Position numbers and translations under genes: made by a program
Part shown: positions 1-64,000 of the stretch, in pieces
How the letters are laid out: each line of letters starts with the position of its first letter
Position numbering within the stretch: position 1 is the stretch's first letter
Source of the DNA: Saccharothrix carnea
GTDB taxonomy: Bacteria > Actinomycetota > Actinomycetes > Mycobacteriales > Pseudonocardiaceae
DNA: 64,000 bases
NCBI RefSeq assembly: GCF_003014735.1
Contig: NZ_PYAX01000003.1
Span: 310,001-374,000 of the forward strand
Direction: 5' to 3'
The notes under the pieces: model-generated
What the model was told of the DNA's origin: nothing
Database searches by the model: none
Seen by the model: only the letters and a program-made list of their open reading frames with translations

Positions 1-317
1 GAGCGGACCTTCGCGCCCGGCCACCCGGCCAGGTCGGTGAGGAAGCCTTCGTTGACCGGCAGCTCGTCCCAGGCCCACAGCGTGTTGGCGACGGAGAACT
101 CGGCGTCGTCGCCCACCACCGCGCCCTTGAGCACCTTGGCGTGGTCCGCGCCGAGCAGCGCGACCAGTTCGGCCTCCGTCTCGCCGCGCGCCGCGTGCGC
201 CGTCAGGCCGAGCGCGCTGGCCACCGAGTACGGCGACCAGCAGGCGTTGCGCGTGCGGTCGGGAGCGACGGCGTCGTGGAGCGTGAGGGCGAACGTCAGG
301 TGCGTTCGATCAGGCAC
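1..317 (-). CDS. Serpin family protein, N-terminal part (cut by window edge)
   Basis: Only the first 105 or so residues are inside the window. Reading from a GTG at 317 (AAGGAG on the minus strand at 323-328, about five bases upstream) gives a protein with CWSPYSVASALGLTAHAARG and then ETEAEL near residues 26-51. That is the serpin helix-B signature (N..SP.S...AL.....GA.G.T..EL). Serpins are suicide inhibitors of serine proteases; bacterial ones are sporadic. No signal peptide is seen, so a cytoplasmic product is likely. The reactive-centre loop lies outside the window, so inhibitory activity cannot be judged. The start lies inside the end of the upstream 84-residue gene (22-base overlap), suggesting translational coupling. 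Confidence 0.8.
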   Translation of the reverse strand, partial: MPDRTHLTFALTLHDAVAPDRTRNACWSPYSVASALGLTAHAARGETEAELVALLGADHAKVLKGAVVGDDAEFSVANTLWAWDELPVNEGFLTDLAGWPGAKVR

Positions 318-550
318 TGGGTCTCCTTAACCGCTGTGGGCTCGTCCGGGATCGGACGTTCGCCCGCGCCGCTCGTGGGTCCGAGCGGCTGGGGGTGGCG
401 TGGTTCCCGCACCCCGGCGGAACCGTCGTCGGGTTCGTCGTCCCAACCAGTCCACCCGTACGGCAGCTCACGCGCGACCTTCACCGGTTCGCGGCTCGGT
501 CGGCGCCACGGCCACGGGCGACCTGGCGGTCTCTTCGCTTCATCGGCCAT
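296..550 (-). CDS. Small hypothetical protein downstream of dgt
   Basis: This 84-residue frame starts with ATG at 550, 20 bases after the dgt stop. It has a basic, proline/tryptophan-rich N-terminus (RPPGRPWPWRRPS), then ARELPYGWTGWDDE and a tail containing LGPTSGAGERPIPDEP. There is no membrane segment or recognisable domain. The position in a same-strand run dgt -> this gene -> serpin with overlapping ends, and non-random composition, argue that it is real. I recognise no function. The alternative is a spurious frame in GC-rich DNA. Confidence 0.55.
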   Translation of the reverse strand: MADEAKRPPGRPWPWRRPSREPVKVARELPYGWTGWDDEPDDGSAGVREPRHPQPLGPTSGAGERPIPDEPTAVKETQCLIERT

Positions 551-570
551 GACACCGAGTGTGCCACTGG

Positions 571-1833
571 TCACAGGGGCTCGGGGTGGTCGTTCGCCAG
601 CGCCCGCCGCCACGCCACGGCCTGGGCGTCGGTGAGCGAGGCGACCTGGTCGACCACGACGCGCAGCCGTTCGGCGTCCGTGCCGGCGGCGGCCCACGCG
701 GGGTGGAACGCCGGGTCGAGGGTGTCCGGTGCGCGCATCAGCAACAGGTGGACCAGTTCCGCGACCAGTTCCCGTTGCCGCGCCTGCATGGCCAGCCGCG
801 ACGGGTCGCTCATCACGTACCGCACCGCGACCGCCTTGAGCAGCGCCACCTCGGCCGCGACGCGCGGCGGCACGACCAGGTCGGCCCGGTAGCGGCTCAG
901 CGGGCCGTCGCCGTGCACCTCGCGGGTCGCGCCCACGGCGGCGGAGGCGAACCGGCCGACCAGTTCGCTGGTGAGCCGCTTCAACGCCACCTGGGCGCGC
1001 AGCGTGCCGTCGTACTCGGCCAGTTCGGCGATCACGGGCAGGCCGAGCAACTCGGTCGCGGTGGCTTCGAGCACGGACGCGGGCTCGTCGGAGAAGTGCT
1101 TCGCGGCCAGGCCCGCGATGGCGGCGCGTTCGGCCGGGTCGCCGAGGGCGGACAGGCTGATCCGGTGCGCGAGCACGCCGTCCTCCACGTCGTGCACGGA
1201 GTAGGCGACGTCGTCGGCCCAGTCCATGACCTGGGCTTCCAGGCAGCGCCGCCGCTCCGGAGCGCCCTCGCGCACCCAGTTGAACACGTCGAGGTCGTCG
1301 TCGTAGGCGCCGAACTTCGCCATCCCGGGACGGCGGGTCCACGGGTACTTGGTGGCCGCGTCCAGGCACGCCCGGGTCAGGTTGAGGCCCTTGGCGGTCT
1401 TGGGTTCCAGCCGGGTCAGGATGCGCAGGGTCTGGGCGTTGCCCTCGAAACCGCCGCACGGCCCGGCCAGCTCGTCCAGCGCGCGTTCGCCGTTGTGCCC
1501 GAACGGCGGGTGCCCGATGTCGTGCGCCAGGCCCGCGGTGTCGACCAAGTCCGGGTCGCACCCCAGCTCCTCGCCGATGCCGCGGCCGATCTGGGCGACT
1601 TCCAACGAGTGGGTGAGCCGGGTGCGCGGCACGCCGGTCACCTCCGCGCCCTCGCCCGGCCCGACGACCTGGGTCTTGCCCGCGAGCCGGCGCAGCGCCG
1701 CCGAGTGCAGCACCCTGGCCCGGTCGCGGGAGAACGGCGTACGGCGCTCGGTGCGCGCGCCGGGCAGCACCGCCCCCTTGGGCGGCTCGGGGAGCAGCCG
1801 CGCGAAGTCGTGCCCGGTGTAGCCCTGGCTCAT
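571..1833 (-). CDS. dgt: Deoxyguanosinetriphosphate triphosphohydrolase-like protein (dGTPase)
   Basis: This is a 420-residue HD-domain phosphohydrolase. The family cleaves dNTPs, typically dGTP, to the deoxynucleoside and tripolyphosphate, controlling the dNTP pool. The metal-binding signature is present: RLTHSLEV (first His, near residue 74) and the paired motif [15 protein letters not shown] around residues 102-116. The N-terminal [17 protein letters not shown] block is typical of the short bacterial/actinobacterial dGTPase type. Length matches the family. In mycobacteria dgt lies beside dnaG within the glyS-cysH neighbourhood, so I treat this as the left anchor of the core genome. Some members of this family also deplete dNTPs during phage infection, but nothing here singles this copy out as a defence gene. 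Confidence 0.93.
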
Positions 1834-1854
1834 CCGCTCAGGGTAAGCGGCGAC

Positions 1855-2493
1855 CTACAGCAGGATGCCGTCGAACGCGCCCGCCGGCGCCTTCATCAGG
1901 TGGTAGTAGAGCAGCGCGCCGGTCTCGCGGCGGATGTAGAACAGCTGCGTCTGGCGGGTCTGCACGTTCGGCCCGCTGCGGGTCGGCGACGTCCACGCGG
2001 ACAGGCCCTCGTCCTCGGCCATCGTGCGCGCCCGCAGGGAGTGCCACGGATCGCTCACGATCACGGCCGTGCTGAGGGACTTGGCGCGGGCGGCGGCGGC
2101 CAGCGCCCGGATGCTGCCCAGCGTGTCGGTGCCCTCGCCGACTTCGAGGATGCGGTCGGCGGGCACGTCGTGCGCCTCCAGCCAGAGCCGACCGGCCTGC
2201 CCCTCGGTGAAGTTGTCGCCGGGCTGCCTGCCGCCGGTGGTGGCGATGTAGTTGACCACGCCCTGCTCGTAGAGCCTGCGCGCGTGCTCCAGCCGTGCCT
2301 CCAGCACCTCGGACGGCACGCCGTTGTACTGGGCCGCGCCGAGGACCACGGCCATGTCGGCGTGGGTGCGGTCGTCCTCGCGGGCCACCTGCCACACGCG
2401 GAACGCCGTGCCGCCGACGACGAGGAGCCCGATCACGAGGCCGCCGAGGACGACGCGCGTGGCAAGCCTGCGGAGTCTCGGCAGGAACTTCAC
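1855..2493 (-). CDS. SanA/YdcF-like DUF218 membrane-anchored protein
   Basis: The 212-residue protein has one N-terminal membrane segment (about residues 13-32, preceded by Arg/Lys, so the bulk should be outside). A DUF218 domain follows: AVVLGAAQYNGVPS near residues 48-61, TTGGRQPGDNFTEG near 84-98 and a VSDPWHSLRA motif near 143. Escherichia coli SanA and YdcF belong to this family; SanA affects envelope barrier function and vancomycin sensitivity, and the biochemical activity is not established. It follows the dgt start on the same strand with a 20-base gap (1834-1854), so it may be first in an operon with dgt. Confidence 0.85.
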   Translation of the reverse strand: MKFLPRLRRLATRVVLGGLVIGLLVVGGTAFRVWQVAREDDRTHADMAVVLGAAQYNGVPSEVLEARLEHARRLYEQGVVNYIATTGGRQPGDNFTEGQAGRLWLEAHDVPADRILEVGEGTDTLGSIRALAAAARAKSLSTAVIVSDPWHSLRARTMAEDEGLSAWTSPTRSGPNVQTRQTQLFYIRRETGALLYYHLMKAPAGAFDGILL

Positions 2494-2546
2494 GCGAGGG
2501 ATGATTCCACACCCGCGCCGGCGCGAGCGCTGCCAGGATCACGGGC

Positions 2547-3278
2547 ATGGCAGCAGACCAGCCGACGATCGTGGCGACCTCAGGTGGTTTCCGCGCCGGG
2601 CGACGCACCAACCTGGAGTTCCACCGACTCGTGCACCACGCCGTCGACCTGTCCGGCGTGCACGGCCGCACACCGCGGCTGTGCCACATCGGCACGGCGG
2701 CGGGCGACCAGCGGTGGTTCAACGCGGACATCTCCGAAGCCGGGCAGCTGGCGGGGTGGGAGGTGTCGCACCTGAACCTGTTCACGATGCCGCCGACGAC
2801 CGACGTGCCGGGCTTCCTCGCGTCGCACGACGTGGTGTGGGTCGGCGGTGGTTCGGTGGCGAACCTGTTGGCGGTGTGGGCGGTGCACGACCTCGGCTCG
2901 GCGCTGCGGGACGCGTGGCAGGCCGGTGTCGTGCTCGGTGGCGTGTCCGCCGGGTCGATCTGCTGGTTCGTGGGCGGTTCGACGGACTCGTTCGGCCCGG
3001 AGCTGCGCGTGATCACCAACGGCCTGGGCTTCCTGCCGTACGGCAACGGCGTGCACTACGACAGCGAGGCGGAACGGCGGCCGACGATCCAGGCGGCGGT
3101 GGCGGCGGGCCTGCTGCCGGAGACGCACTGCACCGACGACGGCGCCGGGCTCGTCTACCGCGGCACCGAACTGGTGGAGGCGGTGTCCGAACGGCGCAAC
3201 GGCGGCGCGTACATCGTGCGACGTGACGAATCTTCAGGAACCGCACAGGAGGAATCGCTCGACGTCAGGCGGTTGTGA
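2547..3278 (+). CDS. Peptidase E-like protein (family S51)
   Basis: The 243-residue cytoplasmic protein has the S51 fold signatures: TSGGF near the N-terminus, VWVGGGSVANLLAVW near residue 98, and the nucleophile elbow GGVSAGSICW with Ser134. Family S51 includes aspartyl dipeptidase (PepE) and cyanophycinase; this sequence looks more like the general actinobacterial PepE-like group. GTDDE-type features of PepE are not resolved, so substrate is unknown. It is divergent from the DUF218 gene with only 53 bases between starts, so the two probably share a promoter region. Confidence 0.82.
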   Translation: MAADQPTIVATSGGFRAGRRTNLEFHRLVHHAVDLSGVHGRTPRLCHIGTAAGDQRWFNADISEAGQLAGWEVSHLNLFTMPPTTDVPGFLASHDVVWVGGGSVANLLAVWAVHDLGSALRDAWQAGVVLGGVSAGSICWFVGGSTDSFGPELRVITNGLGFLPYGNGVHYDSEAERRPTIQAAVAAGLLPETHCTDDGAGLVYRGTELVEAVSERRNGGAYIVRRDESSGTAQEESLDVRRL

Positions 3279-3665
3279 AACGGACCGTTGAGGTGTGGGA
3301 AGACGCTGGTGGGTGGTCGCGGTCGCGGTGATCGCGGGCGTGACCGCGCTGGTGTACCCGAGCGACGCCGAGTGCACCGCGCGGGCGTCCCGGCGTGCCC
3401 CCGGCACTTCGGCGGCACCCCCGCACCCGGCCGCGCCACGTACCGCCGAGGCACCTGCCCCGGACCTCTCGGCGGCGGTGGCGCGGCCGGCCGTGCGGCC
3501 GCCCGGGTGGGCCTGACCGCCAACCACCCACCGGCGGACGCCTCTCGGCGGGGCGACGTGGAGACGCCGGTCGCGAACCGCTACCCCGTGGTCGATCCGG
3601 ACCGGCGTCGACGAGCAGGGCGCGAAGGCCGGTGAACGACATCACCGCCGCGCTGGTGCAGGCGC
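3279..3665. other. Intergenic stretch with weak ORF traces
   Basis: 387 bases separate the peptidase gene from drmC. The only candidate in it is a short plus-strand frame (3295-3516), listed separately. Further plus-strand frames after it (for example one ending at 3682 with NDITAALVQALTATG) could be remains of a longer decayed gene, but I cannot join them into a known family without assuming frameshifts. No strong hairpin terminator was seen. Confidence 0.4.
3295..3516 (+). CDS. Possible small secreted/anchored peptide (weak)
   Basis: A GTG-initiated 73-residue frame has a single hydrophobic N-terminal segment (WWVVAVAVIAGVTALVYP, residues 5-22) followed by an Ala/Pro-rich tail. That would fit a small anchored or exported peptide. 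The ribosome binding site is poor (only TTGAGG near the start), the tail is of the composition expected by chance in GC-rich DNA, and no homologue is recognised. It may instead be the start of a frameshifted, decaying gene running on to about 3680. Confidence 0.25.
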   Translation: MGRRWWVVAVAVIAGVTALVYPSDAECTARASRRAPGTSAAPPHPAAPRTAEAPAPDLSAAVARPAVRPPGWA

Positions 3666-4445
3666 TCACGGCAACCGGCTGAAGCATCGCGCTTCGGGCC
3701 GCATCAGCGCACGGAAGTGTCCGTCGAGTCTCGACGCGAACGCACGGTCGTGGGACAGCACGCCCACCTCGATGTTGCCCGACAAGCCCCGATCGGTGAG
3801 GTTGGCGCTGCCAAGGAGCGCTGTCTCCGCGTCAGCGACCACCACCTTCGCGTGCAACGACGCGGCCCCGCCGCGATGTTCGGCGGGCCAGTGCCAGAAA
3901 GTCGCCACGTCCCGCAGCCCGGCGAACACCTCCGCGCCTCCCGCGCCGCGCAGCGCGCCTCCCTCCGCGGTCGAGGTCTCCAGGACGAGGTCCAACCGGA
4001 CGCCCCGGTGGGCGGCGGCCAGGAGGTGACGAGTCACCTCGGCGACTCCGTAAGCGGCGAAGCTGACCACCAGCAGCCTGCGGGTCGCCCGGCTCACGAC
4101 TTCACCGACCACTGCTCCGGTGAGCCGCACGGGTACGGCGTCGGTCATCGGGCCACTGATCACGAGTCGCGCACGGTCGTTGTCTGCCCGCTCCTGCACG
4201 TGCGCCGCGGTGGCCAGGGCCAGTGCGATCGCCGGCCCGGGCAGGTCGGGAGCATGCCGACGCCACGCCCTCACGAGCCGTTCGGCGGCGGTCGCCGCCT
4301 CCGTGCCGGGTTCGCGCGTGATGAGCACGCGCAGCGAGCCGTCCGCCGGACCTGCCATGCCGGCGAGGGCCGCGCACCAGTTGGCGATCTGGGTGTCGGA
4401 CAGCAGGACGACCAATCCAGCCAGGTCGGCGGCGAGGTCGGTCAC
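3666..4445 (-). CDS. drmC: DrmC, phospholipase-D-like protein of DISARM
   Basis: The 259-residue protein starts at a GTG that overlaps the drmB stop (GTGA, 4442-4445), so it should be translationally coupled. An open frame extends upstream into drmB, but the overlap start is much more likely. A single HKD motif is visible: H198-A-K200 with D205, followed by GSANLT at 212-217 and E226 (NIEVG). DrmC is the PLD-family component found in all DISARM loci; it is described as dispensable in at least one tested system, and its nuclease role is not settled. PLD enzymes need two HKD motifs per active site, so this one would have to dimerise. Confidence 0.9.
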   Translation of the reverse strand: MTDLAADLAGLVVLLSDTQIANWCAALAGMAGPADGSLRVLITREPGTEAATAAERLVRAWRRHAPDLPGPAIALALATAAHVQERADNDRARLVISGPMTDAVPVRLTGAVVGEVVSRATRRLLVVSFAAYGVAEVTRHLLAAAHRGVRLDLVLETSTAEGGALRGAGGAEVFAGLRDVATFWHWPAEHRGGAASLHAKVVVADAETALLGSANLTDRGLSGNIEVGVLSHDRAFASRLDGHFRALMRPEARCFSRLP

Positions 4446-6268
4446 CGGAAGAATCCCGGCCCACTGGATGCGAGGGTGTCCACGAGCAGCGCCCGGTCGA
4501 GGTACTGGTTTCCTCGTTCGCACGAGGTTTCGGATGCGAACAGACAGGCGTGGCAGGCCGCCCCGTAGAGCCGGCCGTGTTCGGTCGGGTCGTGCTCGGA
4601 GCACAGCGGGTCGCTGCTGCACAGCCTCGCCGCGTCGAGCGCCCGCCTGATCAGCGCGCCCAGGTTCTCCTTCTCGCCGAGCCTCACCAGCCCTCCGAGG
4701 GTGCCTTCGCTGTCCGGGGCTGCGGTGTAGAGCAGGACACCCGCCATGTCACGCCGCTCGTTGGTCGCGTAGATCCGCTCGCCGATGCCAGAGGCGCTGT
4801 ACCCGGATTCCAGCGCCAGTTCGCGGATCAGTGCGTGCGCGAAAGTGTGCAGCAGCACGTACCGCGCGCCGGGCCAGGCGTCCGGGTCGAGCTGCCGCCG
4901 CCGTCGCCACTCGTGGTGGGCGGGTTCCAGTTTCGCGGTCCGCCTCCGCACCTCATCCGAGCGCTCCCAGGACGCCAGCACGTCCTCCTTGAAGTGGAGG
5001 AAGATGCCTTCGCCACGCATCTCGGCGCACGGCACCCAGGTCGGAGCTTCCACCGACAAGCGCGCGCGTCGCACGTCCTGCGCGCCGGGTTCACCCCACT
5101 CAGGGGCATCGATGCGGGTGAACCCGTAGAGCGCGGCCACTTCGCGCAGTCGCGTGACCAGCAGGACGTTCTCCAGCCACGTCTGGGCGTCCTTCGGCCG
5201 GGTCTCACGGCGGGTGGTGAAGTCGTCGAGGTCGTACTCCTCACGACCGCTGAACACGTCCCACTCGGGAGTACGCAGGTCGTGGGTGTCGTCGGGAGCC
5301 GGATCAGGTGGTGAGTCGGCGTGCTGCCGGATCGCGCGCCACACTTCGTCCTCGCCGTGCCGGCTCAGTTCGGGCCAGCACGCCTGGCTGCGCATCAGGC
5401 TCTTGCCGATGGTCTCGTCCAACCCGGCGAGCAGGCTCAACACGCCCCAGTACTCGGCGACGGCGTGTTCCACCTGACCGGTGGCCTGCGGCAGGCTGAA
5501 GGCGCGCAGCTGCATGGCGAACCAGCTGTTGGTCGCGCCGAGGACGAGGGTGCGGGGCCGTTGGTCGCAGTCCTCGAACGTCCCCAGGTGGGGATGGCGG
5601 CCACGACAGCGCGGCAGGGTGGCCGCGGCGGCCAGGCCGACCGCCTGCGCCATGCTCTGCTTCATCCCGCACGAGCACTCGACGCGGACGTTGGCCACCT
5701 CACCGGTGGTGCCGGTCTCGTAGAGCCTGAGGACGTGGTCGTCGGTCGGCTCCGTCCCCCGGTGGACGAAGTAGAGCCACGGGAAGTCGTCCAGGTGCCC
5801 GTTGTCGCAGGCCAGGACGAACCGGGCGGGGACCGCGACTCCCCGTTTCGAACAGTTGTGCAGGTACCGCACCCGGTCCGGGCGGTAGGCGTCGTGGACG
5901 AAGCCGAACGGCTGGGCGTCGGCACGCCCGAGGTAGTTGCAGCCAGGCTCGGAGCACCGCAGCCAGGTCGGGAACAGCCCGACCGGAACGCCCACCTTGG
6001 CCCACTGCCCGAACACGTCGGGCGTCTCCGGCAGGTGCGGTGGGTGCCAGAGCCGCTCCACCTGGTCGCCGAGGCGGGCACGCACGGCGGCGAGCAACCG
6101 GTCCTCGGTGATCTCCCTGGCGGCCGAGAGGTCCCAGTGGTCGAGGCCCAGGGTGATGACGGACAGGTTCGGCAGGTCGGCCACCGAACCGACACCGTAG
6201 GTGTGCAGGAGCTGGCTCGGCCGCAGGCTGCCGACCCGGCTCGGGTGGTTCGGGTCGGAGGAGGTCAC
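4442..6268 (-). CDS. drmB: DrmB, DUF1998 protein of DISARM
   Basis: The 608-residue protein opens with the diagnostic PSQLLHTYGVGSVADLPNLS (about residues 18-37). It carries a DUF1998-type C-terminal region with Cys pairs likely to bind zinc: CSEPGCNYLGRAD (near 109), CSCGMKQS (near 201) and CHACLFASETSCERG near residues 575-590. DrmB forms the core complex with the DrmA helicase; published structural work on DrmAB shows single-stranded DNA loading at free ends. The start overlaps the drmA stop by four bases (6265-6268) and the end overlaps drmC, a tight drmA-drmB-drmC operon. DUF1998 alone is not specific for DISARM; the neighbours make the call. Confidence 0.94.
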   Translation of the reverse strand: MTSSDPNHPSRVGSLRPSQLLHTYGVGSVADLPNLSVITLGLDHWDLSAAREITEDRLLAAVRARLGDQVERLWHPPHLPETPDVFGQWAKVGVPVGLFPTWLRCSEPGCNYLGRADAQPFGFVHDAYRPDRVRYLHNCSKRGVAVPARFVLACDNGHLDDFPWLYFVHRGTEPTDDHVLRLYETGTTGEVANVRVECSCGMKQSMAQAVGLAAAATLPRCRGRHPHLGTFEDCDQRPRTLVLGATNSWFAMQLRAFSLPQATGQVEHAVAEYWGVLSLLAGLDETIGKSLMRSQACWPELSRHGEDEVWRAIRQHADSPPDPAPDDTHDLRTPEWDVFSGREEYDLDDFTTRRETRPKDAQTWLENVLLVTRLREVAALYGFTRIDAPEWGEPGAQDVRRARLSVEAPTWVPCAEMRGEGIFLHFKEDVLASWERSDEVRRRTAKLEPAHHEWRRRRQLDPDAWPGARYVLLHTFAHALIRELALESGYSASGIGERIYATNERRDMAGVLLYTAAPDSEGTLGGLVRLGEKENLGALIRRALDAARLCSSDPLCSEHDPTEHGRLYGAACHACLFASETSCERGNQYLDRALLVDTLASSGPGFFR

Positions 6269-9200
6269 CGGTCACCCCCGTCGGTGTCGTCGTTCGGCGG
6301 CCGGAACCGCGGTTCATCGCCCCACGGGTCGATCCCAGGGAGCAGCTGCAACTGGATGCCGGGTTCGACGTCGCGCAGCGACGTCGGCGCGGGCAGCCCG
6401 GACCGGCCGGGCGTGCCTGCCCGGCGCAGCAGGCCCGCGATGTCCCCGGATGCCGGCGGCTGGTCGTAGCCGAGGCGGACACCCGGCTGGCCCTGCGCCT
6501 TGGCCCACTGGTCGAGGCGCTGTTCCAGCTGTTCGGTGACGCGCTGCTTCGCTCCCCTGGGGAAAGCCTCCGCCCGCTGGCCCAGGCGGCGCACGACGTG
6601 ATCGGCCAGCTTGGAGTGCCGGTCGAACGTGCGCGCTCCGAAGTTGCCGTTGTGGTCGAGTTCCAGGTTGCGCACCAGCGCCACCATGACTCCGGTGAGG
6701 CCGCGGTCGATAGCGCGGTCGGCGAACGGGGTCACGGAGAGCGCTTCGACGCGCCGGTAGTAGGTCTGGTGGAAGTGCTCGAAGGTCTCGAAGTGCGACA
6801 GGTCACGCGGCCGGGCCCAGTTGTAGACGGTGAACACCAGGCCAGGCGCCTGGCGGCCGACGCGGCTGGTGGCCTGGATGTACTCGGCGGTGGACTTGGG
6901 CTGGTTGGTCACGACCATCACGCCTAGGCGCGGCACGTCGACCCCGACCGCGATCATGCTCGTGGCGAGCAGCACGTCGATCGGCTTGGGTGAGCCCTTG
7001 GGCCGGTCGCCGAACCGGATCTCCAACTTGTCCAGCAGGGGCCGGATGGCGTCGGAGTTCATCCTGGACGTCAGCTCGGCCTGCGCCAGGTCGTACCGCT
7101 TGGCCAGGCCGCGCTGGTCGGCCCGGACGAGACGGGCACTGACGTCGTCCTCCACCAACCTGCGCATCCCGCCCAGGTCGCGCAGCGAGTTGAAGTAGCC
7201 GACGAGCGTCATGTACGGGTCGGTCACCTCGTTGCGCCCGTACTCCTCGTGCAGCCGCTGCGCCGCGCCGAGCACGGACACGTACACGCGGATCAGGGTG
7301 GATTTCATGCGCGACCCGTGCGCGCAGATCCCGACGTACCGGCGGCCGGGCCGGTCCCGGACGGGTCGCCTGCGGGCGAAGTAGCTGTCGTCGACGGTCA
7401 GGCCCGACGGCGGGAACACCTCGGTCCTGCGGTTAAACAGGTCCCCGATCTGCTGGGTGGCGCGGCGGACGGTCGCGGTGGACGCGACGACCTTGGGCCG
7501 GACGGACCGGCCGTCGTCGAGCCGCCACGTCGCCAGCAGGTCCACGGCTGTCTCGTAGAGGCCGACCAGCGACCCGAGCGGCCCGGAGATGAGGTGCAGC
7601 TCGTCCTGGATGATCAGGTCCGGCGGGCGCAACCAGGTCACCTCGGTGCGGCGGCCCGCGTGCCGCTTCTTCTCCCAGTCGGCGTCCTCCGCGTCCTTGG
7701 CCAGGTACCCGTGCACGTCGCAGCGCTTGCCCACACGCCCGAACAGGGCAGCGGTCTCACCCTTCCAGGGGAGTTGGGCGAACTTGTCGACGGTGGCGAT
7801 GAGCAGGCTCGGCGGGTGGCGGTAGATCTCCTCGTCCACCACGAGCACCGGCAGTCCTCGGTCCCAGGGGTCGCTCGGACCGGGCAGGGCGCCGAACGGG
7901 CACAGCACGTCGGCGCACTCGATCACAGTGCGGCGCGAGGCCTTCTCGACGTCGATCCCGCCCTTGTCGATCGGGGTGCCGCACCACGGGCAGTTGGTGA
8001 CCTGGTGCGGCGAGCCCTGGCCGAACGTGGGTTTGCCGCGGGACCTCCGCACGTTCTGCACCCAGTCGGCCGCGTCGTCGGTGCGGTTGGGGGTGACGCG
8101 TCCGCCGACCCACAGCCCGACGCGGAACGGCGCGGGGCCCCAGGTGGCCAAGTCGTCGCGGCGCAACACCTCGGCGGCGCAGATCAGCGTCGTCGCACGC
8201 TCGAACTGCTGGATCGTCAGCAGCCGGAGCGTGTAGCGCATCAGCACGGCGACGCCCTCGTCCGCTCGCAACCCGCCGTACGCCGGTTGCAGCCGCCGGA
8301 TGGCCAGGGTGAAAGCGGTCAGCCCCAGGTAAGCCTCGGTCTTGCCGCCGCCCGTGGGGAACCACAGCAGGTCGGCCAGCCCCTTGTTCCGATCCGGTGA
8401 CCGCTCGTCGTGCCGCGGATCGGCCAAGGACGGCAGGTTGAGCAGGACGAAAGCTAGCTGGAACGGCCGCCAACTGCGTTCGGTTGGCACGTCCACCTCG
8501 GCCACGACCTCGGCCAGTGACCGGGTCCGGTCGCGGCGGCGCACGTCGGCGGCCTCGCTGTGCACGCGCTGCTCGGCCATCGCGCGGTTGGCGAACCCGA
8601 ACGCGCGGCGCACGTCGACGTCGGTCTCCAGCAGGGCTACGCCCGCCTCGATCCGGTCGGCCGTGCGGCGTGCGGTCTTCAGCGCCTCGACCGCTTCGGA
8701 GCGGTGACCGTCGAGCCGGGCGTCCGGGCCGTCGACCTCCTCGGTGCGCTGCTCGATCCACGTGCGGTAGCCGGTGACGAGGGGGCGCAGGACCGCCGCC
8801 AGCGGCTCCGGTGGGCCGTCGGCGAGCTCGGCGAGCACCCGCATGTCGAGCACGACGTCCCGCAGCGCCTCCAGGTCCTCGTCGTCCTCCACGTTCGGCA
8901 CGTCCGTGGCGGGGACCTCCGCGTGCGGCACGGTGCTGGTGGTGAGCCGGACCGCGCGCTCTGACCGGTCGGTGCGCCGCTCGGCCGTCACCGCGGCGCC
9001 GTGCCCGATCGCGAACTCGGGCACGAAGCGGTAGGTCATGGCGAGGCCGCGTTGCTCGTCCTGGTCGACCGGGTGCCCGCCGGACGGCTCGTCGGGGCGG
9101 GGTAGGAACACCTCGGCTCCGCCCGGTGCGGCGGCGGACAACTCCGCCTGGAACAGCCAGTCGGCCGAGGCACGCCCGTTGCCGCGCGGCTGCCGGTTCT

Positions 9201-9747
9201 CCAGGAACAACGACACCAGCCAGTCGCTGCCGTGCCGCCGTGCCTTACCCCGCACCACGACATCCGGGGCTTCCGCCACCACCGCCATCGGGACGAGCTG
9301 CCCTTCGGCGAGCGCCACCGTGACGGTCCCTTTCAGCGGGACTCGCCGCCACACGCGGTTGGGCAGCCCTTCCGCCGTCTCGGCGGTGACGCGCTCGTAG
9401 CGGCCCCACTTCGCGGTCACCTCAAGCCGGTCGACGTCCCCGGCGACGGTCGTGGTGAACCCGATGGAGGACAAGGCGAGGCTGGCCGTATTCGGCGCGC
9501 TGGGTTCCCGCACGCCTTCCTCCGGCTCGGCGGCGGCGCTCTCGGCCAGCTCGTCCTGGGTCTCCGGCTCGATCACCTCGCCGCGCGGCGCGAGGCGGCC
9601 CAGCGGGTAGCGGTCCAGTGGGTCTTCCCGCGTGAACTCCTCGTGCTCGCCTTCCAGCGGACCGAGGAGGTCTTTGAGCACCAGCTCCTGGAGCCGATCG
9701 CGGATGACGCGGGGTTCCGGTGGAGGGAGGACGGACGGGCGGTTCAT
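6265..9747 (-). CDS. drmA: DrmA, DISARM helicase
   Basis: The 1160-residue protein is a superfamily 2 helicase with the DISARM DrmA layout: about 460 residues of N-terminal region, then Walker A FPTGGGKTEAYLGL near residue 463, a DExH-like motif IIQDELHLISGPLGSLVGLY near 708, motif III SATVRRATQQ near 755-760, and motif VI QATSRVGRQ near 960. Cys pairs (NCPWCGTP and CADVLCPFG) near 590-630 may bind zinc. I chose ATG 9747 (MNRPSVLPPP) over a GTG/ATG 29 codons upstream because conserved-looking sequence begins here. It starts 70 bases after the stop of the zinc-ribbon gene on the same strand. Confidence 0.95.
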   Translation of the reverse strand: MNRPSVLPPPEPRVIRDRLQELVLKDLLGPLEGEHEEFTREDPLDRYPLGRLAPRGEVIEPETQDELAESAAAEPEEGVREPSAPNTASLALSSIGFTTTVAGDVDRLEVTAKWGRYERVTAETAEGLPNRVWRRVPLKGTVTVALAEGQLVPMAVVAEAPDVVVRGKARRHGSDWLVSLFLENRQPRGNGRASADWLFQAELSAAAPGGAEVFLPRPDEPSGGHPVDQDEQRGLAMTYRFVPEFAIGHGAAVTAERRTDRSERAVRLTTSTVPHAEVPATDVPNVEDDEDLEALRDVVLDMRVLAELADGPPEPLAAVLRPLVTGYRTWIEQRTEEVDGPDARLDGHRSEAVEALKTARRTADRIEAGVALLETDVDVRRAFGFANRAMAEQRVHSEAADVRRRDRTRSLAEVVAEVDVPTERSWRPFQLAFVLLNLPSLADPRHDERSPDRNKGLADLLWFPTGGGKTEAYLGLTAFTLAIRRLQPAYGGLRADEGVAVLMRYTLRLLTIQQFERATTLICAAEVLRRDDLATWGPAPFRVGLWVGGRVTPNRTDDAADWVQNVRRSRGKPTFGQGSPHQVTNCPWCGTPIDKGGIDVEKASRRTVIECADVLCPFGALPGPSDPWDRGLPVLVVDEEIYRHPPSLLIATVDKFAQLPWKGETAALFGRVGKRCDVHGYLAKDAEDADWEKKRHAGRRTEVTWLRPPDLIIQDELHLISGPLGSLVGLYETAVDLLATWRLDDGRSVRPKVVASTATVRRATQQIGDLFNRRTEVFPPSGLTVDDSYFARRRPVRDRPGRRYVGICAHGSRMKSTLIRVYVSVLGAAQRLHEEYGRNEVTDPYMTLVGYFNSLRDLGGMRRLVEDDVSARLVRADQRGLAKRYDLAQAELTSRMNSDAIRPLLDKLEIRFGDRPKGSPKPIDVLLATSMIAVGVDVPRLGVMVVTNQPKSTAEYIQATSRVGRQAPGLVFTVYNWARPRDLSHFETFEHFHQTYYRRVEALSVTPFADRAIDRGLTGVMVALVRNLELDHNGNFGARTFDRHSKLADHVVRRLGQRAEAFPRGAKQRVTEQLEQRLDQWAKAQGQPGVRLGYDQPPASGDIAGLLRRAGTPGRSGLPAPTSLRDVEPGIQLQLLPGIDPWGDEPRFRPPNDDTDGGDR

Positions 9748-9817
9748 GCGCTCGTACGGTAGTCGGCGGGAACGCGCGGAAGCGGCAGGTGGGACCGCCA
9801 CGTCGGCCGGCCGGCGT

Positions 9818-10489
9818 TCAGCATCGGCACCCACCGTTCTCGGTGACGACCATGTCGCACGAGTCGCAGCGGACGACCCTGGTGGCGATCTGATCCGGGC
9901 GCGGCAGCGAGGTGCGGCGGTGTGGGCTGGGATTGGCCTGGGGTGCGACCGTGCCGTACTTCCTCACGCGCCTGACGCGACGGCCCTTCGTCGCCGTCTT
10001 CGCGACCTTCTCCTGTTTCGATGACCCGGAAGCCGATTTGCCCTTAGCGGGTACCGTCGATTTTTCTTTCCTCGCCGACTTGGCACCCTTCACCGACGTG
10101 GGTGCGGGCTGCTTGCGATTCAATTCGTCCGCGACCATTTGTCGGGTGACGGGATGGCCGACGATCCCGGTAACGGCGCGCGCACAGTCCCTGTAAGAAC
10201 TCTGCGGATTGCGGTTGCGCCAGTCCCGAATGGCCTTCCGCCAGGTTTCAGGCTTCATCGCCGCCGACTTCCTACCCGCTGCGGAAGGCTGCGCCGCCCG
10301 CTTGCCGACGGGCTCGGCGTGCGCCCCCCGCCGGGACTCCACCACCAAGTCGTCGATGCTGAAGGGGTCCGGCCGATCGTCGTTCTCGAAGTCGAACCCT
10401 GGGAGCACATCGATCACGTGAGCGTGATCGTCGTACCAATCATTGATGCGTCCCACCACGACCTCCTCGTCCGCACTCCACCGGTTCAT
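9818..10489 (-). CDS. Unknown basic protein with C-terminal Cys cluster, first gene of the drmABC operon
   Basis: The 223-residue protein starts at ATG 10487-10489; an open frame upstream overlaps the divergent methylase gene and is ignored. Three parts are visible. Residues 1-60 are acidic (WSADEEVVVGRINDWYDDHA ...). The middle (about 80-125) contains KPETWRKAIRDWRNRNPQSS and VTRQMVADEL, which looks like a small helix-turn-helix-type segment. A Lys/Ala/Ser-rich linker then leads to CDSCDMVVTENGGCRC at the very C-terminus, four Cys in C-x2-C-x9-C-x-C spacing. It is probably a nucleic-acid binding protein. It is not one of the named Drm proteins I know. Its place ahead of drmA and divergent from a methylase suggests a regulator or accessory subunit of DISARM. 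Confidence 0.72.
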   Translation of the reverse strand: MNRWSADEEVVVGRINDWYDDHAHVIDVLPGFDFENDDRPDPFSIDDLVVESRRGAHAEPVGKRAAQPSAAGRKSAAMKPETWRKAIRDWRNRNPQSSYRDCARAVTGIVGHPVTRQMVADELNRKQPAPTSVKGAKSARKEKSTVPAKGKSASGSSKQEKVAKTATKGRRVRRVRKYGTVAPQANPSPHRRTSLPRPDQIATRVVRCDSCDMVVTENGGCRC

Positions 10490-10585
10490 CGCCGGACCGG
10501 ACCGCAGCGCTACACCTCTCGACCGGCACGGCCACTGGCTGACGGCATCGGCTAACGACCACCGGTGCATCCATGAAGAACTTCG
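10490..10585. promoter_or_regulatory. Divergent promoter region between the drmABC operon and drmMI copy 1
   Basis: This 96-base gap separates the starts of two outward-facing genes. Sequence around 10560-10640 is more AT-rich than the surroundings (it runs into the first codons of the methylase). Both operons of the left DISARM half must be expressed from here or from inside the neighbouring coding sequence. I see no clear inverted repeat or consensus boxes. Confidence 0.45.
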
Positions 10586-13500
10586 GTGTCCATTACCACG
10601 CATATAAGTGAGCAAACCTCTACTGTAACGAAAAGAGCACGCCACGCCGCCGTTGCGGAGCAACACGGAGAGTGGCTCTCCCTCCTCCGACCAGCCGGCC
10701 CTTTCATCGCCCTTCCACTCCTCGCGGAGGTTTTCCCCTCCGGCATCGACACCGTTCCCGCAGTTTTGCGCGATCGGTTACGCCAATCGTGGACGGAGTT
10801 CGACGCCGATCCCGTCCTCTTCGGGGAGGCGTGGCAGGACTTCGTGCTCGGCGAACTGCTGCGCTTCCCACCCTCTGCGCTTCGGGATGCCGCAGCCGCG
10901 AAAAACGACATCCGAGGGTCCTTCAAGCCTGATCAGGTCGTGCTGTCCCCTGCGGATGGCGACGTGCGCTTGCACCTCTACCGCCGGGACGTGGACATCG
11001 AGCTGGCTGCCCGCGTATGCCGCGACACCGGCACCGCACTGGCGCTTTCGACGAACGGCCGGTTCTGGACGCTGATCCACGCCCGGCCCGGCGGCCCTAC
11101 CAGCACCGCTGTCTTCGACGCCGATCTTTGGGCTGAAGAGCCACTGCTGTTGCGCGCGTTCGTGTCGCTGCTCTCGGCACAGCGAGTACTCGCCCCCGTC
11201 GAGCGCCCAGACACCACCGCCGCCCTGCTCGCCCGCACCGAGGAAGAGCAGAGCCGCATCACGGACACGCTCGGCGGACAAGTCCGACAGGCCGTGGAGC
11301 TGCTGGTCGGCGAGTTCTCCCGGCTCGACCGCGAAGCCCGCGGCGCGCTGCTGGTCGAGGTCGGCGAGCGCGAGATCTACCGAGCCGCGCTGACCACCCT
11401 CATGCGGTTGGTGTTCCTCCTCTACGCCGAGCAGCGCGAGCTGCTCCCGCTCCGCGACCCCGTCTACCGGGACGGCTACGCGGTCACGACGCTGCACCAG
11501 CAGCTCGGAGAGGACCGCGACCGGCACGGGGAGGAGGTGGGCGACCGGCGCAGCGCCGCGTGGTCCCGGCTGCTGGCGACGTTCCAGGCCGTGCACGGAG
11601 GCAGTGAGCACCCGGATCTCCGCATCCCCGCGCACGGCGGCTCGCTGTTCGACCTGGCCGCCCACCCGTGGCTGACTGCCATGCGCGTCACCGACCGGGT
11701 CACGCACGAGGTCCTGGAGTCGCTGCTGGTGCTCAAGCACCGCGGCAAGGCTGCCGAGCGGCTGACCTACCAGGGGTTGCACGTCGAGCAGATCGGACAC
11801 GTCTACGAAGGTCTGCTCGACCACTCCTGCCGCAAGGTCACCGAACCCCACCTGGGCCTGATCGGCAAGTGGGAACCGGGGCTGCCGCTGTCTGCGGTGG
11901 AGTCGGGCGTGGACTTCACCGACGTCTGCGGCCTGACCACCAAGCAGACGGAAAAGGCACTCGCCGCCCAACCAACCCCGGCCGACCTGGCCGCGCTGCA
12001 CGCCGCCTGCGACAACGATTCCGCACTCGCCGACCGCGTCCGACCGTTCTGGGGTCTGCTGCGTAGGGACCTACGCGGCGCCCCGACGGTCTTCCCGGCC
12101 GGGTCGGTGGTCTTCACCGGTGATGGCGGCCGGCGCAGCACCGGCACGTACTACACCCCTCGTGAGCTGGCCCGCGAGGTTGTCGAGCACACGCTCGCAC
12201 CGCTGTGTCGGGTCCGGGAACCCTCTGGTGAATTCCGGCCCCGCACCGCCGACGAGCTGCTGGCGCTCAAGGTCTGCGACCCCACCATGGGGTCCGGCGC
12301 GTTCCTCGTCTCGGCGTGCGAGTACCTCGCCGCTCGACTGGTCGAAGCGTGGGAGCGGGAAGGACTGCCCTCCGATGTCGGCGGTACTGCCGATGACGTG
12401 CGGCTGGCCGCGATGCGCCAGGTCGCGGCGCGCTGCCTGTACGGCGTGGACCACGATGACATGGCCGTGGTGCTGGCCAAGCTGTCGCTGTGGCTCGTCA
12501 CCTGGGCCAAGGGGAGGCCGTTCAGCTTCGTCGACCACGCCCTGCGCTGCGGCGACTCGCTGCTCGGTCTGACCAGCGAGCGCCAGGTCGAGCGCTTCCA
12601 CCTCGACCCGAACGGCGCGGGCCGGGAGTCGGGGCGCTGGACGTTCGGCGTCGCCGAAGACCTCATCAGCCCGGTCCTCGCCGAGGTCGCCGACCTGCGG
12701 CGATGCATCGAGGATCATGCGGCCGACGACATCCGGCAGATCACCGAGAAGCAGGAGAAGTTGTCCCGCGCGGACCACCTGACCCGACGGCTCCGGCTCG
12801 TCGCCGACGTGGTGGTCGGCGCGGCGCTGACCACGTTCGGGCAGGGCGAACAGCGTTACCGCGATCGCTTAGCCGCCGTGTCGGAAGAGGCCATCAGTCT
12901 GCTGACCGAGGAGGAGAACGGCGGTCCGGCCGAGCAACGGGTTCGCGAGGTCGTCACCGAGTGGCTCTCCACCGGCCGCCCACGCCCGCTCAGGCCGTTC
13001 CACTGGGCACTGGAGTTCCCGGAGGTCATGCGGCGCGGCGGCTTCGACGCGATCATCGGCAACCCGCCGTTCGTCGGCGGTCAGCGGCTGACCGGGTCGA
13101 TAGGGCGCGATGTTCGCGAGTACCTGGTCACCCGGTTGGCCAAGGGCAAGCGCGGCAGCGCCGACCTGTGCTCATACTTTCTGTTGCGCGACCTGCAGAT
13201 CTCGGCCGGTGGCCGCGTCGGGATCATCGCCACCAACACCATCGCCCAGGGGGACACCCGTGAGGTCGGGCTCGACCAAGTGATCTCGGCGGGTTGGCGG
13301 ATCTATCGTGCCGTCAAGTCCCAGCCTTGGCCTCAAACCAAGCAATCCGTCACGGTGTCGCTGGTGTGGGTCGGGCAGACGGAAGAGGACGAGGTCTTCT
13401 ACACGTCGTCCCTCGACTTGCCGTCTCGCGTGTCCGGTGACGCTCACCGATTAGCCGCCAACGCGGGACAGTCGTTCATCGGTTCCTACGTGCTCGGCAC

Positions 13501-14446
13501 CGGATTCTTGCTCGATCCGACCGAGGCGGCCGAATTAATCGACAGGGACAAGCGCAACAGCGATGTGCTGTTTCCCTATGTCGTCGGCGAAGACCTCAAC
13601 TCCAGAGCAGACTGCTCAGCGTCTCGATGGATCATCAACTTCCGAAATTGGGACAAGCCACAGGCGGCGACGTACCCGGACTGCTTCACTATCGTTGAAC
13701 GGGAAGTCAAGCCGTTCCGCGCCCTCAACGCCAACAAACAGCGCCGCGAGGCCTGGTGGCGCTTCACCAGACCGACTACGGAACTCTACCGAGTCGTCGA
13801 AGCCCTGGACCGGGTGCTGGCCATCGCCCGCGTCAGTGCTACCGGCCTGCCGGTGTGGGTACCAACGGGACAGGTGATGAGCGAACAGGTAGTCGTCTTC
13901 GCCACCGACCGGGACGCTCATCTGACGCTGTTGTCGAGCAACCTGCACTTCACCTGGTGGACCACCAAGGGCGAGTCGACAATGCGCAATGATGCCCGCT
14001 ACACGCCGTCCGATGGGTTCGAGACCTTCCCTCAGCCTGAGCTGACACCGCGCATGGACCGAATCGGCGAAGAGCTGCACCGGTTCCGGCGCGGGGTGAT
14101 GCTGGACCGGCACCTCGGGTTGACCAAGCTCTACAACCTCGTTCACAACGACGCCGTCAGCGATCCCGAGGTCGGGCGGCTGAGGGAACTCCACACCGAG
14201 GTGGACGAGTCGGTGGCACAGGCGTTCGGGTGGACCGACCTGGATCTCGGTCACGGTTTCCACGAGACCGCGCAAGGCCGCCGGTTCACGCTCGCACCAG
14301 CGGTCCAGGTCGAGGTGCTGGACCGGCTCCTCGAACTCAACCACCAGCGCTATGCCGAGGAGGTCGCGAACGGTCTGCACGCCAAGGGCAGGCCCAAGCA
14401 CGCGGCACGCCTGTCATCGTCCGCGAGCGGCGAGCCGCTGTTCTGA
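10586..14446 (+). CDS. drmMI: DrmMI copy 1, DISARM-type adenine-N6 DNA methyltransferase (inverted copy)
   Basis: The 1286-residue Eco57I-type N6-adenine methylase starts at GTG 10586. Motif I VCDPTMGSGAFLVS is near residues 561-574 and catalytic motif IV GNPPFVGG near 825-832 (N-P-P-F). A long N-terminal helical region and a C-terminal target-recognition region (about 900-1150) flank the catalytic core. It is clearly paralogous to the second drmMI (21327-25268): long blocks are nearly identical, for example the IIATNTIAQGDTREVGLDQ segment. In class 1 DISARM, DrmMI marks host DNA to prevent self-attack. This copy runs opposite to all other drm genes. Four in-frame TTA leucine codons (10778, 12869, 13451, 13535) are visible. 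Confidence 0.93.
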   Translation: MSITTHISEQTSTVTKRARHAAVAEQHGEWLSLLRPAGPFIALPLLAEVFPSGIDTVPAVLRDRLRQSWTEFDADPVLFGEAWQDFVLGELLRFPPSALRDAAAAKNDIRGSFKPDQVVLSPADGDVRLHLYRRDVDIELAARVCRDTGTALALSTNGRFWTLIHARPGGPTSTAVFDADLWAEEPLLLRAFVSLLSAQRVLAPVERPDTTAALLARTEEEQSRITDTLGGQVRQAVELLVGEFSRLDREARGALLVEVGEREIYRAALTTLMRLVFLLYAEQRELLPLRDPVYRDGYAVTTLHQQLGEDRDRHGEEVGDRRSAAWSRLLATFQAVHGGSEHPDLRIPAHGGSLFDLAAHPWLTAMRVTDRVTHEVLESLLVLKHRGKAAERLTYQGLHVEQIGHVYEGLLDHSCRKVTEPHLGLIGKWEPGLPLSAVESGVDFTDVCGLTTKQTEKALAAQPTPADLAALHAACDNDSALADRVRPFWGLLRRDLRGAPTVFPAGSVVFTGDGGRRSTGTYYTPRELAREVVEHTLAPLCRVREPSGEFRPRTADELLALKVCDPTMGSGAFLVSACEYLAARLVEAWEREGLPSDVGGTADDVRLAAMRQVAARCLYGVDHDDMAVVLAKLSLWLVTWAKGRPFSFVDHALRCGDSLLGLTSERQVERFHLDPNGAGRESGRWTFGVAEDLISPVLAEVADLRRCIEDHAADDIRQITEKQEKLSRADHLTRRLRLVADVVVGAALTTFGQGEQRYRDRLAAVSEEAISLLTEEENGGPAEQRVREVVTEWLSTGRPRPLRPFHWALEFPEVMRRGGFDAIIGNPPFVGGQRLTGSIGRDVREYLVTRLAKGKRGSADLCSYFLLRDLQISAGGRVGIIATNTIAQGDTREVGLDQVISAGWRIYRAVKSQPWPQTKQSVTVSLVWVGQTEEDEVFYTSSLDLPSRVSGDAHRLAANAGQSFIGSYVLGTGFLLDPTEAAELIDRDKRNSDVLFPYVVGEDLNSRADCSASRWIINFRNWDKPQAATYPDCFTIVEREVKPFRALNANKQRREAWWRFTRPTTELYRVVEALDRVLAIARVSATGLPVWVPTGQVMSEQVVVFATDRDAHLTLLSSNLHFTWWTTKGESTMRNDARYTPSDGFETFPQPELTPRMDRIGEELHRFRRGVMLDRHLGLTKLYNLVHNDAVSDPEVGRLRELHTEVDESVAQAFGWTDLDLGHGFHETAQGRRFTLAPAVQVEVLDRLLELNHQRYAEEVANGLHAKGRPKHAARLSSSASGEPLF

Positions 14447-14580
14447 CATCACCGCGTGAAGCAGGCCGGGGCGGCACGTCCGCGGCGCTGTCCCGGCCCC
14501 GCTCGATTCGCTGTGTAACGCTGCGCCCCCGCAACTGATGAACACCCGACAGACCCGCACTTCCACGGAGGTATGAAAAG

Positions 14581-15012
14581 ATGAGCGTCTGGGCCAGGCT
14601 GGAAGTCCTCGACAAGGTCCGTGCGGTGCTGCGTACTGTTCCCATCGCCAACCCGGCGGGGCACCACTTCGGCCGCCCGTTCATCACCGCCTACCAACTG
14701 GCGATCAAGCTGGACGCCGCCTATTCCGACGTCGCCAAGGAGTTGAAGGTCGAGATCGGCGGCAGCGGCATCGGCAAGCACAACAGCTTGGCCCAGTACC
14801 TGGCTGGTCAGCTGACCCGCCGCATCGGTGAAGAAGGCGCGGCCTACCCCGTGGAGGGCGCGTTCCTGTCCAAAGAGCTTCTCACGTCACTCCGGTACGC
14901 CGCCGGCGACAAGCAGATCTCCGGCAGCCTCAACGGCTACGACCTGTCCATGTTCCGCCTCCGGACGCCCCTGTCCCGCGCGGAGGTCGACGGCTCCGGT
15001 CAGGCTCCCTGA
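14581..15012 (+). CDS. Small unknown protein following drmMI copy 1
   Basis: The 143-residue protein has a good ribosome binding site (GGAGG at 14567-14571, nine bases before ATG). It begins SVWARLEVLDKVRAVLRTVP, contains HHFGRPFITAYQLAIKLD and a Gly-rich GGSGIGKHNSLAQYLAGQL near residues 59-78, and ends in a short hydrophilic tail. The last motif is not a Walker A. No membrane segment or known domain is recognised. It lies 134 bases after the methylase on the same strand, and its 3' end overlaps the convergent glycosylase-like gene by 13 bases. It could be a DISARM accessory or independent cargo. Confidence 0.7.
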   Translation: MSVWARLEVLDKVRAVLRTVPIANPAGHHFGRPFITAYQLAIKLDAAYSDVAKELKVEIGGSGIGKHNSLAQYLAGQLTRRIGEEGAAYPVEGAFLSKELLTSLRYAAGDKQISGSLNGYDLSMFRLRTPLSRAEVDGSGQAP

Positions 15013-15824
15013 TACAGGTCTCGGGCCGCCCGGATGGTCGGGGCCACGACGCCGTCGAGGTAAGGCGTCGAGAACGACCTTCCCCAGTTCAGCGACGAGT
15101 GCGGGCCCATTTGGTGCGGGTGGCCGAATGACGCCAGGTAGACGGGCGCGCCGGCCAGGTGGACGTGTTCCAGGTTCGGCGCGAGGGTTCTCGCCCGCGT
15201 CACTATGGGGTCGATCCCTGCGCGGGCAGGTCGGCTTTGCAGGACGCACAGCGTCGGCTCCAGTATCCGCACCGTGACTGCCAGGTGCGGCAGGCAGTTC
15301 GCGGTCATCACCGCGGTCCCCCGTGATGCGGTGGTCCCGGTGGCGACGGCCGAGCACAGCCGAACGTTGACCAGCGCGTAGGCGTCCATGACGTGCACCG
15401 GGCGCGGAGTGTTCGCCAGGTCGAGCATCTCGCCACGCCGGTCCGATCCCGGCTCGCGGCCGAACGCCAGTCGCAACGCGCTCGCGGTGCCTTTCATGTG
15501 CGGCTTCCGGCTGCGTGGATCACCGTCGATCACCGGCTGCTGCTCCGACCGCCGCTCCGCCAATGTGACGTGCTCGCGTTCCCTGCCGGTCTCCATGCCC
15601 AGCACGAGGACGCGCCACGGCCGGCCGTTCTCCACGATGTCGTAGTGGTGACCGACGTGCGACAACTGGCCGCGCCAGAACGACGTGCCCTGACGCCGCA
15701 ATGCCGACGCCCGACAGGCTGCCTCCTTGCTGCACCTGAATCCGCCGTCACCCAGGACGTGAGCACTCATGTACCGGTCCAGTTCGGCGATGCGTAACCG
15801 AGTCCGCTCGGGATCGCTGTGCAT
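15000..15824 (-). CDS. Uracil-DNA-glycosylase-superfamily-like protein
   Basis: The 274-residue protein begins at ATG 15822-15824. Several spaced features resemble family 4/5 uracil-DNA glycosylases: VLVLGMETGRE near residue 75 in the place of the G-x-(D/E)-P-G motif 1, an NC.P.L...I..L.P segment (ANCLPHLAVTVRILEPTLC near 180-198) and a FGHPHQ...SSLNWG stretch near 238-252 in the place of motif 2 (HPS). The Cys pair in that segment is spaced C-x15-C, as in iron-sulfur family 4 enzymes, and an N-terminal FRCSKEAACRAS gives two more Cys (C-x5-C instead of C-x2-C). No signal peptide. Fold assignment is an inference from motif spacing; catalytic activity is uncertain. Confidence 0.5.
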   Translation of the reverse strand: MHSDPERTRLRIAELDRYMSAHVLGDGGFRCSKEAACRASALRRQGTSFWRGQLSHVGHHYDIVENGRPWRVLVLGMETGREREHVTLAERRSEQQPVIDGDPRSRKPHMKGTASALRLAFGREPGSDRRGEMLDLANTPRPVHVMDAYALVNVRLCSAVATGTTASRGTAVMTANCLPHLAVTVRILEPTLCVLQSRPARAGIDPIVTRARTLAPNLEHVHLAGAPVYLASFGHPHQMGPHSSLNWGRSFSTPYLDGVVAPTIRAARDLYQGA

Positions 15825-15907
15825 GGTCACCGACAGGACGATAGATCGTCGTGCCCGCCCGCGAACGCGTCCGCCCGACACCTGCTCGCGGTGATGACGG
15901 GATCGGC

Positions 15908-16405
15908 ATGCTGGTACACCACGGACCGCGACTGCCGGAGGGGGCGGGGATGGCAAGGCTGTTGGCCGCGTTGGACGAGCACGTCACCGTCGAGTGGGGC
16001 AAGTTCGGCCTCATCGACGACGACCGGGTGGAACCCGGCGAGCCGGGCTGGTCCGCCCTGGGCTCACCGGAGACGATGCTGACCGGGAAGAACGGCGCGA
16101 TCTTCCGCAGTGGCGGCGCCATGCACCTGGCGGCCGTGCGGCTGGAGTCGTGGGACGGACCTGCGGAGCTGCCCGAAGGGCAGTGGGACGTGGTGTGGGA
16201 GGACGAGGTCCCCCTGACCTCCGGGGTGCTGCGACTGGCCACCGTGACGACCTGGGCCCCGGAGGGGACCCTGCGGCTGAGCGGTCCCGGTGTCTACGCG
16301 ATGCGGGTGCACTGCCGGGGTCGCGAGGCCGCCGCCGAAGTGGGCTCCATGCCTTACACGGAGGAGGCCGTCGAGCACTGGGTCATGCAGTTCTGGCCCC
16401 GGTGA
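15908..16405 (+). CDS. Hypothetical protein (actinobacterial, immunity-protein-like size)
   Basis: Read from ATG 15908 the protein has 165 residues (a GTG 19 codons upstream is possible but gives a random-looking Arg/Pro leader). It has EHVTVEWGKFGLIDDDRVEP near residue 25, many Trp and acidic residues, and VYAMRVHCRGREAA near the end. This mix is typical of small cytoplasmic beta-rich proteins encoded beside toxins or nucleases, but I recognise no family. It is convergent with the NucA/NucB nuclease gene across a 13-bp-stem hairpin. An immunity role is possible only as a guess from position. Confidence 0.6.
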   Translation: MLVHHGPRLPEGAGMARLLAALDEHVTVEWGKFGLIDDDRVEPGEPGWSALGSPETMLTGKNGAIFRSGGAMHLAAVRLESWDGPAELPEGQWDVVWEDEVPLTSGVLRLATVTTWAPEGTLRLSGPGVYAMRVHCRGREAAAEVGSMPYTEEAVEHWVMQFWPR

Positions 16406-16407
16406 GC

Positions 16408-16440
16408 GGCGGGACGGGCGAGGTGACCGCCCGTCCCGCC
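16408..16440. terminator. Bidirectional hairpin terminator between convergent genes
   Basis: Left arm 16408-16420 (GGCGGGACGGGCG) pairs perfectly over 13 bases with 16428-16440, with a 7-base loop. It begins just past the stop of the plus-strand gene (16405) and ends just before the stop of the minus-strand nuclease gene (16446). There is no T-run, as usual for actinobacterial terminators. Confidence 0.75.
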
Positions 16441-16445
16441 CACCG

Positions 16446-17816
16446 TCACGGCGTCGGGTCGACGTGGAACGCGTCGCTGTCCAGGATGCGGTCGTAGGAG
16501 TACCACGCTCCCAGCCAGGTGCCGGCGGCCTCGTTGTCCGGGCCGGAGATGCGGCTCACCGAGAACCGCCCGTCCCCACGGGCCGCTCCCTGGTGGGTGG
16601 TGTTGAACGGGTACTCGTCACACTGGTACTTCCCGCCCTCGGCGTACCCGGCGCCCCACTCGGCGACGCACGCCTTCACCGCCTCCGCGCGGTTCTGGTT
16701 GGTGTTGTTGAAGTACCAGCGGGTGAGGGCTTCACCGTTCACCGCACCGGGGATCGTTTTGCCGTCGATGCGCGGGATGGTGAGCTGCGGTGATTGCTGG
16801 GCGAGCCGGTAGTGCGCCGCCGACTCGGTCATCGCCGCGAATTCCGGCCGGCTCACCGGGATGTGCATGACGGCCTTGACCCTGCTGAAGATCGCGGCGT
16901 TGTTGCCGTTGAGGTTCAGGTAGTTGACGGTGTCGTACCGGACCTTCTGCGGCGGGCTGTCCTTCGTCTGGGGCCGCGAGTTGGGCAGCCCGATCACCCG
17001 CGCCGTCGCGCGGGACCAGAAGTCCATGTAGCCGAGTCGGTTGGGGTTCTCCGGCGTCAGCGCCGGCGCAGTGGACGTGAAGCGCGTGGCGTAGGCCGGC
17101 ACGCGTTCCCACTCCGCGAGCGACTTCTCCAGGTCCGTCGGCTGTCGCGGGTCCTCGGTGCACTCGTCGCCGTTCACCAGCGCGGTGCACTCCAAGTCGA
17201 GCTTGAGGAACGTCGCTTCCTTGAGCGCCGGGGTGTTCGAGACGATGTCGTCGACGAACGTGACGAACCGGACCGCCCGGTCGCGCTCCGACCCGAAGCC
17301 CAAAATCGTGACGCGGAAGGTCGACTTCACGGTGACGCACTGGTTGAGGACGCAGATCCGGTCGCCCTTCTCCCCCTTCATGATGCGGCAGAACGCGTAG
17401 TGGTTCTTGATCCACCCGTCGTCCGAGCCGGCGGCGTCAGCGTGCTCGTGGCACTCGTCCGGGGTGGTGATGTAGTCGTACTCGAACGGCGGCGGGGACC
17501 AGCCCTGCGCGGTGAGCTGCGGCGGGCCGTAGTCCGACCGGTAGGTCGCCTTGGCGTCGCGGTCCTCCTGGCGCAGTTGCTCCAGGATGGGCCGCGGACC
17601 GGGGCGCATCCCCGTGTGAGCGGTCACCCCGACTTCGTTCGCCGGGTGGAACTTCAGTTCCGAGGACACCACGGTGCCCTTCGACAGCAGATCGGGTGGA
17701 ATTGAATCGGGGTCCGCCGAAGCCGGCAGCACCCCACCCGCAACCGTGACCGATGTGATCAGTCCTGCCAGCAGGACACGAATCCACCCACGTGATCGTG
17801 TTAAATGATTTTTCAT
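16446..17816 (-). CDS. Secreted protein with C-terminal NucA/NucB-type DNase domain
   Basis: The 456-residue protein starts at ATG 17814-17816 with a Sec signal peptide (KNHLTRSRGWIRVLLAG ..., cleavage likely after PASA near residue 34). The C-terminal ~80 residues match the NucA/NucB deoxyribonuclease pattern: KYQCDEYPFNTTHQGA near 390-405, a DNEAAGTWLGAWY block near 425-437 and RILDSDAFHV near the end. Bacillus NucB and relatives degrade extracellular DNA. The long middle region has several Cys (likely disulfides) and no recognised fold. A neighbouring small gene might be unrelated. It lies inside the DISARM cargo segment. Confidence 0.85.
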   Translation of the reverse strand: MKNHLTRSRGWIRVLLAGLITSVTVAGGVLPASADPDSIPPDLLSKGTVVSSELKFHPANEVGVTAHTGMRPGPRPILEQLRQEDRDAKATYRSDYGPPQLTAQGWSPPPFEYDYITTPDECHEHADAAGSDDGWIKNHYAFCRIMKGEKGDRICVLNQCVTVKSTFRVTILGFGSERDRAVRFVTFVDDIVSNTPALKEATFLKLDLECTALVNGDECTEDPRQPTDLEKSLAEWERVPAYATRFTSTAPALTPENPNRLGYMDFWSRATARVIGLPNSRPQTKDSPPQKVRYDTVNYLNLNGNNAAIFSRVKAVMHIPVSRPEFAAMTESAAHYRLAQQSPQLTIPRIDGKTIPGAVNGEALTRWYFNNTNQNRAEAVKACVAEWGAGYAEGGKYQCDEYPFNTTHQGAARGDGRFSVSRISGPDNEAAGTWLGAWYSYDRILDSDAFHVDPTP

Positions 17817-18097
17817 CGCTCGCCTTCGTTGTCGTGAGAACAACGGCCCGAGAGGCAGCGAACAGCAATCCCCCCAGCGCGTTACCGCGCCCAAATCACA
17901 CAGGACCCCCGTCCAGCAATGTGCCTCCCCTGCACGACCGCGAAGCTAGCAGCGCGCGCCGACACCTGACAACACCTTTAAGTTATTCCAAACCGGTGTG
18001 CATCGACCGTTCGAGGCGACCGTGAACACCGGATTCGTCGACGTGATTCCGCGCAAGCACCCGACCAAGCTGCGGTCCGCGATTCCCCTCCTGGACA
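17817..18097. other. Upstream region of the secreted nuclease gene
   Basis: 281 bases with no credible gene lie between the nuclease start (17816) and the stop of the next minus-strand gene (18098). The part at 17960-18000 is locally AT-rich (ACACCTTTAAGTTATTCC), a plausible promoter zone for the nuclease gene. No tight inverted repeat seen. Confidence 0.4.
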
Positions 18098-18496
18098 TCA
18101 GCCCCACGGCAACCGGATCACCTGCCGCCGCCCACCGAACTTCGCCGCCAGGACGCGCTCCGCCTCGGTGGCAGCCGCCGACGTCGTCGGCATCTCCGGG
18201 TCACCGGGCGGCGGGATGGTCAGCACTTCCCGGATCGTGCGGACCGGCGTGTCCTCACACGAGTAGACCAACCACTCCGGCGTGAACGGGTCGGCCTCCG
18301 GCGAGGGCAGCACGACCCGGTAACCCCACGCGTAGCCCTCGTACAGCAGGACGATCACGTCGGCCAGGGACGCGCACCTCCAGCGGAACACCGCCGCGAT
18401 CGCCTCCGGCGAGGTGCGGTTCGGAACGAAGTGGAACACCCACCGCCGCCGGACCAACTCGGCCAGCCACTCGTCCAGCATCGCCGAGTCGATCAC
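18098..18496 (-). CDS. Hypothetical protein, second of an overlapping pair
   Basis: The 132-residue protein begins at a GTG whose GTGA overlaps the stop of the gene before it (18493-18496), so the pair is translationally coupled. It reads VIDSAMLDEWLAELVRRRW at the start, with WVFHFVPNRTSPEAIAAVFR near residue 19 and a C-terminal basic FGGRRQVIRLPWG. No membrane segment or catalytic motif is visible. No function is recognised. Confidence 0.62.
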   Translation of the reverse strand: MIDSAMLDEWLAELVRRRWVFHFVPNRTSPEAIAAVFRWRCASLADVIVLLYEGYAWGYRVVLPSPEADPFTPEWLVYSCEDTPVRTIREVLTIPPPGDPEMPTTSAAATEAERVLAAKFGGRRQVIRLPWG

Positions 18497-18780
18497 GGTT
18501 CCGCGGGGCGGTCGACAGGGCGGTCGACCCACACGAGCCGGGCCGCTTCGCCATCGACGCCGAACAACCGCGCCGCCCGCTCCGGCGACCGGAAGCTCAC
18601 CCATCGATCACCGGCTGCCGAGACGACCCGGACGCGGTCGCTCCAGGCCATCCCCCATGCCCCCACCTCGGCATCCCGGTACTCGCCGAACTCTCGGACC
18701 AGCGCGAACAGCCGTGGACGACTCTCTTCCACCAGGTCGCTCACGAACTCCTCGTACTCCGTCACCCCTGCGAGTGCCAT
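18493..18780 (-). CDS. Hypothetical protein, first of an overlapping pair
   Basis: The 95-residue acidic protein (MALAGVTEYEEFVSDLVEES) contains one Trp-rich middle section (GAWGMAWSDRVRV) and a C-terminal FRSPERAARLFGVDGEAARL. It looks like a small soluble protein and is coupled to the following 132-residue gene. Neither is recognised. A 112-base gap separates its start from the divergent XRE regulator gene. Confidence 0.6.
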   Translation of the reverse strand: MALAGVTEYEEFVSDLVEESRPRLFALVREFGEYRDAEVGAWGMAWSDRVRVVSAAGDRWVSFRSPERAARLFGVDGEAARLVWVDRPVDRPAEP

Positions 18781-18892
18781 CCCCGAACCTCTCGTGTCGT
18801 AGCCATCTGATCACGGTGTGTGCCGCTACAGTGCCTGACGGGATAGCTGAACAGAAAGTGAGATCTCACATGTGCACCCTTTTGGAGGACGG

Positions 18893-19777
18893 ATGACGCA
18901 GAACTTCGATGGAGCTGCCAGCGCCACCGTGCGGAGGTGGCAGCTCACCGAGACTCTTCGGCAACTCCGAGACGAGCGCGGCCTGACAATCGACCAAGTG
19001 GTGGAGCTGCTGGCCGAGCGGTCGAGCAAGTGGTCCCGCTCGAAGCTCAGCCGCATCGAGATCCGCGAACAACGCGTGAAGTCACACGAGGTCGAACTGC
19101 TGCTCGACGTCTACGGTGTCACCGACGACAATCTGCGCACGTGGCTGCTCGGACTCGCCGCCACAGCCCACGAACGCGGCTACTGGCTGTCGATCCGCAA
19201 GGACCTGCCCGAGGACTTCCACCACCTGCTGAACGTCGAAGCCGCACTCGTGGCCCGACGCCAGTTCGAGACGATGGTCGTCCCGGGCCTGCTCCAGACC
19301 GCCGAGTACATGCGGGCGCTGATCTACGGCGCGAACCCCGGCTTGGCGCACGAGGTCGTGGAACGCCGCGTCGTCGCGCGACTGGCCCGGCAGCAGGTCC
19401 TCGCCAGGCCGGACCCCTTGCGGTTCCACGTGATCCTCGAAGAAGCGATCTTCGAACGGCCGGTCGGCTCGGCACTCGCCATGCGCAACCAGCTCCGACG
19501 CCTGCTCGACACCGAGCACGAGGACCACATCACGGTGCAGGTGCTGCCCAAGTCAGCCGGCGCGACACCCGCTCTCGACGGCCCGTTCTCGATCCTGAGC
19601 CTGCCCGAGCCGATTCCCGACTTCGGCTACGCAGAAGGGCCAGGCGGTGCCGTCTACATCGAAGACCGCACCGAGGTTCGCACTTGCACCGAGCGCTGGG
19701 GCATCCTCACCCAGCGATCATTGTCGCCCGTCGACTCGCTGGACGCGATCAGGGAGGCGGTGAAGACTTACGCATAA
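18893..19777 (+). CDS. XRE-family regulator with DUF5753 domain
   Basis: Starting at ATG 18893 (GGAGG at 18884-18888) the protein has 294 residues. A helix-turn-helix of the XRE type occupies about residues 15-75 (LRQLRDERGLTIDQVVELLA ... SKLSRIE), followed by DUF5753 to the end (QFETMVVPGLLQTAEYMRAL near 130, VILEEAIFERPVG near 180, TVQVLPKSAG near 210). Such proteins are very common in mycelial actinobacteria, nearly always followed by a DUF397 gene, as here. The pair is often said to act as a regulator with a small partner; a toxin-antitoxin-like role has been proposed. Ligand and operator are unknown. Confidence 0.92.
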   Translation: MTQNFDGAASATVRRWQLTETLRQLRDERGLTIDQVVELLAERSSKWSRSKLSRIEIREQRVKSHEVELLLDVYGVTDDNLRTWLLGLAATAHERGYWLSIRKDLPEDFHHLLNVEAALVARRQFETMVVPGLLQTAEYMRALIYGANPGLAHEVVERRVVARLARQQVLARPDPLRFHVILEEAIFERPVGSALAMRNQLRRLLDTEHEDHITVQVLPKSAGATPALDGPFSILSLPEPIPDFGYAEGPGGAVYIEDRTEVRTCTERWGILTQRSLSPVDSLDAIREAVKTYA

Positions 19778-19800
19778 CCGATACCTGACGAGGATGTGGG

Positions 19801-19980
19801 ATGACCAACTGGCGCAAGAGCAGTTACTCCGGCAGCGGTGGCACCGGCGGCGGGGACTGCGTCGAGGTGGCCGTGCTCGGCAAGCGGTTCGCCGTGCGGG
19901 ACAGCAAGAACCCGGACGCCGGGACGGTCACCGTCACCCGCGCCTGGCTCGACGTGATCAAGGCCGGCGCGATCAAGTAG
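19801..19980 (+). CDS. DUF397 protein
   Basis: The 59-residue protein starts at ATG 19801, 23 bases after the XRE regulator. It has the DUF397 signature NWRKSSYSGSGG...DCVEVA and FAVRDSKNPDAG followed by the W-x-x-x-I-x-A-G-x-(I/F) end (AWLDVIKAGAIK). DUF397 proteins pair with XRE-DUF5753 regulators and probably form a functional unit with them. Confidence 0.93.
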   Translation: MTNWRKSSYSGSGGTGGGDCVEVAVLGKRFAVRDSKNPDAGTVTVTRAWLDVIKAGAIK

Positions 19981-20100
19981 CACGACGCGGAAGTCGTTGT
20001 GCACCAAGGGATTCGTAACCGTGGGCACTCACCCGGACGATGCGCGGACTCGCCCGGTCGAGTGATGACCTGCGAATACGCGTTCGAATAGCATCGAGGC

Positions 20101-21285
20101 ATGGATCTCTCGCCCGCGTTGCTGACCGAGGACGACGTGGTCGCCGCTCTCGCGGCGACCGAGGCGTCCGTGCGGGCGGCGCACCGGCGACGCCTGGAAC
20201 TCTTGGCCGAGGCGCTGCGGTGCGGTTACGACCTCGATGCCTGCCGCCAAGTGATGCGGGTCGATCCGGCCGAGTTGAAGCAGTGGACCGCCCAGGTGGA
20301 ACTGTTCCTGCCCTCGATCACCCCGACCGGACAGCCCTTGCCGCCGTTGCACCCCGCCGTCGGCGCGGTGTTGGCGGACGCGGAGTTGTCGGACCGGCAC
20401 CTGCGGGAGTTGACCCGCGCCATCGTGACCTTGAAACTGCCCGACGAGTCGGAGCCGATCCTGGTCGAGGCGGCGCGGTCGGTCGAGCCGAAAGTGGTCC
20501 GGCAACTGGCCGACCGGATCCGGGACCGCCTCGACCAGGACGCGGTCGACGAGATCGACGAGCCCGCCGCCGAACCCGCCGACGTGCTCCACCTGCGGGA
20601 CTTGCCCGGAGGCAGGGTGGAGTTCTGGGGTGAGCTCTCGGCCGAGACCGGCGCCCGGTTCACCGCGATGCTGGAACCGTTGTCGCAGCCGCGTCCGGAC
20701 GGCCCGAAGGACCGGGCGCACCGGTTGGGTGAGGCGTTCGGGGACCTGGTGTCGTTGGCCTCCCGGTCCGAGCACCTGCCGTCCGAGGCGGGAGAGCGTC
20801 CGCACATCAGCGTCGTGGTCGACTTCGAGACCTTGCGGCACGGGATCGGGCACGCGGTGCTCGACGGGGACCACTACCTCAGCGCCGCCCAAGCTCGTCG
20901 GATCGCTTGCGACGCCAGAGTGATCCCGGTGGTGCTGGGCGGCAACTCGGAAGTGCTAGACCTGGGGCGCACCAAGCGGACCGTCAGCGTGGCGCAGCGC
21001 AAGGCCCTGCACGCCCGTGACCGTGGCTGCGCCTTCCCGGGCTGCGGGCGACCGCCGAAGTGGTGCGACGCCCACCACGTCAGGTTTTGGATGAACGGCG
21101 GGGGCACCGATCTGGACAACCTGGTGCTGCTGTGCAGGACTCACCACAGCCTCATCCACCACTCGCGCTGGACCATCACCATGACCGGCGGGGTGCCCGC
21201 GTTCATCCCACCCCGCCACGTCGATCCGGCCCAACGCCCTCGCCAGAACCTCCTCCACCGACCACCGGCGAGCCTCGCGGCCTGA
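20101..21285 (+). CDS. DUF222 / HNH endonuclease (13E12-repeat type)
   Basis: The 394-residue protein has an N-terminal DUF222 helical region (residues 1-300) and a C-terminal HNH domain: RDRGCAFPGCGRPPKWCDAH near 305-324, DLDNLVLLCRTHH near 333-345 and a short tail. The Cys pairs and the HH/N/H residues of the zinc finger and active site are all present. These proteins are found in many copies in actinobacterial genomes and related to mycobacterial 13E12 repeat proteins; their biological role is unproved. Its 3' end is close to the convergent drmMI copy 2 (41 bases). Confidence 0.9.
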   Translation: MDLSPALLTEDDVVAALAATEASVRAAHRRRLELLAEALRCGYDLDACRQVMRVDPAELKQWTAQVELFLPSITPTGQPLPPLHPAVGAVLADAELSDRHLRELTRAIVTLKLPDESEPILVEAARSVEPKVVRQLADRIRDRLDQDAVDEIDEPAAEPADVLHLRDLPGGRVEFWGELSAETGARFTAMLEPLSQPRPDGPKDRAHRLGEAFGDLVSLASRSEHLPSEAGERPHISVVVDFETLRHGIGHAVLDGDHYLSAAQARRIACDARVIPVVLGGNSEVLDLGRTKRTVSVAQRKALHARDRGCAFPGCGRPPKWCDAHHVRFWMNGGGTDLDNLVLLCRTHHSLIHHSRWTITMTGGVPAFIPPRHVDPAQRPRQNLLHRPPASLAA

Positions 21286-21326
21286 TCGCACACCCGGTAC
21301 CGGCACTTGACCGACTGGTCCGAGTG

Positions 21327-24300
21327 CTAGAACAACGCGCCTTCGGGCGGGAACAGTTCGCCTTCGATCGACGGCAGGGCAGCGGGAGCCGCCTTCCGCT
21401 TGCCCTTCCCTTTGTTGTGCAAGCCCTTGGCGACCTCTTCGGCATACCGCTGGTGGTTGAGTTCGAGCAACCGGTCCAACACCTCGACCTGCACGACGGG
21501 GTCGATCGTGAACCGCCGCCCCTGCCGCGTGTCGTAGAAGCCGTGGTTGAGGTCGAGATCGGTCCACCCATACGCCTCGGCCACCGCGTAGTCGACCTCG
21601 GTGTGAATCTCCCGCAACCGCCGCACTTCGGCATCGCCGACGCCATCGTTGTGCACCAGGTTGTAGAGCTTGGTCAACCCGAGTTGCCTCCCCAACATCA
21701 CCCCACGCCGGAACGAGTGCAACTCCTCCCCCACTCGATCCATCCGCGCCGTCAACTCAGGCTGTGCAAACGTCTCGAACCCGTCGGAGGGCGTGTACCG
21801 CAACCGCGTTTCAAGGGTCGACGCAGCCTTGATAGTCCACCAAGCGAAGTGAACACCACTAGAGAGAAGCGCCAAGAATGCATCACGATCACTTGCGAAC
21901 ACAACTGTGGCATCACTGAAAACCTGCCCCGTTGGAACCCAAAGAGGAAGACCCATCTTCGTGTGCCTCGTAAGCGCAAGAACCCGCCTTAGCCCCAAAA
22001 TAGCGGCATACAATTCAGCTCTCGGCCTCCAATACTGCCACCAACGTTCGCGCAACCCCTCATAGCTTCCAACAGACTTAAGTTGACGCTGAGGCTTAAT
22101 TTTGTTCTCAGCAATGCGAAAGACTTCGACATACTCCGCAGCCCGCTCTTCGCTCCAGGTGTGAAAGTTTACAATCCACCTTTCCGCCAGACACTCGGGG
22201 TTCGAGTTCAACTCCTCTCCGATCAGATACGGAAGAACCACCTCGCGGTTTCGTTCACCAGAAGCAATCAGCGCCAATGCCGAATCTTCAGAGAGGAAAA
22301 ATTCATCACCCCATACAATGCTACCTTGAAATGCCTTGCCCGAGTTTCCCGCTAGCCGGTAAGGGTTGCCTGCAACCCTCGAACTCGCTTCCAAGGAGGG
22401 TGTTATGGAACTTACATCGCGTCCCTCAAGCCAAGGCGAGCCACTTGCATCACGCCCCACCCAGAGCAGCGACACCTCCAGCGATGCGGTTCCCGGCCAG
22501 GGCTGGGACTTCACCGCGCGGTAGATGTTCCAGCCCTTGTCCACCGCCTGGTCCAGACCGACCTCTCGGGTATCCCCCTGCGCAATGGTGTTGGTGGCGA
22601 TGATCCCGACCCGTCCCCGGTCCGCGACCTCCAGGTCCCGCAACAGGAAGTAGGAGCACAGGTCCGCGTTGCCCGGCTTGTCCTTGGCGATCCGCTGCTT
22701 CAGGTACTCGCGCACGTCGACACCGAGCGCGCCGCTGACCCGTTTGCCGCCAATGAACGGCGGATTGCCCACGATCGCGTCGAAACCGCCGCGCCGCATG
22801 ACCTCCGGAAACTCCAGCGCCCAGTGGAACGGCCTGATGGGCTGGGGCCGCGTGCCCTTCAACCACTCGTTGACCACACCGACCAGTGCCCGCTCAACGG
22901 GACTGTCGCCGTCCTGTTCCTTCAACAGCTCGAAGGCTTCGTCCACCTGGCTGGTCAGCCGGTCCCGGTAGCGGTCCTCGTTCTGCCCCGCCGTGCTGAG
23001 CGCGGCACCGACCACCACATCGGCGACCAACCGCAGTCGCCGGGTCAGCTTCTCGGCCTGGGCCAGCTTGGCGGTCTTCTCCTCGATGTCGCGCGCGTCT
23101 TTCGCGGCGCTGTCCTCGATCTCCTGGCGCAGTTCGGCGACCTGGCTCAGCGTCGGTCCGATCGACGTGCTGGCGTGGCCGGCGAGCCAGCCCGCCTCGC
23201 CGGCGTCCTCGCTCATCCTCGGGGGATCGATGTGGAAGCGCTCGACCTGCTCCTCCCTGGTCACGCCGATCAGCGAGTCGCCGCAGCGCAGTGCGTGGTC
23301 GAGGAAGCTGAAGGGCTTGTTGCGTTCCAGCGTCACCAGCCACATCGACAGCTTGGCCAGTTCGACCGCCATGTCGTCGCGGTCCACGCCGTAGACGCAC
23401 TTGGCCGCCACGCGCCGCATGGCGGCGAGCTTCACGTCCTCGGCAGTCCCACCGACGCCCTCGGGCAGTCCTTCGCGCTCCCATGCCTCCACCAGCCGCG
23501 TCGCGAGGTAGTCGCACGCCGAGACCAGGAACGCGCCGGAGCCCATCGTCGGGTCGCAGACCTTGAGCGCCAGCAACTCCTTCGCCGTGCGCAGCCGCGA
23601 CACACCCGGCTCGTCCTTGATGTAGCAGAGCGGCGCGAGGGTGTGCTCCACGATCTCCCGCGCGAGCTTTTTGGGCGTGTAGTGGGTGCCGGTGGCCCTG
23701 CGGTCGCCGACCTTGGTGAACAGGACCGACCGGGCCGGGAACACGGTGGGCTCGCCGCGCAGGTCCCGGCGCAGCAATCCCCAGAAGGGCCGCACGCGCT
23801 CGGCCAGCTCGGAGTCGTTGTCGCAGGCGGCGTGCAGCGCAGCCAGGTCGGCCGGGGTGGGCTTGGCGGCCAGCGCCTTCTCCACCTGCTTGACGGTGAG
23901 GCCGCAGACCTCCTTGAAGTCGACCCCGGCCTCGACTGCGGACAGCGGCAGCTCGGGCTCGTGCTTGCCGATCAGCCCGACGTAGGGCTCATGGACCTTC
24001 TTGCACGAGAACTCCAGCAGGCCCTCGTAGACGTGGCCGATCTGCTCGACGTCCAGGCCCGTGTAGCTCAGCCGCTCCGCCGCTTTGCCCCGGTGCTTGA
24101 GCACCAGCAGCGCGTCCAGGACCTCGTGCACCACGCGGTCGGTCACGCCCATGCCCGTCAGCCACGGGTGTGCGGCCGGGTCGAACAAAGAGCCGCCGTG
24201 GGCGGGGACGCGCAGCTCGGGGTGCTCGCAGCCGCCGTGGATGGCGGCGAACGTGGCCAGCAGACGCAGCCAGGCGGCGCTGCGCCGGTCGCCGACCTCC

Positions 24301-25268
24301 TCGCCGTGCCGGTCGCGGTCCTCGGCCAGCTGCTCGTAGAGCGCGGTGACGGCGTACCCGTCGTGGTAGACGGGGTCCTTGATCGGCAGCAACTCGCGCT
24401 GCTCGGCGTAGAGCAGGAACACCAGCCGCATGAGCGTGGTGAGCGCCCCGCGGTAGACGTCGCGCTCCGCGACGTCGGCCAGCGGCGTCCCGGCGGCCTC
24501 GCGGTCGAGCCGGGCGAACTCACTGACCAGCAGCTCCACGGCCTGTCGGACCTGCGCGCCCAGGGTATCGGTGACCTGGGTCTGCTCGTCCTCGGTGCGG
24601 GCGAACAGGGCGGCCGTGGTGTCCGGCCGGTCTGCGGGGGCCAACATCCGCTGTGCCGACAGCAGCGATACGAACGCGCGCAGCAGTAGCGGCTCCTCCG
24701 ACCACAGGTCGGCGTCGAACACCGCCGTGCTGGTCGGGCCGCCCGGCCGGGCGTGGACGAGGGTCCAGAGCTTGCCGTCGGTGAGCAGCGCCAGGGGCGT
24801 GGCGGTGTCCCGGCAGACACGCGCCACCAGTTCCGGGTCGGCGTCGCGGCGGTAGACGTGCAGCCGCGCCGCCGTGCCGCCGGACGCGCCCGGGTCGGGG
24901 CCGAAGACCACCTGGTCGGGCTGGAGAGGGCCGGGGACGGTCACCTCGGCCACGGCGGTGTCGCGCAGCGCGGAAGCCGGGTAGCGCAGCAACTCGCCGA
25001 GCACGAGGTCCTGCCAGGCGGTCCGCAGCGACGTCGGGTCGGCGTCGAACTCGGCCCACGCCTGCCGCACCCGGTCGCGGGTGTGCGCGGGCAGCACCTC
25101 GATGCCGTTCGGGAACACCTCGGTCAGCACCGGCAGCGCGATGAACGGGCCGTCCGGGCGCAGCAGCGCGATCCACTCGGCGTGCTGCTCGGCCGGGGAG
25201 GATGCCGGGGAGCGCCGGGGTCGGGCCGCCGACTTCGGCTTCGCGCCCCTCGTCAGGGTCGTGGTCAT
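21327..25268 (-). CDS. drmMI: DrmMI copy 2, DISARM adenine-N6 DNA methyltransferase
   Basis: The 1313-residue Eco57I-type methylase starts at ATG 25266-25268, overlapping the drmD stop (ATGA), so drmD and this gene are coupled. Motif I VCDPTMGSGAFLVS is near residue 565-580 and GNPPFIGG near 833-840. N-terminal and catalytic parts closely match copy 1; the C-terminal target-recognition part (about 940-1145, coordinates 21830-22440) differs much more and has GC of only 43-52% in sampled 60-base lines, against about 75% in the catalytic part. Therefore the recognition region seems to be imported from another source. Function: host modification for DISARM, probably N6-methyladenine at an unknown site. 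Confidence 0.94.
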   Translation of the reverse strand: MTTTLTRGAKPKSAARPRRSPASSPAEQHAEWIALLRPDGPFIALPVLTEVFPNGIEVLPAHTRDRVRQAWAEFDADPTSLRTAWQDLVLGELLRYPASALRDTAVAEVTVPGPLQPDQVVFGPDPGASGGTAARLHVYRRDADPELVARVCRDTATPLALLTDGKLWTLVHARPGGPTSTAVFDADLWSEEPLLLRAFVSLLSAQRMLAPADRPDTTAALFARTEDEQTQVTDTLGAQVRQAVELLVSEFARLDREAAGTPLADVAERDVYRGALTTLMRLVFLLYAEQRELLPIKDPVYHDGYAVTALYEQLAEDRDRHGEEVGDRRSAAWLRLLATFAAIHGGCEHPELRVPAHGGSLFDPAAHPWLTGMGVTDRVVHEVLDALLVLKHRGKAAERLSYTGLDVEQIGHVYEGLLEFSCKKVHEPYVGLIGKHEPELPLSAVEAGVDFKEVCGLTVKQVEKALAAKPTPADLAALHAACDNDSELAERVRPFWGLLRRDLRGEPTVFPARSVLFTKVGDRRATGTHYTPKKLAREIVEHTLAPLCYIKDEPGVSRLRTAKELLALKVCDPTMGSGAFLVSACDYLATRLVEAWEREGLPEGVGGTAEDVKLAAMRRVAAKCVYGVDRDDMAVELAKLSMWLVTLERNKPFSFLDHALRCGDSLIGVTREEQVERFHIDPPRMSEDAGEAGWLAGHASTSIGPTLSQVAELRQEIEDSAAKDARDIEEKTAKLAQAEKLTRRLRLVADVVVGAALSTAGQNEDRYRDRLTSQVDEAFELLKEQDGDSPVERALVGVVNEWLKGTRPQPIRPFHWALEFPEVMRRGGFDAIVGNPPFIGGKRVSGALGVDVREYLKQRIAKDKPGNADLCSYFLLRDLEVADRGRVGIIATNTIAQGDTREVGLDQAVDKGWNIYRAVKSQPWPGTASLEVSLLWVGRDASGSPWLEGRDVSSITPSLEASSRVAGNPYRLAGNSGKAFQGSIVWGDEFFLSEDSALALIASGERNREVVLPYLIGEELNSNPECLAERWIVNFHTWSEERAAEYVEVFRIAENKIKPQRQLKSVGSYEGLRERWWQYWRPRAELYAAILGLRRVLALTRHTKMGLPLWVPTGQVFSDATVVFASDRDAFLALLSSGVHFAWWTIKAASTLETRLRYTPSDGFETFAQPELTARMDRVGEELHSFRRGVMLGRQLGLTKLYNLVHNDGVGDAEVRRLREIHTEVDYAVAEAYGWTDLDLNHGFYDTRQGRRFTIDPVVQVEVLDRLLELNHQRYAEEVAKGLHNKGKGKRKAAPAALPSIEGELFPPEGALF

Positions 25269-28200
25269 CGTCCGGCTCCTCGTGCGATCGCGGATGGCAC
25301 CAGCAGTGTCACCGCCACCGGGAACCACCGCGTGGTGGGGTCGGCGTAGCGGCGGCGCAGCGCCTCGACCTCGCGTTCCTGCTGCTCGGGGATGGCCTCC
25401 AGGCGGGCGCGCAGCGCGTCGTGGTCGGCCCTGAGCTGGTCGCGCTCGTCGTCGACTTCGAACAGGCTGGGCTGCCACACGTCGGTGTCGTCCAGCGCGG
25501 CCCGGATGGACTTCTCCAGCTCCTCCAGCACCTTGCCGATGCCCTCGACCTCCTCGTCGCAGCGGTCCCGGAGCATGACCCTCATGCTGCGCAGGCGCTG
25601 GTCGGCTCGGGTGTTGAGAGCCTTGGCCAGCGGGTCCTTGAGCACTGGCCACAGCTCGGTGAACTTGTCGCGCATCCCGTGGGCGGGTTCCTCGGAGGCG
25701 GCGGCCAGCAGGGCGTCCACCTCGTCGACCTTGCGGATCAGCGAGAACCTGCCCTGCTCGACCAGACCACCGGCGGAGACGATCTCCTCGTGCAACCGGC
25801 TGCCGTCCGCGCCGGTCACCACGACGCGGCCGTGGGCGACCACGGCGGGAACGCGGAGGGTGTCACCCGACATGACCCGGGTGGTGATGCGGTGCAGCTT
25901 CGCGCCCGTGGCGGAACCACCCCCGCCGGCCGCCGCGTTCAGGTGGGCTTTCGTCTGCGCCCACAGCTCGGCCCTCAGCAGGCCCATGCACATCTGCACC
26001 AGCCGGTGGCCCAGGTGCAGCAGCACCACGTCGGTGCGGCCGGCCACGGCCTCCTGGTCGAAGCTGACCACGCGCTCCTCGCCAGTCACCGGGTGGTGCA
26101 GGCCGTCGTTGCGCGCGGCGGCCCAGGCGCCCGGCAGCTCGGGCAGCCGGAACACCTCGCCGTCGAACCCAGGTGGAGGCGTGGCGGGTCGCAGTTCTTG
26201 GCGGTGGGCGAGCTTCAGCGCGGTGTCGACCACGCGCCGCACCGTCGCGGGGTGCAGGTTGAGCTTCGCGCGGCTGGAGCGCAGTTCCTCGGTCAGGCGC
26301 TCCAGGTCACGGGCGAGGTCGCGTTCCACCTTGAGCTTGGCGCGGCCGGCGCGCTGGGTGATCTCCCGGTCGGCGGTCTGCCAGTCGCCGCGCTCGCCGA
26401 CCATCTTCTGCTCGATCTGGGCGGCGATGACCTCACCCGCGCTGCCCAGGTCCTCCCGGATCTGGTGCACCTTGCGGACAGCGACCTCCAGGAACGCCAG
26501 TTCGTCCTCCAGCGAGCCTTCCGCGAAGTCGTGCTTTTCCCAGCCCTTGGGCACGAAGTGGTGCACGAGCACCACTGGCGCGGGCTGACCATGCCGGTCG
26601 ACGCGGCCGTTGCGCTGTTCCAGGCGGTTGGGGTTCCAGGGGATCTCCCAGTGCAGCACCCGGTGGCAGTGGCGCTGGAGGTTGATGCCCTCGCTGGCGG
26701 CGTCGGTGGCCAGCAGGATGCGCACCGGGTCCAACTCCGGGTCCTCGGTGAAGACGCTCTTAATGCGCTCGCGTTCATCGACGTCCTGCCCGCCGTAGAG
26801 CAGGGCGATCTTCTCCGGTGGGTAGCCCGCACCCAGCAACCTCTCGTGCAGCCAGCGCTGGGTGTCGCGGTACTCGGTGAAGATGATGATGCGCTCGTCG
26901 GCTTCGTCCACGACCGGTCGCAGGTGCTCCAGCAGGGCGGCGATCTTGCTGTCCGGCCGGTCCCGGGCGGCCGTCGCCCAGTCGCGCAGCTGCTCCAGCA
27001 GCCGCTTTTCCTCTGCGGTCAGCGAGGGCGTACCCCGGCGGGCCACGCGCAGCGCGTCCGTCTCGGCCTCGCGGTAGTGGCCGCTGTCGGCGTCGTCCTC
27101 GTCGGCGGCCTCGGTGATGCGATCGATCAGCACCGGCAGGACCTGCGGGGCCAGAGCTTCGTCGGTGCCGTGGTCGCGCTCGGTCATCGTCGCGAGGTGG
27201 ACCTCGACGGTCTGCGTGAACGCCTCCGGCGAGGAGAACAGGCGGCGCTTGAGCAGCGTGGTGACGAAGTCGGCCGCGGTCTTCGGGCCCCTGCCGCGTC
27301 GGCTGTCGCTGTAGCGGCGCAGCAGGTCGTGCACCTCGCGCTCGGCCTCGGAGTGGTCGACCTCCAAGTAGTCCAGCTCGCGGGTGCCGAAGTAGGACGA
27401 TCCGTCCCACTTCTTCGGCAGCTCGCTCTTGAGCCTGCGCACCATCGCCCGCTTGAGCTGCTCCTCGGACGGGCGGACGTTGCGGGCGAAGCGCTGGTCG
27501 TCCAACATCTCCAGCAGCGCGGTGAAGGACTCCAGGTAACCGTTGTGGGGCGTCGCCGACAGGAACAGCCGGTGCTCGCAGTGCGGGGCCAGGGTGCGGA
27601 TCGCCTTCGTGCGCAGCGAGTCCACCGCGTACTTGCCGCGTCCTGAGGGCGCGCAGGTGTGCACCTCGTCGACCACCAGCAGGTCGAACTCGCGCGGGTA
27701 GCGCGGGGTGGCCGGCAGCACCTGCTGGAGCAGCCGCATCGGCCGGGAGCGCTTGAGCCAGTCGACGCTGACGATGAGCCTCGGGTAGTGCGTCCACGGA
27801 TTGGCGTGCGGACCGCGAGCGCGGCGCAGCTGCTTGAGCAGGTCGGAATCCACGATGCGGAAGTCGAGGCCGAACTTGTCGCGCATCTCGTCGCGCCACT
27901 GGAGCGTGAGGCCGGCGGGGCAGACGATCAGCATAGTGCGGGCGCGGTGGCGCAGCGCCAGTTCCTGCATGACCAGTCCGGCCTCGATGGTCTTGCCCAT
28001 GCCGACGTCGTCGGCGATCAGCAGGTTCGTGCGCGGCATCGACAGCGCCCGCACCACCGGGTCGAGCTGGTAGTCCTCGATCTGGATGCCGGACCGGAAG
28101 GGTGCCTGCAGGGCGCTGGTGTCGGCCGAGGCGATCGCGCCCCAGCGCACCGCGTCGAGGAACGCGTCCAGTTCGGAGGGTTCGTCGAAGCCGTTCTCCG

Positions 28201-28462
28201 GACCGGGCAGCACCGCCGTCTCGTGGACGACCGCGCCGACCTCCAGCTCCCAGACCACCCGCAGTTCTTCGTCGCGGGCGTCGTCCTCGATGCTGACCAG
28301 CGTCACCAGGTGGGTGCGTGCGGCCGAGAAGAAGTGCGGGTCGCTGCTCGCGATCTCGCTGTCCACCACACTGGCCACCACCCACTGGCGGTTGCGCACC
28401 GTAACCAGTTGCCCCTGCGCGGGCACCACCGAAGACTCGACCGTCGTCACGCCACTCCCCAC
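25265..28462 (-). CDS. drmD: DrmD, SNF2-like helicase of class 1 DISARM
   Basis: The 1065-residue protein is a SNF2/RapA-like ATPase: DDVGMGKTIEAGLVMQEL near residues 149-167, DEAH-type motif VVDEVHTCAP near 261, SATPHNGY near 305, and C-terminal helicase motif LEQRNGRVDRHGQ near 610-622. DrmD defines class 1 DISARM together with DrmMI. Start: GTG 28462; a GTG four codons later (28450, preceded by GGGGAG) is as plausible. It is divergent from the UvrD-like helicase gene (68 bases). The stop overlaps the start of drmMI copy 2. Confidence 0.94.
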   Translation of the reverse strand: MGSGVTTVESSVVPAQGQLVTVRNRQWVVASVVDSEIASSDPHFFSAARTHLVTLVSIEDDARDEELRVVWELEVGAVVHETAVLPGPENGFDEPSELDAFLDAVRWGAIASADTSALQAPFRSGIQIEDYQLDPVVRALSMPRTNLLIADDVGMGKTIEAGLVMQELALRHRARTMLIVCPAGLTLQWRDEMRDKFGLDFRIVDSDLLKQLRRARGPHANPWTHYPRLIVSVDWLKRSRPMRLLQQVLPATPRYPREFDLLVVDEVHTCAPSGRGKYAVDSLRTKAIRTLAPHCEHRLFLSATPHNGYLESFTALLEMLDDQRFARNVRPSEEQLKRAMVRRLKSELPKKWDGSSYFGTRELDYLEVDHSEAEREVHDLLRRYSDSRRGRGPKTAADFVTTLLKRRLFSSPEAFTQTVEVHLATMTERDHGTDEALAPQVLPVLIDRITEAADEDDADSGHYREAETDALRVARRGTPSLTAEEKRLLEQLRDWATAARDRPDSKIAALLEHLRPVVDEADERIIIFTEYRDTQRWLHERLLGAGYPPEKIALLYGGQDVDERERIKSVFTEDPELDPVRILLATDAASEGINLQRHCHRVLHWEIPWNPNRLEQRNGRVDRHGQPAPVVLVHHFVPKGWEKHDFAEGSLEDELAFLEVAVRKVHQIREDLGSAGEVIAAQIEQKMVGERGDWQTADREITQRAGRAKLKVERDLARDLERLTEELRSSRAKLNLHPATVRRVVDTALKLAHRQELRPATPPPGFDGEVFRLPELPGAWAAARNDGLHHPVTGEERVVSFDQEAVAGRTDVVLLHLGHRLVQMCMGLLRAELWAQTKAHLNAAAGGGGSATGAKLHRITTRVMSGDTLRVPAVVAHGRVVVTGADGSRLHEEIVSAGGLVEQGRFSLIRKVDEVDALLAAASEEPAHGMRDKFTELWPVLKDPLAKALNTRADQRLRSMRVMLRDRCDEEVEGIGKVLEELEKSIRAALDDTDVWQPSLFEVDDERDQLRADHDALRARLEAIPEQQEREVEALRRRYADPTTRWFPVAVTLLVPSAIARGAGR

Positions 28463-28530
28463 TCGACCTCAGCACCGGACAACCTACTCGGCGCTACCAT
28501 CCGCAGACCTCGTGATGGGAGGCTGCGACC
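28463..28530. promoter_or_regulatory. Divergent promoter region drmD / UvrD-like helicase
   Basis: 68 bases separate the two outward-facing starts. A strong ribosome binding site, GGGAGG, lies about eight bases before the helicase GTG. Both genes probably share control elements here; no operator-like repeat is seen. Confidence 0.5.
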
Positions 28531-30576
28531 GTGCCACGTCTGGGTATCGCCAAGGACTTCCTCTCCGATTACACAAAGCTGGAAAAGAACGTGCAACGAT
28601 CGGTGCTGGAGGCGATCGGCCGGTTCGGCGAGCACACCCACGCAGGCCTTCACCTGGAAAAACTCACCGCGTCACGCGACCCGAGGATCAGGACGATCCG
28701 GATCACCAAGTTCTGGCGGGGTGTGGTCCTGGCCCCTGAAAAAGGCGAGGACTACACGCTTCTGGCGGTGCTCCAGCACGACGACGCCATCGCATTCGCG
28801 ACCAGTCGCGTGTTCACCGTCAACCAGGTCGTCGGCGTGTTGGAGGTGCGCAACCAGGAAGCGCTGGACCACCTCGAACCCGCGTTGCGCGAGGTCGCCA
28901 CCGCAGCTCCCGAGCGGCTGTTCGAGCACGTCAAGGACAGCGATCTGTTTACGCTCGGTATCGACGACAAGGTGCTGCCACTCGTCCGGGTGCTCACCAC
29001 CGAGGCCCACCTGGAAGCGCTGGAGAACCTGCTGCCCGCGCCGCAGTACGACGCCCTGGTCGCGCTCGCCGCCGGGATGACAGTCGAGCAGGCGTGGGAA
29101 GAGGTCTGCCGGCACCTGGCGACCGAGGCACCTCCGAGCGAGGTCGACCCCGAAGACCTCACCGCCGCCATCGAACGCACGCCCGACCGGTACGCGCTGG
29201 TGTCCGGTCCGGACGAACTCGCCGAGATCCTGGCGCACCCGTTCGCCGCCTGGCGGGTCTTCCTGCACGGCCGGCAGCGGGTCATCGCCTACCGGACCTC
29301 TTTCTCGGGGCCGACGATGGTCAGCGGTGGCGCGGGGACGGGGAAGACCGTGACCGCCCTGCACCGCGCGGCCTTCCTCAGCGCACGCGGAAGCGTTCTG
29401 CTCACCACGTACACGCGCAACCTGGCCGACGCGCTCGCCCGTCAACTGGACCTGCTCGACCGCACGCCGGAGAACGTGGAAGTCGTCAACGTCGACCGGT
29501 TCGCGCACCGCGTCGTGCGCGAGGCGACTGGGCGGCAGCCCGACGTTCCCACTACCCGCGACCTGCAGCGCTTGTGGCAGGACGTGGCCCGCGAAACCGG
29601 ATTCAGCGCGGTGTTCCTCCAGCGCGAGTGGGAGCAGGTGGTCCTCGCCCAGAACCTCCGGGACAAACAGGCCTACCTCGACTGCACGCGTCATGGGCGC
29701 GGTCGGGGCATCGGCACGGCACAGCGCGAGCAGGTCTGGGCCGCCATCGCGAGAGTCGTGGACGAGTTGCGGCGGACCAACCAGCGCACTCACCTCCAAG
29801 TGGCAGCCGACGCCGCCGAGATCCTCGCCTCGCGCGGCAAACCGCCCTACAACCACGTCGTGGTGGACGAGGCCCAGGATCTCCACCCCATGCAGTGGCG
29901 ACTGCTGCGCGCCGCCGTCTCTCCGGGCCAGGATGACCTCTTCGTCGTCGGCGATCCGCACCAGCGGATCTACGAGAACCGGGTGTCTTTGGCAACCCTC
30001 GGGATCAACGTGCGTGGACGCAGCCACCGACTCAGCGTCAACTACCGGACTACGCAGGAGATCCTCTCCTGGTCGGTACGTGTGCTCTCCGGGGCGGTCG
30101 AAGGACTGGACGACGCTCCCGACTCGCTGGACGGCTACCGGTCACCGATGCACGGCCGACGGCCCGAGGTCCGCGGCTTCGCCGACAGGGAGGCCGAGCT
30201 GTCCGCCCTCCACGATCAGGTCGCGCTCTGGATCGGCAGCGGTGTAGAGGCTTCCTCCATCGGGGTCGCCGCCAGAACCAGCGATGTCGTCCGCCAAGCA
30301 CGCGAGGCGCTGCGCGACCACCCCGACGTGCACGTGAGCACCATGCACGGGATGAAGGGCTTGGAGTTCCGCTGCGTGGCGTTGGTCGGCGTCGAGCAGG
30401 ACGTCGTGCCTCTCCGCGTCGCCGTCACATCGGAAACCGAGGACACAGTCGCTCACGGGCACGATGTGCTGAGGGAACGCTGCCTGTTGTTCGTAGCCGC
30501 GACTCGTGCCCGAGACGCGGTGCGGGTGTCGTACAGCCGAGCCGGAAGTCCGTTCCTCGACGCAACCAAGGGTTGA
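28531..30576 (+). CDS. UvrD-type helicase with RelE/ParE-like N-terminal domain
   Basis: The 681-residue protein starts at GTG 28531. The first ~95 residues look like a ParE/RelE-fold domain: FLSDYTKLEKNVQRSVLEAI, GLHLEKL, DPRIRTIRITKFWRGVVLAP and LLAVLQHDDA, the typical strand/helix order including the Arg-rich central strands. After a linker region (100-250) comes a superfamily 1 helicase: Walker A SGGAGTGKTVTALH near 264-277, DEAQD (VVVDEAQDLHPMQ) near 446, motif IV/V and a C-terminal FVAATRAR. Fusions of this kind exist in defence islands; the small domain may sense or cleave RNA/DNA or be only structural. Its position divergent from drmD suggests it belongs to the defence region. Confidence 0.88.
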   Translation: MPRLGIAKDFLSDYTKLEKNVQRSVLEAIGRFGEHTHAGLHLEKLTASRDPRIRTIRITKFWRGVVLAPEKGEDYTLLAVLQHDDAIAFATSRVFTVNQVVGVLEVRNQEALDHLEPALREVATAAPERLFEHVKDSDLFTLGIDDKVLPLVRVLTTEAHLEALENLLPAPQYDALVALAAGMTVEQAWEEVCRHLATEAPPSEVDPEDLTAAIERTPDRYALVSGPDELAEILAHPFAAWRVFLHGRQRVIAYRTSFSGPTMVSGGAGTGKTVTALHRAAFLSARGSVLLTTYTRNLADALARQLDLLDRTPENVEVVNVDRFAHRVVREATGRQPDVPTTRDLQRLWQDVARETGFSAVFLQREWEQVVLAQNLRDKQAYLDCTRHGRGRGIGTAQREQVWAAIARVVDELRRTNQRTHLQVAADAAEILASRGKPPYNHVVVDEAQDLHPMQWRLLRAAVSPGQDDLFVVGDPHQRIYENRVSLATLGINVRGRSHRLSVNYRTTQEILSWSVRVLSGAVEGLDDAPDSLDGYRSPMHGRRPEVRGFADREAELSALHDQVALWIGSGVEASSIGVAARTSDVVRQAREALRDHPDVHVSTMHGMKGLEFRCVALVGVEQDVVPLRVAVTSETEDTVAHGHDVLRERCLLFVAATRARDAVRVSYSRAGSPFLDATKG

Positions 30577-30648
30577 AGGTTTTCTCCCATCTTCCAGGAG
30601 ATTCTTCACCTAAGTCTCCTAAAGGAGTTCAAAGATACGCTTGAAGGT

Positions 30649-31113
30649 GTGACTGCCGATGAAATGAAGGAACACATCAGCTCGACCTTCGCCGGGATCC
30701 GCGTGATGGAGGCGGCCGGTGACGTGTTCTTCCTCTTCGACCCCGCCGGTGATCTGCCGCCGGAGCGCCAGATGCCGTTCGCGACGATCGTGACCGGTGA
30801 CAACTACGAGCGGGTGTCCGAGTTGGAAGAGCCGGGGGCGTACCGGCTCAACATCGGGCTGACCAAAGCGACCTACACCGCGATGTTCGGCGCCGCGCCG
30901 ACCAAGCGCGACGACCGGGGCGTGTTGGAGACCGGGTTCGACTACGCGGAACGGGATCGGTTGATGCCCCACCCCGTTTACGCGTCCCAGCACTGGGTCT
31001 GCGTGGTGTCGCCGGGTGAGGCGACGCTCGACGCGATCAGGCCCTTGCTGGTGGAGGCGCACGGGTTCGCGGTGCGCAAGCACGCCAACCACGCGCGGCG
31101 CAGCGCGTTGTGA
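30649..31113 (+). CDS. DUF6194-like protein
   Basis: The 154-residue protein has FFLFDPAGDLPPERQMPFAT near residues 27-46, YRLNIGL near 65 and LMPHPVYASQHWVCVVSPGE near 107-126. These match the layout I associate with DUF6194, a small actinobacterial family of unknown function. The family assignment is from memory and moderate. Start: GTG 30649 has a weak ribosome binding site; an in-frame ATG lies five codons later (30664). No membrane segment. Confidence 0.75.
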   Translation: MTADEMKEHISSTFAGIRVMEAAGDVFFLFDPAGDLPPERQMPFATIVTGDNYERVSELEEPGAYRLNIGLTKATYTAMFGAAPTKRDDRGVLETGFDYAERDRLMPHPVYASQHWVCVVSPGEATLDAIRPLLVEAHGFAVRKHANHARRSAL

Positions 31114-31116
31114 AGC

Positions 31117-31141
31117 CCCGGCGCGGGATCGCCGCGCCGGG
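31117..31141. terminator. Hairpin between convergent genes
   Basis: Perfect 10-bp stem: 31117-31126 (CCCGGCGCGG) pairs with 31132-31141, 5-base loop. Sits exactly between the stop of the DUF6194-like gene (31113) and that of the SulP gene (31149), so it can stop both. Confidence 0.65.
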
Positions 31142-31148
31142 AACCACC

Positions 31149-32591
31149 TCAGTCGGACACCGGGTGGATCAGCTCCACGCCGCCGCGGCCCGCGGCCCAC
31201 TGGTCGATCGCCTGGCCGCACGCCTGGTCGAGGTGGCGGACACCGGTCAGGTCGACCCGGACGTGCCTGCTGTCCGGCACGGCCTCCAGGGTCTCCAGCA
31301 GGCCGGGCAGCTTCAGGAACGTCGCGTTGCCGCGCACGGCCACGTGGTGGTGGTCCTCGCCGTGCGCGGTCACCGTGACGGTCAGGCGGGACATGTCCCA
31401 GGCCGTCTTGACCACCGCCGCCAGCAGGCCGGCGAGGGTGCCGGTGAGCAGGTCGGTCAGCACGATCAGGACCGCGGTGAGCACCAGGACGGCGGCTTCC
31501 GCCCGGTCCGCGCGGGCCAGGGCCCGGACCTGCGCTGGGGCCAGGAGCTTCCAGCCCGCCTGCACCAGCAGCGCGGCCAGCACCGCGAGCGGCACGTACG
31601 ACAGCACCCCCGGCAGCAGCACCACGAAGACCAGCAGCCACACGCCGTGCAGCACGCGGGACAGCCGGGTGCGGGCGCCGGCGTCCACGTTGGTCGCGCT
31701 GCGCACGATCACGGCGGTCATCGGCAACGCGCCGAGCACACCGCACACCGTGTTGCCGACGCCCTGGGCGACCAGTTCCCGGTTGTACCTCGTGCGCGGC
31801 CCGCTGTGCATGCGGTCCACGGCTGCCGCGCTGAACAGGCTCTCCGCCGACGCCACCAGGGCGAACGTCAGCATCGCGCCCAGCACGCCCGCGTTCGGCA
31901 GGGAGAGGTCGACCAAGTCCACCACGTCGGTCAGCGGGCCGACCGAGATGCGCGGCAACGGCAGCAGCACACCCACCGCGGAGGCCACCACGACGGCCAC
32001 CAGCATCCCCGGCACGGCCCGCCACGGCGTGCGCTTCCACAGCCACGCCACGACCAGCGTCAGCACGCCGACCGCCAAGCCGCTCAAGCCGACCGCGGTC
32101 GTCAGCGCGGCCTGGGCCAGGTCGACCAGCCCGGCGAACTTCGCCGCGGTCGTGCCGGGCTGGTCCTGCCCGGCGAACGGGTAGAGCTGGCCCAGCACGA
32201 GCACCAGGCCGATGCCCGCCAACATGCCCTGCACCACGGCGGGCGAGATGGCGCGGAACCAGCGGCCCAGCCGCAGCAGGCCCATCGCCACCTGCAGCAG
32301 GCCCGCGCCGAGCACGATGACGCCCAGCGCGTGCGGGCCGTGTGCCGCGACGGTGTCCGCGACCAGCACGGTCAGGCCCGCCGCCGGGCCGCTGACCTGC
32401 ATGGTGCTGCCGGGCAGCAGGCCGACCACGAGGCCGCCCACCACGCCGGTGACGATGCCCAGTTCCGCCGGGACGCCGGAGGCCACGGCGATGCCCACGC
32501 ACAGCGGCAGCGCCACCAGGAAGACCACCAGCGACGCGCCGACGTCGGGCCAGAGGGTCGGCGGGGCCGGTCGTTCGGTCCGGGTGCTCAC
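31149..32591 (-). CDS. SulP-family anion transporter with STAS domain
   Basis: The 480-residue protein starts at GTG 32589-32591; an upstream open frame is too basic/random-looking to be real. Many hydrophobic segments match the SulP core (for example VVFLVALPLCVGIAVASGVP near residue 20 and VAQGVGNTVCGVLGALPM near 220). A short STAS domain (HVAVRGNATFLKLPG ... VRVDLTGVRHLDQACGQAI) ends the protein. SulP proteins carry sulfate, bicarbonate or other anions, often in symport with sodium or protons; the substrate cannot be read here and no carbonic anhydrase or sulfate gene is adjacent. Confidence 0.9.
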   Translation of the reverse strand: MSTRTERPAPPTLWPDVGASLVVFLVALPLCVGIAVASGVPAELGIVTGVVGGLVVGLLPGSTMQVSGPAAGLTVLVADTVAAHGPHALGVIVLGAGLLQVAMGLLRLGRWFRAISPAVVQGMLAGIGLVLVLGQLYPFAGQDQPGTTAAKFAGLVDLAQAALTTAVGLSGLAVGVLTLVVAWLWKRTPWRAVPGMLVAVVVASAVGVLLPLPRISVGPLTDVVDLVDLSLPNAGVLGAMLTFALVASAESLFSAAAVDRMHSGPRTRYNRELVAQGVGNTVCGVLGALPMTAVIVRSATNVDAGARTRLSRVLHGVWLLVFVVLLPGVLSYVPLAVLAALLVQAGWKLLAPAQVRALARADRAEAAVLVLTAVLIVLTDLLTGTLAGLLAAVVKTAWDMSRLTVTVTAHGEDHHHVAVRGNATFLKLPGLLETLEAVPDSRHVRVDLTGVRHLDQACGQAIDQWAAGRGGVELIHPVSD

Positions 32592-32790
32592 GTGGCGACT
32601 CCCCGGCCGTTCACTGCGCGTGAGCCGGTGTCGAGGGAGGGGCACCGGTGGTCGACGGACCTTCGTCCCATTTCCCGGGAGTCGTGTGGTGAATGCGTGC
32701 GAGTACGTCGGATTCGTGCACGGAATTGCATCGGAGTTACCCCACTCGTCGTTGGTCGGACGATGCGATCTACTGGCGGTGGGGCGCCGA

Positions 32791-33117
32791 TCAGTGCCGG
32801 AACACCTGTAAAGCCGATGGCGTGGACCAGGAGCGGAGATGTTCTTCCGGGCCGCGCACGATGCCGCTCGCGGCGGTGTGGCGGGTCGGGCCGAGCGCGT
32901 TCCGGTGCGGGCTCGCAGCCGGTCTGGCCGGCGATGACCGGCTGCGGGAGGATCGTGACTCGGGACCGTTGCGGCACTCGCGGGTCGGTTCCTCCTCGGA
33001 GCCTGCCGCGGCGTGCGTGACCGGGGCGGGCCGCAGGACGCCGACGTGGCCGAACGGCGATGGGGCAAGCACGCCGACGAGCGCCAATGCGATCGCGACG
33101 ACAACAACACGCGCCAT
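32791..33117 (-). CDS. Possible small secreted protein
   Basis: The 108-residue frame starts at ATG 33115-33117 and has a credible signal peptide (MARVVVVAIALALVGVLAPS...) with likely cleavage after THAAA near residue 38. A purine-rich GGGGGGT precedes the start. The mature part is Arg/Ser-rich without a recognised domain, so the C-terminal half may be spurious. It lies upstream of and on the same strand as the SulP gene, with a 199-base gap (32592-32790) in which I see nothing. Confidence 0.4.
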   Translation of the reverse strand: MARVVVVAIALALVGVLAPSPFGHVGVLRPAPVTHAAAGSEEEPTRECRNGPESRSSRSRSSPARPAASPHRNALGPTRHTAASGIVRGPEEHLRSWSTPSALQVFRH

Positions 33118-33265
33118 GACACCCCCCGATGAGCCGCGCCTGTGATCAAGTGTCACAAAGCCGGGTGACGTGACGGTAAATCCGGAACCGTCGTCGCGCT
33201 TTCGGCACGGAATTCACTCGATGGTTCGTGACGCAGGTCATCGAAAGCCCGCTCAGTGACGGAGA

Positions 33266-33673
33266 GTGACCACCACTGGTGTCCGGAAGATCGCGGTGCG
33301 GCCGGACGTTGCCCCGGAGGTGAAGATCGGCGAGGCTTCCCGGGTCAGCGGGGTGAGTGCGCGGTCGCTGCGCCACTACGAGGACGAGGGCTTGATCGTC
33401 CCCGGCCGCTTCGACAACGGGTTCCGCGACTACTGCCAGTCCACCATCGACCGGGTGCTGGTCATCCGCTCGCTGCTGGAGTCCGGGCTGCCCGTGCGGT
33501 TGGTCAGGGAAGCCCTGCCCCACCTGGCCGATGGACCCGACGCGGTGTCCCCGGAGTTCCTGCGCGAGGTGCGGAGCTTCCGCGACCGGCTCGCGGCGCG
33601 GATCAGCGTGCTCAGTGACCAGCAGGCGGCACTCGACGCCTACCTCCGGCAGGCCGGACGCGCCGCTCGGTGA
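33266..33673 (+). CDS. MerR-family transcriptional regulator
   Basis: The 135-residue protein has an unusual N-terminal extension of 17 residues, then the MerR HTH: KIGEASRVSGVSARSLRHYE (residues 20-39) with EGLIVPGRFDNGFRDY, followed by a helical dimerisation region. Such short MerR proteins lack an obvious cysteine-rich metal site. The next gene, a quinone reductase, starts 46 bases downstream on the same strand and is a natural target. A GAG near the GTG is the only ribosome binding hint. Confidence 0.9.
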   Translation: MTTTGVRKIAVRPDVAPEVKIGEASRVSGVSARSLRHYEDEGLIVPGRFDNGFRDYCQSTIDRVLVIRSLLESGLPVRLVREALPHLADGPDAVSPEFLREVRSFRDRLAARISVLSDQQAALDAYLRQAGRAAR

Positions 33674-33719
33674 CCGCCGCTTGACCCTGACGCAAGTGTG
33701 AGGCTCCTACGTTCGGCGC

Positions 33720-34718
33720 ATGGAGATCAACGAGCAGGTGGGACGGGCACTGGTCCAGCGGTCGCACCGGGGACCGCGCGACCTGACCGTGACGACCGAC
33801 CACCCCCGCCCCACCCCGGGGCCCGGCGACTACCTGATCCGCGTCACGGCCGCCGGGATCAACTTCGCCGACGTCATGCAGACCTACGGGACCTACGGAG
33901 GAGGGCCACCAGCGCCCTACGTGGCGGGGTTCGAGGCCGCCGGCGAGATCGTGGGCGTCGGCGCCGATGTCCAGAGCCCGCTCCCGCTCGGCACCCACGT
34001 CGTCGGAACCGGCCCGGGTGCCTTCGCGCAGTACATGGCGATGCCGGCCGCCGGTGCGCTGCCCGTGCCGTCCGGCTGGCGTGACGCCGAAGCTCTCGGG
34101 CTGGTGCTGAACTGGGCCACCGCGTTGGCGGCGCTGAAGACTTCGGGCGAGGTCAAGGCGGGTGAGGTGGTGCTCGTCCAGGCCGCGGCCGGTGGCGTGG
34201 GGCAGGCCGCCGTCCGTCTCGCCCGCCACTTCGGCGCCCGCGTGATCGCCACGGCGTCCCCGGCCAAGCACGACATCGTCAAGGCGCTCGGCGCCGACGA
34301 GGTCCTGGACGGTCGGCGCCCCGACCTGGCCGCCGAGATCGCCCGCCTGACCGGTGGGGTCGACCTGGTCCTGGAATCGGTGGGACGGGCCACGTTCGGG
34401 ACCAGCCTGTCGGTCGCCAAGCCGTTCACCGGGCGCGTCGTCGTGTTCGGCGCCGCGTCCGGTGACGCCACCGTGACCACGCACGACCTGGTCTTCAACC
34501 ACCAGGTCCAGCTCAAGGGCCTGCACATCGGCGCGCTGGCGACCGCGGCCCCGCCGGTGTACCGGTCGCTGCTGGCCGAGCTCGACACCCTCATCGCCCG
34601 CGGCGTGTACCCGCCCGGCACCCCGGAGGTCCACGCCCTGGCCGAAGGGCCGGAGGTGTTGCGGCAACTCGAAGCCGGCCGGACGTCCGGCAAGCACGCC
34701 CTCGATCCCTGGCGTTAG
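33720..34718 (+). CDS. Zinc-independent MDR quinone oxidoreductase (NADPH-dependent)
   Basis: The 332-residue medium-chain dehydrogenase/reductase-type protein has GroES-like N-terminal half (GINFADVMQTYGTY, FEAAGEIVGVGADV) and a nucleotide-binding Rossmann motif AAAGGVGQAAVRLARHFGAR near residue 154. No Cys/His zinc ligands are visible, fitting the quinone-reductase branch (Qor). It is probably controlled by the MerR regulator just upstream. The family reduces quinones and similar electrophiles. Confidence 0.9.
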   Translation: MEINEQVGRALVQRSHRGPRDLTVTTDHPRPTPGPGDYLIRVTAAGINFADVMQTYGTYGGGPPAPYVAGFEAAGEIVGVGADVQSPLPLGTHVVGTGPGAFAQYMAMPAAGALPVPSGWRDAEALGLVLNWATALAALKTSGEVKAGEVVLVQAAAGGVGQAAVRLARHFGARVIATASPAKHDIVKALGADEVLDGRRPDLAAEIARLTGGVDLVLESVGRATFGTSLSVAKPFTGRVVVFGAASGDATVTTHDLVFNHQVQLKGLHIGALATAAPPVYRSLLAELDTLIARGVYPPGTPEVHALAEGPEVLRQLEAGRTSGKHALDPWR

Positions 34719-34723
34719 TGCGG

Positions 34724-35155
34724 TCAGTCGAGGGCGGCGAGGGTGAACGACGCGGCGGCGGCGAGCGAGAGCAGCGCGCGGAGGTGGTTCGCGGGGACCC
34801 ACTCGCGGAGGTAGCGCGTCCAGTACTCGGTGGTGCCGAGCCGTTCGAGCTCGTTGTTGCGGGGGATGTGGAAGGCGCCGGTGAGCACGATCCCGCCCAG
34901 CACGTAGAGCGCCGCGCCCGCCCACGCCCACGGGTCGCCCTCGAACGCCGCGACCACGCCGACGACCGCCGTGCCGACGAAGACCCCGATGAACGCGGGG
35001 TTCACCACGGCGAGGTTGATCGCCCGCATGGCCGCGACACCGACCGCGGGCTCGGCCCGCCGCAGACCGGGCATGACCATCGCGGAGAACGCGAAGAAGA
35101 CTCCAGCCATCATCCCACAGCCGAGGGCCGCGATGATCGTCACCGTGGGGAACAT
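34724..35155 (-). CDS. DUF1772 membrane protein
   Basis: The 143-residue protein has four hydrophobic segments (about 5-27, 55-72, 80-94 and 122-140). GVFFAFSAMVMPGLRR near 18-33 and IPRNNELERLGTTEYWTRYL near 97-116 match the DUF1772 (anthrone oxygenase-like) pattern. Members of this family occur next to aromatic polyketide and oxidoreductase genes; the function in general actinobacteria is unknown. It is convergent with the quinone reductase (gap five bases). Confidence 0.85.
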   Translation of the reverse strand: MFPTVTIIAALGCGMMAGVFFAFSAMVMPGLRRAEPAVGVAAMRAINLAVVNPAFIGVFVGTAVVGVVAAFEGDPWAWAGAALYVLGGIVLTGAFHIPRNNELERLGTTEYWTRYLREWVPANHLRALLSLAAAASFTLAALD

Positions 35156-35239
35156 GGGCCCCAGTCAAGTCGACGGGTCCTGGACTTGCCATGGCTCAAC
35201 GGCTCGATCGCATACGCGGGCGTCTCTAGGCTGGCCTCC

Positions 35240-36166
35240 GTGGACGTTCTCGCCGGGTTGTTGGACGGGCCGCGCGCCCGTGGCGCCTTTCTCATGCGCA
35301 CCGTCCTGGACCCGCCGTGGTCGGTGCGCGTCGAGGACCGCGCGCCGTTGACCGTGGTGGCGATGGTGCGCGGCGACGGGTGGCTGCTGCCGCACGGCAG
35401 CGATCCCGTGCGGCTGCGTGCCGGTGACGTGGCCGTGCTGCGCGGGCCGGACCCGTACGCGGTGGCCGACGACCCGGCCACGCCCGTGCAGGCGGTGGTG
35501 CACCCCGGCGAGATCACGACCACGCCGGACGGTGCGGCGTTGTGCGAGCAGTGGGGCCTGGGTGTGCGGACGTGGGGCGCGAACCCGGACGGGTCCGTGG
35601 TGATGCTCAGCGGCACCTACCAGTTGGACGGCGAGGTGAGCAGGCGGCTGCTGTCGGTACTGCCCGCTCACCTCGTCGTGCCACGCGCGGAACTGCCCCT
35701 GGTGCCGCTGCTGGCCGACGAGATCACCCGCGACGAGCCGGGCCAGGAAGCCGTCCTGGACCGCATGCTCGACCTGCTGCTGATCTCCGTGCTGCGGGCG
35801 TGGTTCTGCCGACCGGAGGCACGGACACCGAGCTGGTACACGGCACACGCCGACCCCGTGGTGGGACGCGCTCTGCGGCTGCTGCACGGCGACCCGGCAC
35901 ACCCCTGGACCGTGGCTTCCCTGGCCGACGCGGTCGGCGTGTCCCGGGCCGCGCTGGCCAGGCGGTTCACCGACCTGGTCGGCGAACCACCGATGGCCTA
36001 CCTGACCGACTGGCGCCTGACCCTGGCCGCCGACCTGCTCCGCGAACCGTCCGCGACCGTCGCCGCCGTCGCCCACCAGGTCGGCTACAGCACCGCTTTC
36101 GCGCTGAGCACGGCGTTCAAACGGGAACGCGGCGTGAGCCCTTCCGAACACCGTGCCAACGCGTGA
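35240..36166 (+). CDS. AraC-family transcriptional regulator with cupin domain
   Basis: The protein read from GTG 35240 has 308 residues. Residues 1-175 look like the Cupin_6 (AraC-type) sensing domain (VDVLAGLLDGPRARGAFLMR, LRAGDVAVLRGPDP). The last 100 residues are the double HTH: WTVASLADAVGVSRAALARR and SATVAAVAHQVGYSTAFALS, ending in ...RGVSPSEHRAN. It is divergent from the DUF1772 gene (84-base gap), the likely target. Confidence 0.92.
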   Translation: MDVLAGLLDGPRARGAFLMRTVLDPPWSVRVEDRAPLTVVAMVRGDGWLLPHGSDPVRLRAGDVAVLRGPDPYAVADDPATPVQAVVHPGEITTTPDGAALCEQWGLGVRTWGANPDGSVVMLSGTYQLDGEVSRRLLSVLPAHLVVPRAELPLVPLLADEITRDEPGQEAVLDRMLDLLLISVLRAWFCRPEARTPSWYTAHADPVVGRALRLLHGDPAHPWTVASLADAVGVSRAALARRFTDLVGEPPMAYLTDWRLTLAADLLREPSATVAAVAHQVGYSTAFALSTAFKRERGVSPSEHRANA

Positions 36167-36168
36167 GG

Positions 36169-39100
36169 CTACGAGGCTCGCGGCACACCTTTCGCGGCTT
36201 CCCGGATCGCCGTGACGATGTCGGGCGTGTGCAGGCCGAGCCCGTTGAGCCAGGTGACCAGCTGCGGGATCGGGACGCGCAGTGAATCGGACATCTCCAG
36301 CAGGCCGCGGAGACCGGGCCGGTTCGACAAGTCGTAGTAGCCGCTGTCCTCGTCCACGAAATGGTCGAGGACCTGCAAGGCCAAGGAGAACGGCAAGCCC
36401 CGGGGCAGCCTCGTGGCGGAGACCGGCACCCCGCGCGCCGCGAGCCGGGCGGCGATCCGACCGGGACTCGTGTTCACCCTGCTCGCGACGAGCACCACCT
36501 TGGCGAAGGGGAGTTCCGTTCCGATCGACTCGGGGGACCAGTCGATGACGCCGTCGTCGAACAGGGCCGTGTCCAACTCATCGAACTCCAGCGGCGCCGA
36601 GAGCGGCACGTCGAAGCCGTAGGCGGCCAGGCGATGGATCGCCCAACCGAGCTTCGCCCGGCCGAAGGAGAAGATGTGCCAGTACGGCACATCGCCGCCT
36701 GGGACCAACCGCTGCGAGCCATCCGCCTTCACCACCTCGAGGTCCGCGGAAGACGCGTCGGCAGGGATGTCGGAGACGGCGAAACCCGATGCGGTGAAGC
36801 GCTCGACGACCTCGCGGGGAGCGAGACCCGAGTTCTCCGCGAACTCCAGCACGCACGCCGGCGGCACGGTCTCCGCACGCGAGAGCCAGGGCGCCGTCCC
36901 GTCCTGGTTGACGCTCAGCATGGTCGCCAGTTCCCGCGTGGGGCGCTCCTGGAGCCCTTCCACGTCGACCGAGTAGCCCCAAGACCCCAGCATCGACCGA
37001 ATCTCCGACACGTCCCGAGCGAGGTCAAGGCTCATCCGGACGACACAGCCCGGTGGGATGACTTCGTCGGGTTCCCAGTACCGCACGACTGTTTTTCCGC
37101 GGATGTGCCCATTCTTCAGGTGGTGGTTCTCCGCCGCCGCGGTCGCTGCGACGACGACTCCTTCGGACACGTCAACCCCACACCTCCGCCACAGCGCCGC
37201 CACTTCCTCGACGCTGCGCCGACCTTGTCGCGCGGCCTGGACCAGCCCGGTGACCGTGCCGCGCATCCCCGACCGCACCAAGTAGCCGTGCTCATCGCAC
37301 AAGGCGCGCAGCACGGCACTGGACACGGGCACGTCGTCGGCCTCGGGAAACTCGACGCAGTCGACTCCGAAATCTTTCAGCTCGGCGAGCAGACCCGCCG
37401 TGGACAACTCCGCGACCTCCGCAGCCCCCACCAAGACGGCGATCGACACGGCTGACTCGGAGTTCCACCACTCCGACTTCCGCACACCCTTGACCATCCG
37501 CTCACGCGACGGCACCGCGGGGCGGACCGCGCCGAAGCGCGCCAGTTCCGGGCACAACCGCAGCAACTCCGCGAACCACCGGCCGGACCCATGGGCGAGC
37601 AGCCGCCAGAGCAGCACGCTGTCGGGCACGAGCCGATCGCTCCCGTCGGCGCGCGGGCCTTGGTAATCCTTGCCCAGCCTGCGCCAGTCCGGTCGCAGGT
37701 TCACGAGGCTGATGTCCGCGCTCAGGAAACCGGTCTTCCCGATCGGGACCACATCACGTCCGCAGGACAACGTCAGGTCGTGCCGCACCACCACCTCGGT
37801 CACCACGTCCGCGAGACGGGGGTTCTTCGCGGACAGGTGGTAGAGCCACTCGACGCACAGCAGCGACCGGTCGTGCACCAGCACCGCTTCCGCCGCCTCC
37901 CGCAGCAAGCCTTCGACCTTGTCGGACAGGTCGCCGAGAACGGTGCTCCGGTCGACCGACAACCGTTCGGGTGCATGCTCCCCGGTCAGGTTCACGACCA
38001 CACCGGTCATCCTGGGTTGCGTACGCGAGTCCCACACCACACCCGCGCGGTCGGCCGGATTCACGACGAGGCCGTCCACCAGCAGGGCCCCGCCCTGAGC
38101 GCACCAGGCGACCGACACGCCCTCCGGCGCACCGGGCCATTCGACCAGCGTGCCCTGGACGCTGTAGCCCAACGACTCAGGCGTGCGGCCTTGCCTGATC
38201 TTGATCTGGCCGGGAGCCCAGTCCTGGCGGCGGTCGCCGTGCCACGCGACCGTGGTGAACTCGGCGATGCCGAGGAGCCGTTCGAGCACGGCCGGCGCCG
38301 ACCAGTCGGCTCGCACGCCGTCCTTCAGGTACAGCCGGACCGCCGTGCCGGGTCGGTCGCCGCGCCGCGCCAGCTCGGTGATCCGGAAGAGGTGCTCCGG
38401 ACCGAACATGGTCGCCGTCAGCACGGGCCCCAGGGTGCCGTCCAGGCCCATCCGGCAACTCGTCACGCGGACCTCGTCGGCCAGCATGAAGTAGCTCAGC
38501 ACACCGATCCCGAAGCGGCTGTTGGGGTGGAACGCGACCGGCGGGTCGAGCCGTTGCCACGCGGCCTGCTCCTGCTTGAAGTCCGGCTGTTCGGCGAACC
38601 GCGCACCCGCCTTGGAGAACACCCCGCGGAGCTCGGCGTCACCCATGCCGATCCCGTTCTCCCGGCACTCCACGTACCGCCTGCCGTCCGGTTCCACGCC
38701 CTGCTCGATCTCGATCAGACCGTCGAACGTCAACTCCTCGACCCGGGTGCGGCTGAGGTACTCGGTGCGCGCCCGGCGGTGCCGGCAGGCGTCCAGGGCG
38801 TTCTGGTAGAGCTCCCGGACCGCCAGGTCGCGGTCCTTGTAGAGCGTCTCCCCCATCAGCAGTTCGCGGATGCGCGGGCCGTCCACCCGGAACCCCGCCC
38901 AGCCCGTGACCGCCGCGTCGACCGGCAGCACGTCGTCGGACGACAGGCGTGCGGGCAGGGTCGGCATCGGGTGGGTGATGCGCTCGCGAACCGTGCGGTG
39001 GACGGCGTGCAGCAGCTCGTCCGTCCTCGCGACGTGCGTGCGCAGCCCTTCGATGACGGCCGCGTGGTGGCAGCGCGCGCTGAGCACGGGCACCTGCTGC

Positions 39101-40071
39101 GACCCGGTCCAGGACGCCCGGTGCAACGTCGCGCCGAGTTCGGCGAGGTCCACCGCGTCCGGGATGCCCAGGTGCTCGGCGACGACGTCCGGCATCGTGT
39201 GCATCTCGACGGAGACGCCGTGGGCCAGGGCGAGCAGCAGGGCGAGCCGCTGCTCCCGGATGTGCTGGTTGCCGGCGCGGCGGACCTGGTCGTCGGCACG
39301 CAACCCGGACAGGTACTCGGGGCTGCACACGCTCGGGCCGCGGCGCAGGCCGTGCAGCAGGGCGCTCACCCGCTCGCTGGTGAACACGGCCGCCAGCTCG
39401 ACGTCGAAGTCCGCGCACAGCGGCGCGACCCGCCGTTCGTCCGCGAACTCCTGGTGCACGAGCCAGCGGTGGAAGATCCACCAGCCGATCGCGGGCGCGG
39501 CGGACGGTCGCAGCCGTGCCCGGTGCCGCAGCGAGCCGTACCGGTCGGCGAACTCCTCGAACGCCGCGCGCTCGGGACCGGGGTCGGCGTCGGCGCCCGG
39601 CCGCCAGGGCGAGACCTCGACCAGCCGGGCGGCGGTCTGGAGGTAGTGGACTTGGTAGACGAGCGGCACGAGGACCAGCAGGGCCGCTTCGACGGGGAAG
39701 AGGTCGAGGTGGGCGTCCGGCCCGGGCTCGCCCAGCAGCCAGTCGACGTGCTCCACGAACCGCGTCCCGAAGTCCGGCTCGTGCCATGGGTCATCCCCCA
39801 GCACGTGCGCCGCTTCGTCACGCAGCCGCGAGAGCCGCACCGCCGCGTCGACGGCCTGCGCCCGCATCCGGCGGGTGTCGCGGTGGCCGGGTACGTGCTC
39901 CCAGACCCGCGCGGTGGCGACCAGGCGGCCCCAGCCGTCCGGCACGTCCGGCGTGCTCCCCGGATCGCCGCCGATGGCGATCCCGCCGTACACGGAGCCG
40001 GCCACTTGGACGATGCGGCTCGCGCTGGTCGCGTTCGCGTTCAGCGAGTTGCCGCCGGCGTGCTCGCCCAC
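36169..40071 (-). CDS. Large iHD-CE / HSP90-like ATPase / wHTH-repeat protein (candidate conflict protein)
   Basis: The 1300-residue protein starts at ATG 40069-40071. N-terminal tail: RIVQVAGSVYGGIAIGG, resembling the short Q.G..hGG motif seen at the start of many actinobacterial conflict proteins. Residues ~45-370 are helical, matching the module I know as iHD-CE (inactive HD). An HSP90-like GHKL ATPase follows (~395-720): ELYQNALDACRHRR near 420 (N box), CRENGIGMGDAE near 470, SRFGIGVLSYFMLAD near 515. In the second box a Glu replaces the usual Asp (ENGIGM). From ~830 to the end the sequence repeats a short ...L...G..V unit (for example GWAIHRLAAYGFDVPL, REVVERFTASGFAVSD, GRIAARLAARGVPVSA), consistent with wHTH repeats. 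I relate it to a predicted NTP-dependent conflict class; mechanism unknown. Convergent with the AraC gene. Confidence 0.8.
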   Translation of the reverse strand: MGEHAGGNSLNANATSASRIVQVAGSVYGGIAIGGDPGSTPDVPDGWGRLVATARVWEHVPGHRDTRRMRAQAVDAAVRLSRLRDEAAHVLGDDPWHEPDFGTRFVEHVDWLLGEPGPDAHLDLFPVEAALLVLVPLVYQVHYLQTAARLVEVSPWRPGADADPGPERAAFEEFADRYGSLRHRARLRPSAAPAIGWWIFHRWLVHQEFADERRVAPLCADFDVELAAVFTSERVSALLHGLRRGPSVCSPEYLSGLRADDQVRRAGNQHIREQRLALLLALAHGVSVEMHTMPDVVAEHLGIPDAVDLAELGATLHRASWTGSQQVPVLSARCHHAAVIEGLRTHVARTDELLHAVHRTVRERITHPMPTLPARLSSDDVLPVDAAVTGWAGFRVDGPRIRELLMGETLYKDRDLAVRELYQNALDACRHRRARTEYLSRTRVEELTFDGLIEIEQGVEPDGRRYVECRENGIGMGDAELRGVFSKAGARFAEQPDFKQEQAAWQRLDPPVAFHPNSRFGIGVLSYFMLADEVRVTSCRMGLDGTLGPVLTATMFGPEHLFRITELARRGDRPGTAVRLYLKDGVRADWSAPAVLERLLGIAEFTTVAWHGDRRQDWAPGQIKIRQGRTPESLGYSVQGTLVEWPGAPEGVSVAWCAQGGALLVDGLVVNPADRAGVVWDSRTQPRMTGVVVNLTGEHAPERLSVDRSTVLGDLSDKVEGLLREAAEAVLVHDRSLLCVEWLYHLSAKNPRLADVVTEVVVRHDLTLSCGRDVVPIGKTGFLSADISLVNLRPDWRRLGKDYQGPRADGSDRLVPDSVLLWRLLAHGSGRWFAELLRLCPELARFGAVRPAVPSRERMVKGVRKSEWWNSESAVSIAVLVGAAEVAELSTAGLLAELKDFGVDCVEFPEADDVPVSSAVLRALCDEHGYLVRSGMRGTVTGLVQAARQGRRSVEEVAALWRRCGVDVSEGVVVAATAAAENHHLKNGHIRGKTVVRYWEPDEVIPPGCVVRMSLDLARDVSEIRSMLGSWGYSVDVEGLQERPTRELATMLSVNQDGTAPWLSRAETVPPACVLEFAENSGLAPREVVERFTASGFAVSDIPADASSADLEVVKADGSQRLVPGGDVPYWHIFSFGRAKLGWAIHRLAAYGFDVPLSAPLEFDELDTALFDDGVIDWSPESIGTELPFAKVVLVASRVNTSPGRIAARLAARGVPVSATRLPRGLPFSLALQVLDHFVDEDSGYYDLSNRPGLRGLLEMSDSLRVPIPQLVTWLNGLGLHTPDIVTAIREAAKGVPRAS

Positions 40072-40167
40072 AGTTCTTCCTCCGCACTCACCGGGTCCAC
40101 CGCGAGTATTTCCGCCCGGTGCGTTGCCGGACTACGAAAAGTGCGGCTCCCGGTGCCGGAAATGGAA

Positions 40168-40195
40168 CAGGGGACACCGGTGGCGGTGTCCCCTG
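40168..40195. terminator. Perfect hairpin terminator for glyS
   Basis: Stem 40168-40179 (CAGGGGACACCG) pairs exactly with 40184-40195 around a GTGG tetraloop; 12 bp. It lies 16 bases beyond the glyS stop on the minus strand and upstream of the ATPase gene, separating the two transcripts. Confidence 0.82.
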
Positions 40196-40211
40196 TCGGC
40201 TCAGGATCGGG

Positions 40212-41603
40212 TCAGGCGCCGATCAGGCGCGCGGCGAGGTAGCCCTCCAGCTGGTCCATCGACACCCGCTCCTGCGACATGGTGTCGCGTTCCCGGACCG
40301 TCACGGCGTGGTCGGTGAGGGTGTCGAAGTCGACCGTGACGCAGAACGGGGTGCCGATCTCGTCCTGCCTGCGGTAGCGGCGGCCGATGGCGCCCGCGTC
40401 GTCGAACTCGATGTTCCAGTGCTTGCGCAGGGCGTTGGCCAGGTCCTTCGCCTTCGGGGACAGGTCGGCGTTGCGCGACAGCGGCAGCACGGCCGCCTTC
40501 ACCGGCGCCAGCCTGCGGTCCAGGCGGAGCACGACGCGCGTGTCCACGCCGCCCTTGGCGTTCGGCGCCTCGTCCTCGGTGTAGGCCTCCAGCAGGAACG
40601 CCATCATCGGCCGGCCGACGCCCGCGGCGGGCTCGATCACGAACGGCCGGTAGCGCGAGTTGGTGGCCTGGTCGAAGTACGACAGGTCGACGCCCGAGTG
40701 GTTCGAGTGGGTGGTGAGGTCGAAGTCGGTGCGGTTGGCGATGCCTTCCAGCTCACCCCACTCCTGGCCGCCGAACTGGAACCGGTACTCGATGTCGACG
40801 GTGCGCTTCGAGTAGTGCGACAGCTTTTCCTTGGGGTGCTCGTAGTGCCGCAGGTTCTCCTTGGAAATGCCCAGCTCGTTGTACCAGCGCGTGCGCTCGT
40901 CGATCCAGTACTGGTGCCATTCCTCGTCCGTGCCCGGCTCGACGAAGAACTCCATCTCCATCTGCTCGAACTCGCGGGTGCGGAAGATGAAGTTGCCCGG
41001 CGTGATCTCGTTGCGGAAGCTCTTGCCGATCTGGCCGATGCCGAACGGCGGCTTGCGACGTGAGGTGGTCTGCACGTTCAGGAAGTTCGTGAAGATGCCC
41101 TGCGCGGTCTCCGGGCGCAGGTAGTGCAGGCCCTCGTCGGTCTCGACCGGGCCGAGGTGCGTCTTGAGCAGGCCGTTGAACATCTTGGGCTCGGTGTACT
41201 GGCCGCGGGTGCCGCAGTTCGGGCACGGCACGTCGGACACGTCGCCCTCGGCGACCTGCTTGCCGGTGCGCTCGGCGTACTCCTCGACCAGCGTGTCCTG
41301 CCGGAACCTCTTGTGGCACGAGTTGCACTCGATCAGCGGGTCGACGAACGCGTCGACGTGCCCGGACGCCACCCACACCTCGCGCGGCAGGATCACCGAC
41401 GAGTCCAGGCCGACCACGTCCTCGCGGCCGCGCACCATGAAGTTCCACCACTGGCGCTTGATGTTGTCCTTCAGCTCGACACCGAGAGGGCCGTAGTCCC
41501 AGGCCGACCTGGTGCCGCCGTAGATCTCGCCGCACGGGTAGACGAACCCGCGACGCTTGCACAGGCTGACGACGGTCTCGATGCGATCGGCTGCCACGGA
41601 CAC
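40212..41603 (-). CDS. glyS: Glycine--tRNA ligase (class II, alpha2 type)
   Basis: The 463-residue enzyme charges tRNA-Gly. It has the class II glycyl-tRNA synthetase signatures: [20 protein letters not shown] (near 13-32), [11 protein letters not shown] (near 34-44), RPETAQGIF near 168-176 (motif 2 region) and, at the C-terminus, the anticodon-binding part ([14 protein letters not shown] ...). This is the archaeal/eukaryal-like type used by actinobacteria. The conserved neighbour pair smtB-zur lies just upstream, as in mycobacteria. Starts with GTG at 41603. Confidence 0.97.
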
Positions 41604-41712
41604 TCCATCGGGAGATGCAGAAAGGGACGGAAACGGGCTTGCCAGGGTAGTCCTAGCCGTCCGGTCCCCATCGGGCGACCGGGTGCGCGCACGCCGTCCG
41701 GGCAGCGGGTGT

Positions 41713-42093
41713 TCAGCGAGGCGTGGTCGGTCCCGCGGCCTCGCCGAGGCGGACCGTGCCCGCGTCGTGCGCGAGCAGGCTCACCTCGCGGCGCACCTCG
41801 CCCTCCGCGGCCACCAGCAGCGGTTCGTAGGCGGAGGGCTCGTCGGTGTTCGCCTCGGACAGCAGGGGGATGACGTGTTCACGCACCTCGAACGGCGACA
41901 TCGCCCGCCGGTACGCCACCACGGAGTCGAACTCGGCGGTCAGCACGAAGCGGTCGGCCTCGTCCGTCGACCGGGACAGCTGGGCACGCCGACAACCGGC
42001 CTGGGCGGTGAGCAGGGTCAACGCCCGGTCGACACGCTCGGTGAACGCGTCGACGCCGGTTTCCGCCACGGTGAAGCGGCACACGAGCAGCAC
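41713..42093 (-). CDS. Antibiotic biosynthesis monooxygenase (ABM)-like domain protein
   Basis: The 126-residue protein begins at GTG 42091-42093; the longer open frame upstream would overlap the divergent membrane protein gene. It has [20 protein letters not shown] and [20 protein letters not shown] then [20 protein letters not shown], the ferredoxin-like dimer pattern of ABM-domain proteins. Function beyond the fold is unknown. Shares an intergenic region of about 17 bases with the divergent membrane gene. Confidence 0.78.
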
Positions 42094-42110
42094 GGTGCAA
42101 GGATGCCACG

Positions 42111-42377
42111 GTGGCTGGTGACTCGAAGCGGACCCTGATCCCCGGTACCGGACCGCTCTCGCGGGTGCCCGCGCCGGCGGCGTTCCTGCTGGTCTTGGCG
42201 TTGTTCGTGCTCGGCGTGGTGATCCAGGGCACGGTGGGCGCGCTGCTGCTGGGCCTCCTGGCCCTCGCCGTGGCGGCACTGCTCGCCACGACCTGGCCCC
42301 TGCTCACCCCGAGCGCACGCCTGCTGAGACTGCTCGTGCTGGCCGTCCTGGTGCTCATCACGGTGTCCGTGCTCTAG
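42111..42377 (+). CDS. Small two- or three-helix membrane protein (DUF6703-like)
   Basis: The 88-residue protein has a basic N-terminus (MAGDSKRTLIPGTGPLSR) followed by hydrophobic segments at about 23-42, 43-60 and 70-88. Proteins of this size and place (before smtB-zur) occur in Pseudonocardiales, and I think of DUF6703, from memory only. Reading frame starts with GTG 42111. The function is unknown. Confidence 0.75.
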   Translation: MAGDSKRTLIPGTGPLSRVPAPAAFLLVLALFVLGVVIQGTVGALLLGLLALAVAALLATTWPLLTPSARLLRLLVLAVLVLITVSVL

Positions 42378-42390
42378 CGCCGTAGTATCG

Positions 42391-42410
42391 GTGGTGAAAA
42401 TCCATACCAC
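42391..42410. promoter_or_regulatory. Candidate metal-regulator operator upstream of smtB-zur
   Basis: GTGGT (42391-42395) and ACCAC (42406-42410) form an inverted repeat around a 10-base spacer. Overlapping it, TGAAAATC at 42395-42402 is identical to the left half of the actinobacterial Zur box consensus (TGAAAATCATTTTCA type), the right half being poor. It lies 13 bases before the smtB start at 42423. Autoregulation by Zur or SmtB fits. Confidence 0.5.
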
Positions 42411-42422
42411 GTGGGAGGCACC

Positions 42423-42827
42423 GTGACGGTCGGAGTGCGGGGCGAACACGTGCACTCCCCGGAACGCCGTGTACCCCCGCCGGCGCCGCGGCAGCCCACC
42501 AGGACGCTGTCCGCGGCCGGTGAGTTGTTGCGCGCGCTCGCCGCGCCGGTGCGGATCGCGATCGTGCTGCAGCTGCGCGAGGCCGACCGGTGCGTGCACG
42601 AGCTGGTCGAGGCGCTGGGCGTGGCCCAGCCGTTGATCAGCCAGCACCTGAGGGTGCTCAAGGCCGCGGGCGTGGTGCACGGCGAGCGGCACGGCCGTGA
42701 AGTCGTCTACCGGCTCGTCGACGAGCACCTCGCCCACATCGTGGTCGACGCGGTGACCCATGTGGACGAGGGGCCGCCGCGTGGTATCAACCAGACCGAC
42801 CGGACCCCCCGGACGGAGGAGATGTGA
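42423..42827 (+). CDS. smtB: SmtB/ArsR-family zinc-responsive repressor
   Basis: The 134-residue protein starts at GTG 42423 (GGGAGG at 42413-42418; a GTG at 42411 is less well placed). It is an ArsR HTH protein: LLRALAAPVRIAIVLQLREA and LGVAQPLISQHLRVLKAAGV. The alpha-5 metal site of SmtB is intact: D100-x-H102-x10-H113-x2-E116 (VDEHLAHIVVDAVTHVDE), exactly the SmtB/CzrA D-x-H ... H-x2-E spacing. Thus zinc (or cobalt) is the likely signal. It overlaps zur by GTGA (42824-42827), the same gene pair as mycobacterial smtB-furB. Confidence 0.93.
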   Translation: MTVGVRGEHVHSPERRVPPPAPRQPTRTLSAAGELLRALAAPVRIAIVLQLREADRCVHELVEALGVAQPLISQHLRVLKAAGVVHGERHGREVVYRLVDEHLAHIVVDAVTHVDEGPPRGINQTDRTPRTEEM

Positions 42828-43246
42828 CCACTAGCGAGCGTCCGACCACCGCGGTGCCCGGGCTGCGTTCCACCAAGCAGCGCACCGCCGTGTCCAAGCT
42901 GCTCGACTCGCTCGGCGAGTTCCGCTCTGCCCAGGAGCTGCACGAGGAGCTGCGCAAACGCGGCGAGGGCATCGGCCTGACCACGGTCTACCGCACGCTG
43001 CAGTCGCTGGCCGACGCCGGCGAGGTGGACGTGCTGCGCACCGACTCGGGCGAGGCGATCTACCGCCGCTGCTCCCAGCACCACCATCACCACCTGGTGT
43101 GCCGGGGCTGCGGCCGCACGGTGGAGGTCGAGGGTCCGGCGGTGGAGAAGTGGGCCGACCGGGTCGCGGCGGAGAACGGGTTCGTCGAGGTCAGCCACAC
43201 CGTGGAGATCTTCGGCACGTGTCACGAGTGCGCGGCGAAGGGGTAG
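42824..43246 (+). CDS. zur: Zinc uptake regulator Zur (Fur family)
   Basis: The 140-residue Fur-family protein has a wHTH domain (RSTKQRTAVSKLLDSLGEF, LTTVYRTLQSLADAG near 51-65) and the dimer/metal domain with HHHHHLVCRGCGRTVEVE near 82-99 (the His cluster and first structural CxxC) and CHEC near 134 (second structural pair). It is the actinobacterial Zur: represses zinc uptake and zinc-independent ribosomal protein genes. The stop is 16 bases from that of the convergent TIGR03943 gene. Confidence 0.94.
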   Translation: MTTSERPTTAVPGLRSTKQRTAVSKLLDSLGEFRSAQELHEELRKRGEGIGLTTVYRTLQSLADAGEVDVLRTDSGEAIYRRCSQHHHHHLVCRGCGRTVEVEGPAVEKWADRVAAENGFVEVSHTVEIFGTCHECAAKG

Positions 43247-43262
43247 CGCCCCTGACCGCGAC

Positions 43263-43982
43263 TCAGCCTTCGTAGGTGTCCTCGGGCGCCGCGATCGGCA
43301 CGACCTGCGACACGGTGAACGTCGGCACGAACGCGCTCTCCTTGGTCGCCGAACCGGGCACCACCCGGCCGGTGGCCTCGACCCACTGGTCGGTCGGCAG
43401 CGCGGCGAAGTCCTGACCCACCATCTTCGCCTTCACCGGCGAGGCGTCCGCGGCGCAGCACGAGATGGTCAGCCGGGCGATGAACACGTCGGCGTCCTTG
43501 CGCACCACGAACCCGGTGAGCTTGACCGTGCGGTCGTCCAGCGAGCCGGAGTCGTCCCACGCCGTGCGGGTGACGAACTCGGTGATGGTGAGCGGCACGA
43601 CGGCGTCGGACGGCAGTGGCGCGAAGCCGCTCGACGCCTTGGCCTCCTGGGCGGCGTTGCGGTCGGACCGGTTGACCGTGTCCGCGCCCAGCGCGGGCGG
43701 GCTGATCAGGAACACCGCGAACACCGGCAGCAGCAGCATCCACGGGCTGCGGGACGTGCCGTGCTCGTGCCCGCCGTGCTCGTGCGCGTCGGGCTGCTCC
43801 TTGCCGCCGCGGATGTCACGCACGATCGACACCAGCGCCAGCACCACCATGACGCCACCGGTCGCCACCAGCCACGGCTGCAGCGACTCCTTGACGTACC
43901 GCAGGTAGGTGCCGGTCAGCGCGAGCTTCAGCAGCGCACCGCCGAGCAGGACGAGCAGGATGTTCTGGGTTTCACGCCTCAT
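43263..43982 (-). CDS. TIGR03943-family membrane protein
   Basis: The 239-residue protein has two or three membrane segments at 7-27, 35-53 and 82-98, joined by a His-rich loop (DAHEHGGHEHGTS near 65-77) that may bind a metal, and an external C-terminal domain with ISCCAAD near 171 and TGFVVRKDADVF. TIGR03943 proteins almost always pair with the DUF318-type permease; here it follows the permease by six bases. A role in metal/metalloid transport is inferred from pairing and from the adjacent zinc regulators. Confidence 0.88.
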   Translation of the reverse strand: MRRETQNILLVLLGGALLKLALTGTYLRYVKESLQPWLVATGGVMVVLALVSIVRDIRGGKEQPDAHEHGGHEHGTSRSPWMLLLPVFAVFLISPPALGADTVNRSDRNAAQEAKASSGFAPLPSDAVVPLTITEFVTRTAWDDSGSLDDRTVKLTGFVVRKDADVFIARLTISCCAADASPVKAKMVGQDFAALPTDQWVEATGRVVPGSATKESAFVPTFTVSQVVPIAAPEDTYEG

Positions 43983-43988
43983 GGGTCG

Positions 43989-45014
43989 TCACACCTCGTG
44001 GTCGATGTCGAACACCGCTCCGGCCACCAGGGCCGACGCGATCGCCACCACGAACGTGGCCGGCGCGAAGCGCGCCGCGAAGGACTTGCCGAACGCGCCC
44101 GCCTGCAGCGCGATGAGCTTGACGTCGACCGCCGGGCCGACCACCAGGAACACCAGGCGGGGCAGCAGCGGCAGCATCGACATGGACGCCGCGACGAACG
44201 CGTCCGCCTCGCTGCACAGCGCCAGCACCACCGCCAGCAGCGACAGCACCACCACGGCGAGGACGAGCTGGCCGCCCAACGTCTCCAGCCAGGCCTGCGG
44301 CACGAGGACGTTGAACGCCGCCGCGAACACGCCGCCGAGCACCAGGAACCCGCCCGCGTCGACCAGGTCGTGCCGCGCGGTCTCGGCGAACACCGCCCAG
44401 CGGGACGTGCCGTCGTGGTCCGGCAGGCGGCGCAACGCGCGTTCGGCGATCCACTCGGCCTTGCCGAACCGCGTCCACAGCCAGCCCATGACGACGGCGG
44501 TGAGCAGCGCGCCCACGAACCGCGCGGGCACCATCTCCGGCGCTTTCGGGAACGCCACGGCCGTCGACACCAGCACGATCGGGTTCACCGCGGGCGCCGC
44601 GAGCAGGAACGTCAGCGCCACGGCCGGTGCCACGCCCTGCTGCATCAGGCGGCGGGAGACGGGCACGGACGCGCACTCGCAGCCGGGCAGGGCCACGCCC
44701 GCGACACCGGCGACGGGCACGGCCAGCGCGGTCTTCTTCGGCAACGCCCGGCGCAGCACGGTGGCCGGGATGAACGCGGCGATCGCACCGCTGATCAGGA
44801 CACCGAGCACGAGGAACGGCAGCGCTTGCACGCACACCGCGACGAACACCGTGGACGCCGTGCGCAGCACCGGTACGTCGAGCACGCCGACCAGCCAGTC
44901 CTGCAGCACCAGCGCCAGCACGAGCAGCGCGCAGAGCACTTCCAGCGAAGTGATCTTCCAGCGCGGCGGCGGGCGACGCGGGCGCGATCCGCGGATCTCG
45001 CCAGTGATTGTCAC
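43989..45014 (-). CDS. DUF318-type permease
   Basis: The 341-residue protein has about eight to nine membrane segments and the characteristic PGCECASVPVSRRLMQQG motif near residues 108-125, plus LLAAPAVNPIVL near 139. The DUF318/YraQ permease family is linked to metal or thiosulfate-related transport; the substrate is not proved. It precedes TIGR03943 in an operon. With SmtB and Zur next door, a zinc function is possible, but I found no Zur-like box upstream of 45014. Confidence 0.88.
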   Translation of the reverse strand: MTITGEIRGSRPRRPPPRWKITSLEVLCALLVLALVLQDWLVGVLDVPVLRTASTVFVAVCVQALPFLVLGVLISGAIAAFIPATVLRRALPKKTALAVPVAGVAGVALPGCECASVPVSRRLMQQGVAPAVALTFLLAAPAVNPIVLVSTAVAFPKAPEMVPARFVGALLTAVVMGWLWTRFGKAEWIAERALRRLPDHDGTSRWAVFAETARHDLVDAGGFLVLGGVFAAAFNVLVPQAWLETLGGQLVLAVVVLSLLAVVLALCSEADAFVAASMSMLPLLPRLVFLVVGPAVDVKLIALQAGAFGKSFAARFAPATFVVAIASALVAGAVFDIDHEV

Positions 45015-45112
45015 TTCCGAGATGATGCCAGAACCACCGCCCGCGGATCACCGACCTCCGGCGGGTCTTCAGCGCCCGGTCACGTGATCGTCACCGGCGG
45101 TAGGTTGGTGCC

Positions 45113-45742
45113 GTGGACTGGCACGGGTGGCACGCCGATTACGACCGTCCCGACTCGGTGCTCGCGCTGCGGCTGCGCGCCGTGCGGGCGCGGGTCCGGG
45201 CGGCGGTGGAGGACAGCCCGCCGGGGCCGCTGCGGGTGCTCAGCCTGTGCGCCGGCCAGGGCCGTGACCTGTTGGAAGTGCTCGCCGACCACCCGAGGCG
45301 TCACGACGTCCGAGCGCGCCTGGTGGAGTTGGACCCGCGCAACGCGGCGATCGCCGAGGCGTCGGCACGGGCGGCCGGTCTCGACGGGGTGGAGGTGCTG
45401 ACGGCCGACGCCGCGCTCACCGACCACTACGCGGACCTGGCGCCGGCGGACCTCGTGCTGGTCTGCGGCGTGTTCGGCAACATCACCGACGAGGACATCG
45501 AGCGGACCGTCGACCACTGCGCCGCGTTGTGCCGGACCGGCGGCACCGTGATCTGGACCCGCCACCGCGACGCCCCGGACCTCGTGCCCGCGATCTGCGA
45601 GTGGTTCGAGGAACGCGGCTTCGAGCGCCTGTGGCTGTCGGCCCCGGACGCGGGCTACGGCGTCGGCGCCCACCGCTACCTGGGCCGACCCCGGCCACTG
45701 GCGACGGGCGTACGGCTGTTCACGTTCGTCGGCGAGCCTTAG
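45113..45742 (+). CDS. Class I SAM-dependent methyltransferase
   Basis: The 209-residue protein has SAM motif I LRVLSLCAGQGRDLLEVL near residues 40-57, motif II VRARLVELDPRNAAIAEASA and a post-II DLVLVCGVFGNITDEDIER near 114-132. It starts with GTG at 45113. Similar proteins in actinobacteria are called class I methyltransferase of unknown substrate (possibly a small molecule). The gene is divergent from the permease. Confidence 0.85.
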   Translation: MDWHGWHADYDRPDSVLALRLRAVRARVRAAVEDSPPGPLRVLSLCAGQGRDLLEVLADHPRRHDVRARLVELDPRNAAIAEASARAAGLDGVEVLTADAALTDHYADLAPADLVLVCGVFGNITDEDIERTVDHCAALCRTGGTVIWTRHRDAPDLVPAICEWFEERGFERLWLSAPDAGYGVGAHRYLGRPRPLATGVRLFTFVGEP

Positions 45743-45749
45743 CGGCGGG

Positions 45750-46184
45750 TCAGTCGAGGCAGAACTCGTTGCCCTCGACGTCCTGCATCACGATGATCGA
45801 CTCGTCCTCTTCGTCGGCGAGCAGCACCTGCACCTGCGTCGCGCCGAGCGCGACCAGCCGCTCGCACTCGGCGTGCAGCACGGCCAGCCTCTCGTCACCG
45901 ACGAGCCCGGTCCCGACGCGGACGTCGAGGTGCACCCGGTTCTTGACGACCTTGCCCTCGGGCACGCGCTGGAAGTACAGCCGCGGTCCCACACCGGTCG
46001 GATCGACGCACGCCGCCCACGCCCCCTGCTTCCCCGGCGGCACCGAGCGGTCGTAGTCGTCCCAGGTGGCGAACCCGTCCGGCGGCGGCACCAACGTGTA
46101 GCCGAGCACTTCGCACCAGAACCGGGCGACCCGCCGCGGTTCCGCGCAGTCGAAGGTGACCTGCACCTGCCTGACCGACCCCAT
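45750..46184 (-). CDS. VOC-family (glyoxalase-like) protein
   Basis: The 144-residue protein starts at ATG 46182-46184. It has the VOC pattern: QVTFDCAEPRRVARFWCEVL near 9-28, GPRLYFQRVPEGK near 67-79, HLDVRV near 85 and a terminal QDVEGNEFCLD, typical of the glyoxalase-like domain with one His/Glu metal set. Substrate unknown. It is convergent with the methyltransferase gene (seven-base gap). Confidence 0.85.
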   Translation of the reverse strand: MGSVRQVQVTFDCAEPRRVARFWCEVLGYTLVPPPDGFATWDDYDRSVPPGKQGAWAACVDPTGVGPRLYFQRVPEGKVVKNRVHLDVRVGTGLVGDERLAVLHAECERLVALGATQVQVLLADEEDESIIVMQDVEGNEFCLD

Positions 46185-46283
46185 CGCCCCACCATAGTCG
46201 GCGCTCACCCGACCGGACGGCACGCCCTGGCGCGGGCGGAGGACCGGCACACCTCCGCCCGCCAACGCTCACGCAGGCGTCCT

Positions 46284-46329
46284 CGCCAGGGGGACCCCTG
46301 CTTTTATTCTGCCGGCCGGGTCTGACAAT
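46284..46329. repeat. Dispersed hairpin repeat, copy A
   Basis: This 46-base element begins with a CGCCAGGGGGACCCCTG hairpin followed by T-rich CTTTTATTCT, then GCCGGCCGGGTCTGACAAT. It matches the element at 60007-60053 over its whole length (about 36 of 46 bases), including the ATTCT-CCGGC-GGTC-GACAAT tail. No gene is predicted here; the place is upstream of the VOC gene. Confidence 0.6.
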
Positions 46330-46341
46330 TCCGGGCCGTCG

Positions 46342-46614
46342 CTACTCCGCCGGCTCTTCCTCGTCACGCAGTTCGGCGATCGTCGCCAGCACGTCCGCCG
46401 CCTCCGTCACCGGCAGCAGCGGCTCGACGACGGCGGTCACGCCGCGGCTCGCGGCGAGCACCTCCTCGGCCAGCTTCACCGCGTCGTCACGGTCGTACGG
46501 CCCGCACACGAACGAGGCCCACTCCTCCCCCGCCGACGCCTCGAACGTGACGGCCCACGGCAGGCCCTCGACATCCGTGTCGTCGTCGGGCTCGTACACG
46601 ATCACACCGGCCAT
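46342..46614 (-). CDS. Small acidic hypothetical protein downstream of YbjN-like
   Basis: The 90-residue protein starts at ATG 46612-46614, sharing one base with the previous stop (TGATG). It is acidic: VIVYEPDDDTDVEGLPWAVT, FVCGPYDRDDAVKLAEEV, and a DEEEPAE tail. No known domain is seen; no membrane segment. It is the last gene of the uppS-YbjN-like run, so probably co-transcribed. Confidence 0.7.
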   Translation of the reverse strand: MAGVIVYEPDDDTDVEGLPWAVTFEASAGEEWASFVCGPYDRDDAVKLAEEVLAASRGVTAVVEPLLPVTEAADVLATIAELRDEEEPAE

Positions 46615-47039
46615 CAGGCACTCCCGGTTCCGGCCAGCAGCTCGTTGCGCAGCTGCGAGGCAGTGGACACGACCAACATCAGCAGCGTGCTCAACGGCTC
46701 CGGCTTCAGCCCTTCGGCCGGGAACGCGTAGCGCAACGTCACGTCCATCCCACGCTCGGTGTGCACCACGCCGAGCGTGCCGAACAGGCCCTGACCGGCG
46801 CGTTCCGCCGCGGACACGGCGAGGTCGCGGTCGTCGGGCAGGTCCCACGCCACCACGCAGGTCAGGCTGAGCACGGTCAGGCCCTCGGCCAGCCGCATCG
46901 CCTGCACCGCGCACGGCACCTCGGCGTGCTGGAAGCTCAGCGCGCCGTCGTCGTCGACGTGGACGTCGTGGAACATCTCCAACGCCTCACGGGCCGCGGT
47001 GAGCAGTTCCGCGGTCACCTTGGCGTCCTGGTCGGTCAC
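46614..47039 (-). CDS. YbjN-like domain protein
   Basis: The 141-residue protein begins with GTG 47037-47039, immediately after the uppS stop (TAAGTG). Its pattern, HVDDDGALSFQHAEVPCAV near 27-45 then VHTERGMDVTLRYAFPAEGL near 92-111, resembles YbjN/T3SS-chaperone-like proteins (about 140 residues, mixed alpha/beta). The biochemical role of actinobacterial members is unknown. Translation is probably coupled to uppS. Confidence 0.72.
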   Translation of the reverse strand: MTDQDAKVTAELLTAAREALEMFHDVHVDDDGALSFQHAEVPCAVQAMRLAEGLTVLSLTCVVAWDLPDDRDLAVSAAERAGQGLFGTLGVVHTERGMDVTLRYAFPAEGLKPEPLSTLLMLVVSTASQLRNELLAGTGSA

Positions 47040-47858
47040 TTAAGAATCCTCCACGTCGGGCTTGTCCACGGCGCCGCCGAAGCGCCGGTCGCGCATGGCG
47101 TACGCCTCGCACGCGCGCCACAGGTCCAGCCGGTCGAAGTCGGGCCACAGGATGTCCTGGAACACCAGCTCCGCGTACGCCGACTGCCAGAGCAGGAAGT
47201 TCGAGGTGCGCTGCTCGCCGGACGGCCGGATGAACAGGTCCACGTCCGGCATCTCGGGCTGGTACAGGTACTTGGCGAGGGTGCGTTCGTCGACCTTGTC
47301 CGGGTTGATCTTGCCGGCGGCGACCAGCCGGGCGACCTCGCGGGCCGCGTCACCGATCTCGGCCCGCCCGCCGTAGTTGATGCACATCGCCAGGTTCAGC
47401 ACGTCGTTGTCCTTCGTGCGCTCCTCGGCGACTTCGAGCTCCTTGATGACGCTGCGCCACAGCCTGGGCCGGCGGCCCGCCCACCGCACCCGCACACCGA
47501 GTTCGTCCAGCTCGTCGGTGCGGTGGTGGATCACGTCACGGCTGAAGCCCATGAGGAACCGGACCTCCTCCGGGCTGCGCCGCCAGTTCTCGGTGGAGAA
47601 CGCGTACAGCGACAGCCACTTCACGCCCATCTCGATGGCGCCCTTGGCCGCCTCGACCACGACGGCCTCGCCGCGCTTGTGCCCCTCGATGCGGGACAGG
47701 CCGCGCTGGTTGGCCCAGCGGCCGTTGCCGTCCATCACGATCGCGATGTGCCTGGGCACGAGGTCGGCGGGCAGCACCGGGGGCGTCGCGCCGGTGGGGT
47801 GCGGTTCCGGGGGTCGGGGAACGCGCTGGACGCGCTCAACCCGCCTTCGGCGGAGCAT
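47040..47858 (-). CDS. uppS: Isoprenyl (undecaprenyl/decaprenyl) diphosphate synthase, cis type
   Basis: The 272-residue cis-prenyltransferase makes polyprenyl diphosphate lipid carrier for cell wall. Signatures: [18 protein letters not shown] near residues 37-54 (catalytic Asp), GHKRGEAVV near 59, [17 protein letters not shown] near 82-98 and the C-terminal [19 protein letters not shown] near 205-223. An N-terminal basic extension is typical of actinobacteria. The position before recO-era order (minus strand) is that of mycobacterial Rv2361c. Confidence 0.96.
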
Positions 47859-47900
47859 GGCTGTCCTCTCCAGGGTGGGGTTCTCGTGCGGCGAGCGACT

Positions 47901-48653
47901 CTAACCGTCGGCCGGTTGCGCCTTGCGCTCGACCAACGGCAGCGACCGCAACTGCCGCTCCAGGTGCCACTGCAGGTGCGCCGCGACCAGGCCGCTCGCG
48001 TCACGGCGCGCACCGGTCGGGATGCCGTCCACCACGTCCCACCGGCCGTGCAGGAGCGCGGCGAGCAGGCGCAACGTGTCCACGGACGGCGTGGCACTGC
48101 CCGGCGGACGGCACCGCGCGCACACCAAGCCGCCCGCGTGCACGTTGAACGCCCTGTGCGGGCCGGGGTCGGCGCAGCGCGCGCACTCGTCGACCGCCGG
48201 CGCCCAGCCCGCGAACGCCATCGCGCGCATCAGGAACGCGTCGAGGATGAGCGAGGCGTCCCGCTCCTTCGCCGCCAGCGCCCGCAACGCGCCCGTGACC
48301 AGCAGGTACAGCCGCAGGACCGGTTCGCCCTCCTCGGAGGTGAGCCGGTCGGCGGTCTCCAGCACCGCGCACCCCGCCGTGTAGCGCTGGTAGTCGTCCA
48401 CCAGCACCACGCCGAACGCGTCCAGCGTCTCCACCTGCGTGATCACGTCCAGCGACCGGCCGGGGTAGAACTGCACGTCGACGTGCCCGAACGGCTCCAG
48501 CCGGGCACCGAACCGGGACGACGTGCGGCGCACGCCCTTGGCCACCGCGCGCACCTTGCCGTGCTTCTGGGTGAGCAGCGTGATGATCCGGTCGGCCTCG
48601 CCGAGCTTCTGCACCCGCAGGACCACGCCCGTGTCCCGGTAGAGGTTCGCCAC
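47901..48653 (-). CDS. recO: DNA repair protein RecO
   Basis: The 250-residue protein starts at GTG 48651-48653, sharing a base with the era stop (TAGTG). RecO mediates RecA loading in the RecFOR pathway. Features: YRDTGVVLRVQKLGEADRII near 5-24 (OB-fold), AVAKGVRRTSSRFGARLEPF near 37-56, and a CARCADPG ... CARC zinc site near 160-185. Length is usual. In the same operon as era upstream and uppS downstream. Confidence 0.95.
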   Translation of the reverse strand: MANLYRDTGVVLRVQKLGEADRIITLLTQKHGKVRAVAKGVRRTSSRFGARLEPFGHVDVQFYPGRSLDVITQVETLDAFGVVLVDDYQRYTAGCAVLETADRLTSEEGEPVLRLYLLVTGALRALAAKERDASLILDAFLMRAMAFAGWAPAVDECARCADPGPHRAFNVHAGGLVCARCRPPGSATPSVDTLRLLAALLHGRWDVVDGIPTGARRDASGLVAAHLQWHLERQLRSLPLVERKAQPADG

Positions 48654-49549
48654 TAGAACCCCAGTCTGCGCAACTGCTTCGGGTCGCGCTGCCAGTCCTT
48701 GGCGATCTTGATGTGCAGGTCGAGGTAGACGCGGGTGCCGAGCAGCTTCTCGATGTGCCTGCGCGAGGTGATGCCGACCTGCTTGAGGCGTTCGCCGCGG
48801 TGGCCCAGGATGATCGCCTTCTGGCTCGGCCGCTCCACGAACACGTTGGCGTGGATGTCCACCAGGTCGTCCCGGCCCTCGCGGGGCAGCATCTCCTCGA
48901 CCACGACGGCGATCGAGTGCGGCAGCTCGTCGCGCACGCCCTCCAGCGCGGCCTCCCGGATCAGCTCGGCGACCAGGGTCAGCTCGGGCTCGTCGGTCAG
49001 CTCGCCGTCCGGGTACAGCGGCGGACCCTCGGGCAGCTTGCCCAGCACCAGGTCGGCGAGGGCGTCGACCTGGTAGCCGTCCACCGCGGACACCGGGATC
49101 AGGTCGGCGAAGTCCATCACCTTCTGCAGGGCCAGCAACTGCTCGGCGACCTGCTGCTGGCCGACCAGGTCGGTCTTGGTGACGATGCCGATGACCGGGG
49201 TGCGCTTGGCGATCTTCTCCAGCTCGGCGGCGATGAACTTGTCGCCGGGGCCGACCTTCTGGTCGGCGGGCACGCAGAACCCGACCACGTCCACCTCGGA
49301 CCACGTCTCGCGCACCAGGTCGTTGAGGCGCTGGCCGAGCAGCGTGCGCGGCCGGTGCAGACCGGGGGTGTCCACGAGGACCAGCTGGCCGTCCTCGCGG
49401 TGCACGATGCCCCGGATCGTGTGCCGGGTGGTCTGCGGCTTGCTCGACGTGATCGCGACCTTGGTCCCGACCAGCGCGTTGGTCAACGTCGACTTGCCTG
49501 CGTTGGGGCGGCCGACGAAGCACGCGAACCCGGAGCGGTAACCATCCAT
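48653..49549 (-). CDS. era: GTPase Era
   Basis: The 298-residue protein has GTPase motifs: G1 GRPNAGKSTLTNAL near 13-26, G3 DTPGLHRPRTL near 60-70, and TKTDLV near 122 as G4 (Thr for the usual Asn), plus the KH domain GHRGERLKQVG near 249-259. Era binds 16S rRNA and is needed for 30S assembly. ATG 49549 chosen; longer upstream frame overlaps the plus-strand protease promoter zone. The TKxD form recurs in actinobacterial Era as far as I know. Confidence 0.95.
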   Translation of the reverse strand: MDGYRSGFACFVGRPNAGKSTLTNALVGTKVAITSSKPQTTRHTIRGIVHREDGQLVLVDTPGLHRPRTLLGQRLNDLVRETWSEVDVVGFCVPADQKVGPGDKFIAAELEKIAKRTPVIGIVTKTDLVGQQQVAEQLLALQKVMDFADLIPVSAVDGYQVDALADLVLGKLPEGPPLYPDGELTDEPELTLVAELIREAALEGVRDELPHSIAVVVEEMLPREGRDDLVDIHANVFVERPSQKAIILGHRGERLKQVGITSRRHIEKLLGTRVYLDLHIKIAKDWQRDPKQLRRLGF

Positions 49550-49741
49550 CCACCCATTGTCCCCGCACCCGCCGGCCGCGCCGCGCCAGCCCTCTTCCGG
49601 CGCTTTCGAGCGTTGGCCGCGTCCCGGTGCCCGCAACCGGCCGTACGCGACCACGAAGTCGGCGTGTCCGGTGCGGAACCTTTGGTGGCACGGGTGGCTC
49701 TCACTGGTCGTGACTGGCCGGTAACCACCTGGAGGCACCCC

Positions 49742-50596
49742 GTGAAACCATTGCTCCGCTCCCTGCTCCTGCCCGTGCTGGTGGCGTCCGCCCTGGTCGG
49801 AGGTGCGGGCGTGGCGTCGGCGGCGACCGCGACGGTCGGCAACACCGATGGCGACGGGCTCAACGTCCGGTCCGCGCCGACCACGGCCAGTTCGTCGCTC
49901 GGGCTGGTGTGGGACGGGCAGCGGGTCGACATCTCGTGCCAGGTGCGCGGCCAGTCGGTGACCAACACGCGGGGGTTCACCAGCGACCTGTGGGACTACG
50001 TGCCCGCGTTGCGCGGCTACCTCGCCGACGCCTACCTGGCCACCGGCTACGACTACCGCATCCCCGGCGTGCCCGACTGCGGCACCTCGACCGGGCGGCT
50101 GGTGCCGGTGTCCCAGTTCCACGGGCAGCCCAACCAGGGCGAGGACTGCGGACCGGCCAGCGTGGTGTCCGCCCTGCTCGCCGCCGGGAAGACGCCGAGG
50201 TCGTGGAACGCGAGCCGCCCGATCGACGCGATCAACCGCGCCCGTGCCGACATGGGCTACGACCCGTCGTGGAACGACCCGAACAAGTTCGGCACGAACG
50301 AGTCCGACGTCAAGCGCGCGCTCGCCGCCAACGGCGTGAACGCGACCGTCGTCTTCAACGACCTGAACCGCGTGCTCACCCACGTCCGCAACGGCCGTCC
50401 GGCGATCATGGCGGGCAACATGGTCAGCCTGCCGTGGTCGGGCCGCAACGTCCCGCACTTCCTCACCGTCGCCGGGTACGACGGTGACTACCTGGTGCTC
50501 GACCCCGCTTCCCAGGCCATCGTCTACCGGGCGTCCGCGTCGACCCTCTCCGCGTACTTCAACCACGACCTCGGCCGCGCGGGCGTGCTGCTCTAG
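49742..50596 (+). CDS. Secreted SH3-like / C39-like cysteine peptidase
   Basis: The 284-residue protein begins at GTG 49742 (TGGAGG ahead). A signal peptide (PLLRSLLLPVLVASALVGGA, cleavage near 28) is followed by a bacterial SH3-like domain (~29-98: GDGLNVRSAPTTASSSLGLV) and a C39-like peptidase domain: GEDCGPASVVSALLAAGK near 133-150 (catalytic Cys), HFLTVAGYDGDYLVLDP near 239-255 (His and Asp). Sec-secreted proteins of this kind are common in actinomycetes and could act on cell wall or peptides. It interrupts the minus-strand era-phoH block. Confidence 0.85.
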   Translation: MKPLLRSLLLPVLVASALVGGAGVASAATATVGNTDGDGLNVRSAPTTASSSLGLVWDGQRVDISCQVRGQSVTNTRGFTSDLWDYVPALRGYLADAYLATGYDYRIPGVPDCGTSTGRLVPVSQFHGQPNQGEDCGPASVVSALLAAGKTPRSWNASRPIDAINRARADMGYDPSWNDPNKFGTNESDVKRALAANGVNATVVFNDLNRVLTHVRNGRPAIMAGNMVSLPWSGRNVPHFLTVAGYDGDYLVLDPASQAIVYRASASTLSAYFNHDLGRAGVLL

Positions 50597-50599
50597 CCC

Positions 50600-50932
50600 T
50601 TACACGGTCTCCTGCACGGCGCCGGACGCGTCGGCGCGCAGCACCGGCGCGCCGGCGGTCAGGTCGCGCACCGCCGCCACCGAGTCGGCGTCCACCTCGG
50701 CCGAGGCGGTGACCACGGCCGCCGCCTCCAAGCCCTCGGCGCCGCTCGACACGGCCGCGGCCACGGCAGCCTGCAGGGCGGTGAGCTTCAGCGACGGCAA
50801 CGCGACCGTCGTCGCCGTGTAGGTCCGGCCATCGGTGTCGCGCACCGCCGCACCCTCCGCCGCACCCGTGCGGGCCCGCGCCGAACGCGCCAGCGTCACG
50901 ATCTTCTGGTCCTCGGGGTCGAGGTCACTCAC
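50600..50932 (-). CDS. Degenerate cytidine deaminase-like protein
   Basis: The 110-residue protein has the position and general pattern of the mycobacterial gene between era and the CBS protein, annotated in many actinobacteria as cytidine deaminase-like. However, no zinc ligands remain: in place of the (H/C)AE motif it has LKLTALQAAVAAAV near 48-61, and there is no PCxxC. So it cannot be an active deaminase of the usual type. Short C-terminal domain after GAPVLRADASG. Its start overlaps the preceding stop by eight bases, so it is co-translated with the CNNM/CBS gene. Confidence 0.72.
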   Translation of the reverse strand: MSDLDPEDQKIVTLARSARARTGAAEGAAVRDTDGRTYTATTVALPSLKLTALQAAVAAAVSSGAEGLEAAAVVTASAEVDADSVAAVRDLTAGAPVLRADASGAVQETV

Positions 50933-52226
50933 CGGTGGTCCCCTCGCTGTCGTCGCCGTTGTTCACCGGGCGCACCAGCACCGTCGTGATGCGCATCCGC
51001 CCGCGTTCGTCCTTGCCGCCCTCGGCCCGCATCCGCAGGCCCGCGATCTCGGCTTCCGTACCCGGCAGCGGCACGCGCCCCAGGCGCTGCGCCAGCAGGC
51101 CGCCGACCGTCTCCACCTCGTGGTCGTCCAGCTCCGTGCCGAACAACGCGTCCAGGTCGTCCACCGGCAACCGCGCGCTGACCCGCACCGAACCGTCGTC
51201 CAGGTGTTCCACCGGCGGCCGGTCGTCGGTGTCGGACTCGTCGGTGATCTCGCCGACGATCTCCTCCAGGATGTCCTCGATCGTCAGCAGGCCCGCCGTG
51301 CCGCCGTACTCGTCCACCACGACCGCCAGGTGGTTGCGCGACAGCTGCATCTCCCGCAGCAGGTCCGCGATCGGCTTCGAGTCCGGGATGAACGACGCCG
51401 GCTTCATCACGTCCGCCACCGACGTGCCGTTCGGCTCCTCGGACAACGTCAGCCGCACCAGGTCCTTGAGGTTCACCACGCCGACGATGTCGTCCACGCT
51501 CTCCCCGATCACCGGCACCCGCGTGTACCCGGTGCGCAGCGACAGGGCCAGCGCCTGCCGGATCGACTTCGTCTGCTCGATCCACACGATCTCGGTGCGC
51601 GGCACCATCACCTCACGCGCGATCGTGTCGCCCAGCTCGAAGACCGAGTGGATCATCTCCCGCTCGCCCTCGTCCACGACGCCGCGTTCCTGCGCCATGT
51701 CCACCAGCTCGCGCAGCTCCACCTCGGACGAGAACGGCCCCTCGCGGAAACCCTTGCCCGGCGTGATCGCGTTGCCGACCAGGATCAGCAGCTTGCTCAA
51801 CGGGCCCAGCACGCGGCCGAGCACCCGGATCGGGCCCGCCGCCAGCAGGCTCACCGCGTACGGGTGCTGCCTGCCGATCGTGCGCGGACCCACGCCGACC
51901 AGCACGTACGACACCACGAGCATGCTCAGCCCGGCGACCAGCATCGCCACCCAATCGGTGGCGATGCGCCCCAGGCACACCACGGTCACCAGCACCGTCG
52001 CCGCCAGCTCGCAGCCCAGGCGCAGCAACAGCAGCAGGTTCACGTGCCGCGGCCGGTCGGCCAGCAGCTGGATCAACTGCCCCGCGCCCGCCCGGCCCTG
52101 CCGCTGCAACGCCTCGACCCGGGCCCGCGACACCGTGCCCAGCGCCGCGTCGACGCCCGCGAACGCGCCGGCCGACAACACCAGCACCACGGCCAACACC
52201 AGCAAGCCGGCGGAACCGCCCATCAC
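50925..52226 (-). CDS. CNNM/CBS-domain membrane protein (HlyC/CorC family)
   Basis: The 433-residue protein has an N-terminal CNNM (DUF21) membrane domain with about four hydrophobic helices (6-25, 60-80, 92-115, 128-155), a linker with ERGVVDEGEREMIHSVFELG near 180-199, two CBS repeats (~210-330: VMVPRTEIVWIEQTK, NHLAVVVDEYGGTAGLLTIE), and the CorC_HlyC domain at the end. This family has members implicated in magnesium/cobalt efflux; substrate unknown here. Start ATG 52226 is ten bases after ybeY. Confidence 0.92.
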   Translation of the reverse strand: MMGGSAGLLVLAVVLVLSAGAFAGVDAALGTVSRARVEALQRQGRAGAGQLIQLLADRPRHVNLLLLLRLGCELAATVLVTVVCLGRIATDWVAMLVAGLSMLVVSYVLVGVGPRTIGRQHPYAVSLLAAGPIRVLGRVLGPLSKLLILVGNAITPGKGFREGPFSSEVELRELVDMAQERGVVDEGEREMIHSVFELGDTIAREVMVPRTEIVWIEQTKSIRQALALSLRTGYTRVPVIGESVDDIVGVVNLKDLVRLTLSEEPNGTSVADVMKPASFIPDSKPIADLLREMQLSRNHLAVVVDEYGGTAGLLTIEDILEEIVGEITDESDTDDRPPVEHLDDGSVRVSARLPVDDLDALFGTELDDHEVETVGGLLAQRLGRVPLPGTEAEIAGLRMRAEGGKDERGRMRITTVLVRPVNNGDDSEGTTGE

Positions 52227-52236
52227 CCCGGCCGCC

Positions 52237-52791
52237 TCAGGCCGTCGGCTCGGGCCGGTCCTGGTCCTCCAGGCCGACCGCCCCGAGGAGCTTCGAGTCG
52301 GCCTCGCGCTGCGCCGACTTGCGCTCCGCCTCGGCCGCCGCGGTGCGGAAGTCGCCCAGGATGCGGTTCTGCAACGTGAACATCTCCCGCTCCTCGGCGG
52401 GCTCGGCGTGGTCGTACCCGAGCAGGTGCAGCACGCCGTGCACGGTCAGCAGGTGCAGTTCGTCCAGCAGGCTGTGGCCCGCCTTCTTGGCCTGGTCCTT
52501 GGCGAAGTCCGGGCACAGCACGATGTCGCCGAGCAGCGCCGGGCCGAGGCCCGTGGCGTCCGGGCGGCGCGCCGAGTCCAGCTCGTCCATCGGGAACGCC
52601 ATCACGTCCGTGGGGCCGGGCAGGTCCATCCAGCGCTGGTGCAGGTCCGCCATCACGTCCAGCTCCACCAGCAGGACGGACAGCTCGGCCAACGGGCTGA
52701 CGCCCATCCGGTCCAGGGCGAACCGGGCAGCGGCGACGATGGACGGCTCGTCCACGTTCACGCCCGACTCGTTCGCGATCTCGATGCTCAC
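52237..52791 (-). CDS. ybeY: rRNA maturation RNase YbeY
   Basis: The 184-residue protein begins at GTG 52789-52791. The zinc site [11 protein letters not shown] near 118-128 (three His) and the preceding [11 protein letters not shown] near 88 are diagnostic. YbeY is a metal endoribonuclease needed for 16S rRNA 3' end processing and ribosome quality control. It follows phoH by five bases, as in mycobacteria. Confidence 0.96.
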
Positions 52792-52796
52792 GGCGC

Positions 52797-53873
<1,077 letters not shown>

Positions 53874-54011
53874 GTGGCCTCGGGCCCTCTTCCTGCGCGT
53901 TCGCGCCGTGCTCGGGTGAAGTCGACCTATCGCTCCCGATGCTAGCCGCCGGCACCGACAGTCCGCACCGGAGTAAGAAACGGGTTGGACACGGCGGGTG
54001 TACTCGGGGGC

Positions 54012-54800
54012 GTGGAGACCTTGCGCGTGCTCACCCCGGACGACCTGCCCGCCTGCCTCCGCCTCGGATCGGACCGGGGCTGGTCGGAGGAACCGGAGAA
54101 GTGGGCGTTCCTGCTGCGGGTCGGCACCGGGTTCGGGCTGTTCGACGGTGATGAGCTGGTCGGCACCACGATCGTCACCCGGTTCGGTGACGAGCACGCG
54201 GCGGTGAGCATGGTGCTGGTGGCGTCGAGCCACGGTGGGCGCGGGTTGGGGCGGCGGCTGGTGGAGCACGCGTTGGCGTTCGCGGACGCGCCGGTGGTGT
54301 CGCTGCACGCGACTTCGTACGGCAAGCCGTTGTACGAGAAGCTCGGTTTCCGGTCGGTGGGCGTGGTGACGGCGCACGTCGGGGCGTTCGGCGGGACGGC
54401 TTCGGGCACGTCGCGGCCGGTGGCCGAGGCGGACCGGGCGCGGGTGGTGGCGGTCGACGCCGAGGTGTTCGGCGCCGACCGGTCGGCGATGTGGGGTGCG
54501 CTGTTCGGGTTCGCGTCGCAGGTCAGGGTGGCTGACGACGGGTTCGTGGCGACGTGGCTCAACGGGCCGGTGACGATGGTGGGGCCGGTGGTGGCGCCCT
54601 CGGTGGCTCGTGCGGCGGAGTTGGTCGCGGACGTGGCGGTGGGTGCGACGGTGCGGGTGGACGTGCGGGATCCGGCGTTGGGCGCGTGGTTGGAGGCGCA
54701 CGGCGTGGTGCCGCGGTTCACCGCCGAGCTGATGGTGCGCGGGGCGTTCAGCGGTGACCGCGCGCGGCTCTACGCGCCGGTGATGCAGGCCCTCGGTTAG
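54012..54800 (+). CDS. GNAT-family acetyltransferase with two GNAT-like halves
   Basis: The protein from GTG 54012 has 262 residues (a TTG at 53985 is an alternative). The first half has the acetyl-CoA loop LVASSHGGRGLGRRLVEHAL near 67-86 (Q/R-x-x-G-x-G/A pattern) and YGKPLYEKLGFRSVG near 103-117. The second half lacks a clear acetyl-CoA motif, so it may be a degenerate GNAT domain. Substrate unknown. Confidence 0.85.
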   Translation: METLRVLTPDDLPACLRLGSDRGWSEEPEKWAFLLRVGTGFGLFDGDELVGTTIVTRFGDEHAAVSMVLVASSHGGRGLGRRLVEHALAFADAPVVSLHATSYGKPLYEKLGFRSVGVVTAHVGAFGGTASGTSRPVAEADRARVVAVDAEVFGADRSAMWGALFGFASQVRVADDGFVATWLNGPVTMVGPVVAPSVARAAELVADVAVGATVRVDVRDPALGAWLEAHGVVPRFTAELMVRGAFSGDRARLYAPVMQALG

Positions 54801-54802
54801 GA

Positions 54803-55144
54803 CTAGGCCAAGGGGCCGAGCCGCCTGCCGCCGAGGACGTGCAGGTGGGCGTGGAAGACGGTCTGGCCCGCGTCCTCGCCGGTGTTGAACAGCAGCCGGT
54901 AGCCGCTGTCGGCGACGCCCTCGGACTTGGCCACCTCGCCGGCGGCCAGGAACAGGTCGTCCAGCACGGTGGGCGCGGCGGCGGCCAGGGCCGCGGCGTC
55001 GGGTGCGTGCACCTTCGGCACCAGCACGACGTGCGTCGGCGCTTGGGGTGCGATGTCGCGGAACGCCAGCGTGGTGTCGGTCTCGTGCACCACGGTCGCC
55101 GGGATCTCGCGGGCGACGATGCGGCAGAACAGGCAGTCGGACAT
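54803..55144 (-). CDS. HIT-family protein (histidine triad nucleotide-binding)
   Basis: The 113-residue protein has CLFCRIVAREIPATVV near 4-19 and the histidine triad VFHAHLHVLGGRRLG near 95-109 (H-x-H-x-H). HIT proteins hydrolyse adenosine phosphoramidates and similar nucleotides. Its end overlaps nothing (stop 54803, three bases from the GNAT stop, convergent). Confidence 0.94.
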   Translation of the reverse strand: MSDCLFCRIVAREIPATVVHETDTTLAFRDIAPQAPTHVVLVPKVHAPDAAALAAAAPTVLDDLFLAAGEVAKSEGVADSGYRLLFNTGEDAGQTVFHAHLHVLGGRRLGPLA

Positions 55145-55155
55145 GGCTCCGCAGG

Positions 55156-55935
55156 CTACCGACCCGTGCCGCTGCCGCCGTCCTGAGCGTTGAACTCGGG
55201 TGTTCCGATCGTAGGACACGCGCGGTCTGAACGTAGGACGCGCGCGGCGTGAGCGCACGACTCCCGGGCGAGGCGGAGGGTGGCGGTGCGGCAGGTGGTC
55301 CAGGCCGGGGTGCCCGGCGTGATCAGGGACATGTGGTCGGTGGCGGGGAGGGCGATCAGCTCGGCGCCGGAGGCGCGGGCGAAGGCCTCGCTCTGCGCGA
55401 ACGGGACGTCCTCGTCGTCCGTGCCGTGGACCAGGATCAGGGGTTTCGCGATGGGGAGCTGGGCGGCGGGTGACGCGTCGGCGTAGCGGTCGGGTACCTC
55501 GGCCGGGGTGCCGCCGAGCAGTTCGGCGGCACGGCGGGTGATCTGCGGGTGCTGGAGGAAGTCGAGCACGCCCGCCTGGGCGACCGCGCCGACGACGCGC
55601 GGGTGGCGGGCGGCGGCCCAGACGGCCAGGTGGCCACCGGCGGAGTGACCCAGCGTGACCACGGGGCCGAGGGCCGGGTCGAGGGCGTCGATGGCGGCGA
55701 GGACGTCGTCCCCGGTCGCGGGCCAGCCGCCACCTCCGGTTACCCGCCGGTACTCGATGTTGTACGCGGCCACGCCGTGTTCGACCAGGTCGGCGGCCAG
55801 GGGACGGCCGAGCGCCAATCCATAACGCTGATGCCAAAAACCACCATGGATTACCACCACGACCGGAAACGATTCACCGGATGGCGAGGAAAACTCGCCG
55901 AACTGGCTCGGGTGCGGTCCGTAGACGATGCGCAA
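55156..55935 (-). CDS. Alpha/beta hydrolase
   Basis: The 259-residue protein starts with TTG 55933-55935 (AAGGGG about six bases ahead). It has VVVVIHGGFWHQRYGLALGR near 25-44 (HGG oxyanion loop), TLGHSAGGHLAVWAA near 93-107 with the nucleophile Ser, ILVHGTDDEDVPF near 167-179 (acid Asp) and DHMS near 199 (His). Esterase/lipase-type dimension. A 35-residue low-complexity tail follows the fold. Immediately upstream is the rsmE terminator, so it has its own promoter. Confidence 0.88.
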   Translation of the reverse strand: MRIVYGPHPSQFGEFSSPSGESFPVVVVIHGGFWHQRYGLALGRPLAADLVEHGVAAYNIEYRRVTGGGGWPATGDDVLAAIDALDPALGPVVTLGHSAGGHLAVWAAARHPRVVGAVAQAGVLDFLQHPQITRRAAELLGGTPAEVPDRYADASPAAQLPIAKPLILVHGTDDEDVPFAQSEAFARASGAELIALPATDHMSLITPGTPAWTTCRTATLRLARESCAHAARVLRSDRACPTIGTPEFNAQDGGSGTGR

Positions 55936-55953
55936 TCGAAACCCCTTGGAGGC

Positions 55954-56007
55954 AAAAAAGAGGCCGCGTCGCGGTGGGACCTGGGGGTCGTCCCACCGCG
56001 ACGCGGC
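55954..56007. terminator. Strong intrinsic terminator of the hrcA-dnaJ-rsmE transcript
   Basis: A perfect 18-bp stem: 55963-55980 pairs with 55990-56007, 9-base loop. On the minus strand the hairpin is followed by a run of six T (A-run at 55954-55959 on plus). It lies 130 bases after the rsmE stop (56138) and before the hydrolase gene. Confidence 0.9.
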
Positions 56008-56137
56008 GGCGCCGGACCGAGGGGGGAGGTGTCCGGCGAGTCTGGCCGAGGGGCCGATCGCGCCTAGACCAATGCAACCCCTCTGCCCATGAGCGTAACC
56101 CCTACTTCGGGTGTTCGCCAGAAGGGAGCAAGCCCAA

Positions 56138-56872
56138 TTACCGCCAGCGATCGGTCAGCACACCCAGCGCACCCAAAGCGACCGCCGCCGCGGTCGACGC
56201 TCGCAGAACGGTAGGACCCAGTCGCACAACGTGCGCGCCGACCCCGGTCAACGCGGACAATTCCTCGTCGGTGATGCCACCTTCAGGTCCGACGACCAGC
56301 AGCACATCACCCGAAGCGGGCAACTGAACCGATCCGAGTCCGGCGGAAGCGGATTCGTGCAAAACCAAAGTGACCGTCGCGGACGACGCCAACCGCACGA
56401 GCCCGGACGTCGAAACGGGTTCGGAGACGGACGGCACGCGTGCCCGGCGGGCCTGCTTGGCCGCCTCACGGGCGGTGCTGCGCCAGCGTTCGAGCGCCTT
56501 CGCCCCCCGCGGCCCGTCCTCCCACTTCGTCACGCAGCGCGAGGCACGCCAAGGCACGACCCCGTCCACGCCCGCCTCGGTGGCCAGCTCCACGGCCAGC
56601 TCACCCCGGTCGCCCTTCACCAGCGCCTGCGCCACCACCACCCGCACGGATGGCTCCGGCACGACCCACCGCTCGGCCACGCGCAGCCGCAAGGAGTCCT
56701 TGAACGCCTCCTCGACCACGCACCGCACCTGGGCGCCCGTGCCGTCGGAGAGCACCAGCTCCTCCCCGGCGCGCAACCGGCGCACGGTGGCCGCGTGCCG
56801 CCCCTCCGGACCGTCCAGGACGGCGGAGTCACCGGGCGGCAGCGCGGCAACCAGGAAGACCGGCAGCGTCAC
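56138..56872 (-). CDS. rsmE: 16S rRNA (uracil(1498)-N(3))-methyltransferase
   Basis: The 244-residue SPOUT methyltransferase modifies U1498 of 16S rRNA. Visible: [20 protein letters not shown] near 19-38 (PUA-like N-terminal), [20 protein letters not shown] near 114-133, and the knot motif [20 protein letters not shown] near 190-209. Starts at GTG 56872, overlapping the dnaJ stop by four bases (GTGA). In mycobacteria the same order (hrcA-dnaJ2-rsmE) is found. Confidence 0.94.
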
Positions 56873-58020
56873 CGGTGGTTGCGGCCGGCCCGCAGCCGCG
56901 AGAACAGCCCGCCGCCACCCTTGCCGTTGTGCGCGAGCGTCGGCTCGTCCTCGCCGCGCACGACGGCCAGCTCGCGCAGCAGGTCGGCCTGCCGGGCGTC
57001 CAGCTTGGTCGGCGTGACGACTTCGAGGTGCACGTGCAGGTCGCCGCGGCCGTCGATGCGACCGCTGGACCGCAGCCGGGGCATGCCGCGCCCGGTGAGC
57101 ACCAGCTCGGTGTTCGGCTGGGTGCCGGGCTCGATCTCCAGCTCCTCCTCGCCGTCCAGCGTCTGCAGCGGCAGCACCGCGCCCAGCGCGGCCGTCGTCA
57201 TGGGGATGCGCACGGAGCAGTGCAGGTTCGCGCCGTCACGCTCGAAGACCTCGTGCGGCACCTCCTCGACCTCGACGTAGAGGTCACCGGCCGGTCCGCC
57301 GCCGGGGCCGACCTCGCCCTGGCCCGCGAGCCGCACCCGCATGCCCTCCGCGACACCGGCCGGGATCTGCACCGAGATGGTGCGCCGCGAACGGACCCGG
57401 CCCTCGCCCGCGCACTGCTGGCACGGGTCCGGGATGACCTCGCCGAGACCGCGGCACACCGGGCACGGTCGGGCCGTGACGACCTGACCCAGGAACGAGC
57501 GCTGCACCGACTGCACCTCGCCCCGACCGCCGCACGTGTCGCAGCGCACGGGCGACGAGCCCTCGGCGCAGCCGCTGCCGACGCACCGGTCGCACAGGAT
57601 CGCCGTGTCCACGGTGAGTTCGCGCGACGCACCGGCCGCGCACTCCTCCAGGGTCATCGACAGCCGGATGAGCGCGTCCGAGCCGGGCTGCACGCGGCTG
57701 CGCGGACCGCGTCCGCCACCGCCGCCCGCGCCGAAGAAGGCGTCCATGATGTCGCCGAGACCGAATCCCGCGAACGGGTCGCGCATGCCGCCGCCACCGC
57801 CGCCGCCCGGTTCCAACGGGTCGCCGCCCAGGTCGACGACCTGCCGCTTCTTCGGGTCCGACAGGACCTCGTAGGCGGCGGTCACCTCCTTGAAGCGCGC
57901 TTCCTCGTTGGGGTTGACGTCGGGGTGCAGCTGCCGCGCGAGCTTGCGGTAGGCGCGCTTGATCTCGTCGGGAGTCGCGTTCTTGGCGACCCCGAGCGTG
58001 CCGTAGTAGTCCCTCGCCAC
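56869..58020 (-). CDS. dnaJ: Chaperone DnaJ (DnaJ2-type)
   Basis: The 383-residue protein has a J domain with HPD (LHPDVNPNE near 32-40), a Gly-rich/GF linker ([16 protein letters not shown]), four CxxCxGxG zinc repeats ([36 protein letters not shown]; about residues 142-212) and the C-terminal substrate domain. It stimulates DnaK. This is the copy linked to hrcA, not to dnaK. Confidence 0.96.
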
Positions 58021-58102
58021 CGTGTTTCCTCCTGCGAACGCGCTTCGACACGCGCCCGCTCGCTTGCGGAACGTCCTGCGGGACCGCGGTGTTCCCCCGC
58101 CG

Positions 58103-59125
58103 TCACCGTCCGGTCAAGATCTCACCCACGTAGTTGGCGACCGCTCGCACCGCCGCCATCGTGCCGGGGTAGTCCATGCGGGTCGGCCCGACCACGCCCA
58201 TGCCGCCGAGCAGGTTGTCCCGGCTGCCGTAGCCGATGGACACGACCGAGGTGCTGCGCATCTCGGCCGCTTCGTTCTCCTCGCCGATGTGCACCAGGAT
58301 CCGGCCCGGGTCGCGGGCGGTGGCGAGCAGCTTGAGCACCACGACCTGCTCCTCCAGCGCCTCGAGCACCTGGCGCAGCGAACCGGGGAAGTCTGCCACG
58401 TTGCGGGTGAGGTTCGCCGTGCCACCCAGCACCAGGCGTTCCTCGGGGTGCTCCACCAGCGATTCGATGAGCACCGTGCTGACCCGCAGCACGATGTCGC
58501 GCAGGTCGCCCGGCGCCTCGTCGGGCAGCTTCGCGACCTCGGCGGAGGCGTCGGACAGCCGCTTGCCGACCATGGCGCCGTTGAGCATGGACCGGATGCG
58601 GGCCACGTTGTCCTCGGTGACGACGTCGCCGAGGTCGACCGAGCGCTGGTCGACCCGGCCGGTGTCGGTGATCAGCACCAGCATCAGGCGGGCCGGTGTG
58701 ATCGCGAGCACTTCGATGTGCCGGACGGTGGAGCGGCTCAGGGTCGGGTACTGCACGACGGCGACCTGGCGGGTCAGCTGGGCCAGCAGCCGCACGCTGC
58801 GGCGCAGCACGTCGTCGAGGTCGTAGGCGCCTTCGAGGAAGTTCTGGATGGCCCTGCGCTCGGGCGTGGACAGCGGCTTGACCTCGCTGAGCCGGTCCAC
58901 GAACAACCGGTAGCCCTTGTCGGTCGGCACGCGGCCGGCGCTGGTGTGCGGCTGGGTGATGTACCCGTCCTCCTCCAGGGAGGCCATGTCGTTGCGCACG
59001 GTCGCGCTCGAAACGCCGAGGTTGTGCCGTTCGACCAGGGCTTTCGAGCCGACCGGCTCCTGGTTCGACACGTAGTCGGCGACGATCGCGCGCAGTACCT
59101 CGAACCGGCGCTCATCGGCGTTCAC
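58103..59125 (-). CDS. hrcA: Heat-inducible transcription repressor HrcA
   Basis: The 340-residue protein starts at GTG 59125 with GGAGG eight bases upstream; an ATG 12 codons earlier is unlikely. w[23 protein letters not shown] (near 6-25) and [20 protein letters not shown] near 37-56, HrcA domain after residue 100. HrcA represses groE/dnaK-type genes via CIRCE. No CIRCE (TTAGCACTC-N9-GAGTGCTAA) is visible in its own upstream region. Confidence 0.95.
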
Positions 59126-59235
59126 GCACGTCACCTCCAGGGACGGACCGGGCTGCTTCACCTTGAGTTTACGGAGGTTCGGGCCCGGATCGGAAAACCC
59201 GTTCGTCGTGCTTCGGTGCGGCGCTAGCGTTCGGT

Positions 59236-60030
59236 GTGCTCACCCGCATCCAGGCCGCCCTGCGTGACGCGATCAGGGCCGACGCCGACCGCGTCGGACC
59301 GTTCCTGATCCGCTTCGACGCGCACAGCGACAACCTGTTCATGAACTACGCCGTGCCCGACGAGGGCGCCGCGCCGACACGTGCCGAGGTGGACGCGCTG
59401 GTGGCGGCGTTCCGGGCGCGGTCGCGCACGCCTCGGCTGGAGTACCTGCGACCGTCGCCGGTGGTGGACGCGGCGCTGGAGGCGGCCGGGTTCACCGTGG
59501 ACCAGCTGCTGCCGATGATGGCGATCGACTCGCTGGTCGCGCCGCCGGTGCCGGCCGGGTTGACGGTCGAGGCGGTGACGTCGGACGACGACCTGCTGGC
59601 GGTGTCCGTGGTGCAGAACACAGCGTTCGGCGTGGGCGGGACGGCCGGCGCGGAGGACGTGGCGCGGCAGCGGTCGCTGTTGCGCGACGACGGCGTGATC
59701 GTGCTGGCCCGGCTGGACGGCGAACCGGTGGGCGCGGGCGTGTACACCGCGCCGCGGTACCGGCTGTCGCAGGTGGCGGGGATCGCGGTGCTGCCGTCGT
59801 TCCGGGGGCGTGGCATCGCTTCGGCGGTGTGCGCCGACCTGACCGCGCGGGTGTTCGACTCGGGCTGCACGCCGTTCCTGGAAACCGAGCCGGACGGCAA
59901 GGTCGACCGCCTCTACGGCCCGCTGGGCTACCGGACGATCGGCCACTCGGCGTCGATCACCCTGAAGGAGCCGACCACCCTGAACGATCAGCTCCGCCCA
60001 GGTCCCCGCCAAGGGGAACCCTTGGCGTGA
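59236..60030 (+). CDS. GNAT-family N-acetyltransferase
   Basis: The 264-residue protein has GNAT motifs near the C-terminus: [20 protein letters not shown] near residues 177-196 (acetyl-CoA loop R-G-x-G-I-A) and [20 protein letters not shown]. The N-terminal half ([20 protein letters not shown]) is of unknown fold. Start GTG 59236. Ends at the stop within the repeat/terminator hairpin. Confidence 0.85.
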
Positions 60031-60053
60031 TTCTACCGGCGTGGTCCGACAAT
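60007..60053. repeat. Dispersed hairpin repeat, copy B (also terminator-like)
   Basis: A CGCCAAGGG-GAA-CCCTTGGCG hairpin (60007-60027, 9-bp stem) followed by TGATTCTACCGGC and GTGGTCCGACAAT. It overlaps the last codons and stop of the GNAT gene and matches the element at 46284-46329. On the plus strand it could end the GNAT transcript. Confidence 0.6.
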
Positions 60054-60107
60054 CGAGCGGTTCGGACGGCGTTCGAAGGGGTTCGGACGGCCGGCGAGGG
60101 TCGAGCA

Positions 60108-60161
60108 GCCGGAGTGATCCGGGAAGCCGGTGTGACCAGGGAAGCCGGTGTGATCACGTGA
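60108..60161. repeat. Three 18-base tandem repeats
   Basis: Units at 60108-60125, 60126-60143 and 60144-60161 share GCCGG.GTGA.C..G.GA; the third is partial in its end. They lie between the GNAT gene and the hemW stop (60154), the last unit overlapping the stop. They are short and may be of no function. Confidence 0.5.
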
Positions 60162-61377
60162 GTCGGCGCACGACGGCGTCGGCGAGCAGGCGGCCTCGGT
60201 CGGTGAGGACGCAGCGGCCCTGGTCGAGGGCGGTCGGGTCCAGCAGGCCGTCGGCGGCGGCGGTTTTGGCTTCGGTTTGGGCGGCGGGGTCCAGGACGTC
60301 CAGGGGGAGGCCGGTGGCCAGGCGCAGTTCCAGCAGGACGCGTTCCACCCGGCGGTCGTCGTCGCTGAGGATTTCGCGGCCGGCGGCGGGTGAGGTGCCG
60401 GTGGCCAGCAGTTCGGCGTACTTGGCCGGGTGCTTGACGTTCCACCAGCGCACGCCGCCGACGTGGCTGTGCGCGCCGGGGCCCGCGCCCCACCAGTCGG
60501 CGCCCTGCCAGTACAGCAGGTTGTGCCGGCACGCGGCGTCCGCCGACGCGGCCCAGTTCGACACCTCGTACCAGGTCAGCCCCTGTGCGGCCATGGCGGA
60601 GTCGATCAGCTCGTACTTGTCGGCGAGCACGTCGTCGTCGGGCATCGGCAGTTCGCCGCGACGCACCCGGCGGGCCAGGGCGGTGCCCTCCTCAACGATC
60701 AAGGCGTACGCCGAGACGTGGTCCACGCCCGCGCTGTGCACGGCGTCCAGCGACGCCCGGAGGTCCGCGACGGTCTCCCCCGGCGTGCCGTAGATCAGGT
60801 CGAGGTTCACGTGCTCGAACCCGGCCGCACGCGCCTCACGGGCGGCGGCCACCGGGCGGCCCGGGGTGTGCACGCGGTCGAGCACGGCCAGCACGTGCCG
60901 GGCGGCCGACTGCATGCCGAGCGACACCCGGGTGTAACCAGCGTCACGGATGGCCGAGAAGAACTCCGGCGACGTGGACTCCGGGTTGGACTCCGTGGTG
61001 ACCTCCGCGCCCGGCGCGAGGCCGAACGACGACCGCACCGCGTCGAGCACCTGACCCAGCCCGGACGCGCCGAGCAGCGACGGTGTGCCACCGCCCACGA
61101 ACACCGTGTCCACCGCCGGCGGGTCGCCCAACACGGACGCGGCGAGGTCCAGTTCCTGCCGCAGGCCCTCCAGCCAGGACGCCGGTGACGCGGAAGTGCC
61201 CAGCTCACCGGCGGTGTAGGTGTTGAAGTCGCAGTAGCCGCACCGGGTGGCGCAGAACGGCACGTGCACGTACACCCCGAACGGGCGGTCACCCAGACCG
61301 GTGAGCGCGGAGGCGGGCAGTGAGCCGTCGGAGGGCGCGGGGTCACCGATCGGCAGAGCGGAGGGCATGTCACCCAT
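60154..61377 (-). CDS. hemW: Radical SAM heme chaperone HemW
   Basis: The 407-residue protein starts at ATG 61375-61377 (or ATG 61368). The radical SAM cluster CATRCGYCDFNTYT near 41-54 has Cys-x3-Cys-x2-Cys, with VYVHVPF before it, FVGGGTPSLLG near 91-101 and the HemN C-terminal domain. Relatives of HemN without coproporphyrinogen oxidase activity insert heme. Its location before the sulfite reductase operon is as in mycobacteria (the gene often called hemN). Confidence 0.93.
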   Translation of the reverse strand: MGDMPSALPIGDPAPSDGSLPASALTGLGDRPFGVYVHVPFCATRCGYCDFNTYTAGELGTSASPASWLEGLRQELDLAASVLGDPPAVDTVFVGGGTPSLLGASGLGQVLDAVRSSFGLAPGAEVTTESNPESTSPEFFSAIRDAGYTRVSLGMQSAARHVLAVLDRVHTPGRPVAAAREARAAGFEHVNLDLIYGTPGETVADLRASLDAVHSAGVDHVSAYALIVEEGTALARRVRRGELPMPDDDVLADKYELIDSAMAAQGLTWYEVSNWAASADAACRHNLLYWQGADWWGAGPGAHSHVGGVRWWNVKHPAKYAELLATGTSPAAGREILSDDDRRVERVLLELRLATGLPLDVLDPAAQTEAKTAAADGLLDPTALDQGRCVLTDRGRLLADAVVRRLT

Positions 61378-61461
61378 TGTCCCACCTACCAGCGGCGCAA
61401 CCCCGTCCCACGATGCGGATGCCGGTGGACCACGACGTGGACGCGTGGCACGCTGACTGAC

Positions 61462-61548
61462 ATGACATCGACCGGAGTGCGCCTGGTGGTCCGCCGCCAC
61501 GTCGACTTCCGGCGTGTCTCCAGCGCGATGTGCCGTCGTTCGGCATAA
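61462..61548 (+). CDS. Short leader-like peptide upstream of the sulfite reductase operon
   Basis: The 28-residue ORF starts with ATG 61462 and ends TAA 61548, 113 bases before the sulfite reductase ATG. Its middle LVVRRHVDFRRVSSAMCRR has the RRHVD pattern of actinobacterial putative leader peptides found upstream of cysteine/sulfate-assimilation operons, ending with a single Cys. It has no clear ribosome binding site (possibly leaderless). Cysteine-responsive translation may control the operon, as shown for poly-cysteine leaders in mycobacteria; this one has only one Cys. Confidence 0.75.
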   Translation: MTSTGVRLVVRRHVDFRRVSSAMCRRSA

Positions 61549-61660
61549 CCCGCGCCTGCCTTTTTGTTCCCGTCGGCGCCGGGTGCGCTGACGAGACCCC
61601 CACCACAGCTCCGCCGGGACTCGCACGCGCACCAGCGCCCCGAATCCCCGGAGGACGAGG

Positions 61661-63343
61661 ATGGTCCCCCCGACGACGACGCCTCAGCGCACGAAGCAGC
61701 GCCGAGGTGAGGGGCAGTGGGCGCTGGGCTACCGCGAGCCGCTGAACCCGAACGAGCGGAGCAAGAAGGACGACAACCCGCTCAACGTCCGGTCGCGGAT
61801 CGAGAACATCTACGCCCACGGTGGCTTCGACTCGATCGACCCGGCCGACCTGCGCGGCCGTTTCCGCTGGTACGGCCTCTACACCCAGCGCAAGCCCGGT
61901 ATCGACGGCGGTCGCACGGCGACGCTGGAGCCGGAGGAGCTGGACGACGAGTACTTCATGCTGCGCGTCCGCATCGACGGCGGCAGGCTCACCACGCACC
62001 AGCTCGCGCTGATCGGCGAGCTGTCCCAGACCTACGCGCGTGACACGGCCGACATCACCGACCGGCAGAACGTGCAGTACCACTGGATCCGCATCGAGGA
62101 CGTCCCGACGATCTGGCGGAAGCTGGAGGACGCGGGCCTGACCACGATGGAGGCCTGCGGCGACAGCCCGCGCGTGGTGCTCGGCTCGCCGGTGGCGGGC
62201 ATCGCCGAGGACGAGGTGGTCGACGGCACGCCCGCGATCGACGAGATCCTGCGCCGCTACATCGGTGACCCGCGCTTCTCGAACCTGCCACGCAAGTTCA
62301 AGACGGCGATCTCGGGCCTGCCGGACGTGGCGCACGAGATCCACGACGTGGCGTTCGTCGGCGTGGACCACCCCGAGCACGGTCCCGGCTTCGACCTGTG
62401 GGTCGGCGGCGGCCTCTCCACCAACCCGATGATCGGCAAGCGGTTGGGCGCCTGGGTGCCGTCCGAGGAGGTGCCGGACGTGTGGGAGGGCGTGATCAGC
62501 GTCTTCCGCGACTACGGCTACCGCCGGCTGCGCCACCGCGCCCGGATCAAGTTCCTGGTCGCCGACTGGGGCGCCGAGAAGTTCCGCGAGGTGCTGGAGA
62601 ACGAGTACCTCAACCGCAAGCTCATCGACGGCCCCGCGCCCGAGGTGCCCGCGATCCCCCGTGACCACATCGGCGTGCACAAGCAGAAGGACGGCCTGTT
62701 CTACGTCGGCGCGGCCCCGATCGCGGGCCGGGTGTCCGGCTCCACGCTGGTCGAGGTGGCCAAGGTGGTCGAGCGGGCCGGGTCGAGCCGGGTGCGGTTG
62801 ACGCCCCAGCAGAAGCTCGTGGTGCTCGACGTGCCCGAGGCCGAGGTGAAGAACCTGCAGGCCGACCTGGCGAAGCTGGGCCTGCAGACCGAGCCGTCGC
62901 CGTGGCGGCGTGGCGTGATGGCGTGCACCGGCATCGAGTTCTGCAAGCTCGCGATCGTCGAGACCAAGGCACGGGCGGTGGACCTGGTGTCCGCGCTGGA
63001 GACCCGGCTGGCCGACGTCGTGGCGGGCGTCACGGAGCCGATCTCGGTGCACATCAACGGCTGCCCGAACTCGTGCGCCCGCATCCAGACCGCCGACATC
63101 GGCCTCAAGGGCATGATCGTCACCGACGCCGACGGCAAGCAGGTCGAGGGCTTCCAGGTGCACCTGGGCGGCGGGCTCGGCCTGGACGCCGGGTTCGGCC
63201 GCAAGCTGCGCGGCCACAAGGTCACCGCCGCCGAGCTGTCGGACTACGTCGAGCGCGTGGTGCGCAACTTCGTGGCCAAGCGCGAGAACGACGAGCGGTT
63301 CGCGCAGTGGGTCGCCCGCGCGGACGAGGGTGACTTGAAATGA
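61661..63343 (+). CDS. sir: Ferredoxin-dependent sulfite (nitrite/sulfite) reductase
   Basis: The 560-residue protein starts at ATG 61661 (GGAGG at 61650-61654, six bases away). It reduces sulfite to sulfide with a siroheme and a [4Fe-4S] cluster: ACTGIEFCKLA near 420-430 and NGCPNSCAR near 465-473 carry the four Cys. The N-terminal NERSKKDDNPLNVRSRIENI and two ferrite-like repeats (FDLWVGGGLS, GGGLGLDAGFGRK) are typical. Stop overlaps the next gene (ATGA, 63340-63343). Confidence 0.95.
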   Translation: MVPPTTTPQRTKQRRGEGQWALGYREPLNPNERSKKDDNPLNVRSRIENIYAHGGFDSIDPADLRGRFRWYGLYTQRKPGIDGGRTATLEPEELDDEYFMLRVRIDGGRLTTHQLALIGELSQTYARDTADITDRQNVQYHWIRIEDVPTIWRKLEDAGLTTMEACGDSPRVVLGSPVAGIAEDEVVDGTPAIDEILRRYIGDPRFSNLPRKFKTAISGLPDVAHEIHDVAFVGVDHPEHGPGFDLWVGGGLSTNPMIGKRLGAWVPSEEVPDVWEGVISVFRDYGYRRLRHRARIKFLVADWGAEKFREVLENEYLNRKLIDGPAPEVPAIPRDHIGVHKQKDGLFYVGAAPIAGRVSGSTLVEVAKVVERAGSSRVRLTPQQKLVVLDVPEAEVKNLQADLAKLGLQTEPSPWRRGVMACTGIEFCKLAIVETKARAVDLVSALETRLADVVAGVTEPISVHINGCPNSCARIQTADIGLKGMIVTDADGKQVEGFQVHLGGGLGLDAGFGRKLRGHKVTAAELSDYVERVVRNFVAKRENDERFAQWVARADEGDLK

Positions 63344-63498
63344 GCGAGCGCGCTACGCCGTTCTACTGCCCGTACTGCGGCGATGAGGACCTCCGTCCGC
63401 AGGAGGAGCCCGGCTACTCGTGGCTGTGCGCCTCCTGCCGCCGCGTGTTCACCGTCAAGTTCGTGGGTCTCAACCTTCCTCAGGAGGTGCAGCGATGA
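63340..63498 (+). CDS. Small zinc-ribbon protein in the sulfate-assimilation operon
   Basis: The 52-residue protein overlaps the sulfite reductase stop and the cysH start (both ATGA). It has CPYCGDED near 10-17 and CASCRR near 33-38, two CxxC pairs for one zinc. It is a conserved companion of sulfite reductase and cysH in many actinobacteria; its role is unknown. Confidence 0.9.
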   Translation: MSERATPFYCPYCGDEDLRPQEEPGYSWLCASCRRVFTVKFVGLNLPQEVQR

Positions 63499-64000
63499 CC
63501 GCCCCCACCAGGGTCGAGGAACTGAAGGTGATCGCGGAAGCCGCTTCGGTCGAACTGGCGGATGCCAGTGCCGAAGAGGCGCTCGCGTGGACCGCCCGCA
63601 CGTTCGGCGAGAGCTGGATCGTCGCGTCGAACATGCAGGACGCCGTCCTGATCGACCTGGCGACCAAGGTCAAGCCGGACGTGGACGTGCTGTTCCTGGA
63701 GACCGGCTACCACTTCGCCGAGACCATCGGCACGCGGGACGCCGTCGACCTGGTCTACCCCGAGGTGCACATCGTCAACGCCGCGGCCGAGCAGTCGGTG
63801 GCCGACCAGGAGGCCGAGTTCGGCCTGCTGAACAAGACCGACCCGACCAGGTGCTGCCAGTTGCGCAAGGTCATCCCGTTGCAGCGGACGCTGAAGAACT
63901 ACGACGCGTGGGTCACGGGCGTGCGCCGCGTGGACGCGCCGACCCGGGCGAACACGCCGATCGTGCAGTGGGACGAGCGCAACGGGCTGGTGAAGGTCAA
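63495..64000 (+). CDS. cysH: Phosphoadenylyl/adenylyl-sulfate reductase, N-terminal part (window edge)
   Basis: The first 168 residues are visible. CysH reduces PAPS or APS to sulfite with thioredoxin. FGESWIVASNMQDAVLIDL near 35-53 and DVLFLETGYHFAETIGTRDA near 64-83 match the nucleotide-binding part; TRCCQLRKVIPLQ near 116-128 is the Cys-Cys motif of APS-type reductases. The second CysCys pair (C-terminal, Fe-S) lies outside the window. It follows the zinc-ribbon gene by overlap. Confidence 0.95.
   Translation, partial: MTAPTRVEELKVIAEAASVELADASAEEALAWTARTFGESWIVASNMQDAVLIDLATKVKPDVDVLFLETGYHFAETIGTRDAVDLVYPEVHIVNAAAEQSVADQEAEFGLLNKTDPTRCCQLRKVIPLQRTLKNYDAWVTGVRRVDAPTRANTPIVQWDERNGLVKV

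Follow-up and report, generated by a model that had tools for sequence, protein, structure and literature searches.

Two drmMI methylase genes in opposite orientation in a class 1 DISARM locus of Saccharothrix carnea

The window (the whole stretch of Saccharothrix carnea DNA analysed here, 64,000 nucleotides) contains a complete class 1 DISARM locus that keeps two drmMI methylase genes in opposite orientation. We consider it probable that both genes go back to a single inverted duplication, that their recognition domains have since diverged, and that they likely serve one DrmABCD set with two motifs.

Gene content and the two methylases

The gene order and coordinates of a preliminary description of this DNA were confirmed with PADLOC and NCBIfam: drmC, drmB and drmA on the minus strand, drmMI-1 on the plus strand, 6.9 kb of other genes, and drmMI-2 and drmD on the minus strand. 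drmC (3666–4622; NCBIfam NF038319, 207.5 bits, cut-off 133) encodes a PLD nuclease with the HxK motif HAKVVVAD at residue 257; drmB (4442–6268; NF038324, 674.7 bits, cut-off 240) has the MrfA Zn-binding domain (Pfam MZB); drmA (6265–9747; NF038325, 1299.5 bits, cut-off 950), a helicase of the short form with GGGKT and DELH, shares a GTGA overlap with drmB. drmMI-1 (10586–14446), the inverted copy, faces drmMI-2 (21327–25268), which shares an ATGA overlap with drmD (25265–28462; SNF2-like helicase; NF038317, 1278.4 bits, cut-off 610). The methylases score 1434.8 and 1477.0 bits, respectively, with the best PADLOC DrmMI model; NCBIfam gave no DrmMI model for either. The gap between drmA and drmMI-1 holds a basic 223-aa ORF with a C-terminal cysteine cluster (9818–10489, minus strand), without a Pfam or PADLOC match and, among 119 genomes searched, without a match in any of the 118 others; one weak match (26%, locus L139) is probably caused by composition.

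DrmD together with DrmMI is the signature of class 1 DISARM, a system reportedly described by Ofir in 2018. As in class 1 DISARM (PMC9142583), drmD, drmMI, drmA, drmB and drmC are all present, with DrmA, DrmB, DrmC and DrmD above their NCBIfam cut-offs, where one exists, and two DrmMI recognized by PADLOC; the window differs by its two drmMI paralogues, one of them inverted. One contiguous operon with a single drmMI, a usual but non-defining trait of class 1, is lacking here, with two drmMI and cargo between them. The earlier assumption that an uninterrupted operon is the norm for class 1 DISARM is weakly founded: at least 1 kb separates drmMI from drmA in 42 of the 63 loci that have drmA on the same strand and downstream. 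Among 79 named loci (14 of them with drmA not on the stretch examined), drmMI is doubled in one and single in 78, so that a doubled drmMI is rare. One of the two analyses behind this count merged same-strand matches within 300 nt and would hide direct tandem pairs; the other shows none in the 79.

The two DrmMI proteins are 68% identical and keep the methylase motifs DPTMGSGAF and GNPPF; motifs I and IV are intact in both copies of S. carnea and of Saccharothrix deserti. Their target-recognition regions, at 13388–14035 on the plus strand (Pfam MmeI_TRD, 37.0 bits, cut-off 27) and 21711–22373 on the minus strand (24.0 bits, below the cut-off of 27), are 53% identical. Blocks 961–1120, in the target-recognition domain (TRD), show 43 and 53% identity between the copies and blocks 161–640 show 72–86%, with low identity beyond the TRD as well (residues 1–80, 51%; 81–160, 61%; 641–800, 55–57%). 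A structure model of DrmMI residues 540–1286 (mean pLDDT 87) has MmeI as its best match (5hr4; E 5.9e-20, TM-score 0.53). Since the divergence between the copies peaks in the TRD and both genes are intact, the earlier proposal that a single DrmABCD set works with two methylation specificities is the best reading. Two domains this similar may nevertheless recognize a single motif, and drmMI-1 may not be expressed.

Most likely both methylases would be made, drmMI-2 from the drmD operon and drmMI-1 from a putative promoter of its own, divergent from drmABC. By analogy with the family, each would methylate host adenines at a motif of its own, and DNA without these marks would be attacked by the single DrmABCD set. 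A comparable system is the Serratia DISARM, for which Bravo 2022 (PMC9142583) gives an adenine and a cytosine methylase with the motifs ACAC(mA)G and YMT(mC)GAKR; there, too, two methylases serve a single DISARM, each with its motif as proposed here, but both of the window's are DrmMI paralogues.

Two other assignments of the methylases were rejected. A stand-alone type IIG/IIL restriction-modification system does not fit the scores (best DrmMI model 1435/1477 bits, best IIG model 721/734) or the context, as both copies adjoin drm genes and group with DrmMI from DISARM loci. BREX PglX models of NCBIfam lie far below their cut-offs (drmMI-1, 34.6 bits against 900 and 34.3 against 500; drmMI-2, 41.5 against 500). 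PMC11842806 mentions duplicated or phase-variable pglX in BREX, likewise a duplicated methylase in a defence locus with a TRD that sets specificity.

drmMI-1 might instead be a dead or redundant gene in the process of being lost; that the locus can disappear is shown by G007, a relative without DISARM in which 72 nt of drmMI persist as a relic in this slot. We regard decay of drmMI-1 as unlikely, because neither species has a disrupted frame or motif in either copy, even though the drmMI-1 orthologues of S. carnea and S. deserti are just 77% identical.

Origin of the second methylase and of the intervening genes

In S. deserti the order is drmCBA, drmMI-1, drmMI-2 and drmD, with the two drmMI frames 38 nt apart and no cargo between them. 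The absence of the 6.9 kb from an otherwise equal gene order indicates that the second methylase did not arrive with the cargo. Trees of 23 rows (the four Saccharothrix copies and 19 other DrmMI) were made separately for the N-terminal half, the middle part and the C-terminal half. In the first two, drmMI-1 and drmMI-2 of both species form one clade against the 19 others (100/100); the drmMI-1 orthologues pair at 100/99 in both trees, the drmMI-2 orthologues at 97/92 in the middle part and weakly, at 90/63, in the N-terminal half. By block identities and trees, the C-terminal half of S. deserti drmMI-2 has been replaced from about motif IV onward. S. carnea drmMI-2 groups with Herbihabitans and Actinoplanes in the C-terminal tree (83/81), which raises the possibility that this copy, too, has had its TRD half exchanged.

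The single clade of four copies outside the C-terminal half points to one old inverted duplication and not to a merger of two DISARM systems, each contributing one half with its own drmMI, which the preliminary description had offered as an option. Each half does have its own drmMI, and drmD-drmMI and drmMI-drmA-drmB-drmC also occur as two halves in G343 and on two contigs of G342. Both partners of a merger would, however, necessarily have been close relatives, and the order in S. deserti is compact; we therefore hold a merger to be improbable. Under the duplication, drmMI would have been copied once, in inverted orientation, into the slot that separates it from drmA, at a time before S. deserti split off; the recognition domains of both copies have diverged, as the sequences show.

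The cargo (14447–21326; Pfam) comprises a NucA/B-like nuclease (16446–17819, minus strand), an XRE/DUF5753 gene (18893–19777), a DUF397 gene (19801–19980) and a DUF222/HNH gene (20101–21285), the last three on the plus strand, and four ORFs of unknown kind (14581–15012 and 15851–16405, plus strand; 15000–15824 and 18098–18499, minus strand). ORF 18098, XRE and DUF397 occupy the corresponding chromosomal site, in colinear order, in two DISARM-less genomes of the genus (G007, G024), and a third DISARM-less site with cargo genes is that of G018; ORFs 14581, 15000 and 15851 and the HNH gene had no match at the DISARM-less sites compared. The flank comparison rests on blastn; tblastx of these high-GC flanks gave mainly chance matches. 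XRE-DUF397 was also found elsewhere on the chromosome (G009, G004, G018). An XRE-like ORF matched in 18 of the 79 named loci, which first suggested XRE/DUF397 as an old DISARM partner; this was dropped after the XRE tree, in which the window XRE groups with its orthologues from the genus (100/100, 7 rows), outside a separate DISARM-linked clade of 12 rows, mostly Streptomyces.

That an insertion bringing the second methylase and the cargo interrupted a single ancestral operon, the other origin proposed earlier, is very unlikely. The 6.9 kb do separate the two drmMI, and GC content is 0.66 in the region of the 223-aa ORF and 0.67–0.68 in drmMI-1, cargo, drmMI-2 and UvrD, versus 0.70–0.73 in drmCBA, drmD and the flanks. 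Yet S. deserti carries the pair of drmMI without any cargo, cargo genes occupy this site in the three DISARM-less genomes, and outside the C-terminal half drmMI-1 and drmMI-2 are each other's closest relatives. On this reading the 6.9 kb was not the vehicle of the second methylase; part of it persists at this site without DISARM. In Cutibacterium acnes DISARM, according to PMC7365801, drmMI is split by a 32.5-kb island; that locus is likewise disturbed by other genes, whereas both drmMI of the window are whole, with the other genes between them.

Inverted cassettes in related loci and the reading of the slot

An inverted piece of the drmMI 3' half and a serine recombinase occupy the same slot in seven genomes of three families. 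In four of the seven cassette loci (L104, L105, L106, L116) the cassette shares an exact match of 334–404 nt with the expressed drmMI copy, with an inverted repeat at the start of the second TRD half; the repeats came from a dedicated repeat search and had been overlooked by self-blastn. The recombinases of L104, L105 and L106 carry PF00239 and PF07508; the L116 enzyme is 74% identical to that of L105. In two of the seven, no more of the cassette is seen than its first 99 or 414 nt, and the L117 cassette is degenerate, its alignment not usable. The long exact sharing suggests, at the level of sequence, recombinational switching of methylation specificity, of which our literature search found no description in DISARM. 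Contigs of G323 and G492 that end in the repeat are a mere hint of both orientations, with one assembly per species.

Switching of the self-mark is known for type I restriction-modification systems. Some of these have duplicated inverted hsdS (PMC7394358) and share an inverted spare specificity sequence, in some cases with a recombinase, with L104–L106, L116 and L117; in the DISARM relatives, however, it is a methylase gene that is concerned and a large serine recombinase that accompanies it, and the window pair has neither long repeats nor a recombinase.

Though the opposite orientation, the slot shared with the recombinase-linked cassettes and the C-half exchange in S. deserti drmMI-2 would fit an active switch, in which inversion between the two drmMI swaps 3' halves, we give this least credence: in both species the exact matches that the copies share reach no more than 27 nt, against 334–404 nt in the four cassette loci, the cassette recombinase has no match in the S. 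carnea or S. deserti genome at E 1e-40, the cassette-joint core is absent from the window with up to 3 mismatches allowed, and no Pfam recombinase was found in the neighbouring ORFs scanned.

With fixed duplication as the preferred reading for Saccharothrix, the inverted TRD half and serine recombinase of another lineage let the slot be read as a store of spare DISARM specificity, which might be a full gene and fixed in Saccharothrix and switchable in the cassette lineage. We lean slightly towards this view, in which a recombinase-flipped TRD half would make DISARM phase-variable in one lineage found across three actinomycete families, and Saccharothrix would carry two self-marks at once. Cassette-bearing DISARMs are only 36–39% identical to that of the window in drmA, drmB and drmD, and convergence may therefore explain the shared slot.

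Methylation by DISARM is considered a means of distinguishing self from phage. A second or switching specificity would alter which modified phages escape and how immigrant DNA is judged. If DISARM too switches its self-mark, long-read methylomes could reveal it directly and test the response of DrmAB to more than one mark. In Bravo 2022 (PMC9142583), 5-methylcytosine was tested, methylated DNA still allows some ATP hydrolysis, and class 2 DISARM protects against modified phage as well.

The recombinase is not exclusive to DISARM: five of five relatives on viral contigs (62–74% identity) lack a drm gene on the stretch fetched (about 5 kb in two cases), and the four of these five stretches that were scanned have no inverted repeat of at least 40 nt. 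On plasmids the cassette recombinase had no match at E 1e-40; relatives of DrmMI occur in 33 plasmid records, all at less than 60% identity.

Drm genes of the window and divergence of the two methylases

The six drm genes named in the preliminary description are present, as identified with NCBIfam, PADLOC and Pfam models: drmC, drmB and drmA (minus strand, 3666–9747), drmMI-1 (plus strand, 10586–14446), drmMI-2 (minus strand, 21327–25268) and drmD (minus strand, up to 28462). DrmC, DrmB, DrmA and DrmD exceed the NCBIfam cut-offs, and each of the two methylases scores >1400 bits with the PADLOC DrmMI model; drmMI-2 starts at 25268 and shares an ATGA overlap with drmD. The window is contig C3, 310001–374000, of an 8.9 Mb genome that has its genus in common with Saccharothrix deserti (G013). 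Three further genes were recorded: a basic 223-aa ORF with a C-terminal cysteine cluster in the drmA/drmMI-1 gap (9818–10489, minus strand; no match at E 1e-5 in 118 other genomes); a UvrD-type helicase adjoining drmD (28531–30576, plus strand), with PADLOC matches to the NERD-UvrD and GajB models; and a large iHD-CE/wHTH-Hsp90_Na-associated protein (36169–40071, minus strand), of scattered occurrence in the genus (matched at E 1e-40 in 8 of 25 genomes, the window's genome among them; identity to the remaining copies 38–46%).

The drmMI-1 and drmMI-2 proteins are 68% identical, and methylase motifs I and IV are intact in both. Identity is lowest at residues 961–1040 (43%), 1–80 (51%) and 1041–1120 (53%), followed by residues 641–800 (55–57%); it is best kept at residues 161–640 (72–86%) and 1121–1280 (71–76%). 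Judged from this alignment, the target-recognition domain (TRD) is the largest difference between the copies, but not the sole one. For the C-terminal part of drmMI the predicted model is MmeI-like.

The part of the mechanism that is shown consists of gene content, duplication, TRD divergence, intact motifs and the MmeI-like model of the C-terminal part. In the steps proposed beyond these, both genes would be expressed, the two methylases would mark different motifs, and double marking would widen or secure the self-mark read by the single DrmABCD set. According to Bravo 2022 (PMC9142583), unmethylated DNA stimulates ATP hydrolysis by DrmAB, DNA carrying 5-methylcytosine lowers it, some activity being left on methylated DNA, and a Serratia DISARM has one adenine and one cytosine methylase with two motifs; an excerpt of PMC12458937 describes ARMADA as having two further proteins in common with class 1 DISARM. 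Among the matches listed for DISARM with drmMI/drmD, phase variation, inversion, recombinase and TRD, titles and abstract openings mention no switching or doubled-drmMI DISARM, nor do the rows listed by wider literature searches.

Rarity and origin of the second methylase

Of 63 loci with a same-strand downstream drmA, 42 have at least 1 kb between drmMI and drmA, so the split by itself is ordinary. The doubling is rare: of the 79 named DrmMI loci, S. deserti alone carries more than one drmMI; the stretch fetched includes drmA for 65 of these loci, and for the other 14 the slot is incompletely covered. In the family survey, with two candidates scored per genome, a DrmMI match at E 1e-60 was found in 40 of 390 genomes (own included), and among these 40 an inverted pair of full drmMI genes is confined to the window genome and S. 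deserti. Other arrangements are a direct, tandem pair (G219), a direct pair whose copies are separated by about 8.5 kb (G343) and two drm halves on separate contigs (G342). In the direct pairs L107:6512–14690 and L108:2674–19230, one copy has GSAAF as motif I and the other GNQPY as motif IV; these copies perhaps divide labour.

The order in S. deserti is drmC-drmB-drmA (minus), drmMI (plus), drmMI (minus), drmD (minus), the two drmMI frames lying 38 nt apart. Trees of 23 DrmMI rows were built separately for the N-terminal half, middle part and C-terminal half. In the first two, the four Saccharothrix proteins form a single clade (100/100), within which the drmMI-1 copies of both species pair (100/99), as do the drmMI-2 copies (90/63, N-terminal half; 97/92, middle part). 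These groupings imply a single drmMI duplication, older than the divergence of the two species. In the C-terminal-half tree, drmMI-2 of S. deserti is a long outlier (about 45–47% identity past motif IV to its best matches elsewhere), and drmMI-2 of the window stands beside Herbihabitans and Actinoplanes (83/81), this group joining both drmMI-1 (80/93). By these placements the C-terminal half has a history unlike that of the rest of the protein, and TRD halves were thus probably exchanged between lineages.

Inverted drmMI cassettes and their recombinase

An inverted drmMI 3′ part lies between drmMI and drmA in G341, G269 and G263 of the family survey and in G794 and G766 (short, about 550 nt) of the class survey, in which 31 of 394 genomes have a match at E 1e-30. 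Four such class 1 DISARM loci have long exact repeats between expressed and inverted copy: L104:6769–9380 (336 nt), L105:7409–10050 (334 nt), L106:11219–15219 (341 nt) and L116:8947–11560 (404 nt); in the fifth, L117, the longest exact stretch is just 31 nt. L105 is a full class 1 system (DrmC, DrmB, DrmA and DrmD over NCBIfam cut-offs; DrmMI by PADLOC). From a sharp edge onward, the copies of L104, L105 and L106 match at 99–100% over their first 300 nt, and identity is 49–76% in 26 of the next 30 100-column blocks; in L116 identical patches alternate with divergent ones. The long identical stretches indicate recent recombination or conversion of the copies, and L104, L105, L106 and L116 are candidate phase-variable DISARM loci. 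In L106, drmMI is interrupted by an insertion element (its 3′ part giving two separate matches) and one stop is counted in the recombinase match, so this locus may be dead. Two more loci (G323, G492) are visible only to contig ends, with the recombinase adjoining drmA; inverted drmMI is seen over 99 nt and 414 nt, and the ends have 99 and 63 nt in common with the contig bearing the rest of drmMI.

A serine recombinase gene (Resolvase and Recombinase domains) lies between the inverted part and drmA in L104, L105 and L106, and L116 and L117 carry one 73–74% identical; its position suggests that it drives the exchange. The gene is rare (6/390 genomes, four close; 1/327; 6/149, two close, in three family searches). 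Cellular relatives reach down to 37% identity (two), and neighbours were checked for those at least 41% identical: all seven at least 73% identical adjoin drm genes, as do none of the four checked at 41–53%. None of five viral relatives (L176–L180; 62–74% identical) lies beside drm genes on the fetched stretches, and the DISARM-linked recombinase therefore looks recruited from phage-type integrases.

The 6.9 kb cargo and its chromosomal site

The cargo comprises unknown ORFs, a NucA/NucB-like nuclease, an XRE/DUF5753 regulator with its DUF397 partner, and a DUF222/HNH protein. In two genomes of the genus without a DrmMI match (G007, G024), c18098-XRE-DUF397 is colinear at the same site, flanked by an S51 peptidase gene and a SulP gene; a third (G018) has XRE-DUF397 at this site. 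Cargo ORFs 14581, 15000, 15851 and HNH have no match at these three sites, and NucA/B is there as a relic only, in G024 and (by blastn) G007. XRE-DUF397 also occurs elsewhere in the chromosome (G009, G004, a second copy in G018). A UvrD tail gives a short match ahead of SulP in G007 and G024, and in G007 a 72-nt drmMI relic (L139:4983–5053; blastn, 90% identical, one base lost) has the peptidase gene on one side and the NucA/B relic on the other; these remnants suggest loss of a window-like locus from G007.

The comparison was extended to seven further genomes: in five (G022, G003, G005, G020, G002) peptidase, DUF6194 and SulP are present with no drm match between them, and in two (G015, G008) neither DUF6194 nor SulP was matched at the putative site. 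DISARM lies between DUF6194 and SulP in S. deserti and between peptidase and DUF6194 in the window, so the exact sites differ. The cargo may have inserted into DISARM, or DISARM into the cargo. A separate XRE clade of 12 rows, mostly Streptomyces, lies on the opposite strand directly after drmMI in DISARM loci (L003:14321–15343, L004, L009, L012–L015, L021, L027, L046, L077, L118); its member is a possible DISARM regulator.
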